Position numbers and translations under genes: made by a program | Part shown: positions 1-64,000 of the stretch, piece by piece | Position numbering within the stretch: the stretch's first letter is position 1 | How the letters are laid out: every line of letters begins with the position of its first letter | Notes under the pieces: generated by a model | What the model was told of the DNA's origin: nothing | Database searches by the model: none | The model's input: only the letters and a program-made list of their open reading frames with translations | Source of the DNA: Gonocerus acuteangulatus | Lineage: Eukaryota > Arthropoda > Insecta > Hemiptera > Coreidae | Reading direction: 5' to 3' | NCBI GenBank assembly: GCA_946811695.1 | Contig: OX328124.1 | Span: 30,188,148-30,252,147 of the forward strand | DNA: 64,000 nucleotides

Positions 1-43
1 CTGTGTATTAATTTTGTTTTGTTTTTCTCTGTTATTTGTCATT

Positions 44-160
44 TTAGCTGACGAAGGCTACCAAAGAGTAGACGAAACACCCTTAATATAGATTTTTTAC
101 AAAAATCGTATTGATGTTTTCTTAGCCGATTGCTTATCACCTCGACGGCTAACTATCTAA
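44..160 (+). mobile_element. Diverged Penelope-like element 3' end
   Basis: This stretch aligns by eye with the outer end of the PLE-derived palindrome near 49.2-49.33 kb. Both have TTTAGCTGANGAAGGCT, then a short stem, then GACGAAAC or GTCGAAAC, and about 90 bases later CGGCTAACTATCT. No coding part is visible, so it is an old 3'-terminal fragment inside the HMG-CoA synthase intron. The CTGANGA...GAAAC arrangement resembles a hammerhead ribozyme core (see findings). Confidence 0.5.
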
Positions 161-513
161 TCGTCATCATAAAATATTTAAATTGTAAACGTTTTAATTT
201 GCTGGGCAAAAATTAATATGTTATTAATTAACTACATTCTATTTTATTTTATTAGAACTAATCTTCTTCTAGATGATCAATTTTTTATTTGTGTACTCTG
301 TTATAAACAGCTGATTGATAGAATACTATCTCTCTATTGTTGTCCCAATTGTAGGAGAATATTCGGTTTTGTATAATTAGGCTGTATTAATGCTGTAGTA
401 CATTTTTTGTCTCTTGAAGAAGCACGTGATAGGATGCAAATAATGTAGAGCTTGTTTAAATAAATTAATTTACATTAGTAATTATATTTTTATTGACCTA
501 GTGCTTGGCATTT

Positions 514-764
514 ATATATCATCGATACAAATGCAAAGTATTGATTGTGAAAAAACGCAGGTTGCATTTTCAATTTTTCTGATTCCAGTTGTATGGCAAA
601 CTCTCAAAAATTAGAGGAAAATAATTATCAATTACATAAAATCAAACTAAGGAATGTACATTGTCTAATTAAAAAATATCATAGGATAAAATATATATTA
701 AGTCATCTGTAAGATACCAACCACTTTTCACATTCGATACTTTGCATTTGTATCAATGATATAT
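514..764. mobile_element. MITE with ~40-bp terminal inverted repeats
   Basis: The left end (514-553) and the reverse complement of the right end (724-764) match over about 40 bases with few differences; both contain GATACAAATGCAAAGTAT. The roughly 250-bp unit has no coding capacity. It lies in the intron before the HMG-CoA synthase exon. The superfamily is not assignable from what I see. Confidence 0.6.
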
Positions 765-963
765 TGGATTGATACATTCACAATTAAGAAGTCATATATT
801 TTAAAAAGCATAAACTCCATCTTAAAGCAATAGAATAACAATAAAAAATCCCTTTACATTGTATTGTCAGCCCAAAATAATACCACATAAATTTATGCAT
901 TGACCAAATATAATTAGAAAAATTTGGATCACTTAAAGATTTTTTTTTTTGTTTTGTTTCTAG

Positions 964-2003
964 GAATAGATACTACTAATGCATGTTTTGGAGGAACATC
1001 AGCCCTCATGAACGCTGTGGCTTGGGTAGAGTCGAGTGCCTGGGATGGTCGGCTGGCCATTGTTATCGCTGGAGATATAGCTGTATATGCCGAGGGTAGT
1101 GCAAGGCCGACAGGAGGTGCAGGCGTAGTTGCTATGCTCATCGGTCCGAATGCTCCGCTTGTTATAGAGAGAGGTCTACGTGCGACATACATGGCTCATG
1201 CTTATGACTTCTACAAGCCAAATCTCGATTCGGAGTATCCAGTAGTCGACGGAAAGCTCTCTATTCAGTGTTATTTAAAAGCCCTTGATAAATGCTATCA
1301 AGGATACTGCCAGAAAGCTAGAAAACTTTCTGGACTTACGGGTGAATCAAATGATGCAGTTGGACTTAATAGTTTTGATGGAATGGTTTTTCACTCACCA
1401 TATTGTAAGCTTGTGGAAAAGTCATTTGCAAGGTTGGTATTAAATGATTTTTCAAACACACCAAAAGAACTTATTCCTGAAGTGTATCCAGGTTTGGAAA
1501 GATTTATCGGTGTAAAATTGGAGGACACCTACTTTGACCGGGACGTCGAAAAAGGTTTTATGACCTTCGCCAAAGAATTATATAAAAGAAAGACATATCC
1601 TTCTTTATTGTTATCTAATCAAGTTGGTAACATGTATACCGCTTCCCTTTACGGTGGCCTTGTCTCCTATTTATGTAGTAAACCGGTTCAAGAAATAGTG
1701 GGGCAGAGAGTCGGCTTATTTTCATATGGGTCGGGTTTAGCATCATCAATGTTCTCAATAAAAATTATTGAAGGTCAAAAGTTACTCGATTTAGTTGATA
1801 ATCTTAACTATGTTCATACAATGCTAAGTAGTAGAACAAAAGTTGATCCCATTGAATTTTCGAAGACTATGGAAGTTCGTGAAAAGAATCACAGTAAAGC
1901 TCCTTACATACCGATTGGACCTTTAGAATGGCTACTTCCAGGTACTTATTACCTTACAGAAGTAGATCAAAATCATAAACGTTTTTATAAATTGAAGAAT
2001 TAA
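964..2003 (+). CDS. HMGCS1: Hydroxymethylglutaryl-CoA synthase, cytosolic type, last coding exon (partial)
   Basis: HMG-CoA synthase condenses acetyl-CoA with acetoacetyl-CoA to HMG-CoA in the cytosol, the step before HMG-CoA reductase in the mevalonate pathway; in arthropods this pathway feeds isoprenoids and juvenile-type hormones. The exon opens after a pyrimidine-rich acceptor (AG at 962-963) in phase and runs 346 codons to TAA. The first residues are [11 protein letters not shown], whose Cys is the acyl-enzyme nucleophile of the family. [12 protein letters not shown] carries the catalytic His, [13 protein letters not shown] is the C-terminal thiolase-fold signature, and [16 protein letters not shown] is the usual tail. 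The N-terminal part with the catalytic Glu must be on exons upstream of the window. No disablement is seen. One exon encodes everything from the active-site Cys to the stop. Confidence 0.95.
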
Positions 2004-5000
2004 CGTTTGCCATCAGCCATATTTCACTTAGCTTGTTTCATCGTGGCCTTATGTAAACAATATTATGAAATGGTGCTTTAATATATTTGTAAAATTTAAA
2101 GCAATTTAAATCAAACATTTTCTACCTTAACTGTTTTGGACGTTTTTAAATTTCAGCTCAGATATTATAAATATGATATCAGTACGTAACTCTCTTGTAT
2201 GTTAGTTTGAGTGCATACATACATAGAGTAAACATTAGTAATAGAGTAAAAAAATAGAATTTGCTGTTTGATAAATGCAATTAAGTTCTCCTTTGTTGTG
2301 ATTTTTTATACTTTTATGATTAAGCTCACAAAAATGAAGTATACAATAATTTTTGTTAAAGTTTGATTTTATCTAAAAGAACATCTACGTGAAAGTTCTT
2401 TCCACAGTAACATTTTGGAGATCGTAATAAATTTGTTGATAGGTGTATTGTAAGAAATTGTATTGTATATGTGTAGTTAAAACAGAATTTGAAAACAAAC
2501 ATTTGGTATAATTTCAAACTTTTTATATCATTGGTTATCATTAAAGAATTTTAGTAATTGTTTTACTAGAACAATGAAATTTCTGTTATTAATTTTTTTT
2601 GTCCGGAAATTTCTTTTTCTGCAAATATGACAAATCAATTACTATAGCTCCGTTTAATGTTCTCCAGAATTGCAGCTAACTTACTCAAATTGCTCTCATA
2701 ACCGTGCTCTCTGTTGGAATGTAACATTAAAAGTAAACATTTGCACCCAAAGAAACAGCAATACTGGAGAAAATTTCTGTTTTAAACTTTCTGCTTGCTG
2801 GTAAGAAACTACTTTGTATGATAATGGCTTTATGCAAAGAGAAATGTAATCAATAATTGAAAATTTATCATGTATGTCTCTGTTTGTTTGTTTTTTTTTT
2901 ACAAGGACAGATAATCTTAAACATTTTTATAAGAAATAACATTTTATACCTTGTTATGATTTACTCGCCATTGCACTTATTAAAAAATAAAGTGCTTTAA
3001 GTGTATGGGGCTTAGAAAATTTTACTATTACAATACTTCCTTAAAATTATTACTTTTAATTTTAATAAAAAAAAAGTCTGCCAGTGAACTGAATTGCGTA
3101 GTTATATTTTAATTAATTATTATGTTACTCAATTTTTCTTTTTGTATTTACAGTTATTTCCTGTAAAAATATATACTTATTTAAAACTGAATCACATTAT
3201 TTATGTTAAAAAAAAAAAATTGTCAAAACACAAATAATAAGGTATGGAACATGAGAGCCATTCTTATAATAATCTTTTTTTTTAGAAAATAAAATTCTTT
3301 TAAAAAAATAAAATTTCAGTATAAAATCATTTTAAAGTACCTCTAAATCACTTCCTTATTAGAGCCTAAATTTTCTCTAATTGCTACTAGGCCCCTAATA
3401 AAAAAAAAAAATACCTCAAGTGCAGTGTTAATTTAACCTTCTGTTTCTGCTTAAAAGAAATGTTTTTTTTTTTTTTTGTTTTTTTTTTTGAGACAACAGG
3501 AGAATCCATTCCATGAAAATCGACTCAATTTCATTCCTTTTAATTATTATTAATATCAATTTCAATATTCTTCGGATAAAAATAAATACAGTGCCTCAAA
3601 GATCTGAGAATGTTTTTAATTTAGTTAAATAGTTTTAAATCCTTTTTAATTTCTTTAAATATTTGGTTAGTTTTAGTTTGTTTTGTCTTCCAAAGATTTA
3701 TTTTATTTATTTGTTGTTATTAGTATATCTAGTTTTATTTTTTATAAAAGACCAATCAATATATTGTTTTTTTAATGTGATAGGAGAAAAAGTAATTTAT
3801 TAACACCAAATCATACATTCTTAAGTCAATTTTTTACTTAATTGGTTTTGGTTCTTATTTTAAATCATTGTGTCTAATTTTTTATTGTTATTTTACTAAA
3901 ATTTTAAGAAATAAATTTCCTAAGGATATTTCTTTTTTTTTTTTTTTGTCCTTTTCGAATTGTATGTTTTACTTGTTCTCCACAGACGCTGTTAATGAAA
4001 AGGAAATTTTAACAAAAGGATAAGACAATGCCTACACTTTCCATGGTAATGTAGGGATTTTTTCAGCAAGGTCATTGCTCAAAAAATTTAACCAGCTTCA
4101 AGCAGAATTCAAATATGGCAATACAGAGACGCCACAACACTAACCAGCAATCTGGTACATTTAACCTTATGAGACGGCAATCCACATCACTTTAGATGCC
4201 CGTGGAGGGGAGCCTGTTTCACCCTCCTTGCTTCAAAGGACGACATTAAAATAGCTGAGCTGCCCATCTCTTCTCTTTACTCCTAATACACTTTTGTTAT
4301 TTCTTTCATTTAAATGAAGTTTTCAGCCATCATTTTCACATTCTGGTCTTTGAACCAGTCAACGGCACTAAAAGCGTTTTTTTGTTTGTTTTTTAATTAC
4401 ATTTTTTAAAAAAGTTTTTGACATTTTAATAAAAAATAATATCGTCAAATATCTTGGTGTTGGTATAATATCTAGGGAATATGACCTCTATGTACACATC
4501 AATATCTAAAACATAAATAAAGCCCTCCAGAGGGATCCGAACTACGCAAAAGGACAAAGCAGCAAAAGGCAACCCCCATTAGATAGGCTCAAACTGCATT
4601 TTTATGAACTCAAGCGTTCATAAAGAGTGAGTTTTTTGAGACTCAAGTCAGATTACAAAACTTACAGCTAGATATCGCAAAAAGCTGTCACAGCAGTGGC
4701 TTTTAGTCCCAAAGCAAAGAAATCGCCTTGGCACAAAAGTGGCTATTACTCCACAGGACACGACGGCCTGTTACAAAAGTGGCTATCAGTCTCGAATGGG
4801 TAAACCATCCTCCCTCTGCGAGACCTGAACAGAATGGTGTTGCTAACAAGAGAAAGGATCAATATGGCAAAAATAAAAAATCAAGATAGAAAATTAATAT
4901 ATTAACTCTTTCTACATATTTACAAACAGAACAGATAAATAGAAACACACTGAAGAAGAAAGACATTAAATACCAGACACAACATGTTTACCAAAAATTC

Positions 5001-5234
5001 AAACACAACTCACTGTTTAAACATCTGTCTAAAAAACTATAATTGTTTATTAAGTACCTCGATGATTAATTTACCTTTAAAATTTTGCTATTAATAGTGA
5101 GAATTATTGTTCTTCGCCATGAATAATATTATTGAATAGAGGAATGCTTATTAAAAATGTTCTTTATAAGTACATTGCGAATGTACAGAAGTATTCTAAA
5201 GTATTTATCACTGTAATTATAAGTGATATTGTTA
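2004..5234. other. Intergenic region between convergent HMGCS1 and ERp29
   Basis: This is AT-rich sequence with many T and A runs, holding the 3' UTRs of both genes. AATAAA signals occur near 2425 and 2984 on the + strand. TTTATT at 5046-5051 is a minus-strand AATAAA about 185 bases after the ERp29 stop. Around 3960-4260 and 4440-4890 the base composition is less AT-rich and looks like old transposon debris. One reading near 4443 (VKYLGVGI) recalls a LINE reverse transcriptase C-terminus, but it is too decayed to assign. Confidence 0.6.
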
Positions 5235-8200
5235 TTATAATTCATCATGGCTTGAGAAAGACTGGAGGATGTTAACTCTTTCTTGCATTTCAGTCTGCTT
5301 CTCTTTATTTAGTTTTCCTTTCAGTATGTTCTCTACTCTAGAAGATTCATTAGTTATAAAATCAGGGCCTTTCTCAATCACTTTCCTCATTATCTGCAAC
5401 AAATGTCAGATATATTAAAAAAAGACATATTATTTCATAATTTGTTAGTGAATAGATAGGGAATGTATTTCTTAACTAAGACTCAAAATAGGTACCCCTA
5501 CACAAATTAAAATTTTTAATACCTAGGACAATATATACTCTCAGGGACTTAATTTTCAAATCTTTGTTTTTATTTTTTTTTAGAAAAACTAAATTCGCCT
5601 GGCTGGATTTGAATCCAGATCCTTCAGTTTTAAGCATGGTGTCTGTTTATTTTTCTTTTTTAATGATCAGCTTTCAAAAGAAAGTTCTTAAAAATAAGAA
5701 CAATTGTTCACACAATTAAGCCACTAGAAAAATTCAAGGTGGTTTTAACCCCTTGTGTATATTTGACAACTGAGGGTCGCCATGCATTTATCTTGCTTAG
5801 CTTACAGAAGGTGAGAAAGTCATCTCTCAAACATAAGCAGTATTATTAAATAAGTACATTTTTTTTCATGCAAGTTGATCAAATTTAAAAATAAATTAAC
5901 TTCCTGGGTGACTTCACAGTGTTGAGCATAGTCATAATTACGATTATGATTATAATCACAAGCTTTTGAGGTGTGATTATGATTAGGATTACAAAATGTT
6001 TTTCTCAGGGTATTATCATAATTTTTACCTTAACTCAGGAGTCAGTTCAATTAAATACGAGATAAGAATCCAGGAACTAGCCATGAGCTCGATCAATCCT
6101 CACCTCCTCAATCTCTCACACCTTCCTCACAGGAGTTCCTTAACAAGAAAAAGAAAGAAACTTCTTTCTAAACTTCGTTCTTGTCTATTCAGAAGGAAGG
6201 CATGGGTGAGTCTTGTGTGTCCGTGTCTTAGCCTGGCAATGATTACCTCTTCTCGTCGACAGTCTAGGGTCAATGAGCTCCATTTTTTGGTGTTTCTTTT
6301 AATCATTTTGAGCTTAATTTCAGGCAACTCCATCCACATATCTTGCCAGTCTTCTTTAATTTTACTTAACAGTGGTTTGGACAGCTCTTTGTGGGTAAGC
6401 ATTGTCGGCGTTGTGTTTCGCTTAGATGGTGGGCATTTTTTGCTGCCTTGTCGGCCGCTTCATTTCCCTTGACTCCTATGTGCGCCGGAACCCAAATGAA
6501 GGTAACTGTTTTGCCCATGTCGCCAAGCTCTTTGCAATATTTTTGTATTTTGTACGAATAGAAGTGTCTGGGGTACATTTTCCTTAAACTCTTTAGCGTG
6601 CTTTCCGAGTCGGTGCAAATTATAATGTTGGTTTTATCTGAGGACATAGAGAAGTAAAGAGCCGCAACAATTGCATGGGCTTCGGCGGTGAATATGGAAC
6701 ATCTTTCGTCGAGCTTGTATTTGTGTTCTGAGTCTAGATCCGTGAACGTGCATGCGGAGGATTCGGTTGATTTCGATCCATCAGCAAACAGGACGAGCTT
6801 GTGGGGTATTTCGTTTATTTCGCTGTGTAGAATAGTGTCAGGAGCTACAGCAGAATTCTGTCTCAATTTGAAACTGACTTGCGGCATTCGTAGGAGCCAG
6901 GGAGGAATGCTTTCTTCTTCAAAGGGTACGTTTGTTTCTATGAGTTCTTGAACTGCTGTTTCCATTCTTAAGGCAAGTGGCAGAGTCCCGTTTTCCTTCA
7001 TCCGATATAGCTGTTTATATTTTTGGTGATATAGATACCTGTAACATGGGTGGTTTGGCATTGTGTAGACTTTTGAAATATATTTTTTATGGCTACTTTA
7101 TTCCTCCTGAAGAGTAATGGGGTTTCTCCTGATTCTGCTGAAAGACTATGGACGGGGGTTGTACAGAAAGCACCTGTCGCAAGTCTCAAACTTGTGTTGT
7201 GTACTACGTCGAGAGTAGCCAGGACTGAGGCGTTTGCTGAGCTGTATACTTGGCTCCCATAGTCTAATTTAGAAGCTATTAGAGCATTATAGACCTTCAT
7301 GAGACTGCAACAATCTGCTCCCCTGCTGGTGTTGCTTAGAACAGAAAGTATTTTTATTCTAGCCATGCATTTATTTTTTAAATCCATTATATGTGTCCTC
7401 CATGAGAGTTTTTTGTCTAAAGTGAGACCCAGAAAGCGTTTTACTTCTGTATATTGGAGTGTAACTGTCCCCAATTTTATTGGAGGGCCATAGAAATTTC
7501 CTCTGAGTCGAGTGAAGTGCATGCATTGTGTTTTGTCGGCTGCAAAGGTAAAACCATTCCTCTTACTCCAGTATAAGAAGCGGTTAACTGTTGCTTGTAG
7601 GTTTTTCTGTATGTATTTTAAGCTGGTTGATCTACAGAGAATGGCAAAGTCGTCGGCATAGAGAAAGCCTTTTACTATGTTATTGAGAGTGTTTGTTATG
7701 CTGTTTATTGCTATACTGAAGAGGGTTGGGCTTAAAGCACTTCCTTGTGGGATGCCACATTGGGTCATTGTGGTTTCTGATGTGTTTCCTCCAACTATAA
7801 CCTGGAACTTACGGCCGCTTAGGAATTCTCTGATGTAAACTGGAAGCCTACCTCTAAATCCCCACTGAAGGAGTTGCCGAAGTATTGCGTGAGGCCAGGT
7901 CGTGTCGAATGCGTTCTTAATGTCGAAGAAGATTACAACAGCATGTTCCTTCTTTATGAACGCGTTTTGGAGTTCTCCTTCTAACATGACCAGATTGTCT
8001 GTAGCTGAACGTCCTTTCCTGAAAGCTGATTGCTGTTCTTGTAGGAGAAGCCGGTTTTCGAGCGTCCATAGCAGCCTCCTATTCGTGATTGGTAAAAGAA
8101 CAGTAAACACATTGAACGCTTTTGTATCAGGATGATTTCTAAGGACAGTTTATAGTTGTTATGGCCCAAGCAGAAGCAGTAGCAAACGTTGAGAAATTGA

Positions 8201-8447
8201 TGGCGTATTTTGAGAGTCAGGCCAAAACATTGCCAAATGAACTTCTAATGTTAAAGTGGATAATGCTGCTCGTAAGCGATACACTAAACTGAGACAGCAA
8301 AAGCTGGCTGCCTTTTTAGCACTTTCCTCCGAAGGAAAGTAGCTATTGAGGTTGGACTCATGACGAAATTTTTGAAAAATTTCTTCAAATCTTTATCGAT
8401 CCTACCTAGTAGACACCGAAAATGACCCCTGTTAAAATTTATATACA

Positions 8448-8495
<48 letters not shown>

Positions 8496-10276
8496 TATAT
8501 ATATGTGTCTACGATAGCGGCCAGAGTTTTTGTTTTTTCGTCACGAAACTTGGTATATAGCATTCAATTAGCAAACGATTGAACGAGTTCGTTAACCACC
8601 AAAGTCGGTCCACCGGAAGGGGGGGTTTACCCCGAACCCAAAACACTAATTTGACCATGTCAGCCGTAATATTTGTTATATTTCAACGAAACTTGGTATT
8701 CATAGTGGTAATATAGAGAGAAAAGTGAGATATAAAAATGAACTAAATCGGTTCATTAGGAGGGGGGGTTTACTCCGGACCCACAATACCAATTTGCCAC
8801 TACCAGCCGTGATTTTTGGTATATTTCGACGAAACTCGGTATTCGTAGTGGTAATCCACAGGTAAATATGTGTTGTAAAAATAAATTAAATCGGTTTATT
8901 AGGAGGGGGGGTTTACTCCGGACCCACAATACCCATTCGCCACTACCAGCCGTGATTTTTGGAATATTTCGACGAAACTCGGTATTCGTAGTGGTAATCT
9001 ACAGGTAAATATGTGATGTAAAAATAAACTAAATCGGTTCATTAGAGGGGGGGGGGGTTACTCCGGACCCAAATTCCTAATATACTCATACCGGTCGTAA
9101 TTTATGCTGTATTGAAACGAAACGCGGTATTTGTCGTGGGTAACTCATGAGAAAGAAGTGATGTAAAAATGAGCTGAATCGGTCAATCGGAAAGCGGGGG
9201 TTTACTTTGTAATATATTTCAATAGAAAAGCCCACCAGAGGTAGGTTCACTAAGCCGCCGCAAGGAGCGCTTTGTATCTAGAGGGACTGTATCCTGTTCC
9301 TGCGTTAGATCAAAATACGATAATATGAGGTTTTTTGTATTTATTAAGTAGTGTAGTAGGTACCATGTGTAAACATAACTCTGGAAGCAAATTAATAATT
9401 GATCAGTTACTCATTACACAATTAAAAGAGAACTATTCATGTTTTTATTTTATTTATGTAGGATATTTTAAGCAAATTGTTCTGGAAAGCAGTCTACACT
9501 ACCCAAATTCTGAGGAAAGTGCTTAGTTATGCAGCTCCTGTGTGACGGACTTTTTTTTACTATAGACTAGTTTGTAGCTATATTGTGTACAGTGCAAACA
9601 TAGGCTATTACAATACATACAGTATAAGTGTTTTTAAGTGAATGTGTGGATTTTCGTTAACTCGGATTGGCCCTGGTCCCAGTTGATCAGGGTAAACAAG
9701 GTTTTACTTTAGTACCTATTTTGTCCTTATAATTTGAATTTTATAAGTAAATGTAAGAACCTTAACAGGTATGTTTTTTTCTTTCTTTTTTGACTCCACA
9801 CCTCACTACTACAGTTAGAAATCAGTCTAAAACACATCAAATGTTGATGAATTTGCAAAAATATAGTATTAGCTAAGCATGGGTCTTCCCGTGGTCTAGT
9901 GGCTAATGCATAGGATTCTCAAGCGGGGATGGGGGTTCGAGTCCCACCTGCGCAAGGATTTTTCTCATTTCAGGGTGTGTTGAAAAAATTCCTTGCTGCA
10001 CCATGGATGTTTAGGAAGGATGGTAACCTGTAGTAGCCCCATGCTAATATCCTAGAGATGTCGGTGCGCAGTAAAAAAAAATGAGCGGGAGGTCTCCTCA
10101 AAAATTGAATGTGTTCTACAATATAAAAAAGTTTGGGGACCTCTGTTGTTCTTTACATCACTGTAAGCTTCTTGTTATCAAATCTGAAAATTCCATGCAC
10201 CTAAAATGACTTTTTCTTTTTTAAAGGTACTTTTGGTTTGGATATTAATAGAGTATTACCTTTTCCTAACCATGAT

Positions 10277-10346
<70 letters not shown>

Positions 10347-13300
10347 TTTACGGTACATCGAAAACTAGGCCATTAGCGCCGACATCCAGGGTGCAGCGAG
10401 GAATTTTCTCAACGAGCCATGAGATGAGAAAATTCCTGCCACCGATGGGGATCGAACCCACCATCTCTCGTACGTATATGAATCTAAGGCGTTAGCCACT
10501 AGACCATGGGGAGACCCCATGATGGGATATTTTTACTTTTTCTCAAAAGAAAATCAAAATTGTCTTTTATTCACACAACTGAACTAAATCCTTTGAAAAA
10601 TAACAATTAAAACTCACTTACTTTGACATAAGTTTCAGCAGATTTATTTTCTCTGTTTCCTTTGGCTTTATCCCACAAATCTTCTGCTTCTTTCAGAAAT
10701 AATTTCTTTTCTTCTACATTTTTTGCTTTAACAAAATTAGTCGCTATTTTATCAAATTCTTCTAAGCATCCTGGGAGACCAATATATACCTGGGATTTAG
10801 ACCTTCAACAAATAACCAAAACATTAGCTTAAATAATTATAATCTAAAAATGTATAACGGGCTTAGAGATTAGAACTATTCCATCTAAATGAACAAGTTA
10901 TACACTCAATGACACAAACCCAGTCTCTATAAACAAATAGAGTTGGAAATATAAATGAAAACCTTTTGTTAGTTGGCTAAAGACTTATTTCAATTTAATT
11001 AACACATCCTTAGGAATAAGAAGTTATTTTCAGGAACAATTGATTTTAAATATGACAATAACTCCCAATTACATAACTAGTTTAATGAATGCAAAGGTGG
11101 TGATTGTCGGGATTCAGTCGTTAGGTTAGTAAAATCTTCGCAATCTCAAAGTTCAACAATCTCTTCTCAATAATGTAAAGAATAATTATTTTTAAAATTT
11201 GAATCTCGGTATCCTTGAATGATTTTTCATTTTAAATAAATTAATATGAAATGTTTGTGTTTACGATTGTGGTCACTCTACCATTTTTTATATGGTTTAG
11301 AGTAGACCACTGGTGGTGAAGGACTGCAGAGATTTGTACATAGGTTGAATTGAAAATCAGGATTTATTCCAGAAATTATAATTAAATGGATGTGGGGGGT
11401 GTAGGCCAAAACAGGAACATATTTATTGTTATTGAGTTAGTTAAATTTTGAACATGGGAATGATGAGCTGCTGCTGATGGTTGAACTGTTGAATGGTTTT
11501 GCTGGATCTTCATAAATGATAAATTAAGAGAGGTACCTGGTGTCTTGAAGATTATGTGTTTAAGCATAATGTATAAGCCCTGTAATGTGCTGCATTTTCT
11601 TCTTGCTTCTCCAAATCATGGTGGGCTGGCTAACACCATGTCCTGCTCCCTTAGCTCGGCCTGGGTGGCTTAGATGTTTACTCCTCCATCATTGGTGTGT
11701 AAAACTTGGGGAGAGAAAAAAAGATGCTCCACACTTTGTCTGCTTGGTGACTATGCGACTATATCTTCCGAACTTGTCTTTTCGTGCAGTTCGTACTGCC
11801 GCGGGCAAATAGTTCCCGGGCACACCGCTAGGTGGCAGCACCTCACGGGGTATGATTCGTTGAGCGGCTTTCCGTGAACAAACCGCCCACCTAAATTAGT
11901 TTAAGCTAATTTACAATTCAAAAGAAAAATACAAAATAATACAATGGTACATGCAAGTTTGTTGATAAATAGTTCAACCTACAAATACAGTTTCACAGAG
12001 GTGAGAAAAGTATGTAAACAAAAATACAATAATGAGAATAAAAACTTCTAATATGTGGCGTTAAATAGGTGTACCAAATACAAATTGAAACTACTTCCAA
12101 AAAAAAAAATGTTTAAAATAAGGACAAAGTAAACAAATTCCATAATGAAGAATAATAACGAAAAGAAAAGAGCCAAATTTGGATATTCAACTAGCTGAAC
12201 GATCTTCCGTTTCAGCGTGAAATAAAGGAACAAGGGACGTAACTGCCCTAGTTAAAGTCTTGCCGGTGGGGGTTAGGACATCCACAACGCGAATGATTCC
12301 GTCGCGACCAGGGTAGGTGAATGTGACTCGTCCTTCGGGCCATTGTCCTAGGTCTTCTTTCCACAAGGACACGAGGTCTCCCGATTTGATGATGGGTTGA
12401 AATCTTCCTGGGTGAATTCTTCAATCTGCCGCCCACCCTGAGGATCCCCTGTTCGTCAAAGAAAGGACAGAGTTGGGCATAGTCTTTTGGGACTATTGGA
12501 CTGTTTCTGAAGAATTGTGGGAGTCGGGAGCGTTGTACGACTCGTGCCCATCTTAACTCTGCTTGTCTGTATTCTTCAGCAGATATGACGTCTGAACGAG
12601 GTTTGGATTTTCTCGAAGTGAGTCGGAGTATTCTGGCTGTGGTCCTTATCAACGTGTCGTATGAGGAGAATCGTGAGAGCCAGTCATCATCATGATTCTC
12701 GTCCGTGCGAGCGGCAGAAAGCAAGTTGACAGTTTTCTGCTCTTCATTTGACTCCAACCAGTCTGAGTGTGCTCGAAGCCAAGGAGGGCCATTCCACCAC
12801 AAATTTGACTCCTTGAGGGTGCGAGGAGAGCAGCCACGTGATGCCAGATCCGCAGGGTTGTCTTGTGAGGAAACGTGATGCCAACGATGAGCAGGAACCA
12901 CGTTCGTGATCTGCGAGACTCTGTTGGCTTCGAAAACCTTGAGCTCGTGAACCGGAGTTTGGAGCCAACCGAGGACTACTTGAGAGTCGGAGAAACACGT
13001 CACACTGGTGGCAATAGACTGCGGGACTGAGGATACAAGACGAGACAAAAGAAGAGCTCCGCAGAGTTCAAGACGAGGGATAGAGGTAAACTTTAAAGGA
13101 GCCACTTTGGTTTTGCCTTTGACAAGCGAGACCTTGACTTCGCCATCTGAGCTCATGGAGTGCAAGTACAAGGCAGCGCTGTACCCCTTTGATGATGCAT
13201 CACAGAAGCCAACCAAGCGGCGAACAGCTAGGGGTTCAGTGATGTGTCGTGGAATCGAGATAGAAGACAGGACTGACCAATCGGTTGTAAGTTCCATCCA

Positions 13301-16300
13301 GGCAGCTTGGAGATCGTGTGGGAGTTCTTCGTCCCAGTCGGTCTTCGCTTTCCAGACCTCTTGGAGCAATGACTTGGCGATGAAGACTACAGGAGCAAGC
13401 AGTCCAAGTGGGTCAAAGATACTCGATATTGACGACAGCATGTGCCGTTTAGTGACCGGACAAGGATGAGGGGGTTTGACCGAATAGGAAAAGGAATCAT
13501 TTGATGAACGCCAAAGTAGACCTAATATTTTGGTGGAGTCGTCGATTCTGATGGCTACAGATTCGCTATGTAGTTCTTTGGCAGGAAGAAGCATTGGTTC
13601 GGTCGAAGCCCACTTGCTGAGGGTAAATCCGCCTTTTGCGAATAAACCGCATAACTGGTTTTGAAGTAGAAGAGCTTCTTCTAGGGTGTCAGCTCCGCTG
13701 CACAGGTCGTCAACGTAGCAGTTCTCTAAAACGCGACTTGCGGCTAAGGGGAATTCTGACCCATGGATTTCTACAAGTCGCCTTACGGTTCGAAGTGCTT
13801 GATATGCGCTTGACTTAAGCCCATATGTTACGGTATTGAGCTCCATTACCTGAATTGCCTTGTTGGGTGAATCGCGCCACAGGATGTGCTGGAATTTTCT
13901 GTCTTCTTCGTGAACGACAACTTGGCGATACATCTTAACCATATCCGCACATAGAGGAATGGCATAGAGGCGAAAACGGATCAGAATGTTGCACAAATCT
14001 TCTTGAAGCTTGGGTCCCGATAGGAGTGCGTCATTGAGACTGTAACCTGATGACGAAGGGCATGACGCATCGAAAACTACCCTCAGCTTCATGTCGCCGT
14101 GGGGGCCCTCCTGCCAAACGCCATGGTGAGGGATGAGATACGAGGACTTAGTTGTTGCAGGAGACATGTGTCCGAGGTCCCTGTATTCCTGCATGAATTC
14201 GGAATATTTATGAAAAAACTCGGGATCCTTTCGGAATCTAGTTTCCAGAGCGTAGAAACGGCGGTATGCAATATCTCTGTTGTCGCCGATCGGAACGCCT
14301 TCCTTGAAGGGCAGTCTCACTATAAATCGTCCCTCGTCATCTCGAGAAAGTGTCTTCGAGTAAAATTCCTCGCAATAGGCATCTTCGGGGTCGGTTCGGT
14401 CAACAGGTTTGGGCTCTTCAATCTCCCAAAACAACTTCATATCATCCTCAATTGAATGATGCCTTTCGATAAAGAATGAGTGATGAGAAGTAGAGGGGTG
14501 ATCATTCAATGTGCCAGTGACAACGATTCCGAATGTGGTGGGCAACAATGACAAACCGTCGATGTCAGAGGGCTTGGATGCGCCTGAGATTATTTGATGG
14601 AAGACATCTCCTCCTAAGAGTATATCGATGGTTTTAGATTCTCCAAATTGGTGATCGGCCAAGGGCATGTCTAGAAGCTTGCTGGAAAGTGATGTTGGTA
14701 GGCTGATACTGGGCAAATCAGATGTAATGTGGTCAATGACCAACGGTGATACCTTCAACTCTTTGTCTCCAACGAGTGGGCGTAAAACGCAGTGTGTGGA
14801 TCCTTTTACTAGGTGCGCTGGTAGGGTTGATCCTGCGAGGCTTGTGATGGACACCTTGGAAGGGCAAATCTTAGCACCCATCTTCTTTGCGAGAGAGGAA
14901 GTCATGAAGGTATTTTGACTGCCCGAGTCGAGGAGAGCATGTGCGGTGTGGAAATCACCTCTTGAACCTCTAATCAAAGTGCGCACGGTTCCGAGGAGTA
15001 CGGTGCTCCTTGAGCATGATTTCTGGGCTGAGCCAAAACCGATGAAGGACTTGTCTTGAGTGTCTGCAACTGGAGATCGTCTTTTGTCATGAGCCGGTTC
15101 CTCATCCTTGGTGACTCCACGATCATCCCGATGGATCAGCGAATGATGTTTATTCCTGCAGTAGATGCAGCGAAATTTGGAACGGCAGTTTCCTACTCTG
15201 TGCCCTTTTTTTAAACAGTTGAAACACACCTTCCAAGAACGTATTATCGACGCCCGTTGCTCTACAGGAAGTTTCTTAAATCTTTCGCACTTCGCACAGG
15301 TGTGGGCGCCTTGGCAGAAAAGGCATTGAACGGGCTTAGGACTGGTTTCTCGGGACTTAGAACTTTGAGAATCCGAGGAATCGCTGCTGCTGTGAAATGA
15401 AACCGCTTTGTACCGCGAGGAGTTTCTGTTGGGGCAGCTAACGCTAGAGTTCGAGGAGGACCTACTACTTGAGCCTGTTCCTGATACATCCTGCGACATC
15501 TTGAGGGCAAGTTTCCTTTGGCGAATGAATGTTATTACGTCCTCAGTTTTCGGAAGGTCCTTGCTGGACTCTCGAGATAATTCGAATTGTTTCCTCGTTT
15601 CAGCGTCAAGAGCGCGCAGGGCTAATGTGGATAATATGAATTCGCAAGGATTCTCGAGTTTGAGAGCGTTAAAGGCCTCGATACTATCGGCAACGCCTGT
15701 AAGAAACCTATCATATTTCTGCTGTTCCGATTTGGCAGAGGTAACTTCACAATCCACGATGCGATGAACTAGAAGACGAGCTAATACTCGAGGGTTGTCA
15801 TAGGTCTTTGTTACCTTCTCCCAAGCTTGATCGTAGGACTCATCCGCGATGGTGAAATTGGAAACTAATGACGCGGATTCTCCTTTGAGAGCTGCTATCA
15901 GATAATGAAATTTCTCAATTTTGCTGAGAGATTTGCGATCGTGTATCATGGAGCGGAACGTGTCTCTGAAGTGGGTCCATTGCAGAAGGTCACCTGAAAA
16001 AGTGGGAATTGGGATCTTATCGAGCTCGGGACCGCGGGAGGTCATTGTTCGCAATTCGGTTTTTTCAGCTTTCCTTAAAGAGTCGCGGTCCTTGAGGGAG
16101 AGTAGAATGGCTTTAGCAGCGATAATTTCAGACCGTAGCTTGCTGTATACCGCATCCCAATCTTTATTAGGGAAAATATCGCTTTCTCCCAAAAGCAGAT
16201 GTAGTGAGTCGCGTTTGTCCCATGTGCAGCAGAATTCCTCCCACTCTTCCTTCGCGACGAGATATCTCGCCTCGAAGCTATGTATGTCGTCATCTGCGAT

Positions 16301-19300
16301 ATCGTTCAATGTAATGTCGCCGATTCCAATGATGTTGCGCTTTAAAAGGCGCATTTTGCGTTCAAGTGCGTTGGCTTGATTAATATAATCAGTGGATTTC
16401 GTCGCTTGACGCTTTTGAGCGTCATGATCTTCAGGCATATTCAAAACAAAAACAAAGCAGCCAACCAGATCGAGCAGGAGCGGAGCAAGGAGTTAGCCAA
16501 ACAAATAAAAGAATGAGAACAATAGAGCTAAAGGAAGAAGCAAGGATATAAATAGAGATAGAAAATGTTCAGGTACCAATAAGGACAACAAAATAAATAA
16601 AACTTGAAAAGAGAACGGGCTGAGCAGACGAAACATTAAAATAGAGTAAGATAATTGGATTACATTAGTACAACAGGCTAAGCTTAAGTCAATAAAACCA
16701 TTAAAATAATCAAAAGCATTTAAAACACATCATACATAAGGTGACTGTCACGAAAAGAAACCAAGGAGAGTGTGACGTCACGAGAGCGGGGTCACTGTAA
16801 CTAGACTTGATAACTACTACCTCTATGGACTGAGTCTAGGTGGAGAAACAGCTAGCTGAGCGAAGCCTCCCTAGTTTGAGAAAACCATGAGGATCAGTCA
16901 CAGTGGAAGAAGAATTGTGTTTTAAATAGGTGTTTATGTGTGGAATAACAAATGAATTGACTTTATGTGAAATAATAATAATACCTGTGTGATACATATC
17001 TAGAAAATAAAGATATAAATGATATTTATGAGAATCTTATTGTCTACCCAGCTCATTAATAAATGATTGAAGAACATATTGTAATTAAATTAAAAAATAT
17101 AAAGAATAAAATCTATAAGGTAATTGAGAGATGAACATGAGACAATAATATGAATAATTTAATAATATAATTGAATGTAAGTTCTCATGTTGGGCTAATG
17201 TCAATTACTTGAGTTAAATATGTCTTCAAACATTTACAGAAATTATTTAAACATTAAAATAGTCTAAGCAACACATTTGAAAAATGATCAAGTCTGATTT
17301 GGATCATGAAGAGAATTTTTAAACTGATTAGTTCATGATAATTAATACAAAATGGTATAGACTTGATGTGATTTGAAAATAATAATATTTGATAGCAATT
17401 AATTCACAAATCCATATCAATATATTTTTTATTGCCTGAATATGAGACTATTTTTACCAAAATTATGTAACTGATACAGATCTCTGCCCGGAGGACCATT
17501 GTTTATGATTTACTGGTACAGATCTCTGCCCGGAGGACCATGTTTACGATTGTGGTCACTCTACCATTTTTTATATGGTTTAGAGTAGACCACTGGTGGT
17601 GAAGGACTGCAGAGATTTGTACATAGGTTGAATTGAAAATCAGGATTTATTCCAGAAATTATAATTAAATGGATGTGGGGGGTGTAGGCCAAAACAGGAA
17701 CATATTTATTGTTATTGAGTTAGTTAAATTTTGAACATGGGAATGATGAGCTGCTGCTGATGGTTGAACTGTTGAATGGTTTTGCTGGATCTTCATAAAT
17801 GATAAATTAAGAGAGGTACCTGGTGTCTTGAAGATTATGTGTTTAAGCATAATGTATAAGCCCTGTAATGTGCTGCATTTTCTTCTTGCTTCTCCAAATC
17901 ATGGTGGGCTGGCTAACACCATGTCCTGCTCCCTTAGCTCGGCCTGGGTGGCTTAGATGTTTACTCCTCCATCATTGGTGTGTAAAACTTGGGGAGAGAA
18001 AAAAAGATGCTCCACACTTTGTCTGCTTGGTGACTATGCGACTATATCTTCCGAACTTGTCTTTTCGTGCAGTTCGTACTGCCGCGGGCAAATAGTTCCC
18101 GGGCACACCGCTAGGTGGCAGCACCTCACGGGGTATGATTCGTTGAGCGGCTTTCCGTGAACAGTTTGCTTAACACTGTTTGAAGTTTCATATTTATCTC
18201 AAAAATTATATACTCAAATTACCGTATAAATTTCTTCAAGTTGTCAGACGTGAAGTCTTTATCATCATTAGCAACAAATGTAATAGGCTCATTATTTTTG
18301 GTGAACAGCTTAACAGTTGGAAACTGATCTTTGGTGACTCCATAACGATTTGCAAGATCCTCATTGTCTTTTTCACCATAATCTTTTACCTGGACCTTTT
18401 AATTAAATCATTAGTACAGCAGAGTATTATTTAAAAAAAAAAAACTTTCCAAAAATGGCATTCAACATACCTCTCCAACTAATAAGTCTGGCGAAGAATA
18501 AGCTGCTTCACAAACAGCTTCAAAGGCATCATGTTTTGCTCCATAAGGGTAAGCAGTATCAAATTTAATCAATGCTGCCTCAAATTTTGAAGTGATCTAA
18601 ATGAAAATTAAAACAAAAAAAATATACCATTATTTTCCAAATAAAAATTCTATTTGGAACTTAAAATATAATATTTCACAGCATAATATAATGATACTAT
18701 TTTCTTCCAACTGATTTTTTTTACTGCAGTGTTGTAAATATTTTGATGAGCTTTCATCTGTATTTCAGCAAATTTCATCAGATTAACCATCTTTCGAAGA
18801 ATCACATAACTTTTCTTTTTAAATGCCAGAAAAAATGTTCTGTAAAGTTACAACAGTGATAAGGATTCCAAAACTAACTAATATAGTCCCTGGATACTTG
18901 TATTGTAAGTTGAATATCTAAGAGTGCGTTTTCATCAGACGCTTCTCGCAGGAAATATATCTCAGGTCTTATATATAATTATCATAATTACTATACCCAA
19001 CACTTGAGATATATTTCCTGCGAAGTGTTAGATGTAAACGCACCCTTATTGCTCGCGATAGAAATATGTATCTTAGACATGAATTGTTTACAGTTTACAT
19101 TTGCCACAATTTCTGTCTAACTGCATTAACTATCAGATGTAAACGGACTCTTAGAGGATGACTTTCCTTCAAAATAGTACTTACATTTTTTTAAGTAATC
19201 AGGGGAAGAGAATGTCAAATAAAATATTCTGAGTAGTAAAACAATTATCCAAATATTCAAATGGTTTAAGTGAAATAATGCAGATAACACATAAATTCTA

Positions 19301-20585
19301 CTATGTGAATTAAAATTACAGAAATGTGTCACGAATCAAAGAACAAACAGGCAAAAGTTGATAATTTTTACAATTTTTTTTTTTTTTTTTTGTTGTACTG
19401 ACAAACCCATAATTTTTGGTGTATCATTTGTTTAATCATTATCTCAGGAAGGGCTGGAGAAATTATCTTTGTCAATTAATCAAGTATAAGTTAAAACCAA
19501 AAGGTTTTATCACAAATACGAATATGTAATAAAAAATACGGAAGACCCCACAAACCAATCAAAATGATGATAATACAATTTGTATTCTAAGAAATATGAA
19601 TGCCTGGACTATCTGTTTTGATTTAACTTGACCCTCTCAATTCATATTATGTGTTAATAGCACATTACTTGGATAAAATTTGAAGTTTTTAAATTTCTAA
19701 TCAATTGAGATAATAAAACACTTTAATTATTTTTTGGGGCTAAAGATTACTCTCATAGGGCAAGGAGAAATTATGTTCTAAAATTAATATCCATTCTGAT
19801 CGAAAACCCAATGGTGTTCGATCCTCAAATTTCAGGAATGATAAATACAAACGTTTACAAGTCATGTATGACAATTAGCTTATATTTATAATTTAATTTC
19901 CCTTTATTAATAAAATAGGCAACCATCCTTTTCTAGCCAGGATAGAGGCGCCATTCCTTTAAAAAAAAAAAAAAAAAGGCCACAAAAACATGAGGACATT
20001 CGTAGACAAAGTTTAATAATTCTGAATAATTCTAAAAGTAACTTTTAAGATTTGAATTTAATATTTCAATCACTTGCTGTAATCAAAGCTCCACAAACTC
20101 TATTTGACATAAGTCTATATTATTAAATACATTCTTAAAGATTTCCAATGAGGGGAATTTAAACAATCGAAAGGTGAAGTTGAACAAATTATTTAATTCT
20201 ATTTCTAGGACAATAAAAGGAAAAAAATTGGAACGAAAAAATAACTGTAACATAAACCTAGGTCACTAATTGAAACTGATAATCTCAAACCATAAAATAA
20301 GACAACTCTTTTTCAATTTTTATTACTAGGTCTGTAATAGAATTATGTATTTAGTTAAAAACGAATTCGTTTCATCATAATTCCGTTATTAAAATATTTT
20401 GCAAAATATCAAAATTAAAAATACCTAATATTTTAAGGATTTACGAGTTTATTTTTACGAAATTTCTTAATTAATAAATTTCCTGTTACCTTGTCAAAAG
20501 AATATGTATCCAATTGGACACATCCTTTACATGAAATATAGTCAAAAGTCAAGCACAAGATAAAGAATAACAACTCAAAGTGCAT
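5235..20585 (-). CDS. ERP29: Endoplasmic reticulum resident protein 29 (ERp29 / windbeutel), five coding exons
   Basis: ERp29 is a redox-inactive PDI-family chaperone of the ER lumen that helps secretory protein export; the Drosophila ortholog windbeutel is needed for Pipe sulfotransferase localisation. Coding exons on the minus strand are 20585-20490, 18596-18471, 18389-18223, 10802-10622 and 5393-5235. All have GT-AG boundaries and compatible phases, giving 242 residues (family about 250-260). Exon 1 has a signal peptide (MHFELLFFILCLTFDYISC). A thioredoxin-like b domain follows in which FDTAYPYG replaces the CxxC redox site, as expected for ERp29. The linker keeps the family cysteine (LPGCLEEF), then comes the all-helical ERp29c domain. 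The C-terminus is HDEL, an ER retrieval signal. Intron 3 contains the BEL/Pao element and intron 4 the jockey LINE. Function is by homology. Confidence 0.95.
5590..5640 (-). repeat. tRNA-derived SINE fragment
   Basis: Read on the minus strand, this holds a B-box-like GGATTCAAATCC in a short stem and resembles the heads of the other tRNA-derived SINEs in the window. It is only a fragment, in ERp29 intron 4. Confidence 0.35.
6127..6402 (-). pseudogene. Jockey ORF2 C-terminal segment
   Basis: A third frame continues the same polyprotein with LSKPLLSKIKEDWQDMW and RLRHGHTRLTHAFLL, the conserved RxGHTxLTH block that precedes the terminal zinc-binding motif. The cysteine motif itself is not readable; the frame degenerates after about 6200. 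Confidence 0.75.
6366..7061 (-). pseudogene. Jockey ORF2 RNase H segment
   Basis: This is the downstream continuation in a second frame. It contains LVLFADGSK (Asp), IFTAEAHAIVAAL (Glu), ICTDSESTLKSL (Asp) and WVPAHIGVKGNEAADKAAK (final Asp), so the RNase H catalytic set DEDD is intact. The frame overlaps the reverse transcriptase frame by about 60 bases, which marks a frameshift near 7000-7061. A second shift near 6370-6400 leads to the C-terminal segment. Confidence 0.85.
6998..8110 (-). pseudogene. Jockey ORF2 reverse transcriptase segment
   Basis: The translation runs from just before RT block 1 (NRRLLWTLENR) through AFRKGRSATDN and FFDIKNAFDTTW (first catalytic Asp). It continues through GIPQGSALSPTLFSIAIN and FLYADDFAI (the YADD active site) to the thumb region (VKRFLGLTLDKKLSW). 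All three catalytic aspartates are present. The N-terminal fingers and endonuclease are missing. The frame ends soon after about 7061, where the reading must shift to continue into RNase H. A dead copy, but only moderately decayed. Confidence 0.85.
8161..8341 (+). pseudogene. Tigger/pogo-like transposase C-terminus (fragment, frameshifted)
   Basis: Two overlapping frames give AEAVANVEKLMAYFESQ and then NAARKRYTKLRQQKLAAFL followed by a stop. This helix plus basic tail ending in a hydrophobic F-containing segment resembles the C-termini of Tigger/pogo transposases. The jockey LINE 5' end abuts it, so the LINE may have inserted into an older Tigger. Identification is by pattern only. Confidence 0.4.
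8449..8492. repeat. (AT)n microsatellite
   Basis: About 20 uninterrupted AT units, followed by shorter AT runs. Confidence 0.95.
8530..9205. repeat. ~143-bp tandem minisatellite, about five units
   Basis: The motif CGAAACTTGG or CGAAACTCGG recurs at about 8543, 8686, 8830, 8972 and 9118, giving spacings of 142-146 bases. Each unit also carries an AAATCGGTTCATTAG-like stretch and a GGGGGGG run followed by TTTACTCCGGACC. The central units are the most alike. It lies between the two Tigger-like pieces in ERp29 intron 4. Confidence 0.85.
9640..9710 (+). mobile_element. Tigger-like terminal inverted repeat (right end)
   Basis: The reverse complement begins AGTAAAACCTTGTTTACCC and continues with GGGACCAGGGCC. 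This matches the general form of Tigger termini, and the incomplete one at 63894 has the same layout. It may be the right end of the element whose transposase tail is at 8161-8341. Confidence 0.4.
9888..10082 (+). repeat. tRNA-derived SINE (family A)
   Basis: The head reads CCCGTGGTCTAGTGGCTAAT (A box) and GGGTTCGAGTCCC (B box), close to a tRNA-Glu-like sequence. A unique body and the family tail follow (ATGCTAATATCCTAGAGATG, then GGTGCGCAGT and poly(A)). The B box and A box would form an internal Pol III promoter. Confidence 0.85.
10278..10329. repeat. (AT)n microsatellite next to SINE poly(T)
   Basis: About 25 TA units run directly into a T-run that is the poly(A) tail of the following minus-strand SINE. 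Confidence 0.95.
10330..10523 (-). repeat. tRNA-derived SINE (family A), minus strand
   Basis: On the minus strand: GGTCTCCCCATGGTCTAGTG head, GGGTTCGATCCCC B box, body, then GGATGTCGGCGCTAATGGCC tail and poly(A). It ends about 100 bases from ERp29 exon 4. Confidence 0.85.
11258..11880 (-). repeat. 3' LTR of the BEL/Pao element
   Basis: This 623-bp LTR reads TGTTCACGG...CGTAAACA on the minus strand (TG...CA ends). It has the same length as the LTR at 17541-18163, and I see no difference by eye. Short open frames inside both LTRs are identical and not considered genes. The sequence just outside its 5' edge on the minus strand, TTTAGGTGGGCGGTT, is the candidate polypurine tract. Confidence 0.95.
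12187..12417 (-). pseudogene. BEL/Pao DUF5641 (C-terminal) remnant, out of frame
   Basis: The frame SGDLVSLWKEDLGQWPEG, then RVTFTYPGRDGIIRVVDV and TPTGKTLTRAVTSLVPL, is the domain that normally ends BEL/Pao polyproteins after the integrase core. Here it follows the RNase H region within a few codons and in a different frame from the main polyprotein. It is the right-hand side of an internal deletion. Confidence 0.85.
12248..16438 (-). CDS. BEL/Pao Gag-Pol polyprotein lacking integrase
   Basis: This long uninterrupted frame (ATG at 16438) encodes a retrotransposon polyprotein. In order it has an N-terminal coiled-coil/DUF1759 Gag region (PIPTFSGDLLQWTHFRDTF near residue 150) and three zinc-knuckle-like clusters around 375-430 (CLFCQGAHTCAKC, CFNCLKKGHRVGNC, CIYCRNKHH). 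The A17-type aspartic protease has ALLDSGSQNTF near 503. The reverse transcriptase has CYVDDLCSGAD near 907, and RNase H has GFCDASSKG near 1080, RLELCGALL and CFSDSQVVLGWL. It reaches GILRVGGRLKNS near 1335, where integrase should begin, and then leaves the family sequence for about 65 out-of-frame residues. BEL/Pao proteins are usually several hundred residues longer. Gag through RNase H looks intact. Confidence 0.9.
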   Translation of the reverse strand: MPEDHDAQKRQATKSTDYINQANALERKMRLLKRNIIGIGDITLNDIADDDIHSFEARYLVAKEEWEEFCCTWDKRDSLHLLLGESDIFPNKDWDAVYSKLRSEIIAAKAILLSLKDRDSLRKAEKTELRTMTSRGPELDKIPIPTFSGDLLQWTHFRDTFRSMIHDRKSLSKIEKFHYLIAALKGESASLVSNFTIADESYDQAWEKVTKTYDNPRVLARLLVHRIVDCEVTSAKSEQQKYDRFLTGVADSIEAFNALKLENPCEFILSTLALRALDAETRKQFELSRESSKDLPKTEDVITFIRQRKLALKMSQDVSGTGSSSRSSSNSSVSCPNRNSSRYKAVSFHSSSDSSDSQSSKSRETSPKPVQCLFCQGAHTCAKCERFKKLPVEQRASIIRSWKVCFNCLKKGHRVGNCRSKFRCIYCRNKHHSLIHRDDRGVTKDEEPAHDKRRSPVADTQDKSFIGFGSAQKSCSRSTVLLGTVRTLIRGSRGDFHTAHALLDSGSQNTFMTSSLAKKMGAKICPSKVSITSLAGSTLPAHLVKGSTHCVLRPLVGDKELKVSPLVIDHITSDLPSISLPTSLSSKLLDMPLADHQFGESKTIDILLGGDVFHQIISGASKPSDIDGLSLLPTTFGIVVTGTLNDHPSTSHHSFFIERHHSIEDDMKLFWEIEEPKPVDRTDPEDAYCEEFYSKTLSRDDEGRFIVRLPFKEGVPIGDNRDIAYRRFYALETRFRKDPEFFHKYSEFMQEYRDLGHMSPATTKSSYLIPHHGVWQEGPHGDMKLRVVFDASCPSSSGYSLNDALLSGPKLQEDLCNILIRFRLYAIPLCADMVKMYRQVVVHEEDRKFQHILWRDSPNKAIQVMELNTVTYGLKSSAYQALRTVRRLVEIHGSEFPLAASRVLENCYVDDLCSGADTLEEALLLQNQLCGLFAKGGFTLSKWASTEPMLLPAKELHSESVAIRIDDSTKILGLLWRSSNDSFSYSVKPPHPCPVTKRHMLSSISSIFDPLGLLAPVVFIAKSLLQEVWKAKTDWDEELPHDLQAAWMELTTDWSVLSSISIPRHITEPLAVRRLVGFCDASSKGYSAALYLHSMSSDGEVKVSLVKGKTKVAPLKFTSIPRLELCGALLLSRLVSSVPQSIATSVTCFSDSQVVLGWLQTPVHELKVFEANRVSQITNVVPAHRWHHVSSQDNPADLASRGCSPRTLKESNLWWNGPPWLRAHSDWLESNEEQKTVNLLSAARTDENHDDDWLSRFSSYDTLIRTTARILRLTSRKSKPRSDVISAEEYRQAELRWARVVQRSRLPQFFRNSPIVPKDYAQLCPFFDEQGILRVGGRLKNSPRKISTHHQIGRPRVLVERRPRTMARRTSHIHLPWSRRNHSRCGCPNPHRQDFN
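16439..17540 (-). promoter_or_regulatory. BEL/Pao leader with duplicated primer-binding-like block
   Basis: This 1.1-kb untranslated leader separates the 5' LTR from the Gag ATG. Immediately next to the LTR on the minus strand is TGGTCCTCCGGGCAGAGATC, the expected primer-binding position starting with TGG. The same 20 bases recur 43 bases further in, preceded by ATCATAAACA, which resembles the LTR end ATCGTAAACA. I could not match the block to a specific tRNA 3' end. Confidence 0.6.
17541..18163 (-). repeat. 5' LTR of the BEL/Pao element
   Basis: This LTR is 623 bp, equal in length and apparently in sequence to the 3' LTR. It carries the promoter of the element. It lies 54 bases (plus the target duplication) from the ERp29 exon 3 splice donor. 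Confidence 0.95.
18918..19154. mobile_element. MITE, CTAAGAGTGCGTTTTCATC family
   Basis: The left end CTAAGAGTGCGTTTTCATC and the reverse complement of the right end CTAAGAGTCCGTTTACATC form terminal inverted repeats. Internally it shares GAGATATATTTCCTGCG with the related MITE at 53706-54139. No coding capacity. Confidence 0.65.
19905..19985 (-). repeat. SINE (family B) tail fragment
   Basis: On the minus strand it reads an A-run, a GGAATGGCGCC stretch, then TATCCTGGCTAGAAAAGG, matching the body of the family-B SINEs at 44790 and 53545. Truncated copy in ERp29 intron 1. Confidence 0.5.
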
Positions 20586-20934
20586 TTTTGGGCCCTCCAG
20601 AAAGAACACAATAACATATGACAAGAACAATCCACCTTTGAGAGGTAAACAATACTGCCCGGTGATTTATTATGATACCGGCACTAGGAGCAATTCCTAT
20701 TTGCCACGTAAAGTCAATGTTTCCCTGGTGGCAAGTAACAGTACTACACGTCATCCAGCTAGTCAAGGACTCCATTGATAAAGAGCTTAATCTGACGTGT
20801 ACTTTTTAGATACTCATTAGAGTTTTATTTAGTCAGGACAATATGTTATAATGCTATCTTCTGATGGCTAAAATGAAATACTATTAAAAAGTTACTTTTA
20901 GCCATTTCCGTAAGAAAGCAGTAACTGCGATAGC

Positions 20935-21230
20935 ACTCATTAAAGAATTTCTGAAAAATGTTTTCAAATCTTTATCAATCCTATAAGATACCAAGAAAAA
21001 CCCGGATCAAGACCTACACGTGTGACAAGTTTGGTCAAAATCGGTCAAACGGTGTGGATTTGTATAAGGAACAAACGTAAAGATAGGCAGCTGATAGATG
21101 TTTTTGACCTAGCCTACGAGTCACCCCTGATCAAGGCCTACCTATCTGCCTAGTTTGGTCAAACGGTGTTGAATTTGTATAAGGAACAAACAGACAGAGC
21201 ATCTGATTTTTATATACATAGATATATAAT
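20935..21230. repeat. Dispersed repeat with two degenerate units
   Basis: GGTCAAACGGTGT followed by a TTTGTATAAGGAACAAAC stretch occurs twice, about 115 bases apart. The left flank (AAATCTTTATCAATCCTA) matches the sequence beside the minisatellite near 8385. It is probably a non-autonomous transposon of the same family. Confidence 0.5.
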
Positions 21231-21772
21231 CGTTATTATTATTAGTCGTAAAACTCCTAGAATGGAAGACGCTAATATATAGGTAGAGATGGTTCATTTT
21301 CCATTTTTCTTCTTTTTATTTTCTTACCCCTTTTTATTCTTTGAGAGATTTTAATTTTTCTTTCTTCTCTCTATTATGTTCCGGTTCTTAGTGCTTTGCC
21401 TCGGTGTACGTCGACGCATATATATATAACTCCAGAGACATTGAATATAAATAGCTTAAAAACCCAGTATTTGTATTACTTTGTAGCGTGAGCATAATAA
21501 TTCACAGGAAGTGGTCATCTCAGATCATTTCCGGATCGTCCACATCCCGGATGTTAAATCATCATTTTATTAGCAAGTAGAATGCAAAACTAAAATAATC
21601 TCAACAATACTTATACAGATACCTTTGAAAATAAATGAAAAACCTGACTCACAGGAGGTGCGTCATCTTAGCGCGTTTATGTTCTTATTATTAGTACATT
21701 TGTAAAGTTTGGAGTAGAAACAAATACTTTTTTTTTATTAAAATAATCATTAAATGACCCTTAGCTCAAATA

Positions 21773-22074
21773 TATATAACTGGCTAATAAGGCGGAAGGT
21801 CAATAAAATATCGCCACACACTTTTACACTTTTTATTTATCTTCCCTACATGTTTCGCACCCTTTATGGTGCCTCTTCAGGGGAACATTCTTAAACATTA
21901 CATTCAGCCTCAACCTGAGGAATGTTCCTCAGGTTGAGGCTGAATGTAATGTTTAAGAATGTTCCCCTGAAGAGGCACCATAAAGGGTGCGAAACATGTA
22001 GGGAAGATAAATAAGAAGTGTAAAAGTGTGTGGCGATATTTTATTGACCTTCCGCCTTATTCGCCAGTTATATA
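21773..22074. repeat. Near-perfect 302-bp palindrome of two PLE-like ends
   Basis: Arms 21773-21923 and 21924-22074 are reverse complements with only a few mismatches and essentially no spacer (centre GAATGTTC). Each arm contains CCTGAAGAGGCACC, a short loop, GGGTGCGAAACATGTAGGG. This is the hammerhead-like layout seen in the other PLE ends of this window. Confidence 0.85.
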
Positions 22075-22244
22075 TCTTTTTTTTATTGATATTTCAACAC
22101 CTACTAAAAAAAAAAAATCTCAAGATGCGATATTTTAGGCGCCGTAAAACACAGGAAACTGGCAGTAGCCATAACAGAAGTCGAAATTACTCAATCGGCC
22201 TTCTCACTCATTCTTAAGGTAGGCAATTCAAAAATTTATAAAAA

Positions 22245-22700
22245 CAAAATTCGTCGTATCTAACGAGTTCTACAGGATTATAATTGTCTCCTTTAGGCTT
22301 CCTCGATGGGGCTACATTCTTCTGGTCCCTCGGCTACTTTCTCCAGCGGTGTCGGATTCTTGCCCGTTATAATTCACTCACATCCCAGTGGGCTTCATTA
22401 GACGTTGGTCGAACTTGTCTGAGGTAGACAGGAGCTATGCCTGGCTCGCGCTCCTGCCGGCTTTTTTTAAAAAAGCCAGGCATAGCTCCTGCCTACCTCA
22501 AGAAAGTGCGACCAACGTCTGATAAAAAGCCGGCAGGAGTGCGAGCCAAGCATAGCTCCTGCCTACCTCAAGAAAATGCGACCAACGACGTCTGATGAAG
22601 CCCATTGGGATGTGGGTGAAATATAACGGCCAAGAATCCGACACCGCTGGAGAAAGAAGCCGAGGGACCAGAAGGAGGATTATAATTTTACAGGCACATG
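22245..22700. repeat. Imperfect fold-back with an internally duplicated right arm
   Basis: The left arm (about 22245-22465) pairs with the right arm (about 22466-22700). Both contain CGACACCGCTGGAG or its complement, and CAGGAGCTATGCCTGGCT-like sequence near the centre. In the right arm a segment of about 95 bases (CATAGCTCCTGCCTACCTCA...) is present twice. The outer part carries GTCTGATGAAGCCCATTGGG then GTGGGTGAAAT, again hammerhead-like. Confidence 0.75.
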
Positions 22701-22749
22701 TAATTAAAAAACAATAAAAACAGAGAAAAATTAACACAAAGGACCGAAA

Positions 22750-22920
22750 TCAATACTTTCGAAGATTCAGGCACTTATATCTCCGACTCAGATTGTCCTA
22801 TCGAAAAATACTCCAGAACCGTATTCGTAGAGTTTCGCAAACTTTCGAATGGTTCCTTCCACTTACCACAATTTTTCAACCGTTTTCGGGATATTTGTGA
22901 AAATATATCGAAATCCTAAA
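22750..22920 (-). repeat. Dispersed repeat with CGAAAACGGTTG core
   Basis: On the minus strand it shares AAATATCCCGAAAACGGTTG, then GTAAGTGGAAG, with copies near 37390-37480 and 40105-40200 (+). No coding content. Confidence 0.55.
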
Positions 22921-23351
22921 ACTGCTCAGGAAGGTTAATACTTTTCCCCTCATCCTCCCCTACCTCCGAACTTAGCCAAAATGTATTTATTTTCGTTTCA
23001 ACGAATGGCAAACGCCTACAATTTTTTTTAACTGAATCAATCGTTTCTGAATAGTCAAACCAAAAACTGGTTTGGAAAATTATTTGTATCCACGTTTCAT
23101 CGATAACGGTTACATACATCGCCTTAAAAATGTTTCATTCGCTTTTGTCTACATCCCTAGTGGGAATCTAACTCATGACTTTAGGCAGTGTACATGCCTA
23201 AGCAATCACAGCCACCTGCTATGACTATGGAGTCATAAAAATGGATGTCCTCCTTGTTATGGCGATGGAATGCACTGTTTTTACACATGGACGCTTTTAT
23301 TGTTCATAAAGATCAATAAACAAAAATGTGAAGTTTTTGTCTATTAAAGTT

Positions 23352-23575
23352 ACGTTTCCATTCTGACAAATCCCCGACACACGTTTCCAATCCTCTGCGA
23401 CATGTCGCAGGTGTATTTGATGCGCCACTCTTGCACGTTGAATTACTGTGGTGTTGAATATGGAAGGCACATGTGCCACAACGTGTTGCACATGTGCCAC
23501 GTGTTGCTAATGGTTTCCATTCCGCGATTTGTGCCCTGTACATGTCGCAGGGCAGATTTGTAGTAAAGGAAACGA
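23352..23575. mobile_element. MITE with GCGACATGTCGCAGG subterminal repeats
   Basis: The left end (ACGTTTCCATTCTGACAAAT) and the reverse complement of the right end (CGTTTCCTTTACTACAAATC) form inverted repeats of about 60 bases. Each contains a near-palindromic GCGACATGT block. The interior has two CACATGTGCCAC copies. No coding content; superfamily uncertain. Confidence 0.6.
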
Positions 23576-23733
23576 GGCTGTACTGAGAACTGAACACAAC
23601 ACTAGAGGAAAACTAATTAAAAAATTAATAATTGAGCCAGCTGTTCATTACAAATATAAGGAGCAAATTTTTTTGCAGCTTACACTACCCACCTTCTGAG
23701 GAATTTACTTGGTTATGTAGCTCCTTCCTGAAG

Positions 23734-23773
<40 letters not shown>

Positions 23774-25154
23774 TTTAGTTTATTTAACTAGAAAATGTAT
23801 TAATTAGTAATTGGCTACCAAAAAAAGTTGTTTTTTTTTTAGATTTGTGATAACCCTTGTTTTAAGAACAAATGTAAGTCTAGTGACTGAAGACGGGTAT
23901 CTCGGACTACATTCTGGGTCATGTCCACACTTCAGTGGATTAGAGACATTTTGGTACCAGAACTTTTTGTACCAAAACTTGCTTTCCATGGAGATTTCAT
24001 TCCATGAAGTATTTAAATTATTTAATGGTAAAGTTACTGCAAAAATAAAATAACTTACCTAATAAAGTGCTCTCCTTAAGAACCAAAATTAAGAGTTTGG
24101 GATCATAAGGATGTTAAGGAAAGTTCTAAAATCACAAAGCTCACGTGAATGGAAATTTCTAAACGTTCTCTCTTTCAAGCCAATGGAAAGAATAACAAGT
24201 TCAAAGGAGAGAGCTAACAAGTCATCAATTTCATGAGGGATAAAATATGGAGATTCTAGTTCCCTGGCAGGCTACTTCAGCCAAACGTTTTTATTTTGAA
24301 GTTTAAATTATAAAAATTAAAAAGGGCCTTTGCGATAACTTTTAATTCTATAACGATCATCACTGAAGAATATACAATCGATTTTATTTTCTTTATTTTG
24401 CATTCTTCCAGCTTAACTCTAGAACCAGCACACCAATGTGTGCCTCCAGTGATACTAATTTGCTAATTTCAATTATTAACGGCTTGTCCTTGTCTCAATC
24501 TATCGGTTGATTTCCTGACGAAAGCTTTGTGCTAAGCTCAACAGATGTGCAGATTAACTTCTGGGGGTTTTCTTGCGGAATTTCGGAATTCGTTATTTTC
24601 GCACCGTTAAGCTTCTGTTACTAGTTTACTACCTACTCTGACTGGTTCCTTGCTATTAGATTCTTGTGTCTTTTATTCATGTGAAACAACTCTATTTTCA
24701 ACAGTCTTTAGCCATTATTTAGTTTCTTTAAATTAAGATTAGCAGTTATTTAAAATTAGTATTTTTTTAGGATTGTGTAGTTATTTTTGGTTGTTTAGGA
24801 TTATATTAGTTAGTTGTTAAATCATATGGGGTTTATTATTTTATTAGGTGGCTTTTAGTATTTAGTGTCCATTATTTTTAAATTTTCATAATAGAGAAAA
24901 AATAGTTTATTGCTGAGGCAACTGGAGAATTTATCACCTCTGCCGGAAAGACACAAACAGCCTAAATTTACAAGGAAGATGAAAATTAAAAATAAAATAA
25001 ATAAAAATAAGTATTCAGCATGGACCGGTCGACGACCAGCACTCGCATGTAAAGCTTGGCAGATGTTGCAGTTATAAGGTCAATGCAACTTCTCAGGTGT
25101 ATCTCCTATAAGCAGTACCTTTGTATTTCAGAACGAATGCATAATTCATTGTTT

Positions 25155-25200
25155 GTATTTTTTTGTAGACCAACTGCTAAGGTCATTAGCACCAAGAATG
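25155..25200 (-). repeat. SINE/LINE tail fragment
   Basis: On the minus strand it reads TTGGTGCTAATGACCTTAGC, then GGTC and A-rich sequence. This is the shared 3' hairpin tail of the family-A SINEs. Confidence 0.45.
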
Positions 25201-25397
25201 CATAATTTTCTCTATATTACATATCACTAAAAGTTAAATAAAATAAACAGTTCAATACTTCATCTACAAGGTTATGGCCTGTTAAGTAGAGCAGCTTTAC
25301 ATTTAATTTACTATTTTTCCAAAATTTACTAAATATTCTAACTATCTTTATGAATTCCAAGTTGGAAAATATGATTTTATTAAAATTAAAATAAGCA

Positions 25398-25408
25398 AAA
25401 AAAAAAAG

Positions 25409-25460
<52 letters not shown>

Positions 25461-25605
25461 AGGCCCTGTGGCCATGAGCACTCTGTGCCTTTGTTGAGTG
25501 TTTGATTCCCACTAGGGGTAATGCCTCTACAAAAAAAGAAAAAGAAAAAAAAAATAGTAATAGACAACAGCCCTATCCTGACTAGAAAGGGTGGTCCTAA
25601 ATATC
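25398..25605 (+). repeat. Poly(A) run followed by a tRNA-derived SINE (family B)
   Basis: A run of about 60 A residues (one G) at 25398-25458 is followed by GAGGCCCTGTGGCCATGAGC, a B-box-like TGTTTGATTCCCAC, an A-rich spacer and CAGCCCTATCCTGACTAGAAA. The last part is the family-B body. Confidence 0.65.
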
Positions 25606-27875
25606 TGTCATGTATAAGTGAATAAAATAGTTAATTAAAGTGAAACTGCCCAAAATGATGGGGTTGCTAGGATTTGAATGAACAAACATAAAAATATTTT
25701 TAAAAACATTTATTCTATAATTATTTTTTGATGTAATAAAATATAGCCATACAAGCAGTAATGATTTACTGTTATTAAGTACAATAAAAAAAACTCTGAA
25801 ATTATGATTAAAAAATGTACACAAAATATAGCGAAAAAAGGAGGATTATTATAAGCCCAAAAAATAAAGACTTGAGTATGAAAATGTTTTGTTTTAAATT
25901 GTGATAAACAGAAAAACATTAGGATGTTGTTAACTATAAGGCAACGGTAACATACTAATCAAGGAATAAAAAAAAAAAAGAGTTAAAAATGAATAACAAT
26001 TGAAACTAAGAATTTATAAAGAACTTAATATTAAATTTATTGAAACGGTTCAGAGAAAATAAAATAAAAACTGAATTTGCATTGTAAAAGGGGGAAAAAC
26101 TAACTTGCCAAAAATATATTTGAAAAAACAATTCAGTAGAAGTAACAACTAAGGAACTAACATTCTTAAGTCCATAGATAACACAGAAAGTTCATGTGGA
26201 AGTTCAAAGATAAGTGCAATGTGTGTGATGAAAGATATTTAACACCACTACAAAAGGGTGTGCAGGCAGTAGAAGAATCCAAGGTTACAATGGCTTTAAT
26301 AATTTTGCAAATTAATTCAACTTTATGACTTTTTTTTTGGTTGAATTTAAGGCGTGTCAAGCTTTATGACTTTTATTTCTTGTAAAAGTACGGGAAAGAG
26401 GTTGTGCACCACTTCAACTTACACCATTTATTTAGCATTGTTCAAAATTTAACAATGTTGTTATAAAAGTAAAGATAGATAATTTATCACATTTAAAGTC
26501 ATATTAGTATAAGAAAAGTTACTTAACAGCATAAAAATGCTAACTGTATATGCTAGAAATTATTTCTTAAAAGATACTAGGGCAAACACACAAACAGTTA
26601 CACATGTTTCAAGCACTATTAAATACAACATTCAGATGAATGTATTTATGATTATATAAAGGAACACAGGTCACAAAAAGTGGAAAGCATTTTTTCGTTT
26701 TCTTACTAACATAAAGAATTATCACAATAACTTATAAATATAAACTAATTTACTTATATACATTATATATTTTTATAATTTTTTAAAATATTCATGTAGA
26801 AGTTCTTCAGCTGCTTTTAACTCCTATAAAATAAACAATTTTTTTTTATTATAAAACAAGGTAAAAGTTAAATATGGGTTAATGAAGTAGTGCAACCTGT
26901 GTCTACTGAACATGAGGTCCAGGGCTTTACCACTATGCCGAACTCACCCTCACAAATTATACATTTTTTAAAATATTGTCATATTTTTTTCATAGGCAAC
27001 AAAGTTTCAGATACAAATTTTATTTCACATTCAAACGAATTTTCAGTAATTTACACTTTAAAAACATTTACTAGAGCAAAGTTCTTTTGAGGCAATGGCT
27101 TATCCTCAGCCCTCGACAAACAATGTATGCAAAAATATTTACACAGGATGTCTACTACTTTTGTGGAAACCAATTTCATGACTCGAAATGCAATTTTCAT
27201 GCCCATAAAAAAGAAACTAATTGCATTTAAAAAGAAAAATTCCTTAACATATAGCATACAATTATTAAAAATGTTTCATGGATACCCGTGATATCTATAA
27301 TTATACAATTTTAAATACATTTAACAAAATTAAGAAAAAAGTGTAAAATGTACATCACATCATCCCTACCATGTCAAACTATCGAATATGCAAAGTCTCG
27401 CTATTTCCTATAATAAAAAAGTTGATTTTTTTAAGAAGGTTAAAAAAAGTTGATTTTTTTAAGAATGTTAAAAAAAGTAAATGTAAAGCATCATTAAAAT
27501 TTTTGTTCTATTAGGGTTTTGCTCCTGGGGATAGGGGATAAGAAAAATATGAGACGCTTCTACTCCAGTTAGAAAAGAATAGTAACCTGCTTATAGCCAT
27601 AAATCTACCCTAATTATAAATAATCAGTACGCCAAAATGTTCTATTGTGGATGTCAGTCAAAAAGTATTCATAATACAGTAAAATTTGAATGATTGGAAC
27701 ATGTTTAAGTCAAAATCATGGGTGATTCAAACTTTTCTGTTGGTCAATGGGAAAATATTGTATGCAATTAGATTTTTATTTGAATAAATACAAAATATCT
27801 AAACAAAGACAAAAGTTAGGTAATCAGTTCAAACAAACAAACAAAATATAAATATAAAGAATACTTACTACTATT

Positions 27876-30800
27876 TTAGTTAAACTGCCTATCCGGCATT
27901 GCAAGCGGAGCCACTAGAGTCCACATGTAAAGGCCCAAGCAAATCCATGTAGAGCACATCTTCACCCACATTGAAGCGCTATTGGCGTTCATAGTGTCCA
28001 ATGTAGAATTTGGCCTATATAAAAAAAGTACCGAGCAACATTACTTAGCTGATTTCATTTCTAAAAATAATAAAGTGGAAAATCGCAGAAAATAACTACT
28101 TACTTATACCAATTAGTGAGCGTCATCATGACGTAGAGAGTAGCAAAAGCAAACATTAGATGGAAGAACGACCACGAGTATGCGACTCCCTCAGATTCAT
28201 TATCCCAAACCTTTTCTTCTCCTTTGGATCCACCAGCTTCGCCACCATCACCTTCTCCCTCTGTAGAAGAACGAAAAACAATGATTATGATATTAAATTT
28301 GTCTCAAAAAAGAAAAAAAACTTTTACGTTTTCTAAAAATTAAGTTTTAAATTTCTGTATCCTTGGGGAATTGAGAAATCATAGCACAATTTCTTAAGTT
28401 TTATTAACTTTTATTTTGTGAATTATAAGAAAATAACAGCCTTTAAAAATGAAATTGTATGACAAAGAAAACAAAAATCAAAAGTAGGAGACATTTCTAA
28501 GAAAACATAAAATGCCACATTCTTTTAAAAAAATCTGTCATGCAGGAGCTGGATTCAAGCACATTACTCGCCAAAGATTATGCCATATTCCTGAAGAATG
28601 AGCTTAAAATAATCTACAAAAGGAGAGTTCAGAGCACAACTAGACAAAGTCCATTTTTGACATTTTATGTTGTAATGGCATTGAAGAGCATTACTTAAAT
28701 GACTCTTTCCAGTCCTATAGGAAGTCCCTACTTCATTATTTTGCCACTTGTAGCAGTTCTTCCTACACAAGTGGAAGTCATTCTTATTTGTTTTCAGAGC
28801 ACAAGTAAGCCAAACCCAAGTTGTAACTGTTTTATGAACAAGGCTATTCATAAATAATGTCAGTGATATTTAAAATTAAGATCAGTGTTTAAGTTCAAAT
28901 CTTTTAAAGACTTATACTGGTCAATAGGATTTATACACCTCTGCAATTAATACGCATAATACTCATTTTCTGAAAACTGTACAACATTGGACTTGGTCTG
29001 GTTGTGCTGAGAACCCTCCTTATATAAATACAAAATAAACATGAATAGGTTTGCTCTTTTATTTTTGTAACGAACAGCTGATTATTTAATAATTTTGTAT
29101 TTACTTTTGTTCAGGAATAAACTCCAACTTTTAATGGACCAATTTTGATGTATTTTTACCAGATTCCTAAGATGGATATGATGTTAATTATTTTTTGTAA
29201 TCCAAGAAACAATTTACCATTATCCAAAATCCTGACAGAAGCCAAAAATAGAAAAACCTTAAATAAAAATTATGAGAAGTCCAAACCAAAACTTTTCTGC
29301 AGTTGATCAAGAGCTCTTGTACGTTTCAGTCTAGTTGGGCCAGTAGATTTACAATTGCTTGTAATTCGAGCACTGGGCAACTTATTTCAAAGTATTATCT
29401 TGAATTTTTTATTATTATTTTTTTTTTTTTACATTTTTTTCTTATTCACTTAAATGCTTTCTAAACTACTCCAAAGTCGGAATTGCACAAAATGAGTCAT
29501 GATAGACTGTTTCAAGCTGTCACCTGAGGTGTGATTTGAAAAGTTTGGAATAAAAAATCTTATTGTTCAAATTGAACTTTATATTGCTATTTTTGCAGGA
29601 AATTTTACATTATATTTATAAATGCACTTTAACATTTAAAAGTTAATCTGCTTACTTTAAATTTTAATATCTGCTGGAACTAATCCCAACGAGAATTGAA
29701 GCCCTAGCATGTTTCATTAGCAGAAAACAATTGTCAATTGATAGCAGATTTTATTCTCTATTCCCCCCAGTTTCTCAATGTCCATTAGTTATTTAGGTAC
29801 TGAATATAACAAATATGAAAAAACAAAACAATTTTGATGATTCTTTATCTTGACAGGCTCATTTTAACACTTAAATTATTTTAAAAGTGCAGGAAGAATG
29901 ATTAGCTTGTTTCCTGGAACAAACATTTGAAATTTTAAGGACAATTTCTCTACTAATATTAACCAATCAAAATTGCATAATACAACGTTTTTGTAGATAA
30001 TTTATCTTTCAAATGGTCACCTTGCACTTGCCATGATTTTGGAACTGTTTTGGAGATATTTATGTAAGTATACATCCAATTTTGCTCATATCTGTTGATA
30101 ATATATTTGTTGTTGTTTTTTAGTACTTTTTCTAGTCCTAATGTAGCCAAAATGTATCTAACTCAGTTAGGATGAATGTATAATGTGTCAAATAAGTTAT
30201 TTTCATTAGAAAAGTAAAAAAGCTTGTGGAATAAAATAAAAAGGACAAGTTTCTCCATGGAATTTTTAAAAAGAATAGCTTTCTTACTTTTTTCCCCAAT
30301 TTTTTGTTTACTTGGATTCTCTTTCTGTTCACTTGGGCTAGCTTCTATATCTGAGCCAGATTGTAAATTGGCCAATGAACTCCCAGTTTGAACAAATTTT
30401 TCATTTTGTGTTTTGTTATCTTGAGCATTTGGATCAATAGCGCGCTCTGAAGAGTTTTAACAGGCAATACTGAAATTAATGTAGTAAGTAATACTAATTT
30501 TACTTGCATGAAAGTGTTAAACATAAATTCTTTGGTGTTTTCGTTCTATAATTTAGCAGAAATGACATGGAAAAACAATCTGACTGGAAGGAGGCATCTG
30601 AATTGCCATGTTCCACTCACTTAGGCTTCTTATCATTTTTGAGCTGTGTAAAATAAAGACTTAATTTATTTCATTAAGTGTTTGCTTGTCTTTTGGCTAT
30701 TTTGTATATGTAAATTTTAATTTTTAAACAATTCCGTAACAGAAGGATTCAGAAAACTTGTACATACATCTGAAAATAATTTCTTCCAGGAGACGACAAG

Positions 30801-32221
30801 ATATTCTGGAAATGAATCAGGTGTAAAGTAGAAGTGTACTAACTGACATATTTGTGAGGGAACCTCAATTCACACCACTTTATAAAAAAAGCTCTTGTTT
30901 TTTCCCCTGCAGGATGGAGAAAAATCAGCAATATGGAAAGCATAATTCTAAACAAAAATTGGAAAGAATACCCCCTTCAACAAGTTGTGCCTCATAATAC
31001 CTTCTCAAGACAAAGTTGGCCTTCAGGTAAGCAATCTATTCTACATCCCAATTTACATTTCTAATAATCCAATTAAACTTTTTTGTCACAAGACCTGAAC
31101 ATTATAGTCAATTAGTAATTTTTCCGAATTGTGGTATATTAGATGAAAAATCGGGAAATAAAGGAAGTCTCACATACAGGAAACGAGTCATCTTAGGGCG
31201 TTTCCATAAAATGAATATATCTAGTGCGATTTGGAAAACTTAATTTTTTAAAAATATATGTAAGAAAATATACAAATAGTCCAAAACTGCTCATGTCTTC
31301 TCTCTCTACTTGAAACCAAAAGGTATCTACCTTAGTTTATACAAATGTCAATCAAATTAAAACATTTTTAACTTGATCTGTCATTTTGGAATTCCTCCAA
31401 ACAAAATTATTATTATTTTTAAATGTAGTACTGAAGTAGCTTAGCTCCTAAATAAATATAGAGCTAAGGAAGAAAACCTTCTTCATTGTTTTTTTTTCTT
31501 TTTTTTTTTTTTTTTTTTTTTTTTTTGGCGCTTTGATGTCTGGCCATTAGCGCCGACATCCAGGCTGCAGCGAGGAATTTTCCCAACGAGGGATGAGAAA
31601 ATTCCTGCCGCTGGTGGAAATTGAACCCATCGCCTCCCGCTTATGAGTCTAAGGCGCTAGACCACGGGAGTCCCCCCTTCTTCATTGTTATTTAAAAACA
31701 AAGTAATTTACCAAAACAACCGATAATATCTGAGGGCGGGGTCTCCCGTGGTCTAATGGCTAGCGCCTTGGATTCATAAGTGGGAGATGGTGGGTTCGAT
31801 TCCCAACCTCCGGCAGGAATTTTATCATCCCACGGCTCGCTGGTAAAATTCCTCGCTACACCCTGGATGTCGGCGCTAATGACCTAGATGTAGATGCGCC
31901 GTAAAAAAAAAAAAAAAAAAAAAAAAATATCTGAGGATGTTGAGATGAAAAATCATCCTTAAAAAAAGCTTGAAAAAATATATTTTTAAATATAATTAAA
32001 ATAAAAAAAAATTACCATTTCCCTCATTGGTAAGGAGTAGTCATTAATCTAATATTTGTATCAAAATATTATAACAAAAAGAAGCAATATTAATGTTAAA
32101 GGAAAACAGGGAATGAACTTAAATAAGCATTGGAATCACAGCAATGGGAAAGGACAACCACAAAAGGAGGATGATAACACTACTCAAATAGAGGCGCTAA
32201 TGACCTAGAAGTAGATGCGCC

Positions 32222-32274
<53 letters not shown>

Positions 32275-35047
32275 ACTCAAATAGATGGCACTCAAATAAA
32301 ATAAATAAATAAATAAGGATATTGTACATATTTTTCTAAGCTAAATCATGTAGATTAATGATTTCGAACTAAATTTTACATTGTCGAGAAGTACTTTCTC
32401 GAATATAAAACTTCTGAGTAAAAAAATAAATAGATTCAGTTGCTGCCATCTACTTTTTTCTGGGTTATGTGATATTGAGATGTTACTACAGCCCATCTTG
32501 CAGCTAAAGGGAAAATGGTTTATAGGCATGCAGGTATAAAATAGTGTATTATCATCCTACCTTCATGACCAATGAGATTTGTCTTGGATGATCGTGCTAT
32601 GAAACAACAAATAAAATTAGGGATGCAAAGAAAGGAAGGTATAATTAGGCTTTCTAATTTCAAGAAGTTAATAATTTTAATTGAGCTGTCAAAAAATTAT
32701 GAAATCCATTTACTTATTAATTCTCTTTTCTAATAACATATTTATAGTACACTGAAACATTATATAGTTTTCTAAGGGACCTATATATTAAGCAAGACTC
32801 ATAAAAATTATGTACATTGTGACGTTTTTTATCACTCAATTCTCTTGGAAATTACACGAGGTCAATTCCCCCTAAGTTCTGAGAGAAATATTCCCGATGG
32901 TTCCTCCATTTACATAGCTCCATTTCAAGGAATGACACGGTGCATGAAACATTATAAAAACTGATTCCGTCTTGCTAAGGCCTAGAAAAGGCTATTTATC
33001 TATGTAAAAATATTATCCAGGAAAATCTATCAGTACTTAGCCATAGCTAAGGCTAAAAAGAAAAAAAAATCTATTTGAACAAAATCATCTATTTGAACAG
33101 GCAACGTTTTAATTAAATTAGTATTCAGAATTAGCTTTGGCTAAGTATTGATAAACATTAAACACCATCTCCCTTGCCTAAACTCTCAAAGCCTTCCCTG
33201 GTCCTAAACGAGACATAATCATTTTTATAGTGTTTCACTTAAAGTGTTGTTCATTGAAATGGAAAATTGCAAATGATGGAACCATCCGGAAATAAAATAA
33301 AATATTTTAAAACTAATTATTTAATACAAACCGAGATACAAAAACTAATCAGAATAAACAATGATCTTGTTATATCCTAATTTACATAATAAAATGTGCG
33401 GTTTCTCAACTGAAATGTAAAATAAATATTAGCAGTTCAATAACAACTCTTCCTTGTCTTGGAAGAAAATTATGTTGATAAAATACTTTCACAGCTTATG
33501 TTAACAAGTAAATAGTAAATACTCATCTATTTTTTATATAAGTTTCTTTACCATTCAATGTTTTATGAAAAAAATTAACAAATCCTATAAAAATTTTTAC
33601 AAATGATAACAAAATAAATCCCACCTGCTCCTGTCTCCTTAACAAGTACGTGTTCGGACATGGTGATCTTTGAAGATTTTGATGCTGTACGAAGTGATGA
33701 ATATAGAACACAGCACATCCAAATTACAAGCCCGACAATACTTTCAGTGTCAAAATTCACTTTCTGTTTGTCTTGTCCCATCAAAAGAAATCCTGGATTG
33801 CAGCTGTGATCTGAGTAAATGAAATATGGGAAATTAATTCTTATAAGAAATCCTTTAATTGCACAACATTATTTCAATAAATTGGTTCAGATGTATGTTA
33901 GCATTTTTTTATTTAGTGACATAGCAACTTTCAAATGGATCTGCTCTTCCTATTCTCATGGCCTTGATGAAGGTTTAAAAATGAATTTGTATTTGTTGGC
34001 TCAAATACAAATTCATTTTTTATTATTCTCTTAAGATTTTGAGTCGGGATTTGGACATAATAGTTGAATTAAGCTACATATATATATATATATATACAGT
34101 GAAACCTCCCTTAACGGACACCTCCCTACAGCGGACACCTCTATTAACGGACGTTTTCTCGCAGTCCCGAATTTTTCTATAGGTAAAATAAACCTCTATA
34201 TTGCGGACACCTCTGTACAAAGGACACGGACAGAAAAATCTGATTTTTTACCTCCTTACTACGGACAATTACAGCTAATGTTATTTATAGAAGCGTTCCC
34301 ATCGGTGTAGGTTTCCAGAAAAATGCGTTAACAATAACAAACTCTTTGCAAGAATAAGATGTATATACAGAATAGTGACTAGTAATATCTTCCTAGAAAT
34401 TTCACAACAGGACCCCCTTCCTTTTCAGCAGGAGCATACGATTTTCCCGCTGGCAGATTACTATTGTTTTGCCTACGCGGTATCACGGTTCCGGGAATAT
34501 TCCATAAGTCTGTTTGGTTCACATTCCTTCCGCAGAACTTCCTTCTCGTCACTTTTCAGTTGGTTTTTAGCTCTTGTTGAGTGAGTATCGTGCTTTCTCT
34601 TATCTTCAATATGTCTAATCGGAAATCTCTGACACTTAAAGAAAAAATTTACGTGATAACATTTTCCAATCGCGATAAATGTGGTGTGCGTAAAGTTGCC
34701 GAGTTTTTTAAGATAGGGAAAACACAAGCAGCAGAAATATTGAAAAAGAAAGATGAAATTTTGAAGAAACAGATGGAAAATTGTGACAAAAATGTTGCCC
34801 GAGAACTAAAAACTTCTTTATGCTTTAAACTTTTTAGAATAAAAACTTTTTTTAAGTTTATACTTATTGAACTTCTTTCTATATACTTAAAAAAAAACTT
34901 GCTATAGGTAATTATTAAATGGTTAATTAAAACATGAATTAAAAATTCGGAACGTATCCATCTCGACCAACCCCTTTGTATAGCGGACACCTCTCTATAG
35001 TGGACAACTTTGGTTCTCCCAGAGGTGTCCGCTATAGAGAGGTTTCA

Positions 35048-35098
<51 letters not shown>

Positions 35099-38000
35099 GG
35101 GAAGCCTGTTGGCTGTAAGTGTAAAGGAATAAACAATCTCTCCCTAAGGTTCGATTTCCACTAGGTTTTAGAAAAAAAAGAAAGCTAATACCTCTATCCT
35201 TTGCCTCAATGAGTCAGAGTGCTTAATTAGTTTTTTTTAATTAATCAGGTCAAATAAATGTTTGTTACTTAAGTTTTTATTTTTGTACAACTCGCACATG
35301 AAAAGGTAAAAAATATAGAATAACGTATTTTTATAAATGAAAATATAATTCTTCAACAGTAAAACTTACCAGGGCTATTAGCTAATGCAGACCAGGTCAA
35401 GTACATGGTATATAGTGTTACAATAGAGCTCTGAAGTAATCCAGATCTAGGCTGGGCTTCCTAAAAAGAAATGTGACATTTGAAAATAGAATCGTAGAAA
35501 AATAAGTATATATTGCTAAAATTAACATGTTTTGTGATATTATTTCCCCAAAACATTTTTCTTTTTTTAAAAAAATACAAATGTCTCTTTATTTAAATGT
35601 TTGCTTAAATGAATTCAGTTGCTTAACAACAGCCCTTACATTCGTTTCAAAATTCATTTCAGTTCAAAAGAAAAGTTTTGAAATTAATTGAGAAATTGAA
35701 AAAAAAAATGAAATTAGAAACATAACTATTTCTAAATATGAATTTAAATATAAATAAAAATTTGAACATTTTAAATTAAATGAATCATATTCAAGTAAAG
35801 ATTTGAAGTTATATAGGATGAATTGATCACTAAAAGAATTATTAGCAACAGCTTAGTTCCTAAAGATATGACAGCTGAGGGTACCAAAGAAACCTATTAA
35901 TAAAATGTATTTAGTTTCGAGTTTACTCATGGAGCTTCTAACAATTATTAACACATTCTTTGCCCACTAGTTAAGCGGTATCTTTGCGAGGGGCCCACTC
36001 GTTTTTTTTACGCGGGTCAAGGCACCCGTTAGGCGGGTGGCGGGCCCGGTAGGACAGACCGGATGCACCCGCTAGGCGGGTGCTGGGCAACGAATGTGTT
36101 AAAACAATATACCTTTGAATCAAAGGTATATTGATAAAGATACCTTTGATATCTTTATCAAAGGCTTTGATCAAGATATAGCTTCCTCATATTGGAGAAA
36201 AGTTCAAATGCTTATTGGGCCAGGCAAATAAAAACAAGGAGGACGAGTATTTACTTACAAGTAAAGTGTAACAATTATTTATATGGCAAGTAAACCGATG
36301 TGAATAAAGTGAAGAGTTTACTCGTCACCGTTTACTTCCCAGATTGAGGGTATACTTACAAGTATTTACCCACGAGTAAACTGAGTTCACTAGAAACGCC
36401 TGTTTGTGCCTAGCTGTGCATTTTATCTTCTTAAGGATAAAGAGGATAGATTTTAAATCCTTTGATCCTGAAAGTTCTAGTTTATCCTCTTGCCAACTCA
36501 ACTCACATCCTTTATTTCTGAATGAAAATGATGCGACTGCTGGTTGTGACAGTAGGGCTATTTTTGTAGCATTATTGAAAGACTATACCGTTGTATTAAA
36601 TAAATCAATTTTGCTGAAAATTACATCGGATAAAGAAAAGGCATGGACATGTTTAGCTGATCAGTTTCTTTTCAACCCGAAATCGTTGGCAACACCACAT
36701 TGATATCCTGGATCACTGACATATCTGAGAAAAAGTTCCATTTTAGCGAGGTTCCTCCCTCCCTCCATAGGGAGGAAACCCGCTTATGAGGTTGACCTTA
36801 TGATGCAATCCGGAAGTGCCGAATAGAAAATTTTATGTTTCAGAACCCATAAATCTCGAAAATAACAGCGGTTTGAATATATATATATATATATATATAT
36901 ATTCGTAGTTAATAATAAATGGACGTTAAAATTTAAATAAATATATATTGGTTTGTTCGCCCTCCCATCGTCTCAAAAAAGGACTGATTTTGATGAAATT
37001 TGGTACAATAATCTTTCCTCTTAATTTGAAAGATCAAGTTTGCTAACCAACAGAATCCGTCCATCGAAAGATGGTTTTTGGAGCGAAATTCGTGCGAAAA
37101 TATTCTGAACGTTTACGTTTTTGAGTTCATATCCTTGCAGGTACTCGTTTTATAGGTTCCTTAACATAGGAAAACGAATGAAACCATTTTTAAAGCGCTA
37201 TCTATAACAGTTTTTGGGAAACATTGAAACACCTACTTTCCCAAACTCATTTTCAGTTTGGGTATTCAGAAACGGTTGATTCAATTGGAACTTGTTCTAG
37301 ATGTTTGGCATTCATTTAATCAAACATATTTAAATTTTGGTTTTATTTGGAAGTAAGGAAGTATTAGAAAAAAAAAATGTATAATATATATGAAAAGTTT
37401 TCGGATCTTTATATATTTTCATAAATATCTCGAAAACGGTTAGGAAATCGATGTAAGTGGAAGATGGCCATTCGAAAGCTTACTAAATTCTCTACAAATA
37501 AGGGTTGACACCAATTTAGGCGTTTACTTGAGATATACTTGCTTCACAAATATTTACTTGCAAGTAATAGTAAATACTTGTTTTATTCACTTCAATTTTT
37601 GTGTTTACTTGTTTTTTTGACGAGTATTTACTCATCCTACTCGTTTTTATTCACCCGTCCCATTATATGGTGTAATCTAGTTCAGCATCAAAAAGTGAAT
37701 AAAACCAATATAGAGAGAAATTTAAATATCTTTGATATAGATGCTTACAGAGAAACTAAAGCTACTTAGAAAGCTTCTTTGTCTATTGGAAAATTTATTT
37801 ATTGTTTGAACAATAACAATTAAAAAAAAAATTCTTGTTAAATATTAGTCAACAAAGAATAATTTTACTTATTTTAGTTATCATGAGATACAAATAGAAT
37901 AATAAATTCTTTATTCTTATAGTTCACAAATTGAGCTTTTGTATGTAGAAAAATAATATAATTTATTCAATTACAGATATATTGATTATTAGTAAACTGT

Positions 38001-41000
38001 TGAAACAATTCAACAAAATCCTTAAGCATTTTAAATTCTAATTGAGGGTTGTATTGTTAATCCAAATATAATGTTATATTATATTTAGTTTTTATACTTT
38101 ACAAATTTTACTTAACTTTTTCAAATCATCTAAATTTTGAAAAACATAAAAATCAGGTGCATCAATATACAATAATTTTCCTAGAGACTACTCCTAAGAC
38201 TCTAGGAAAAATATTGCATATGGATGCACTTGATTTTTATATTTGTCAAAATGTCATTAGATAAATGTATTACTTTTAAAATAAAAAAGAGATACTTTAA
38301 ACAACTAAAAGAAAATTGAAGACGATATTCTTTTCTTATTTAAGAAAAAAATGAAAGAACAAAAAAAAAACTCAGACTGTATAAATTCATATTTTAACTG
38401 CACAACAATGAAAAAAAAAAAAAAATGTGAAGGTGGTTCAACTTTTGTTTATTTTGTATTATATAAGCACGATTTATTATATAATCCCCAGCAACAGTGA
38501 GAAAGAAAAATACGTTTTTTTTTTTTTTTTTTGTTTTTTTTTTCATGATGACTAATGTCATTTGCAGAGCTAAATATAACATAGCCAAGATAAGGAATAA
38601 TGGAAGATTTAACCAAAATTAGGGTAAACAATTTTAACAATTCACCCAAACTACGAGGAACCGAACTTCAAAATAGACATTAACTTACAGAAATGTGATT
38701 AAAAAATATAAAAAACTGTATAGGTTGAAAAGAAGCATTATAATATTGTTCTATAAATGTACCTGAACTGATGGAAGGATAGACAAAGCACTAGCCAAGA
38801 CACAAAGTATAAGATTTATTGATATAAAGAATTTGTTGAGAGAGCAGTCATCGGGCTGGAATAAAATAATACATAAATATTAATAATAATAATAGCTTTA
38901 TTAACATCATTTCTGACAAAAGCCTCTGCTTATGGAGGAAATAGATGACAGCTGAATATAATTAAAATAATTAAGAATTCATTGTTTTATAAAATTTCTA
39001 TTTTTTTTTTTTTTTACTTACTCTGGTAAAAAAGACATATAAGAGTACAATGCCTGTGATTGCGAGTCCATAACAAGCCAACATAGTACACATCAAAGCA
39101 GCATACCTAAATAATGAAAAAAATATTTATGTACAAATTAAAAAATAAATAAGTTTTTGTATTTAATAGTAAATTTAATTAAAGTTTAATGGATTATGAG
39201 TATAAAATCCAAGATTCAATGAGGCTGGTAATTTGGTTTACAATACAATTTAAAGGCGCCTTGGAATAATGTTGGAAAATTCAAGCTTGTAATATAAGTT
39301 CTCAGTGGTTCTTGGATTTAATAATAAAAAAAAAAAATCTATAAAGTATTAAAAATCATGCTTACCATTTTTTAGATTCAGTTTGTTCGTAGTTATCGAC
39401 CCAAGCTTCAGCCCAAGAATGAGCGAAATCTATTATTAATATAAGCTGAATAATAATAAATGCAAATCCTCCGAACATTCCAAAATACATCCAGGTAGTT
39501 GCAAAGTAACCTTCGGGTATAAAAAAGGCACCAATCGTACCTCCGATGACGAGGAGATACTTTATGCCCCAAAAACTGAAAAAATATTATTTCTTACAAA
39601 TCAAATAAAAACCTTATAAGATAATAAAAAGCATACTTCAATTCTATGCTAAACTTATGGTTTCATGTTAAAATAACTAAACTAACTAAATATTGAATTA
39701 TTTCTCAGAAGTATATAATAATAATAAATATGTACAATATGCACCCCCTTGCACGTAACATTAGTTTTAGCATGATGGTGCTTGAGAATTTCATATTTTT
39801 AAATCAAATCAAAGCTTTCATTGATTAAGTGGCACACTAGAGCTACAAGAAAACTCCACAGAACAGTACTCCCATCCACAATTTGCTTAAAAATAAGTTA
39901 TGAATTATTTTTAAATAATAAGAATAGCAAGGAACTTATACATTTTTTTTTTATTTAAAGAGGACAAACTTATTAATAATTCCAAAATATATAACCAGTA
40001 CAATTAGTATTCATATACTCTAATTTTTGTTAAGTATGAACACAAGGGTCTTAATAATTATTGTAAATGAAAAATATGGGAATGAAAAAAATATATATAT
40101 ATATTATTAGATATGAAAAGTTTTCGGATCTTGGTTTTTTTCCTAAATACCTCAAAAACGGTTGGAAACTCGTGGTAAGTGGAAGATGAAGGAAGGTTTC
40201 CTAGAGTGAACGTGAGATGGCAGGGGGATTAATTTCCGCTTAGGATACTGTCAGTTTCCTATTGAGGTGTCCTAAGTCTTCTATCTTTTAGAGATTTTGT
40301 TTTATATTTTTCACGAAAGATCAAAACCTACCAATAGCTGTATCTATTCCTTTACTAATGACACTAGGGATATGAAGAGAAACACATATGACACAGTTCC
40401 TGTGAGCCGGACTTTTTTTTGCTATTTACAAAAATTGACTTTTATGGCCATTGGTCTCGAGCTATCTACTTCCTGCCACCATTCCTAAACATCCATTGTG
40501 AAGTTGGCTTTTATTAATAAGGCTGGAAAGTAGTTTATAAAATTCTTAAATACTTCAGGACCAAAATTACAAATAAATATAAATTTAAGTAAAATAAATG
40601 ATGAATCTGACCATGGTGATTTTATTTTGAAGAAGAAATGGCAGGCTTTTCAAAATTTCAATAATCTAGTGAGAAGTTCAAAATAACAAGAATTTACTTT
40701 CTTTTTCAATATAAAGTAAGACACAACAGGATGGAGCGAATATACCCAGTAAAAACTGGTCAAAACATTGAAAACGTCTACCTCAGTAAGGTCAGAACAA
40801 ATCCTTAAATTACTTATTTATATTGTTAAAAAAAAAAAAATAAATAAAAAAAAAAACACATTTAATATGATTTACCCATTTTGTATGCCAGCTCTATGAT
40901 CTTTAGATGTTTTAACACCAATCATAATGGTAGCCATCAAGAAGAAGAATAGGGCGAGGGCTAAGCATAAACGATAAACAGCAAGGTATCCAACAGCATC

Positions 41001-41698
41001 TTTACAATCAAATGAATAATCACCAATGGCATTATTATCACAAAATGGAACCTGAAATAGTAAAATAATTTTAGAAGTCTGTACAGTAAAACTAAAATAA
41101 CTGTTTACAAGACTTTGTCCACATTCAATAGAATGTAAAGAAAGTCTAAAAAGTTGTTTGGAAATCCATTTAATATTTCATGCTCAAACAGATCCTTAAC
41201 ACGTTAAAGACCGCATGCCCACTGGCGGGTCACTCCGCAACAACATTACCAGCCCACATGTTCACCGGTGGGCATGATTTAAAAACAATTTATGTATTTA
41301 AAAAATAATGTACGTAAATAACAATAAAAAAAAAAAAAATACCGGTCCATATGTGAGAAATACGATTTTGCAATGTTGTCTTCGTGTTAAACAGTTTCTT
41401 AACATTTTTGCTGCAGCAGCTGTAAAAGTGAATCCCCTCCATTTACGAGCCTTTTGAATCTAGTGGAAAAGTAATGGAGGAGTGCCCTTTCGAAGGGACA
41501 CTCATAAGCGGGCAGGATCGCTACTGTCCTTCTGGAAGGACACCCGCAGCGAACATGTTAAAGACATGAGGAAAGTAACAAGCTCTATCATTTTTCCTAG
41601 GAAACCTTTCTTGAGCCGAATACTAAAAACAAAGAAGTTTTAGTTTTCCATCCAATCATTAGAATCTTGCTCAACAAAATGACAAAACTTCCTTTGTA

Positions 41699-41740
<42 letters not shown>

Positions 41741-44001
41741 GCCAATGTTAATGGCTTCTAGTGTTCTGTAACCTTTTCAATATTATATAAATATTAGCCC
41801 AAGAAAACTGGACAAGTTCTACTTTTTTAGAGTAAAAAGATTTAAAAAAAAAATAAATCTAGTTGCGTTGATATGCATGGATCTCTTTCAGACAAGTCCA
41901 TCAAAGAATCTGTCCGAAAACAGGGATTGTAAGAATCCTTAATCAACGTCTGATACTCTAACTCAGTAACTGGGCCACAATGAGGTCTCAAGAAAGTGTA
42001 AGAATTAATTTTAAAAGTTGGTAACACAATATCAATCAGAGAATATCTCGGCTAAAGTTTTCGAACTTTCATATTTTACCAACTTCTAGATAAATGACAT
42101 TTTATTTTGGGTCATCAACTCCATTGGTTATTAGCAGCTAATAGTGTTATTTTTGTATTGTGTGAGGTTAGCGTTTAAATATTTACATATATATAAACTA
42201 AAAACTTACCTTTTTCAGAGCCGACTGCAATCCAGGAGCAAGGAATATACAACCAGTAATGGTTCCTATCAGAAGCATTATAGCATACATTATCCTTGTA
42301 GAAGTAGAATTCCTGCATGAAGGGCAGGCTGCGCAGCAAAGGCTGCATGCTGCACTTCCGCAGCAACATGCCAGCTGAACACAAATATAAATTTAATATT
42401 AAAAAATAATTAATTAAAACAATTATACAAAATATCAAAAATTTATTTATTATAGATTGGATAATTAATTCTAATTGAAGTTCATTTTTGCTGGGCCACA
42501 GTTTCATTCAGTTTATACTCATAGATAATTACTAATAATTTAAGGTAATTGTGAAGTTTAGGGGCCTCCTCACCAATTTTTTTGATTATCAAACTAAAAT
42601 CCATTGAAACTACATAATTAATGATAAAGCAAAACAAACTGAGCAAACATTAATAGGGATACTTATTATTTATAATTTAATTCTCAGTTAATTGTAATGA
42701 AAGTAGCCAATATGTTTAATATGGGTTGGATCAAACAAAAAAGAAAATATAAATCAGCAATCAAGGTCACCGATAAGTTGATAATACAAAAGCGATTCGT
42801 GTCTCCGAGAGTATCGTCACGAGGGCCTTAGCCCAGTACCGGAAGACTGGGAGTGCCATTAGAAGGCTGGAACCCTTTCCACAGTGCCGGAAAGATCCTC
42901 AATGAAGTTCAAGGTGTTTTGCTAAGCTTTTTCAACAACGATTCGCATTAGCCTCTGGAAAGTTGGCCTTAGATCTTATGCACCCTAGAGATAAACTGCA
43001 GCAACAAGCTGCCACCAAGAACTCAGAGGTGTGGTGCAATGAGCACCTAGAACAGGACACAAACAGTAAAATTCTATCATTTTTACTGATGAGTCGCGTT
43101 TCTGTTATTATGGTGATAGCAGACCCCAAAGAGTTTACAGCGAAAATCGAATTTTTACAATGCCACAGTTCGTGCTCTCTTTACTGGTTTGGAGGAGGCG
43201 GTTTAACGGTCCAGCTTGGAATTAATACGGGAGGACGAACCGACCTCCATATTGTTGAAGGTAATCTCAAAGCACTCTGTAATGCACAAAAAATTATCGA
43301 AGAATCAATCTCACAAACACAGGATCTAATTAGCAGGGATTTTCGATGTCTTGATGACAACGCTCGACCTAATAGAGAAAGAGTTGTTCAATAAGTTATA
43401 GGGCAAAATTAATGCTGAGAGATTAATTAGAGAATCATTAAAGAAAAGCTTTGATGGGTCATCATAAAAGAGAAGCTTTGATGGGTATTTAATATGTTGT
43501 CTACATTTAATTCCTTGTGATATTACTATTTTTCTGCTGCTCTATTCAGAGATGAGATGAATTAGTCGCCAAACATCAATTAAGTTCATTAAATCACAAA
43601 AGCAAAAATTAAATATTATTAAAAAAGAAAATATACATCCCCATATACTAAGGGTTAGAGCCAACATTTTGTGTAGATAAATTTCTGAGCAACTTCATAG
43701 ACATTATTTAGATAAGAAGGGAAAATGTAAATCCTTCATGTTTTAGAACTGTTTTAGCTGTTATGAGATAAAGATTGTCCTAATTTCAACATATTAAAAT
43801 AATTACGATGATAACAAATAATCTAATTACTAAAACTACATAGGGCATATTTAGTCAAGAAATTGCTTGAATGCACTTGTTTCATGTCGGAGGATCATAT
43901 AGAACCAAAATGAATGACCATTTGTCAAAAAAGTCAATGTAGAAGACAAAGAATTATAACATTACCTGAACTGGAGCACAAAGCGCCAATGCTGCCCCCA
44001 T
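27876..44001 (-). CDS. SERINC: Serine incorporator (SERINC/TMS1 family), 12 coding exons
   Basis: SERINCs are polytopic membrane proteins (10-11 helices) linked to serine incorporation into lipids and shown to act as lipid scramblases. Exons (minus): 44001-43966, 42374-42210, 41051-40876, 39575-39366, 39106-39022, 38855-38763, 35460-35370, 33810-33625, 32596-32561, 30446-30288, 28260-28104 and 28014-27876. All are GT-AG with matching phases, giving 510 residues (family about 450-480). Family marks are the N-terminal [10 protein letters not shown], the Cys-rich [53 protein letters not shown] and [20 protein letters not shown]. The C-terminal part has [32 protein letters not shown] and [16 protein letters not shown]. 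The extra length is a hydrophilic Lys/Glu/Ser-rich loop encoded by exons 9-11. Which paralogue it is cannot be told. Confidence 0.95.
28261..30287. other. Serine incorporator intron 10
   Basis: AT-rich intron with no recognisable transposon or gene; only splice sites and short A/T runs are visible. Confidence 0.5.
31477..31689 (-). repeat. tRNA-derived SINE (family A) with 14-bp target duplication
   Basis: The SINE is 31491-31675 on the minus strand, flanked by CCTTCTTCATTGTT at 31477-31490 and 31676-31689. It has the GACTCCCGTGGTCTAG head, a GGTTCAATTTCC B box and the GGCGCTAATGGCC...AAAGCGCC hairpin tail, then poly(A). It lies in serine incorporator intron 9. Confidence 0.9.
31725..31936 (+). 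repeat. tRNA-derived SINE (family A) with 11-bp target duplication
   Basis: The SINE is 31736-31925, flanked by AATATCTGAGG on both sides. The head is GGGGTCTCCCGTGGTCTAAT, the B box GGGTTCGATTCCC, and the tail GGCGCTAATGACC...GATGCGCC plus poly(A). It is the most complete copy in the window and lies about 50 bases from an inverted copy. Confidence 0.9.
32179..32285 (+). mobile_element. Hairpin-plus-poly(A) insertion with 14-bp target duplication
   Basis: Between two perfect copies of ACTACTCAAATAGA (32179-32192 and 32272-32285) lies only the SINE tail hairpin (GGCGCTAATGACC...GATGCGCCGT) followed by about 48 A residues. This is an extremely 5'-truncated, retrotransposed copy of the shared tail. 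Confidence 0.9.
33977..34020. repeat. Perfect 19-bp hairpin
   Basis: AAAAATGAATTTGTATTTG (33977-33995) pairs perfectly with 34002-34020 across a 6-base loop (TTGGCT). It is in serine incorporator intron 7, just upstream of the Tigger element. Confidence 0.8.
34097..35050 (+). mobile_element. Tigger/pogo-like element, transposase catalytic part missing
   Basis: The termini are CAGTGAAACCTCCCTTAACG and the reverse complement CAGTGAAACCTCTCTATAGC, flanked by TA inside AT microsatellites. GCGGACACCTC motifs repeat near both ends. Inside is one frame with a CENP-B/pogo N-terminal domain and no DDE domain, so it is non-autonomous. Confidence 0.9.
34611..34907 (+). pseudogene. Truncated pogo/CENP-B-type DNA-binding domain protein
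   Basis: The frame begins [20 protein letters not shown] and continues [20 protein letters not shown], the helix-turn-helix that binds Tigger termini and is shared with CENP-B. After about 70 residues it enters unrelated AT-rich sequence and stops at 99 residues. The second HTH and DDE nuclease are missing. Whether it is expressed is unknown. Confidence 0.75.
35040..35094. repeat. (TA)n microsatellite
   Basis: About 23 TA units extend from the right end of the Tigger element. A shorter TA run flanks its left end, so the element sits in a split microsatellite. Confidence 0.9.
35095..35210 (+). repeat. tRNA-derived SINE (family B)
   Basis: Reads GGGAAGCCTGTTGGCTGTAA, a B-box-like GGTTCGATTTCC, an A-rich spacer and AGCTAATACCTCTATCC, the family-B layout. 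Located in serine incorporator intron 7. Confidence 0.55.
35948..36102. mobile_element. piggyBac-type MITE
   Basis: A 147-bp unit (35952-36098) has termini CACATTCTTTGCCCA and TGGGCAACGAATGTG, flanked by TTAA on both sides, the target-site duplication of piggyBac transposons. It is strikingly GC-rich compared with its surroundings and has palindromic CCCGC(T)TAGGCGGG motifs. No coding content. Confidence 0.8.
36215..37668 (+). mobile_element. DNA transposon with inverted ends and a MADF/Myb-SANT-like fragment (possibly PIF-Harbinger)
   Basis: The left end GGCAAATAAAAACAAGGAGG and the reverse complement of the right end GGTGAATAAAAACGAGTAGG form inverted repeats that continue into GTATTTACT-rich subterminal sequence. 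The interior includes the frame at 36404-36703, whose [16 protein letters not shown] and [17 protein letters not shown] recall the N-terminal DNA-binding domain found beside Harbinger transposases. A separate AT-rich repeat (about 36880-37480) interrupts it. Confidence 0.5.
37390..37480 (+). repeat. Dispersed repeat with CGAAAACGGTTA core
   Basis: Shares ATGAAAAGTTTTCGGATCTT and GTAAGTGGAAGATG with the copy at 40105-40200. Part of the sequence inserted within the Harbinger-like element. Confidence 0.55.
40105..40200 (+). repeat. Dispersed repeat with CAAAAACGGTTG core
   Basis: Contains ATGAAAAGTTTTCGGATCTT and GTAAGTGGAAGATG like the copy near 37390. It lies in the intron between serine incorporator exons 3 and 4. 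Confidence 0.55.
41196..41561. mobile_element. piggyBac-type MITE
   Basis: TTAA flanks a 358-bp unit whose ends are CACGTTAAAGACCGC and GCAGCGAACATG (reverse complement CATGTTCGCTGC). Subterminal palindromes GCCCACTGGCGGG, CACCGGTG and GTCCTTCTGGAAGGAC are present. No coding content. Located in serine incorporator intron 2. Confidence 0.65.
42745..43420 (+). mobile_element. Tc1-like transposase relic
   Basis: Several frames together resemble a Tc1/mariner transposase: [17 protein letters not shown] (HTH end), then [12 protein letters not shown] around 43080 in another frame, then [16 protein letters not shown] and [13 protein letters not shown] (catalytic Asp pair region). Frameshifts separate the parts and no inverted repeats are recognisable, so it is an old dead copy in serine incorporator intron 1. 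Confidence 0.8.
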
Positions 44002-45685
44002 TTTTTAGCTTATAAGGAGTCAAAAAGGTTCAAGAGGAGAGATTAATGCAAGAATCACATAAGCAATATTACTAAGCAAGGTAAATAGAAATATTGTAAC
44101 TAAAACAGCAAGAAAAAATCAATCTAACTTCACAACACAATGACACACAGGTTGGCCAAGTTAACAGAATTACCAAATACTAACAAATATATACGTTTAT
44201 TTTTTATTAATGCTATAAAGTAGCCAATCGCATTCAGAAAAATTTAAAAACTTTACTCTTAAAGTATATTTTGCATCGTTTAATTTATATAAAATAAAAA
44301 TAATACATTTTATAAAATGGTGGAGCCCCCTAGCATTGGGTTTAAAGTGAACGAAAATACTCTTTGTCATTCCACTTGATCCCATTATTCTTTATTTCAT
44401 ACTTTTAAAATGATTCACAAAAAGGAAAGCCTGTTACCTTTATTTATTTTTGTAAATATTAACGTCTATTCGTACATAACACGCTGTTACTTTTAGTAGG
44501 CGGGAATTGAAACATATTTTACAGAATTTAATTTCAAAATTATTCCTAAGATTCTTTTACAAATGTATGAGTAAAGGTACCATAAAGTAGTGCCGTTTGA
44601 AATGAAAATGTAATTCCAGTAATTGAAAACCTAGAAACCTTATGTCATCAATTTGTATTAATAAAGAATCCTAGCAGAACAGCAGTAAAAACTTCTGGAA
44701 TGTTTCGAAGCCTAATTTCTGTGTCCTTTCGTTTTCGTATTATTTTTCTATATCAATAATTTATTTATATAGAATTTTAGGTTATAGGTCACCAACATTT
44801 TCGAACCAGGATAGGGCTGATGCCTTTTCTTTTTTCCAAAGAAAAGCCACCACCCGTAGTGGGAATTGAACCCACGACCCTTAGCAAAGAGTGCTCTAAC
44901 ACTCACGGTCACTGGGCTTCCTAATATATTATTTAAATAATAAATTACTTAATAGTCTAGCAAATGTTTCTTTAATTTCAATTCAATCTCCATAGCAGCG
45001 TCCTCAAAAATGTATTACTAATTTAATTGTATGGTAGTTCTGAAACCAAATGATTTACAAAATTCAATACCTGTTTGAATACGGTTTTCATTTAATGTCA
45101 GAGAAAAAGTCCATAAATATTGTTCCTAAGATAAATAAATTTATCATAAAGCTTCCTCGCTTGCACGTTTCCCTGAGGCGAGCGATTGTTTTTATCCTAG
45201 CAGATTTTCTCTTGTCTTTCTCTTGTACCATGGCTTCATTGAAATAATTCACTCAGAAAAGCTGTTTTTTTTTTCAAAGCACCTACAACCTTCAGTTAAA
45301 TTGTTTTTATAATATAAATGTATTTCGCTTTTCGCCCAGTTAAAAATAAATAATTATGTGAAATGTGATTATTCGTTAAATATTCAGCCTTATTTCATAA
45401 TAATATTTAAAAACTGTTTCAAGTCACAACTCTCTTGAGAATTGCTATCGTCTAGCCACCATTTTCCTCGGGGTAGTACTTAGAACGTCATAAGCTCATG
45501 ATAAAACTCCAATTTTCTAACCTGTACTATTAGTTACTTGTCTTTGGTGGTAGTATAACGTTTTGTTTACTGGTTTTTGAGTGTCAAATCTGAAACCAAG
45601 ATTGCTTATGAGCTGTATGTCGTAATTTGTCATTAGAATAGACGTGTGTTCATGATCGTTAGTTGAAAATCATAATTGCCTCAAT
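44002..45685. promoter_or_regulatory. Head-to-head intergenic region (serine incorporator / THAP gene)
   Basis: This 1.7-kb region separates the two start codons of divergent genes and should contain both promoters and any 5' UTR exons. Apart from the family-B SINE at 44790-44932 I see only AT-rich unique sequence; no clear TATA or CpG island stands out. Confidence 0.5.
44790..44932 (-). repeat. tRNA-derived SINE (family B)
   Basis: On the minus strand: GGAAGCCCAGTGACCGTGAG head, GTGGGTTCAATTCCCAC B box stem, an A-rich spacer, GGCATCAGCCCTATCCTGG and GTTGGTGACCTATAACC. The best family-B copy in the window. Confidence 0.85.
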
Positions 45686-48600
45686 ATGCCAGGTCCAAAA
45701 TGCGTTGTTGAATTTTGTAATAATAATGGCTACAGGCCCAAAGGAGAAGGCAAAAGTGTTGCATTTCACCGGTTTCCTAAGGATCCTGGTAAGTAATTCT
45801 AATACCCGTTCTTTTTAAATTAAAGACTGTTTTTAGGGTTATAAGAATAAATAAATTATTGCCATCTGCAGTGTTATTCAGAATATATTACTGTAAATAT
45901 TAAATGCAATTCTGCCAGCCACTGTAGTTTTTAGAGTTTTATATTACTTAATACATGTACCAAGCAGACATTTTTATGACTATGGAATCCCTCTATCTAG
46001 TATAGACATATGATCCATTCTCAAAAAATAGAATTTTTATCAACTGCCAAAGCCACCAAGCTTTGAAATAAGCATGCCTCAGGGATCAATAGGAAAAGAG
46101 TACTTTATATTTTTATCATTACATTGGTCTTTGCCAACTGTTTTTTTGCCATATTTTATTTATTTAAATTTTAACGTCCATTTATTATTAAAACTGCCAT
46201 ATTTTTGTTTCTAATCGAAGAAGTTTTATTTCTAAAATATTAGTTAAATTCTTAGAAAATATTTTCTATTCTTGATACTATATTTCAATTAAGCACTATT
46301 TTGTTTTGTGTGTGTAAATATATTTATGCATTTATATATGTGTATATATATATTTGCAATAATGTATACAATAAGTAGTGAAGGGGTCTCCCCATGGCTA
46401 ACACCTTAGATTCATATATGGGAGATGGTGGGTTCGATTCCCACCGGCGGCAGGAATTGTCTCATCTCACGGCTCGGGAAAATTTCTCACTGCACCCTGG
46501 ATGTCGGCGCTAATGGCCTAGATGTCGATCTGCTCTTCTGTGTTACTGACAAATGAGGCAGTGTCATGATAATACAATAATTACTGTCATGTTATTTGGT
46601 TAGCCATTCTATCGTTTGAAATGGATCGGAAGAAAGATATTGGCAAGTACGTCTTGGAATCCTGAATAAACAAATATATTTACAGATGATTTAAGGGGAC
46701 TTTTAGTATTACCATACAGCTATGAATCAGTGAAGAATGTTTTTTCATATGAGGTCCTGGCATATATCGTCATATACTAATGGAAAATATAAAAGCTTTG
46801 AGGAATATTCTGTGTTAATGTGTGTTTAATGGCGTATTGAAAATTTGGCTATTAACGCCGGGCTATCTACAGGTTGCCACCCATTTTCCAATAGCACATG
46901 GTCGGTCACTCATTCAGGTACTGGCCACACCCGACGTTGCTTAACTTCGTTGATCAACGGGAACTGGTGCAGTCAACACGGAACAAAACTTATTGAATCA
47001 AAATTTTAATGAGACATCAGTACTATCTGATCTGAAGAAGCAAGAGAATTGAAATGGGTAATTTAAGAATACATTTTTTTTTGTGTGATCAAACGGCATA
47101 TCAACACTTGGGCAGTTAACGCAGGGCTGTCTATAATTTACCACCCTTTTGTAATGCCATCAGCACGTGGTCGGTCACCCATTCAGTTACTGGATGTTGC
47201 TTAACGTTGGTGATCAACAGGAACCGGTGCATTTAACGTGGCTATAGCTGTTGGCTGACAAGTCTAATGTTTGCAAGGTTTAGAATTTGGAAAACACATG
47301 TGAATCCATTGCTTGGCAATAAACTTATTTTTACTAATTTTAACTTACAGAAAAATGTATTATAAAGAAGTAAGTAATCTCAGAAATCTCAATTATTTGA
47401 TAAATAAGAAGAAAATACGAAGACAGGTATAGTTGGGATTCGGCTAGGAGAAAAACGTCAGACTTTCAAAAAGAAATCTGTATTTTGGACGTTTCGACTG
47501 CAACAATGGCAGCCTTCTTCAGCTAAAAAATATATACAACTTATAAGTAAAGAAAATGTACAAGTAGTAAGTAAAAGACAGGAAGAAATGAGCGGGGTAT
47601 ATATATCAATACAATAAATTTTAACCAATCTTATTTTTAAAAACAATGAAAATACGGTAGTTGGAAAGAAAACAGCATGTAGAACTTGTTAGTAAAAACA
47701 GTACAAAAAAAAAAAAAAATTAAACAGTAAAAACAACGCACATTTTTTATGTAGTGAAAAACAAAATCTATTTTATAAGTGAATACAATTTATAACAATT
47801 AATATATAGATACATACCACTAGAGAATGCCTAGGGGGGGGGGAGGAAGACCTCGAGGACAACTTAGGTAACCATGGTAGAAGTATGAACGACAGCAACA
47901 ACACCGGTGGTCTTTATAATTATGAAAAAGGGGTGGGGGGCGGCAAATCGGTGCAGATGAAAGAGGTACAATTGCTGGGTTGTAATGGCGGGTTGTAAAA
48001 GGAGGTTGTAAAAGGTGTTAAGAGCTTTGGGACACTCAAGTAGAGAAATTGTCTGGAGCCTGGGAACAAAGATAAAAAAGGAGGTCAGGACAATTTATGG
48101 AAGACGGAGGAGTAAGCAGGGGAGATGTTTTGTTTGTCGGTTTTGTAATTAATGTTATTGGGGTTTAAGTTAATGTGGACGCATTCGGAAATCTGTCGCT
48201 TTTTGGTGTTTCGTTCTGTGGAAAGTATTTTAGTGTCGTCAAAGTTGAAAGTGTGTTTTTTTGTTATGGTGTGTTTTGCGAGGGCGGATTTGTGGATTTC
48301 TTTGTTTTTTATTGTCCGTTTGTGTTGTGTTATGCGGGAGTGAATATAATTTTTGGTTTCACCTATGTATACAGCATTACAGGAGTCATATGACTACGCC
48401 ACCCACGTTGTTTACCAAATACCCTGCCAAACCCCCTCCTGTAATGCAAAACACGCCATAACAAAAAAACACACTTTCAACTTTGACGACACTAAAATAC
48501 TTTCCACAGAACGAAACACCAAAAAGCGACAGATTTCCGAATGCGTCCACATTAACTTAAACCCCAATAACATTAATTACAAAACCGACAAACAAAACAT

Positions 48601-51600
48601 CTCCCCTGCTTACTCCTCCGTCTTCCATAAATTGTCCTGACCTCCTTTTTTATCTTTGTTCCCAGGCTCCAGACAATTTCTCTACTTGTGTGTCCCAAAG
48701 CTCTTAACACCTTTTACAACCTCCTTTTACAACCCGCCATTACAACCCAGCAATTGTACCTCTTTCATCTGCACCGATTTGCCGCCCCCCACCCCTTTTT
48801 CATAACTATAAAGACCACCGGTGTTGTTGCTGTCGTTCATACTTCTACCATGGTTACCTAAGTTGTCCTCGAGGTCTTCCTCCCCCCCCCCCTAGGCATT
48901 CTCTAGTGGTATGTATCTATATATTAATTGTTATAAATTGTATTCACTTATAAAATAGATTTTGTTTTTCACTACATAAAAAATGTGCGTTGTTTTTACT
49001 GTTTAATTTTTTTTTTTTTTTGTACTGTTTTTACTAACAAGTTCTACATGCTGTTTTCTTTCCAACTACCGTATTTTCATTGTTTTTAAAAATAAGATTG
49101 GTTAAAATTTATTGTATTGATATATATACCCCGCTCATTTCTTCCTGTCTTTTACTTACTACTTGTACATTTTCTTTACTTATAAGTTGTATATATTTTT
49201 TAGCTGAAGAAGGCTGCCATTGTTGCAGTCGAAACGTCCAAAATACAGATTTCTTTTTGAAAGTCTTGACGTTTTTCTCCTAGCAGAATCCCAACTATAC
49301 CTGTCTTCGTATCTCTACAGCGGCTAACTATCTCCATCTACAATAAGTAGAAAATGTTGAAGCTGTAATGAGCTTTTGGAATTCTAGAAAACATATCCAA
49401 TCTCTAACTATTCTTAACAATTTGTTTAAAATAGAATTTAAACTCCGCACATTGAAAACATCTCTGCTGTTTTCCATTTTATTTTATATTCTAACAATGA
49501 AAGTGGTCAGTTTTGTTCAGTAAATCAATTGCAATGATTTAAGTTCACAAAATAAACTAAGTAAGTTCCACCATTTGTAATGACATTAATCCATTAATGA
49601 ATCACCTCCCTAATGAAACTAACTTGAACTACAGAGTTACCTAAGTACATGGAGTTGGAGCGATTTTCCTTCTGCCTTTCAAAATCTGTTCGGACATAAA
49701 AAAAATTGCTCTACTGTACTAGCTCATTGACAGTATAATGATTTGTTAATTAACTTTTGCTCACTTTCTAAGCAGTTTATCATACTACTTCAATAATGTT
49801 TCTTCGGATGTACTTTTTACGACATTAAAACTTGATAAATGTGGCTTGGATTAAGTTAACTGCTGTTACGTTTTCTTAATATTTTATGTCAAATGAATGC
49901 TTTTGTTTCTTATTATTTTATTTTGTTTTAAAATTCATCTGTATCTTGAGTGATAAGTAATTTGATTGGACATTGTGTTAAGTGCTCCCAGAGTTTTGAA
50001 TCGATAATTTTTTTTAAACAAATCATGAAATCATTGTTATTTACGCGAGTAAATTATTTCATTAAAAATTATGATCGCTCTCTGAGCAATACTTTTTTCA
50101 TTTAAAAATAACAATTCATTCATGGCCCAGAAAATTTTGCCATTTGCTTTTTTATCAAAAGAAAAAGAAAATCCTATGAGACATTTATTTATCATCTCTA
50201 ATTTTATTTTGTTTTTATTTATAACTCTTACTTTTTCAAAGGGTGGTAACCTATAGATAATCCTTCTTAAAATTCTTAGTTAATAAGAAATGGACATTAA
50301 AATTTAAATAAATAAATAACTCTTACTTTTTACTCTTAATTCCAAGTTTAGGAAAGAAAACATATTACGCACAAATGATTATTATTATTGCTCAAAGAAG
50401 TTTCACTCAGAAGGTATGGTTGACTCTTAATTTTGGTCAGTTTTGAACAAAAATAACAATCACTCACTTGATACAAATTTTAAAATTACCAGATAATAAT
50501 TATGATCGGATTTTATTTTTATTTATTAATTTTTAATTATCAGTTTTGAACTCCGCAATTTCCTGATGGGGAGGTTGTTAGTTTTATTGAAGTGCGATTA
50601 TTGTTAATTTAATTATTGAAGGACTATTTTCACTATAATTTATTGAATGGATTGAAATGACCTGCATTTTGAGTATCCCCTTTTTATTACACGTTTCTTC
50701 ATTAGTGATCCGTTCATTCTGTTTGATTTTAGGTTTGAGGGACGAATGGATTCGGAAATGTGGAAAAGAAGAAAATTTCAAATACGAATTTGCTTTTGTG
50801 TGTTCAGATCATTTTAGTACTGATGACTATAAGAGAGATATGCAAGCCGAATTGTTAGGCTATGTCGGAAGGAGAAAACTAAAACCCACTGCTGTTCCTT
50901 CGATCAACCTCCCATTTGAAGAAGAAGATTCTTTAACGCCCGAAGAAAAAGAAAAGGCAGAGAAAGAGAGGCATAACAAAATAATCCAAGACTGTTTGAA
51001 TGGTACAAATGAATATAAAGGAATTTTATCATTTGAAATGTTTAAAAAAATGAGATACAAAAATGCTCGGAGTAGAAGAGCTCGCTTCCAAAATGATCCA
51101 ACTACTCCCCATGTACCAGAAGTTTTAGTTCTGAAAATGTCTCCTGATGATATTGTAAACGATTATGAAATGGATGAAAATGTGACCGATCCTATTGATC
51201 ACAGAATTATTAATGTTAGTGGCTCAGATGATGACATTACAAGCTTTTCAGTGTTTTTAAATGAAGGTAAGGAAGGCTCAGCTGTTATGTTACCCAGTAT
51301 GAATTTTGATCATGGTTTAGTTTTCATATCCTTAGGACATGTTTATGTGTATACACTGATATATCTACTACCTAAAAATCTGTATAGTTTTGCACATTTA
51401 TATTCGTGTGTTCATTTGATTTTATCTCTTCCATTATAAAGAAGCACTAACCCGCAAGCATTTCTTTACCAATAAAAAAATGCTTTTGCATTTTCTTTCT
51501 TCCCAGTTAAAAAACGCAGAGAGCCAATTACAGAGAAGCACTTTTCTTTCACTTTAAAGTAATTTCTAATATTAAAAGTGATTTTGATGAGGATGAGTTT

Positions 51601-53165
51601 TAAAGGAAATAGATAATTTCTTCAGAAAAAACTTAAACCCCAACAATCCAGACCAACTTATCTATGTGCTCCTAGCAAGCATAATGTAGTCAATGCATCC
51701 CTCCCTCCTTGACCAAAAATTAAATTTGCTTGTCTCTGAAATCGTCCGTCTGATATAAATGGAGACAAAACCTAGCTGGTAGCTCCCAGTCTAAGCCTTC
51801 TAGACGTGGCTAGGGAAAGCCAATTATTGCTGTATTTTGGATGAAGGCTTTCCTGTGCCCACGAGAGTAAACTGCATTTGTATAACTCCTGATGGCTAGT
51901 GCTTTTAAAACTTTGTGTTGATTAGAATTGCTAACAAATTTGTGTGCTGATAATGTTCCTCTTAATATCAATAGTTAGACCAGGCACAAATTAGCAGAAG
52001 GGCAGGATAGGCAGAGATGATTCTGTAAACCACTTATTCTAATTGAAAGGCACATAGTGAACTCAGCACAGTACAGCCGAGAAAGAGGCTCCGGTCTCTC
52101 ACCGTTCTTTTGTGCATCACAATTTTCTATGGTCTCTGTCTTTCTAGCTCCCTCAAATATGCTGAGGTATAGAGGTTATTAAAAATATTAAATGATGCCA
52201 TGCTTATGTGACACCAGTCATACAGATTATATTATTTATTTATGCATTTCGCTACAAAGTGATTGACATAGTACTTATTTTTTACAGAAAAAAAAATCAA
52301 ATATTGTATTATATCAGTACTGTTAATAAGAAAAAAAACTAACAACTGTAACAAAGGCTAAAAAAGAAATAAAAATTAATTTAAAAAAAAATGAATAAAG
52401 AGAGATGAGATATAAGGTAAGGAATAAATGACAAAATGATAACAATGCAATTAAAGTTTAGAATTTCAGTTAAGGAAAAAAATTGAATAGGTTACATTTT
52501 GGAATAGGTACATTCTAAATGTTTGTTTTAATAACTCATCCGGAATCATTTTTAAAATAGTAAACTCGCCATCAGTTTCTCTTTTCCATCAGTCTCTAGT
52601 TTTCTGCCCTTTAATTTTTTTGAACAATACTGATGAAAAAAATGCCTACTGTTTTCTTCGTCAGATTTGGACTCATGGTTGAGCAAAAGTAATGCAGTAT
52701 CCACACCTATCAGAACTAGGCATGTTATTGAACTGGGTTCAATTTGTGGCGACGGCTCTGAACTAGAGATATGAACGAAACCGCACTAAGATGGTGCAGT
52801 TCCTGCGAGTCGGGTCCTACGGATCTCCTTTGTCCTGTATTCCCACCAATTCTGCAGTCCCTCATCTCAATTTGTACCTTAGGATGCCAGTATTAGTTAT
52901 TTAATTTTATTTATTGCTCATAAATATACATTCTATGTTCATAAATTGTTTTTTTATAGAAAAGTTTAAGATGTGTTATATTGACTTTCTGTTCAATAAA
53001 TTTAGAAACTATTGTGTTTGTAATGTGGAGATTCCATATAAGTTTACAGCACAGATTTAGTCTTATTTAACATATTCTGTCTTAAGAATTGGTTCATTTG
53101 CTGCAGTAAACAGTGGGAAAAGACTTTGTAATAAAAAGTGATATATTTATATTCATTGAGGTTTA

Positions 53166-53202
<37 letters not shown>

Positions 53203-55428
53203 TAAAGTAACGTACATATTATCTTACCTAAAAAACGTTTAATAACATTTGAAACAATTTAATACTTATATAATTTATATAAGGACTGAATAATTGTACC
53301 GTCCTTATCTAATTGTGTTGTTTTTTTCTTTAATAAATTTGACTTATTTGTATTATACTCGAATACTATAATATAATGTTTTACTTTAATATATTTTTAA
53401 TTTTAATTCTTATATTTTAGGGCTTCCCGGTGATAGTGAAGGTGCTTCTTGCTCTGCTGATGAAACCAGTGGACTGCTATCAAACGTGTCAGATGGTAAT
53501 TTAATTAGTTACTTATTTAAATTTTAATGTCCTCTTATAAATAACACAGATTTAACTGGTGACCACTATTTTCTAGCCAGAATAGGGCTGGTGCCTTTTC
53601 TTTTTTCAAAAACTCTATAAGAAAATAGTAACGGCAAAATAAAAATTATGAATTCAAGTTGGGAACAAAATTGAGTAGGTTACATTTTGGAGTATAAATA
53701 AACCCTTAGGGTGCGTTTACGTCTGATAGTTATTGCAGGATATTTATGTCAGACAGAAATTATGACTAATGTAAACTGCAAACAATTTATGTCTGAGATA
53801 TATATTTCTATCACAAGCTATATGTGTTGACACTTTTTATATCATCAGGTGTAAACACTGATTATAAAGAGAAGAATTTAATATCAGAGATGAATATCTT
53901 GGCAACTAGCTGTATTGTCGATACTTCTATACCAACAGATAAAAACACAGATTATTTATGCATGACCTATGACAGGCCGTACATTTATCGCAACTTTCAA
54001 CAAATCCAGGGATGCCATATACATATCCATGGCATAAATGTCTAGCTATTTCTATCAGTATGTAAACTTGCGAGAGAATATCCATCCGACACCTGACATA
54101 TATATCCTGCGAGAAATGCCAGATGTAAACGCACCCTTACATCGGCATGTTAAATTTCTTTCCCTGTATTATCATCTTTGTTGATTTCATGGATTTTACA
54201 AAATTGTTGACTAATCACTCTAAATGTTCGTTTGAACAACTCATTGAGACATTTTTAAAATAATAAATATGTCATGAGTTTCTCTTTTTCTCAAAAATTA
54301 CCTAGTTTTCCGTTACTTTCATTTTTTTTAAAGTAATACTTATGACAAAAAATGTATACTGTTTTCTTCATCAGATTTGGACTCAGGGTTGAGCGAAAGT
54401 AACACAGCATTCACATCCACCAGAAGTAGGCTCTTCCCTGAACTGGCTTGAATTTGCGGCTCTGAACAGGTTTCTATGTCTCTCCCCTATCCTGTTTACT
54501 TTTTGCCTCTGCTATGTCAGCACTCCGGTTTATATCGCCCGTTTTAAGGGTTGGAGTCCCAGACCGCCCATAGGTCCACTCAGTCTTCAATGGTTAACTG
54601 CAATGGCGAAAATCTGGTGTTTGGGACATAATACTGACCACACTGGCCTGGTGGGCCGTATTGTTACGAATAAGATATTTCTACAATATCAGCCCCCCTG
54701 AGATTTTGTGGCCTGCTATGGGATTGATTTATTTATTTTTTTAAATTGTGGAATGTGAATATTTAAAATTAAATTCACTAGTGGTGTAGTCTGTCATGTA
54801 AACATACACACACAGTAATTTAATATAATTTTGCATTTCTTCTCAGCCATTGTCTCTCAGCCTTGGCTAATGTACTGTAACCGTGAAACAAACATAGGAA
54901 GTCTAAAAGAATGATTTATTTTAATATTATTATTTATTGCTTGTGCCAAAACAATGGAGATTTGCAAATAATTTTAATATAACACATTTTGAAATTTTTT
55001 TTTTCCAACTGAGTTGAATATTTGTTTTATTATTTTTTTTTTTTTTAGAAAACCCAGCTCACTTAAAGGAGACAATTAAGAAGTTAGAGGAAAAAGTTCT
55101 TCTGCAAGGAAGGATTATTTGTAAACTAAAGAGAGGAATTCTCAGAGAGAAAAAGATGATGGAGAAGATAGTTTTGGCTACGAGCTCTGGAAACAGTGTA
55201 TTACCACAAAGAAAGAAGAAAATTTATGACGAAAAGGCAAAGAGTGCATTACTTGAAATTTATTCTCTCGACCCTCAAGCCTACACACGCTTTTCTAAGG
55301 CACTTAATTTGCCTGCAAAATCTGTTTTGTCTACTTGGGATCCTGAACTTGCGAGGACAAATTCAGAAAGAGAGCAAAGTGAGAACTTTGTTGAGGAAGA
55401 ATATGTTATTGAAACAATTGATTATTAG
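45686..55428 (+). CDS. THAP-domain protein with C-terminal coiled coil, four exons
   Basis: THAP domains are C2CH zinc-binding DNA-binding modules shared by animal regulators and P-element transposases. Exons 45686-45788, 50733-51266, 53421-53495 and 55049-55428 have GT-AG borders, all phase 1, giving 363 residues. The THAP domain is split by intron 1: MPGPKCVVEFCNNNG and AFHRFPKDP are in exon 1, and LRDEWIRKCG, FVCSDHFSTDDY and AVPSINLP in exon 2. All zinc ligands (Cys6, Cys11, Cys and His of CSDH) and the AVPxx box are present. Middle exons are acidic and low in complexity. Exon 4 has a likely coiled coil (LKETIKKLEEKVLLQGRI) and ends VIETIDY. AATAAA is at 55592. No transposase domain is present; I cannot name the ortholog. 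Confidence 0.9.
46381..46530 (+). repeat. tRNA-derived SINE (family A), tail truncated
   Basis: GGGGTCTCCCCATGGCTAAC head, GGGTTCGATTCCC B box and GATGTCGGCGCTAATGGCC tail start are all clear. The sequence leaves the family midway through the hairpin near 46530 with no poly(A). Confidence 0.8.
46826..46985 (-). repeat. 5S rRNA-derived SINE, copy 1
   Basis: On the minus strand the head reads GTTAAGCAACGTCGGGTGTG, then a GTACCTGAATGAGTGACCG block. This matches the internal-promoter half of 5S rRNA (A box, intermediate element, C box). The 5S-like part is followed by GGGTGGCAACCTGTAGATAG and a hairpin tail GGCGTTAATAGCC...ATACGCC. The first ~20 bases of 5S are missing. Confidence 0.8.
47085..47258 (-). 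repeat. 5S rRNA-derived SINE, copy 2
   Basis: On the minus strand it starts GCCAACAGCTATAGCCACG, continues GCACCGGTTCCTGTTGATCA and TTAAGCAACATCC, then CTGAATGGGTGACCG, so the full 5S-like head is present. It shares GGGTGGTAAATTATAGACAG and a GCGTTAACTGCC tail with copy 1, about 100 bases away in the same orientation. Confidence 0.8.
48085..48389 (-). pseudogene. GIY-YIG endonuclease fragment, left arm
   Basis: The frame runs CNAVYIGETKNYIHSRI, TQHKRTIKNKEIHKSALAKH, TFNFDDTKILSTERN and ends FHKLS. VYIGETK, the downstream Arg (SRITQHKR) and the Glu of STERN fit the PLE GIY-YIG nuclease. The first strand (the GVVY part) is cut off at the inversion point. Confidence 0.8.
48390..48642 (+). pseudogene. 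GIY-YIG endonuclease fragment, right arm, with internal deletion
   Basis: The frame reads ATHVVYQIPCQTPSCNA and then jumps to KHAITKKHTFNFDDTKIL; the VYIGETK to LA segment kept in the left arm is missing. The rest is identical in layout to the left arm, ending FHKLS before TGA. Confidence 0.8.
50244..50320 (+). repeat. SINE/LINE tail fragment with AATTTAAATAAATAAATA end
   Basis: GGGTGGTAACCTATAGATAA is followed by TTAATAAGAAATGGACATTA and AAATTTAAATAAATAAATA. The second half recurs at 36905-36943 (+), 46160-46195 (-) and 53506-53545 (-), so it is a dispersed 3' end. Confidence 0.5.
51267..53420. other. THAP gene intron 2
   Basis: Contains one copy of the dispersed GATATGAACGAAAC...TCCTGCGAGTCGG block (52766-52814) and the poly(T) run. 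I see no gene or recognisable transposon in the remaining sequence. Confidence 0.5.
53160..53205. repeat. Poly(T) run
   Basis: About 34 T residues in THAP gene intron 2; no SINE head is visible next to it. Confidence 0.8.
53506..53612 (-). repeat. SINE (family B) body and tail
   Basis: On the minus strand: AAAAGGCACCAGCCCTATTC, TGGCTAGAAAATAGTGGTCA, then GAGGACATTAAAATTTAAAT. It links the family-B body to the AATTTAAATAA-type tail. Confidence 0.65.
53706..54139. mobile_element. MITE, TTAGGGTGCGTTTACGTCTG family
   Basis: Ends TTAGGGTGCGTTTACGTCTG and (reverse complement of the right end) TAAGGGTGCGTTTACATCTG are near-perfect inverted repeats. It is related to the MITE at 18918. It lies in THAP gene intron 3; open frames inside it are incidental. 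Confidence 0.75.
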
Positions 55429-56054
55429 TTTGTTTTTTTCTTTTTAGTAAATTTTAAAGAAAAAAGGAAAACATCTTCACCAAGTGTTATAATGAGCCAT
55501 TTTTCCTTTTTAGTTTAAATTTTATTGTCAATATTACCTTTCTTCTGAATGACTCGCATTCTTGATTCTTATATATTATTTCTATGATGTAAATAAAATT
55601 AATTTATATTTACCTTTCTTTTGCACTAATTTCTATTCAAACTTAAGAAAAGTATGTTAAAATGGCAAGATGTTGGTGTGAGCTATGAAATTATGAAGTT
55701 AAAATAATAAACTTCGTAATGAAATAAGGTAGACATCATAACAAGCACATGGATATATGAGTTTGGGTAGTGTGTATTAATCAACTTATTCTATTTAATG
55801 TGAGCTCTCTTGCATCACTTAAAAGAAAAAAAACTTAAAAGTTCTTTTCACTGGATGCTCATTTTTCCTAGGAACATAACTTCTTTCTCCAGCTGTGCCA
55901 AATTCAGTGAACATGATGCTTGTATGCTTCTTCAGGTGTAATGGTTGGCTAGTTCTCAGGTTTTCCCTATATCCCCTAGAAACCCTTTATCGTCCCCTAG
56001 TTGGGAGCCAGAACCACCTAGCAATTCCACCTGAATAATTCAATTTTTTAATGC

Positions 56055-56180
56055 CCCTTTATAAATGACATTTCATCTATCGTTTACCATTTTTACCCAA
56101 TGGATAGGGGTGATGCTTTTCTTTTTTTCTTGATAGAAAAATCACCACCCCTTGAAGGCATCCATCCTCTGGCACACATG
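56055..56180 (-). repeat. SINE (family B) fragment
   Basis: On the minus strand it contains an AAGGGGTGGTGATTTTTC start, an A-rich spacer, AAAAGCATCACCCCTATCC and a decayed AAATGTCATTTATAAAAGGGG tail. Old copy 3' of the THAP gene. Confidence 0.5.
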
Positions 56181-56913
56181 AAAAAGCCAAGGTAAGTCAT
56201 AACAAAATATTGTGTTCTCTAAATTTGACTCTACGAGAGAAATAATACTTAAAATAAATTAAGTTTACGGAAAATATTATGAACAACTATTACACAGGCA
56301 CAAAAAAAAGTGGTATTTTCCAAAGACACCATACATATATTCTTATGTATTTCGACACGCTGAATCCGAGTCCGTTTCACCCCATCATGTCAGGTTAAAG
56401 GGCATTTGAAGTTCAAATTTGGTATGAAGTCAATAACCTTTTAGGGACTATCTAATACGATTGTATTGCGGGCCTGAGAGTCCAGGGCAGCTGATGTGCC
56501 CCGTGGCCTGAATGCTTTTTAGCTGTATTCACGTTTCTGTTTCTTTATAGATATCATTTTAGCATAAATATGCTTTAGAAAGTGTCCACTGGCGTTCGAG
56601 CCTGCTCAGTAGTGTTTGCACATGCACAGTGGCCATGTACGAAAAAGAAGACTGTGTGTATCAAGTTAGTAATCTCTTAGAAAAAACGTTTTTTTCCCAA
56701 CTCCTTCATAAAAACTAAATTTCACTTCTGATTGCAAACTGAAATGATCAATTGAAAATATAAATAGTTTAATTAGGTATTTATTCAAGAGGCTAAATTG
56801 CCCTTCTGATTTACAATAGAATTGGAATAAATAATAAATTAGCATTGTTCGATGTAGAAATACTTAGGAGACAATAAATTCAAATACTGCCAAAAGAAAA
56901 CTTTTCTGGGATA

Positions 56914-57967
56914 ATGATCAAGTTTTATTCCTATCCGTCCTCTAAAATAATAGCCGCTCAAAGTTTCTGTTATTTCTGTGAAGGCACCTTTACTGAAAGT
57001 TCACTAGATGCACAACTTTGGGTGATAGAAAGACCAGAAAAGAACAATACAGTGGAACATGGATAATTCGAAATCGTCTTTAATTCAAATATTTCTCTCG
57101 GTCCCTAGAATTTAGGGCATAAACAATGTAAAAAAATCTTGTAAAAAAATTCGAATAAAATTTTGGACAATTCAAAGTTTTTACGAGTCTGTACCTCCAA
57201 TGGGAAGTGGACAGAGAGGCGGTCGATCTTAAATCTTGTGAAAATATTCTCCCTTCGGGAAAAGTGGATAATAAGATAAGGATGTAGGGGTTCCTGTACA
57301 AGAAGCGCGACAGTCTCATAGTCTAGTTCTTGGACTCTAGGAGTTCTGCAAAGTGGTGGGTCGCACTTCCAGGGGTTGTTATAATACCATCGTGTCCTTT
57401 TATGCTAGAATTCCCTTCCGCCATCCTTCCGATCTTCATTTTGTATGAAGATATAAGTGAATCAGTGCCTAGATCTGCTGTATTGTTTGTACATTGAATT
57501 TCCGGTGTACAGTGCAGTTCTGTGAGTTGTTGGTTTAAGATGTCGAAGCCTAGAAGTTATAAAACTTTAACATTATCAGAGAACATTGCGATTAAAGAAG
57601 TCTAAAAAGGAATAAAGAAAAAATCTGAAATTGTCAAGGAATTTGGAATTCCTTCCAACACTTTATGAAAAAAACTCTTCTCCATGAAAATGACTTTTTT
57701 TCACAATAATAGACTTTTATTGTTACTTTTTTGATCAATTATTTATTACTTATGTACGTAATCATTAATTTATGATGTTTGTTTTTCTTTGAATAAAATG
57801 CATTCTTTTTCAAATTAAAAAATGTGAAAATATGAAGTTTGATTTTTAACCCTTAATTTTCAAACTTTTTTAATTCGAAGTTTGGATAATTCGAACTTTT
57901 TTATCTGTCCCTAGGGGTTCGAATTATCCAAGTTCTACTCTATTTCTGAGGGTGCAGCTGATGTGAG
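56914..57967 (+). pseudogene. Unidentified reading frame split by a Tigger element
   Basis: From ATG 56914 a frame of 45 codons (MIKFYSYPSSKIIAAQ, then SFCYFCEGTFTESSLDAQLW and VIERPEKNN) runs without stops to the TA where a Tigger element begins. When the element (57050-57940) and one TA copy are removed, the frame continues NISEGAAD and meets a GTGAGT donor at 57968. The CxxC pair in CYFC is the only motif I see. I do not recognise the protein; it may be a host exon or another transposon's remains. Confidence 0.3.
57050..57940 (+). mobile_element. Tigger/pogo-like relic
   Basis: Termini CAGTGGAACATGGATAATTC and (reverse complement of the right end) GAGTAGAACTTGGATAATTC are flanked by TA. 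Inside, around 57540-57690, a frame with several stops reads SKPRSYKTLTLSENIAIKEV and KKKSEIVKEFGIPSNTL, the CENP-B/pogo helix-turn-helix. The DDE part is gone. Confidence 0.85.
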
Positions 57968-57992
57968 TATATAATATGTTTTAAATGCTTTA

Positions 57993-59695
57993 TTAACCCT
58001 CCAATGCCCATGACTATTCTATTTATTTTTCTAATTTTTTTTTTCATAAATAGTTAATATGAAGTCAATTGAAGTAACTTTATGAAATTTTTGTTATAAA
58101 ACTGTCAATGTGCAAAATAACATATGGTCCCCTAGAGGGGACCTTGGGCACTGGCTATACAAGTATCAAAATCTGGTGTCTTTTTAAAATTCACTACATT
58201 TCCTGAACAGATCTTTATTTTACTGCTAGTAAATAATAATAAAATGCATAAGTACATGATTGGTTGCCCATGATAAATATTGGTTTTAGAAAAAATTATT
58301 TTTTCTGTGAAAATCGAAATAACACGAATAAAGCCCTATATTGCAGCAGTCACTCATGAGTCTTACAATTCTTATAACGTGATTTTCTCGAATAGTTTCG
58401 GGGCAGTCAGTGTTTGGTATATTTAATTTTTGAAAGAGGTCTATGGTACTAAAACATTGTCCACATAAAGGCTGTAAGGCCCAAATCCTTGGGGTAACTG
58501 GGAAATTACCCATCATCAACTATTACAGATTTACCGAAGCCGTAACTATTCTTCAAGGGCATTGTAGCAGCTCTGATAAGACAAAATTTTATAACCAAAC
58601 CTTATGGGCTTGCCATGGCGAGATGCTGCTTACAGCTATTTTTGAGTTTCGAAAACCCCGTTGGAACTTATACTTATCTTATACACCAAAGTGTTATTAT
58701 ATACCAATCTTTCGGATTCAAAATGTTCCCAGGACATTCTTATATTTTTGGACGTCATGTAGCCAGCCTAAAGCAGTACATTTAATAAATGAATACTTTT
58801 TTTTGCCTGAAGTAACATTCAATTCATGATTTCTGGAAATTTAGATTGAGTAGGAATTTTCAACAATAATATTTATACTTTCTTCTCCAAACATCCTTTC
58901 AAACATATTCAATTGAAGATGAGTTAGTGCAATTTCTGAATAATCTGTGTGTATAACCTTCATTTCCAGCTCTATTTGAAAATTTACATTCCTCTTCAAG
59001 ACATTCAATTCTGAATTTATAAGATTTTTCGTGCCTTTAGTTACTCTAGATTTATTAGACATCATTTTTTTTACTGAACGTTCTTTCTTTGTTGTCAGCG
59101 TTTTTTAATCATTCTTTATTTATATCAGTTTTATTTTTTATTTATTTATTTATATCATTTAAAACTTGTAATAATTATAATTATTTTGCAAAACTGACGT
59201 TATCTCATTTTATTTTGTGAAATTAAGTCAATTATTTCAAATATTTGAAGGTAGATATTTTATTGCCACCAATAAACAAATCAGAATTGATGAAGCCCCA
59301 GTGCCCAAGATCCCCTAAGGGGACCACTGAATTCAAAGAATACTTATGAACAGGGATTTAATCAAATTCTCTCAAACTTTATTTTATTTGCTAAAAAAAT
59401 ATGTTCAGTAAATGATTTATACAGAAAGAAGTATAAAAATTAACCATTTTTTAGCCATAACAATGGAAAATGCAATGAAGATTCTAACCGGTTGTTATTT
59501 TGATTGTTGGAGTAACTTCAAATCCAATTAACTTTGTTATCTGTAACACTGGAGTGTTATAAATTTTCAGTAATGTAAATCAATCCCTTATTTAACCATA
59601 GAAGTACAAATCCTAAACCCCGACCTCTTGGAAAACTTTTAAACTAATGTGAAAAAGTGGTCCCCTGTAGGGGACCTTGGGCGTTGGAGGGTTAA
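57993..59695 (-). mobile_element. piggyBac-type transposon relic with TTAA duplication
   Basis: A 1695-bp element (57997-59691) sits between TTAA copies. Ends are CCCTCCAATGCCCA and TGGGCGTTGGAGGG. Near each end is a palindromic GGTCCCCTAGAGGGGACC-like block followed by TTGGGC (58127 and 59308 inside, 59659 at the right tip). The minus strand holds decayed transposase pieces. Confidence 0.85.
58286..59065 (-). pseudogene. piggyBac-family transposase remnants
   Basis: Read on the minus strand in several frames: THLQLNMFERMFGEESINII, then a LLLAGYMTSKNIRMSWEHF piece, then HGKPIRFGYKIL, then LPLCGQCFSTIDLF-like sequence followed by PETIRENHVIRIVRL. These follow the order of a piggyBac DDE_Tnp_1_7 domain (N-terminal helices, KPxxxGxK block, DNxFTS region, GTIREN block). 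Stops, frameshifts and the loss of the central catalytic section make it dead. Confidence 0.65.
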
Positions 59696-59726
59696 ACTAA
59701 TAAACACATTTATAGCTTTTAAATAG

Positions 59727-60023
59727 GTGCAACCTAAGAGAAGTGATATCAGTCATCATTCAGATTCTGGCAAGGGCGACTTCTCGAACGATATACAGAT
59801 AACACGACTCTTAAATGCCTTGACAACATTCTCTTTCAGCCCGCTGCTACCGCACTTGACCATGGTGTTAAAGAGGTTCTTAGCGAACAACTACACTCGT
59901 TTTTTTTTATTTTATTTGAAAATAAAAAAAACTAATTGTGCCACAATAAAGCAGATATTAAAAATTCTTCCAAGAAGAATCTTCGCAAGCTTCAAGTATA
60001 AAAACATTTTTCTTGCTAAGTGA
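59727..60023 (+). CDS. Unidentified open frame behind a splice-acceptor-like site
   Basis: After TTTTAAATAG the frame VQPKRSDISHHSDSGKGDFS, NDIQITRLLNALTTFSFSPL continues for 98 codons. Its first base is in phase with the donor at 57968 of the split frame upstream, so the two could be successive exons with the piggyBac relic in the intron between them. The last third is AT-rich and probably not coding. No family recognised; it could be chance. Confidence 0.25.
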   Translation: MQPKRSDISHHSDSGKGDFSNDIQITRLLNALTTFSFSPLLPHLTMVLKRFLANNYTRFFLFYLKIKKTNCATIKQILKILPRRIFASFKYKNIFLAK

Positions 60024-60255
60024 ATTAAAATATAATATTGACTAATATTTCAGCGACTAAATGGATATATAGACACAAAACCGAATATATAAAATTCTCT
60101 TTATTATATTTATAATTTGAAATGTTAGTGATATATCATTTTTTCCTGAGGCAGTAATAATATACAATTGTAATAAGAATATTTACATAGTATGGTACAC
60201 TCGAAATTTCATTATAAATTCTCATTATAAAAAAAAAAAATGAAGATAATTTTGT

Positions 60256-63200
60256 CTAAAATTTGTCGACTAATTGTAATATATGTTGTTGTTCTTGTTC
60301 TTTCCATTCAGCATCTCCATCATCACCAAGATTCCCTGCATATTCTGAAAAATTAATATTAAAAATTATTGAGTTAGTTGGGCAGTCCAATTTTGCATCT
60401 ATATTTATTTTTAGGTCTGACTTAAACTCATAAAATAGGCCCTGGTGCCAATGGCCATAGCAGTCGATGCACCAAAATAAAATTAAAAAAAAAAAAAAAA
60501 ATAGGCCCACATTCTGTTACCATAAGGTAAGCAGGACCTACATACCTCTCATTATGTGCCTAATTGTCTTTAATGAGGCACCACGTTGATTCAAAATAAG
60601 CGTAACACGCTGTTTAACGCTGGGAGGACTGCCAGCACAGACTTCAAGCATAATGTAATCTATCAGTTGTAATGTGAAGAGCCCTCCTTCAAGACGCTTC
60701 ATGTATACTTCGTCTTCATCAAGAGGCTCCTTTTTAGCCTAAACAAATATATTATCATAAAAGTTTGAATAAGGAATATGAATAAATTTCAAAAAAATAT
60801 ATTAATTATAAACTATTAATTTATTTAATTAATAAGTAGTTCTCTTGAATCAATAATTATTTTTAAAAGATTTATTAAAATCCTAACCTATAACTTACTA
60901 AACAAATGTATCAGTGTTAAACAAAAGATTAAATGATTATGACAGTGAGTAGAAAATATATGTAAATATGACCATTACTCAAGAAAATAGATTCTTTACT
61001 TTGTAGACTTAATTTAACCCAAAGTATCTTAAAAAAAAAAAAAAATGTTCATATGTATGTACACGCAGACATGTATACATTATAAATCAGTCCCTTATAA
61101 CTGGCCACAAGGACCCAGAGAGGAGCAGACACAATCAAGGTATATTTTTCTTGACCAGAAGGCAAACTAGGGAGATACTGTGGCCTGCACTTTTCTCCAG
61201 TCGCCTGATTTTTCCCGTTTGAAATAACCCATCAATGGCTAATATGCCTAGAGACTTCGAATGAAAACTCTAGATCACAAATCAATGTTTTACCACCTAG
61301 CCAAACATGCCCAATATATATATATATATATATATAAAATAAAATAATATGACCTTGTACTCTAGCTCAGTGTCAATGTTATCAACTTTTTCCATATATT
61401 TAAAGTGGAGTTCCAGGAGGCGATCAACTTTCTCATGGTCATTTTCACTAAATTTACTCAGAAGTCTTGATCTTTGGGTTCCTCGACAGTTATGAAGCAT
61501 AGAAGCAATAATCGAAACAACATGTTCTGAAATTTAAAAGTTTTTTTATTACACACTTAAATAGATTGATTCAATATAATGACTAAACTGAATTTCATTA
61601 TGTTTAAAAGTAAATATCATGTCACAAGTCTTCTACACCAGTTTTGTTTTTGACTTATAGTTAAAATGATTGTAAAAACTTTAGAAATTAATTTTATTGA
61701 CACTTTAGCCTCAAGCTAAATTTCAGGAGATCTTAGAGTGTGCGGTACTTGCCCACAGGAGCATGCATATGGTCACCCTTCCATTACACCATCATGTCCA
61801 TGGGGACATGTATTTCAAATAAAATTCCTACTGCCTTAAAAGATGCGTCTATAGATTTGCAGGCTACTTTGTAATGTAGAAAATATCAACCAAACTAGAA
61901 GAAATTATAAGTATTGTACCTTCATGTTCTTCAGCTGTAAGAACTTTCTTACGATTCTTTTTTGGAGTTTTCATAAAAAGAGGAAAAATCGTTCTTAAAC
62001 CAAGAATGTCAACAAATTTGTTGCAGTTATCTTTTCCATCCGGCCCAACTAAGGCGTAATTTAAAACTTTTAGAGATCCATTCCTGCTCAGTTTCTTCTC
62101 TCTACAAGACGAAATAAAAGGAAAATGCACTGTGTCAGAGGTGTTACAAATGTAGTACATACAATTTCAAAAAAATAAGTGTATTAATACAAATATAACT
62201 AAGACTTACAAACATATATATAAATATTTTTTTTTTTTTTTTTTTTATTTGAATTCCACACATAATTCATATTTGGTGAAATCATTACCTCCCAGTTGAA
62301 AATGAGTTTGCCTGAACAAGACTATGCGAAAAAATCTCTCACCCAGACAAAGCTTGGGCAAAACTAAAAAATTGTTTTAGTCAGATTGCACCAATCAATG
62401 TGGTCTCTGAAAGTGGAGATCACCTTCAGGTCAACTGTGAATGCTTATTGTTCTGTGGGATTGGCCCTTAAAGTGTTCTGGGGTGAGTAAAGATAATATC
62501 AGTGTTGGCTTTTCATGAGCATTTTTGAACAGTTTAGAAACTTTATTAATACTTTTTCAGTGCAGAAAAGAAATAATTCTTTGCATTTGAATGTAATACT
62601 TCCATGTAATCTGTCTGATGTCTTTACAAAAGTTTTTGGTTGTTTTGTTTTTTCTATTAATGGATTAAAAATTAAAGGAATAGTACCATGTCAGAAATTC
62701 TTAATTTAGTTAATATTAGATAATGTGAAACCATATTTGCAAATATTGTTGTTTATCTTGGCACTATTATGAGCTTCCTTTTCGGAAACTTTAACAATAC
62801 AGAAAAAAAATATGGATATTTCATGATACATGGACATTCGGGCGACAGTATTTGTAATTCACAACATGAGGTCAACCTCACTTTAAGTAGATAAATTGGC
62901 TTTTTTCCAACCAGAAACCAGCTGAAAAAAGTTAATATTTTGGATTGTAAAAAATTTGAAGGGAATGAAAAATGTATGCCTACCTCAACATTAAATTCAT
63001 AAGTTGTAAGCCTTCACCTTTGAGAAAAAGTTCTTTATTGCTAGAAATCATTAAACTACAACACAATGCATCAAATAAGTTTTCCATTATTTCACATTCT
63101 TCTGCTGAATTAGGGTCGTGCCTTTTATATTGCTAAAAAGATTAAAAAATATAATAAATAAAAATTAATAATTTAATTTTTGCTCAAACACGTTGTAAAT

Positions 63201-63434
63201 GAATCCTTACCGCAAGTTGCTGAAGAAGTATATCAATGCCACCTAGTTCTCCTAATAGAGTTTTGTTATCGATATTATTTTGAAGGAGGATAGATAAAAT
63301 TTCTGTAGCGTAAAGTTTGTTCTGCTCAGCCGGGAGTTTAGATTTAATTCTCTTCAATAACCACTGCAGAAGGCCTTGCTTTCCAACTTCTGCCACTAAT
63401 TGAGGTCTCAGTTCGACTAGATTCTCAATAATAG
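60256..63434 (-). CDS. CTNNBL1: Beta-catenin-like protein 1, last six coding exons (partial)
   Basis: CTNNBL1 is a nuclear armadillo-repeat protein associated with the Prp19/CDC5L spliceosome complex. Minus-strand exons are 63434-63211, 63132-62984, 62101-61920, 61526-61354, 60738-60546 and 60344-60256, with compatible phases. Family blocks include LVAEVGKQGLLQWLLKRIKS, GELGGIDILLQQLA, ENLFDALCCSLMISSN, LKGEGLQLMNLMLREKKLSR, KFVDILGLRTIFPLFMK and KFSENDHEKVDRLLELHFKY. It ends ILQLVDKF and TAG; a minus-strand AATAAA lies at 60100-60105. The exon 61526-61354 ends on a weak donor (AAG|GTCATA). The stretch joining HFKY to the next conserved block is short relative to vertebrate proteins. N-terminal exons are outside the window. 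Confidence 0.95.
60425..60500 (+). repeat. SINE/LINE tail fragment (hairpin tail)
   Basis: GGTGCCAATGGCC...GATGCACC followed by A-rich sequence. It matches the family-A/5S SINE tail with a G-C to T-A exchange on both sides of the stem. Located in the last CTNNBL1 intron. Confidence 0.6.
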
Positions 63435-63709
63435 CTGAAAAGTAAACAATTTTTTTGTTGATGTACTTTTACTTCTAAAATTGAGTAATTTTCCTCTTTG
63501 ATTAACAAGGAGATTTAATTTTTTCATCACCTTAATGATAATATAGAATAAAATTATTCATAATTCACACTTTTAATAAGTATTTCTTGAATATATATAT
63601 TAATACACAAACAGGATGTCCCAAAAAAACGACAAAACTTTGGGACCTCGTTTTTGCTTTGTTTCGAGAAAAACGCAAAAAACTAAAACACAATTGTGAA
63701 AAGGCATTC

Positions 63710-63712
<3 letters not shown>

Positions 63713-63776
<64 letters not shown>
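63713..63776. repeat. (TA)n microsatellite
   Basis: About 31 uninterrupted TA units, upstream of the CTNNBL1 exons in this window (in an intron). Confidence 0.95.
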
Positions 63777-63780
<4 letters not shown>

Positions 63781-63893
63781 GTATATGCTTTATCTTCCAC
63801 CCCCTCTATCCACCCACCTCCCTCCACAAAAAAAAAAAATCTTCTAGTTCGAATAAATTAGCTGACGCCATGTAACGCTGCAAGTTCAAAATA

Positions 63894-64000
63894 CAGTAGG
63901 GTTCCGATTAACCGAGTCGATGGGGACCATGGTTACCTCGGTTAATCGGAACCATACCAATAGCGATTGGAAATGTAGGTTGTTATTTAATTAAAACTAA
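63894..64000. mobile_element. Tigger-like transposon end, cut by the window
   Basis: TA then CAGTAGGGTTCCGATTAACC, followed by a partly palindromic return (GGTTAATCGGAACC). Such ends are typical of Tigger/pogo elements; only the first ~105 bases are visible. Confidence 0.55.

What the first reader, a model, noticed from the sequence alone, without database searches (positions are those of the whole stretch)
44..49312. Four PLE-like ends share a hammerhead-ribozyme-like core
Four ends show CTGANGA, one extra purine, a stem-loop, then GAAAC (GAAAT in one): near 50-90, in both arms of 21773-22074, near 22595-22640, and in both arms of 47415-49312. In the 21.9-kb copy, TTCCC before CTGA pairs with GGGAA after GAAACATGTA, giving stem I, and ACATGU gives a tiny self-complementary stem III ending in UA. 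In the 47-49 kb copy stem III would be ACGU followed by C. Known: type I minimal hammerheads occur in PLEs and can act as dimers through weak stem III. The extra purine after A9 departs from the canonical core and is shared by all four.
Basis: partly seen in the sequence, partly recalled or inferred. Interest (0 to 1): 0.75.

Follow-up and report, generated by a model that had tools for sequence, protein, structure and literature searches.

The report
Hammerhead-like motifs at retroelement ends
The window carries old copies of Penelope-type jumping genes whose ends encode a small hammerhead-like, possibly self-cutting RNA with one extra letter in its core; this motif is very common in the genome, is a variant of a known kind, and may show how cutting is kept in check while the element copies itself.

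Summary
Four ends (A 48-82, B 21847-22000, C 22592-22625, D 47488-49238) carry CTGANGA, one extra purine, stem II, then GAAA. Stem II fits only with the extra base: 97.2% of pair cells form in that register against 28.2% in the canonical one, with two-sided changes in 4 of 6 pairs over seven sequences. D is a GIY-YIG Penelope-like element (PLE); a sister copy has an 842-codon open frame between two hammerheads 3,576 nt apart. The D core has at least 2,020 near-identical places in the genome; a pattern without the extra base found 3. In 26 of 26 simple head-to-head D twins, one end has a ~32-nt tail and the other lacks it. The two ends lie 73 and 105 nt past the predicted cut, and none of 100 copies examined ends at the cut. 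PLE hammerheads, tails and inverted ends are published; the fixed extra purine and the strict one-tail rule look like additions, but the two key primary papers could not be read. Copy A and the left arm of C look dead; PLE identity of B is weak. Activity was not tested.

The parts
48..82 (+). A: degenerate hammerhead-like core of an old solo PLE end; extra A at 55; stem II has one G.A mismatch; GAAACACC gives no stem III (probably dead)
   Evidence: blastn to D; intact relative in L044
143..158 (+). A: tail remnant CGACGGCTAACTATCT, matching the D tail
   Evidence: sequence; L044
21768..22079 (.). B: near-perfect palindrome of two arms (97% over 312 nt), no tail difference between its ends
21847..21880 (-). 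B left arm hammerhead core; extra G at 21873
21967..22000 (+). B right arm hammerhead core; extra G at 21974; stem III ACAUGU; predicted cut after 22000
22286..22675 (.). C: head-to-head twin; left end with 33-nt tail (22286-22318), right end without
   Evidence: sequence
22366..22408 (-). C left arm, mutated core CTAATGA...GAATTAT
   Evidence: model match E 0.021
22592..22625 (+). C right arm hammerhead core; extra A at 22599; stem III AUAU; predicted cut after 22625
22274..22285 (.). C target-site duplication, left copy AGGATTATAATT (right copy 22676-22687)
47417..49345 (.). D: PLE head-to-head twin; left end short, right end with tail to about 49342-49345
47488..47522 (-). D left arm hammerhead core; extra A at 47515
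49204..49238 (+). D right arm hammerhead core; extra A at 49211; stem III ACGU; predicted cut after 49238
48088..48393 (-). D left arm: C-terminal part of the PLE frame with the GIY-YIG residues (CNAVYIGETKNYIHSRITQHKR)
48350..48637 (+). D right arm: same frame with an internal deletion across the GIY-YIG residues
47404..47416 (.). D target-site duplication, left copy ATAAGAAGAAAAT (right copy 49343-49355, ATAAGTAGAAAAT, one mismatch)
   Evidence: read

Best explanation
The four ends are remnants of insertions of Penelope-like retroelements (shown for D; supported for A; inferred for C; weakest for B). Each encodes, or once encoded, a minimal type I hammerhead-like ribozyme with one extra purine between A9 and stem II and, except in the decayed A, a 4-6 nt self-complementary stem III. 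In a transcript of directly repeated copies, two such motifs 3,576 nt apart could pair through stem III, or be helped by the PLE protein, and cut at GUC|C, releasing a unit-length RNA (inferred). Reverse transcription starts just 5' of the ATG, at two sites 73 and 105 nt past the cut (the ends of genomic copies; start sites inferred by analogy with the Anolis PLE), and reads back through the motif, so the template must be whole, or rejoined, across the cut (inferred). Both target strands are primed, one from the tail site and one from the short site, and the two cDNAs are joined head to head, giving twins with motifs on opposite strands (architecture shown, mechanism inferred).
For: Motif and chance expectation; covariation only in the +1 register; intact PLE frame between two direct hammerheads in L047, with invariant YVDD and GIY-YIG residues among ten aligned proteins, 612 protein relatives, RVT_1 in 5 of 5 and GIY-YIG in 4 of 5 relatives scanned; at least 2,020 genome places for the D core; twins with one tail and one short end in 26 of 26 simple cases, and 33 of 36 close neighbours in -/+ order; an Anolis PLE cuts and extends both strands, starts at two sites that bracket the tail, and its hammerhead is active only with protein (PMC11167929).
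Against: No cleavage data. Rfam gives no hammerhead. The D protein itself has no Pfam match at E<=0.1 and no PDB match at E<=1. Stem I of D is weak. Cofolding shows the stem III dimer for B but not for C, D, A-type or E. In the Anolis PLE, hammerhead mutants still insert and no RNA-seq reads end at the cut, so the ribozyme may have no role in insertion. That same work saw no strand difference in RT start site in vitro, which does not predict the strict one-tail rule.
Confidence: 0.72

Rival explanations
1. The motif is a structural or protein-binding hairpin of the PLE RNA (for example for docking the enzyme or choosing the start site) that has kept a hammerhead-like sequence by descent but is no working ribozyme, the extra purine having abolished or nearly abolished catalysis.
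For: None of 100 copies examined ends at the cut; the Anolis hammerhead is inactive without protein and not needed for insertion in vitro; stem I of D is weak.
Against: CTGANGA, GAAA and a self-complementary stem III are kept in families with different stem II sequences; the Anolis motif does cut with protein and depends on C3 and G8.
Confidence: 0.22
2. The template is a circular RNA: units cut out at two hammerheads are closed by a host ligase, and reverse transcription runs round the circle through the rejoined site, which also leaves copies unbroken at the cut.
For: Tandem hammerheads flank exactly one unit in L047; copies read through the cut; circular RNAs of animal retrozymes with type I hammerheads are known and PLEs are proposed as their helpers (PMC7229834 and PMC7761336, passages).
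Against: No circular PLE RNA shown here; whole tandem transcripts explain the same copies; unprocessed RNA was the main substrate for the Anolis PLE in vitro.
Confidence: 0.15
3. The motifs are chance matches of a short pattern.
For: The 18781- hit in the window is probably of this kind.
Against: 0.18 hits expected per window for +1; at least 2,020 genome places for D with 0 for the reversed pattern; covariation.
Confidence: 0.02

Closest known systems
Minimal type I hammerhead ribozymes of Penelope-like elements (Cervera and De la Pena 2014; Lunse, Weinberg and Breaker 2017; primary papers not held, known here from reviews and reference lists)
   Same: Position in pLTRs of PLEs, CTGANGA...GAAA core, reduced stem III, expected dimer action, huge copy number (the last from recall of the 2017 abstract).
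   Different: One extra purine after A9 in every family seen here; whether those papers already show it could not be checked.
Poseidon PLE of Anolis carolinensis (PAc; PMC11167929, main text read)
   Same: GIY-YIG PLE, hammerhead near the ORF start, two internal RT start sites that bracket a 30-40 bp tail, both target strands cut and extended.
   Different: In PAc the cut lies 26 bp after the start codon, here 105 nt before it; PAc showed no strand difference in start site, whereas twins here have one of each. The text read does not say whether the PAc core has an extra base.
Penelope elements of the rotifer Adineta vaga (PMC3846280, passages)
   Same: Inverted pLTRs head to head, a 31-bp tail at one of the inverted pLTRs, target duplications of 8-10 bp, palindromic junctions.
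   Different: Few copies there and the tail called optional; here one tail in 26 of 26 simple twins and duplications mostly of 12-14 bp. The paper proposes self-priming on an antisense template rather than priming of both strands.
Viroid hammerhead with an extra core nucleotide (De la Pena and Flores 2001; title seen in reference lists, one citing passage in PMC11014351)
   Same: One extra base in the hammerhead core.
   Different: A viroid ribozyme with full stems; the exact place of the extra base is from recall.

Membership tests
Penelope-like element, EN-positive (element D) | PLE-type RT with YVDD in the same frame as a GIY-YIG endonuclease | tested here: met
   L047 frame aligned with nine relatives, invariant YVDD and GIY-YIG residues; relatives match RVT_1 5/5 and GIY-YIG 4/5; no direct Pfam match of the D frame
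Penelope-like element, EN-positive (element D) | Direct or inverted pLTRs with optional tail and target duplication | tested here: met
Penelope-like element (element C) | Inverted twin, tail at one end, target duplication | tested here: met
   no coding part found
Penelope-like element (element C) | RT/EN frame | not tested
   no full-length C copy was obtained
Penelope-like element (element B) | Inverted twin with tail and target duplication | tested here: inconclusive
   palindrome found, no tail difference, at most ATATAT shared at the ends
Hammerhead ribozyme, canonical core | CUGANGA followed directly by stem II, then GAAA | tested here: not met
   stem II pairs only after one extra purine (28.2% against 97.2% of cells)
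Hammerhead ribozyme | Match to an Rfam hammerhead model | tested here: not met
Hammerhead ribozyme | Self-cleavage at the UH site | not testable with these tools
   needs transcripts
Dimer-type minimal hammerhead of PLEs | Stem III reduced to a self-complementary stub | tested here: met
   ACGU, ACAUGU, AUAU; not in A of the window
Dimer-type minimal hammerhead of PLEs | Two motifs in direct orientation in one transcript unit | tested here: met
   L047, 3,576 nt apart; direct neighbours were only 3 of 36 close pairs; none in the window

The most novel reading that the evidence does not exclude
The extra purine is a lineage-wide built-in brake: it keeps the PLE ribozyme nearly silent on its own so that the RNA stays intact across the cut, because reverse transcription begins 73-105 nt beyond it and must read through; cutting is licensed only by the PLE protein or by pairing of tandem copies. 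Together with the strict one-tail, one-short rule this would mean that the two RT start sites are assigned one to each target strand by an asymmetric pair of enzymes.
Probability: 0.25. Interest if true: 0.7.

Novelty: new variant of a known kind. Interest (0 to 1): 0.45.

Why it matters
[quoted passage not shown] This genome holds thousands of similar copies of one family, so two questions become countable: whether cleaved RNA is ever the template (so far 0 of 100 copies examined end at the cut) and how the two target strands are primed (26 of 26 simple twins have one of each end type). A fixed extra core base gives a single-letter handle for testing whether the ribozyme is held back on purpose.

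Tried and rejected
Rfam at both thresholds: no hammerhead in the window. Control: Rfam on 9 of the 15 IMG/VR loci that carry a loose hammerhead pattern gave 3 matches, none at the pattern sites, so Rfam silence is weak evidence. Of the 15 IMG/VR pattern hits, 14 have a +0 stem of 4-7 bp and one (L005) fits neither register; several are the same sequence, and the pattern favoured GG after A9, so this is a weak control. PLE relatives: none in viral contigs, one short match on a contig labelled Bacteroidetes in prokaryote genomes (L066, not pursued). The GIY-YIG fragment alone: no Pfam, no homologue within its length band. Single-core folding: z between -1.17 and 0.16, uninformative. Rejected: that the inverted arms act as a cis dimer (one sense motif per transcript). 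The model R1 scores the window sites well, but they trained it. The first genome pattern for B was mistyped with one G too many and gave 0, which says nothing about B; the corrected pattern did not complete. A genome-wide count for the general +1 pattern did not complete; the lower bound used is the D core, which allows substitutions but no indels. The +0 pattern required GGC after A9 and GYC before GAAACGTC, so it sees only D-, A- and E-like stems; 2 of its 3 places are one twin. The listings show only the first 100 exact matches, all on contig C1, so the twin and truncation counts come from one contig plus the window.
Full report
Setting. The window lies at G000:C5:30188148-30252147 of a genome of 1.1 Gb in 135 contigs. 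It carries an HMG-CoA synthase frame, a non-LTR-type RT and RNase H, a BEL/Pao element and a THAP-domain frame. The relatives of the PLE protein that bear an organism's name in the listed 120 are insects, so an insect host is likely; the species was not established.

The observation. A strict search for CTGANGA, 0-2 extra bases, a perfect stem of at least 4 bp and GAAA finds six hits, all with one extra base; 0.18 hits of that kind are expected from a first-order Markov model. A model built from seven cores (window A, B, C and D, plus cores of L022, L047 and L044) scores the window sites at E 2.8e-09 to 8e-07. Those sites trained the model, so this restates the alignment; sites outside the training set are the mutated left arm of C (E 0.021) and 18781- (E 0.0074) in the window, and weak relatives in other loci (L063 E 0.0045, L024 E 0.005).

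The extra purine. With one base between A9 and stem II, 97.2% of 36 pair cells are standard pairs and four of six pairs change on both sides; sliding the partner by 1-3 columns gives at most 48.5% of cells and a covariation score of 0.159 against 0.659. Stem II placed directly after A9 gives 28.2%. Six of the seven sequences had been picked for a stem in any of the registers +0 to +3 or +0 to +2, so the pairing itself is partly selected, the register is not. In 213,200 bases of own-genome sequence held at that point (overlapping loci counted more than once) there are seven distinct strict motif strings, 18781- among them, and all seven are +1 although 0 to 3 were allowed. One weak degenerate relative (L063:1863+) reads T at that place by eye. 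Of 100 exact copies of the segment 3' of the D motif, 45 have the exact D core; of the other 55, 48 have a complete core within two substitutions, with A as the extra base in 48 of 48, and none matches +0 or +2 versions (one of the 48, L072, looks disrupted by eye). Genome-wide, the D core with up to three mismatches has 2,020 places, a lower bound by the tool's own note, and the reversed pattern none. A +0 pattern that covers D-, A- and E-like stems has 3 places, two of them one twin.

Stem III and stem I. D has ACGU then C, B has ACAUGU then A, C has AUAU then A; all three are self-complementary. Stem I is 5 bp in B, 3 bp in C and E, and weak in D (G-C, A.A, three A-U). These are read from the sequences. 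In a cofold, B forms the stem III dimer; C, D, the A type and E do not.

The element. A 7.6-kb stretch with D copies (L047) has an open frame of 842 codons (817 from the first ATG) between two hammerheads in direct orientation, 3,576 nt apart. It aligns with nine relatives at 29-34% identity, with YVDD and the GIY-YIG residues invariant; 612 proteins match at E<=0.001. Pfam finds RVT_1 in 5 of 5 relatives scanned and GIY-YIG in 4 of 5, one of these below the curated cut-off, and nothing in the D frame itself. Both D arms of the window hold the 3' part of this frame and the pLTR. The predicted cut lies 105 nt before the ATG.

Twins. Among the first 100 exact D cores listed, 36 neighbouring pairs lie within 5 kb: 33 are -/+, two --, one ++, none +/-; both 3' ends then point outward. 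Of 29 -/+ pairs found in the loci examined I set aside three composite ones (L035, L047, L048). In the remaining 26 of 26, the window's own copy included, one end lies at element position 3570-3576 (tail) and the other at 3541-3551 (no tail). If tails fell independently and equally often at each end, the chance would be about 1.5e-8. The tail is on the left in 15 and on the right in 11. In 21 of 26 an exact string of 12-14 nt is shared at the two ends; one has 20, one 9, and three (the window's, L026, L058) have 6-7, which become longer by eye when a mismatch or ragged end is allowed. The unrelated C element shows the same plan: twin, 33-nt tail on one side, 12-bp duplication. B shows no tail difference.

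How it probably works. In the Anolis PLE the enzyme cuts and extends both strands and starts reverse transcription inside the RNA at two sites that bracket the tail; its hammerhead cuts only with protein, and hammerhead mutants still insert (PMC11167929, main text). The D copies fit: their ends mark two start sites 73 and 105 nt 3' of the predicted cut, and the copied sequence continues 5' through the motif into the 3' part of the frame. A template already cut would stop there. Of the 100 copies above, seven lack a complete motif; they break at scattered places, two of them (L098, L121) 6-8 nt before the cut, none at it (junctions read by eye). So these templates were whole, or rejoined, across the cut. 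The test cannot see cleaved RNA that is never copied. What the ribozyme is for remains inferred: separating tandem transcripts into units, perhaps after or beside reverse transcription. The extra purine may hold it back; a citing sentence says that an extra core base weakens a viroid hammerhead while being linked to infectivity (PMC11014351, passage). That analogy is an idea, not a result.

Comparison. Minimal, dimer-type hammerheads in PLEs are known (reviews PMC7761336, PMC6155905, PMC6466107, passages only; primary papers not held). Head-to-head inverted ends with an optional tail are known from Adineta (PMC3846280, passages). In the eight paper searches made and the passages read I did not see a statement that PLE hammerheads carry an extra base after A9, or that twins always have exactly one tail; since the most relevant papers are not held, this is no proof of novelty.

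Noticed in passing
L030, L042, L050, L051, L052, L061 (G000:C1): Six of the 26 twins are a short (about 390-nt) derivative with the same internal deletion (element 3148-3435) and similar inner ends, each at its own site with its own duplication: a small non-autonomous subfamily that still obeys the one-tail rule.
   Followed up: partly
48389-48400: The D twin is joined head to head at a perfect 12-nt palindrome AGTCATATGACT; palindromic junctions are reported for Adineta Penelope and bear on how the two cDNAs are joined.
   Followed up: no
L022:140- and L022:1027+: A B-like motif (GCACC...GGTGT, G-U closing pair, stem III ACATGT) in an inverted pair about 0.9 kb apart that surrounds no D copy: a second B-type family.
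   Followed up: partly
L047:4841+ and L024:497-538-: A further +1 motif family (E) with a 7-bp stem II and GCC/GGC stem I, one intact and one degenerate copy.
   Followed up: partly
12248-16444: Long open frame of a BEL/Pao-type retroelement on the - strand (Peptidase_A17, DUF1759).
   Followed up: no
6366-8110: Non-LTR-type RT and RNase H frames on the - strand.
   Followed up: no
8618-9206: Tandem array of a 143-bp unit, 4.1 copies.
   Followed up: no
10413-10472 and 46417-46476: Inverted repeat pair with a GGTTCGATTCCCACC-like stretch, perhaps tRNA-derived SINE sequence (SINE reading is recall).
   Followed up: no
L006:1318-1377 and 1810-1867 (IMG/VR): Two twister-P5 ribozymes about 0.8 kb from a +0 hammerhead-like pattern hit with a 7-bp stem II: a viral contig with two ribozyme classes.
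   Followed up: no
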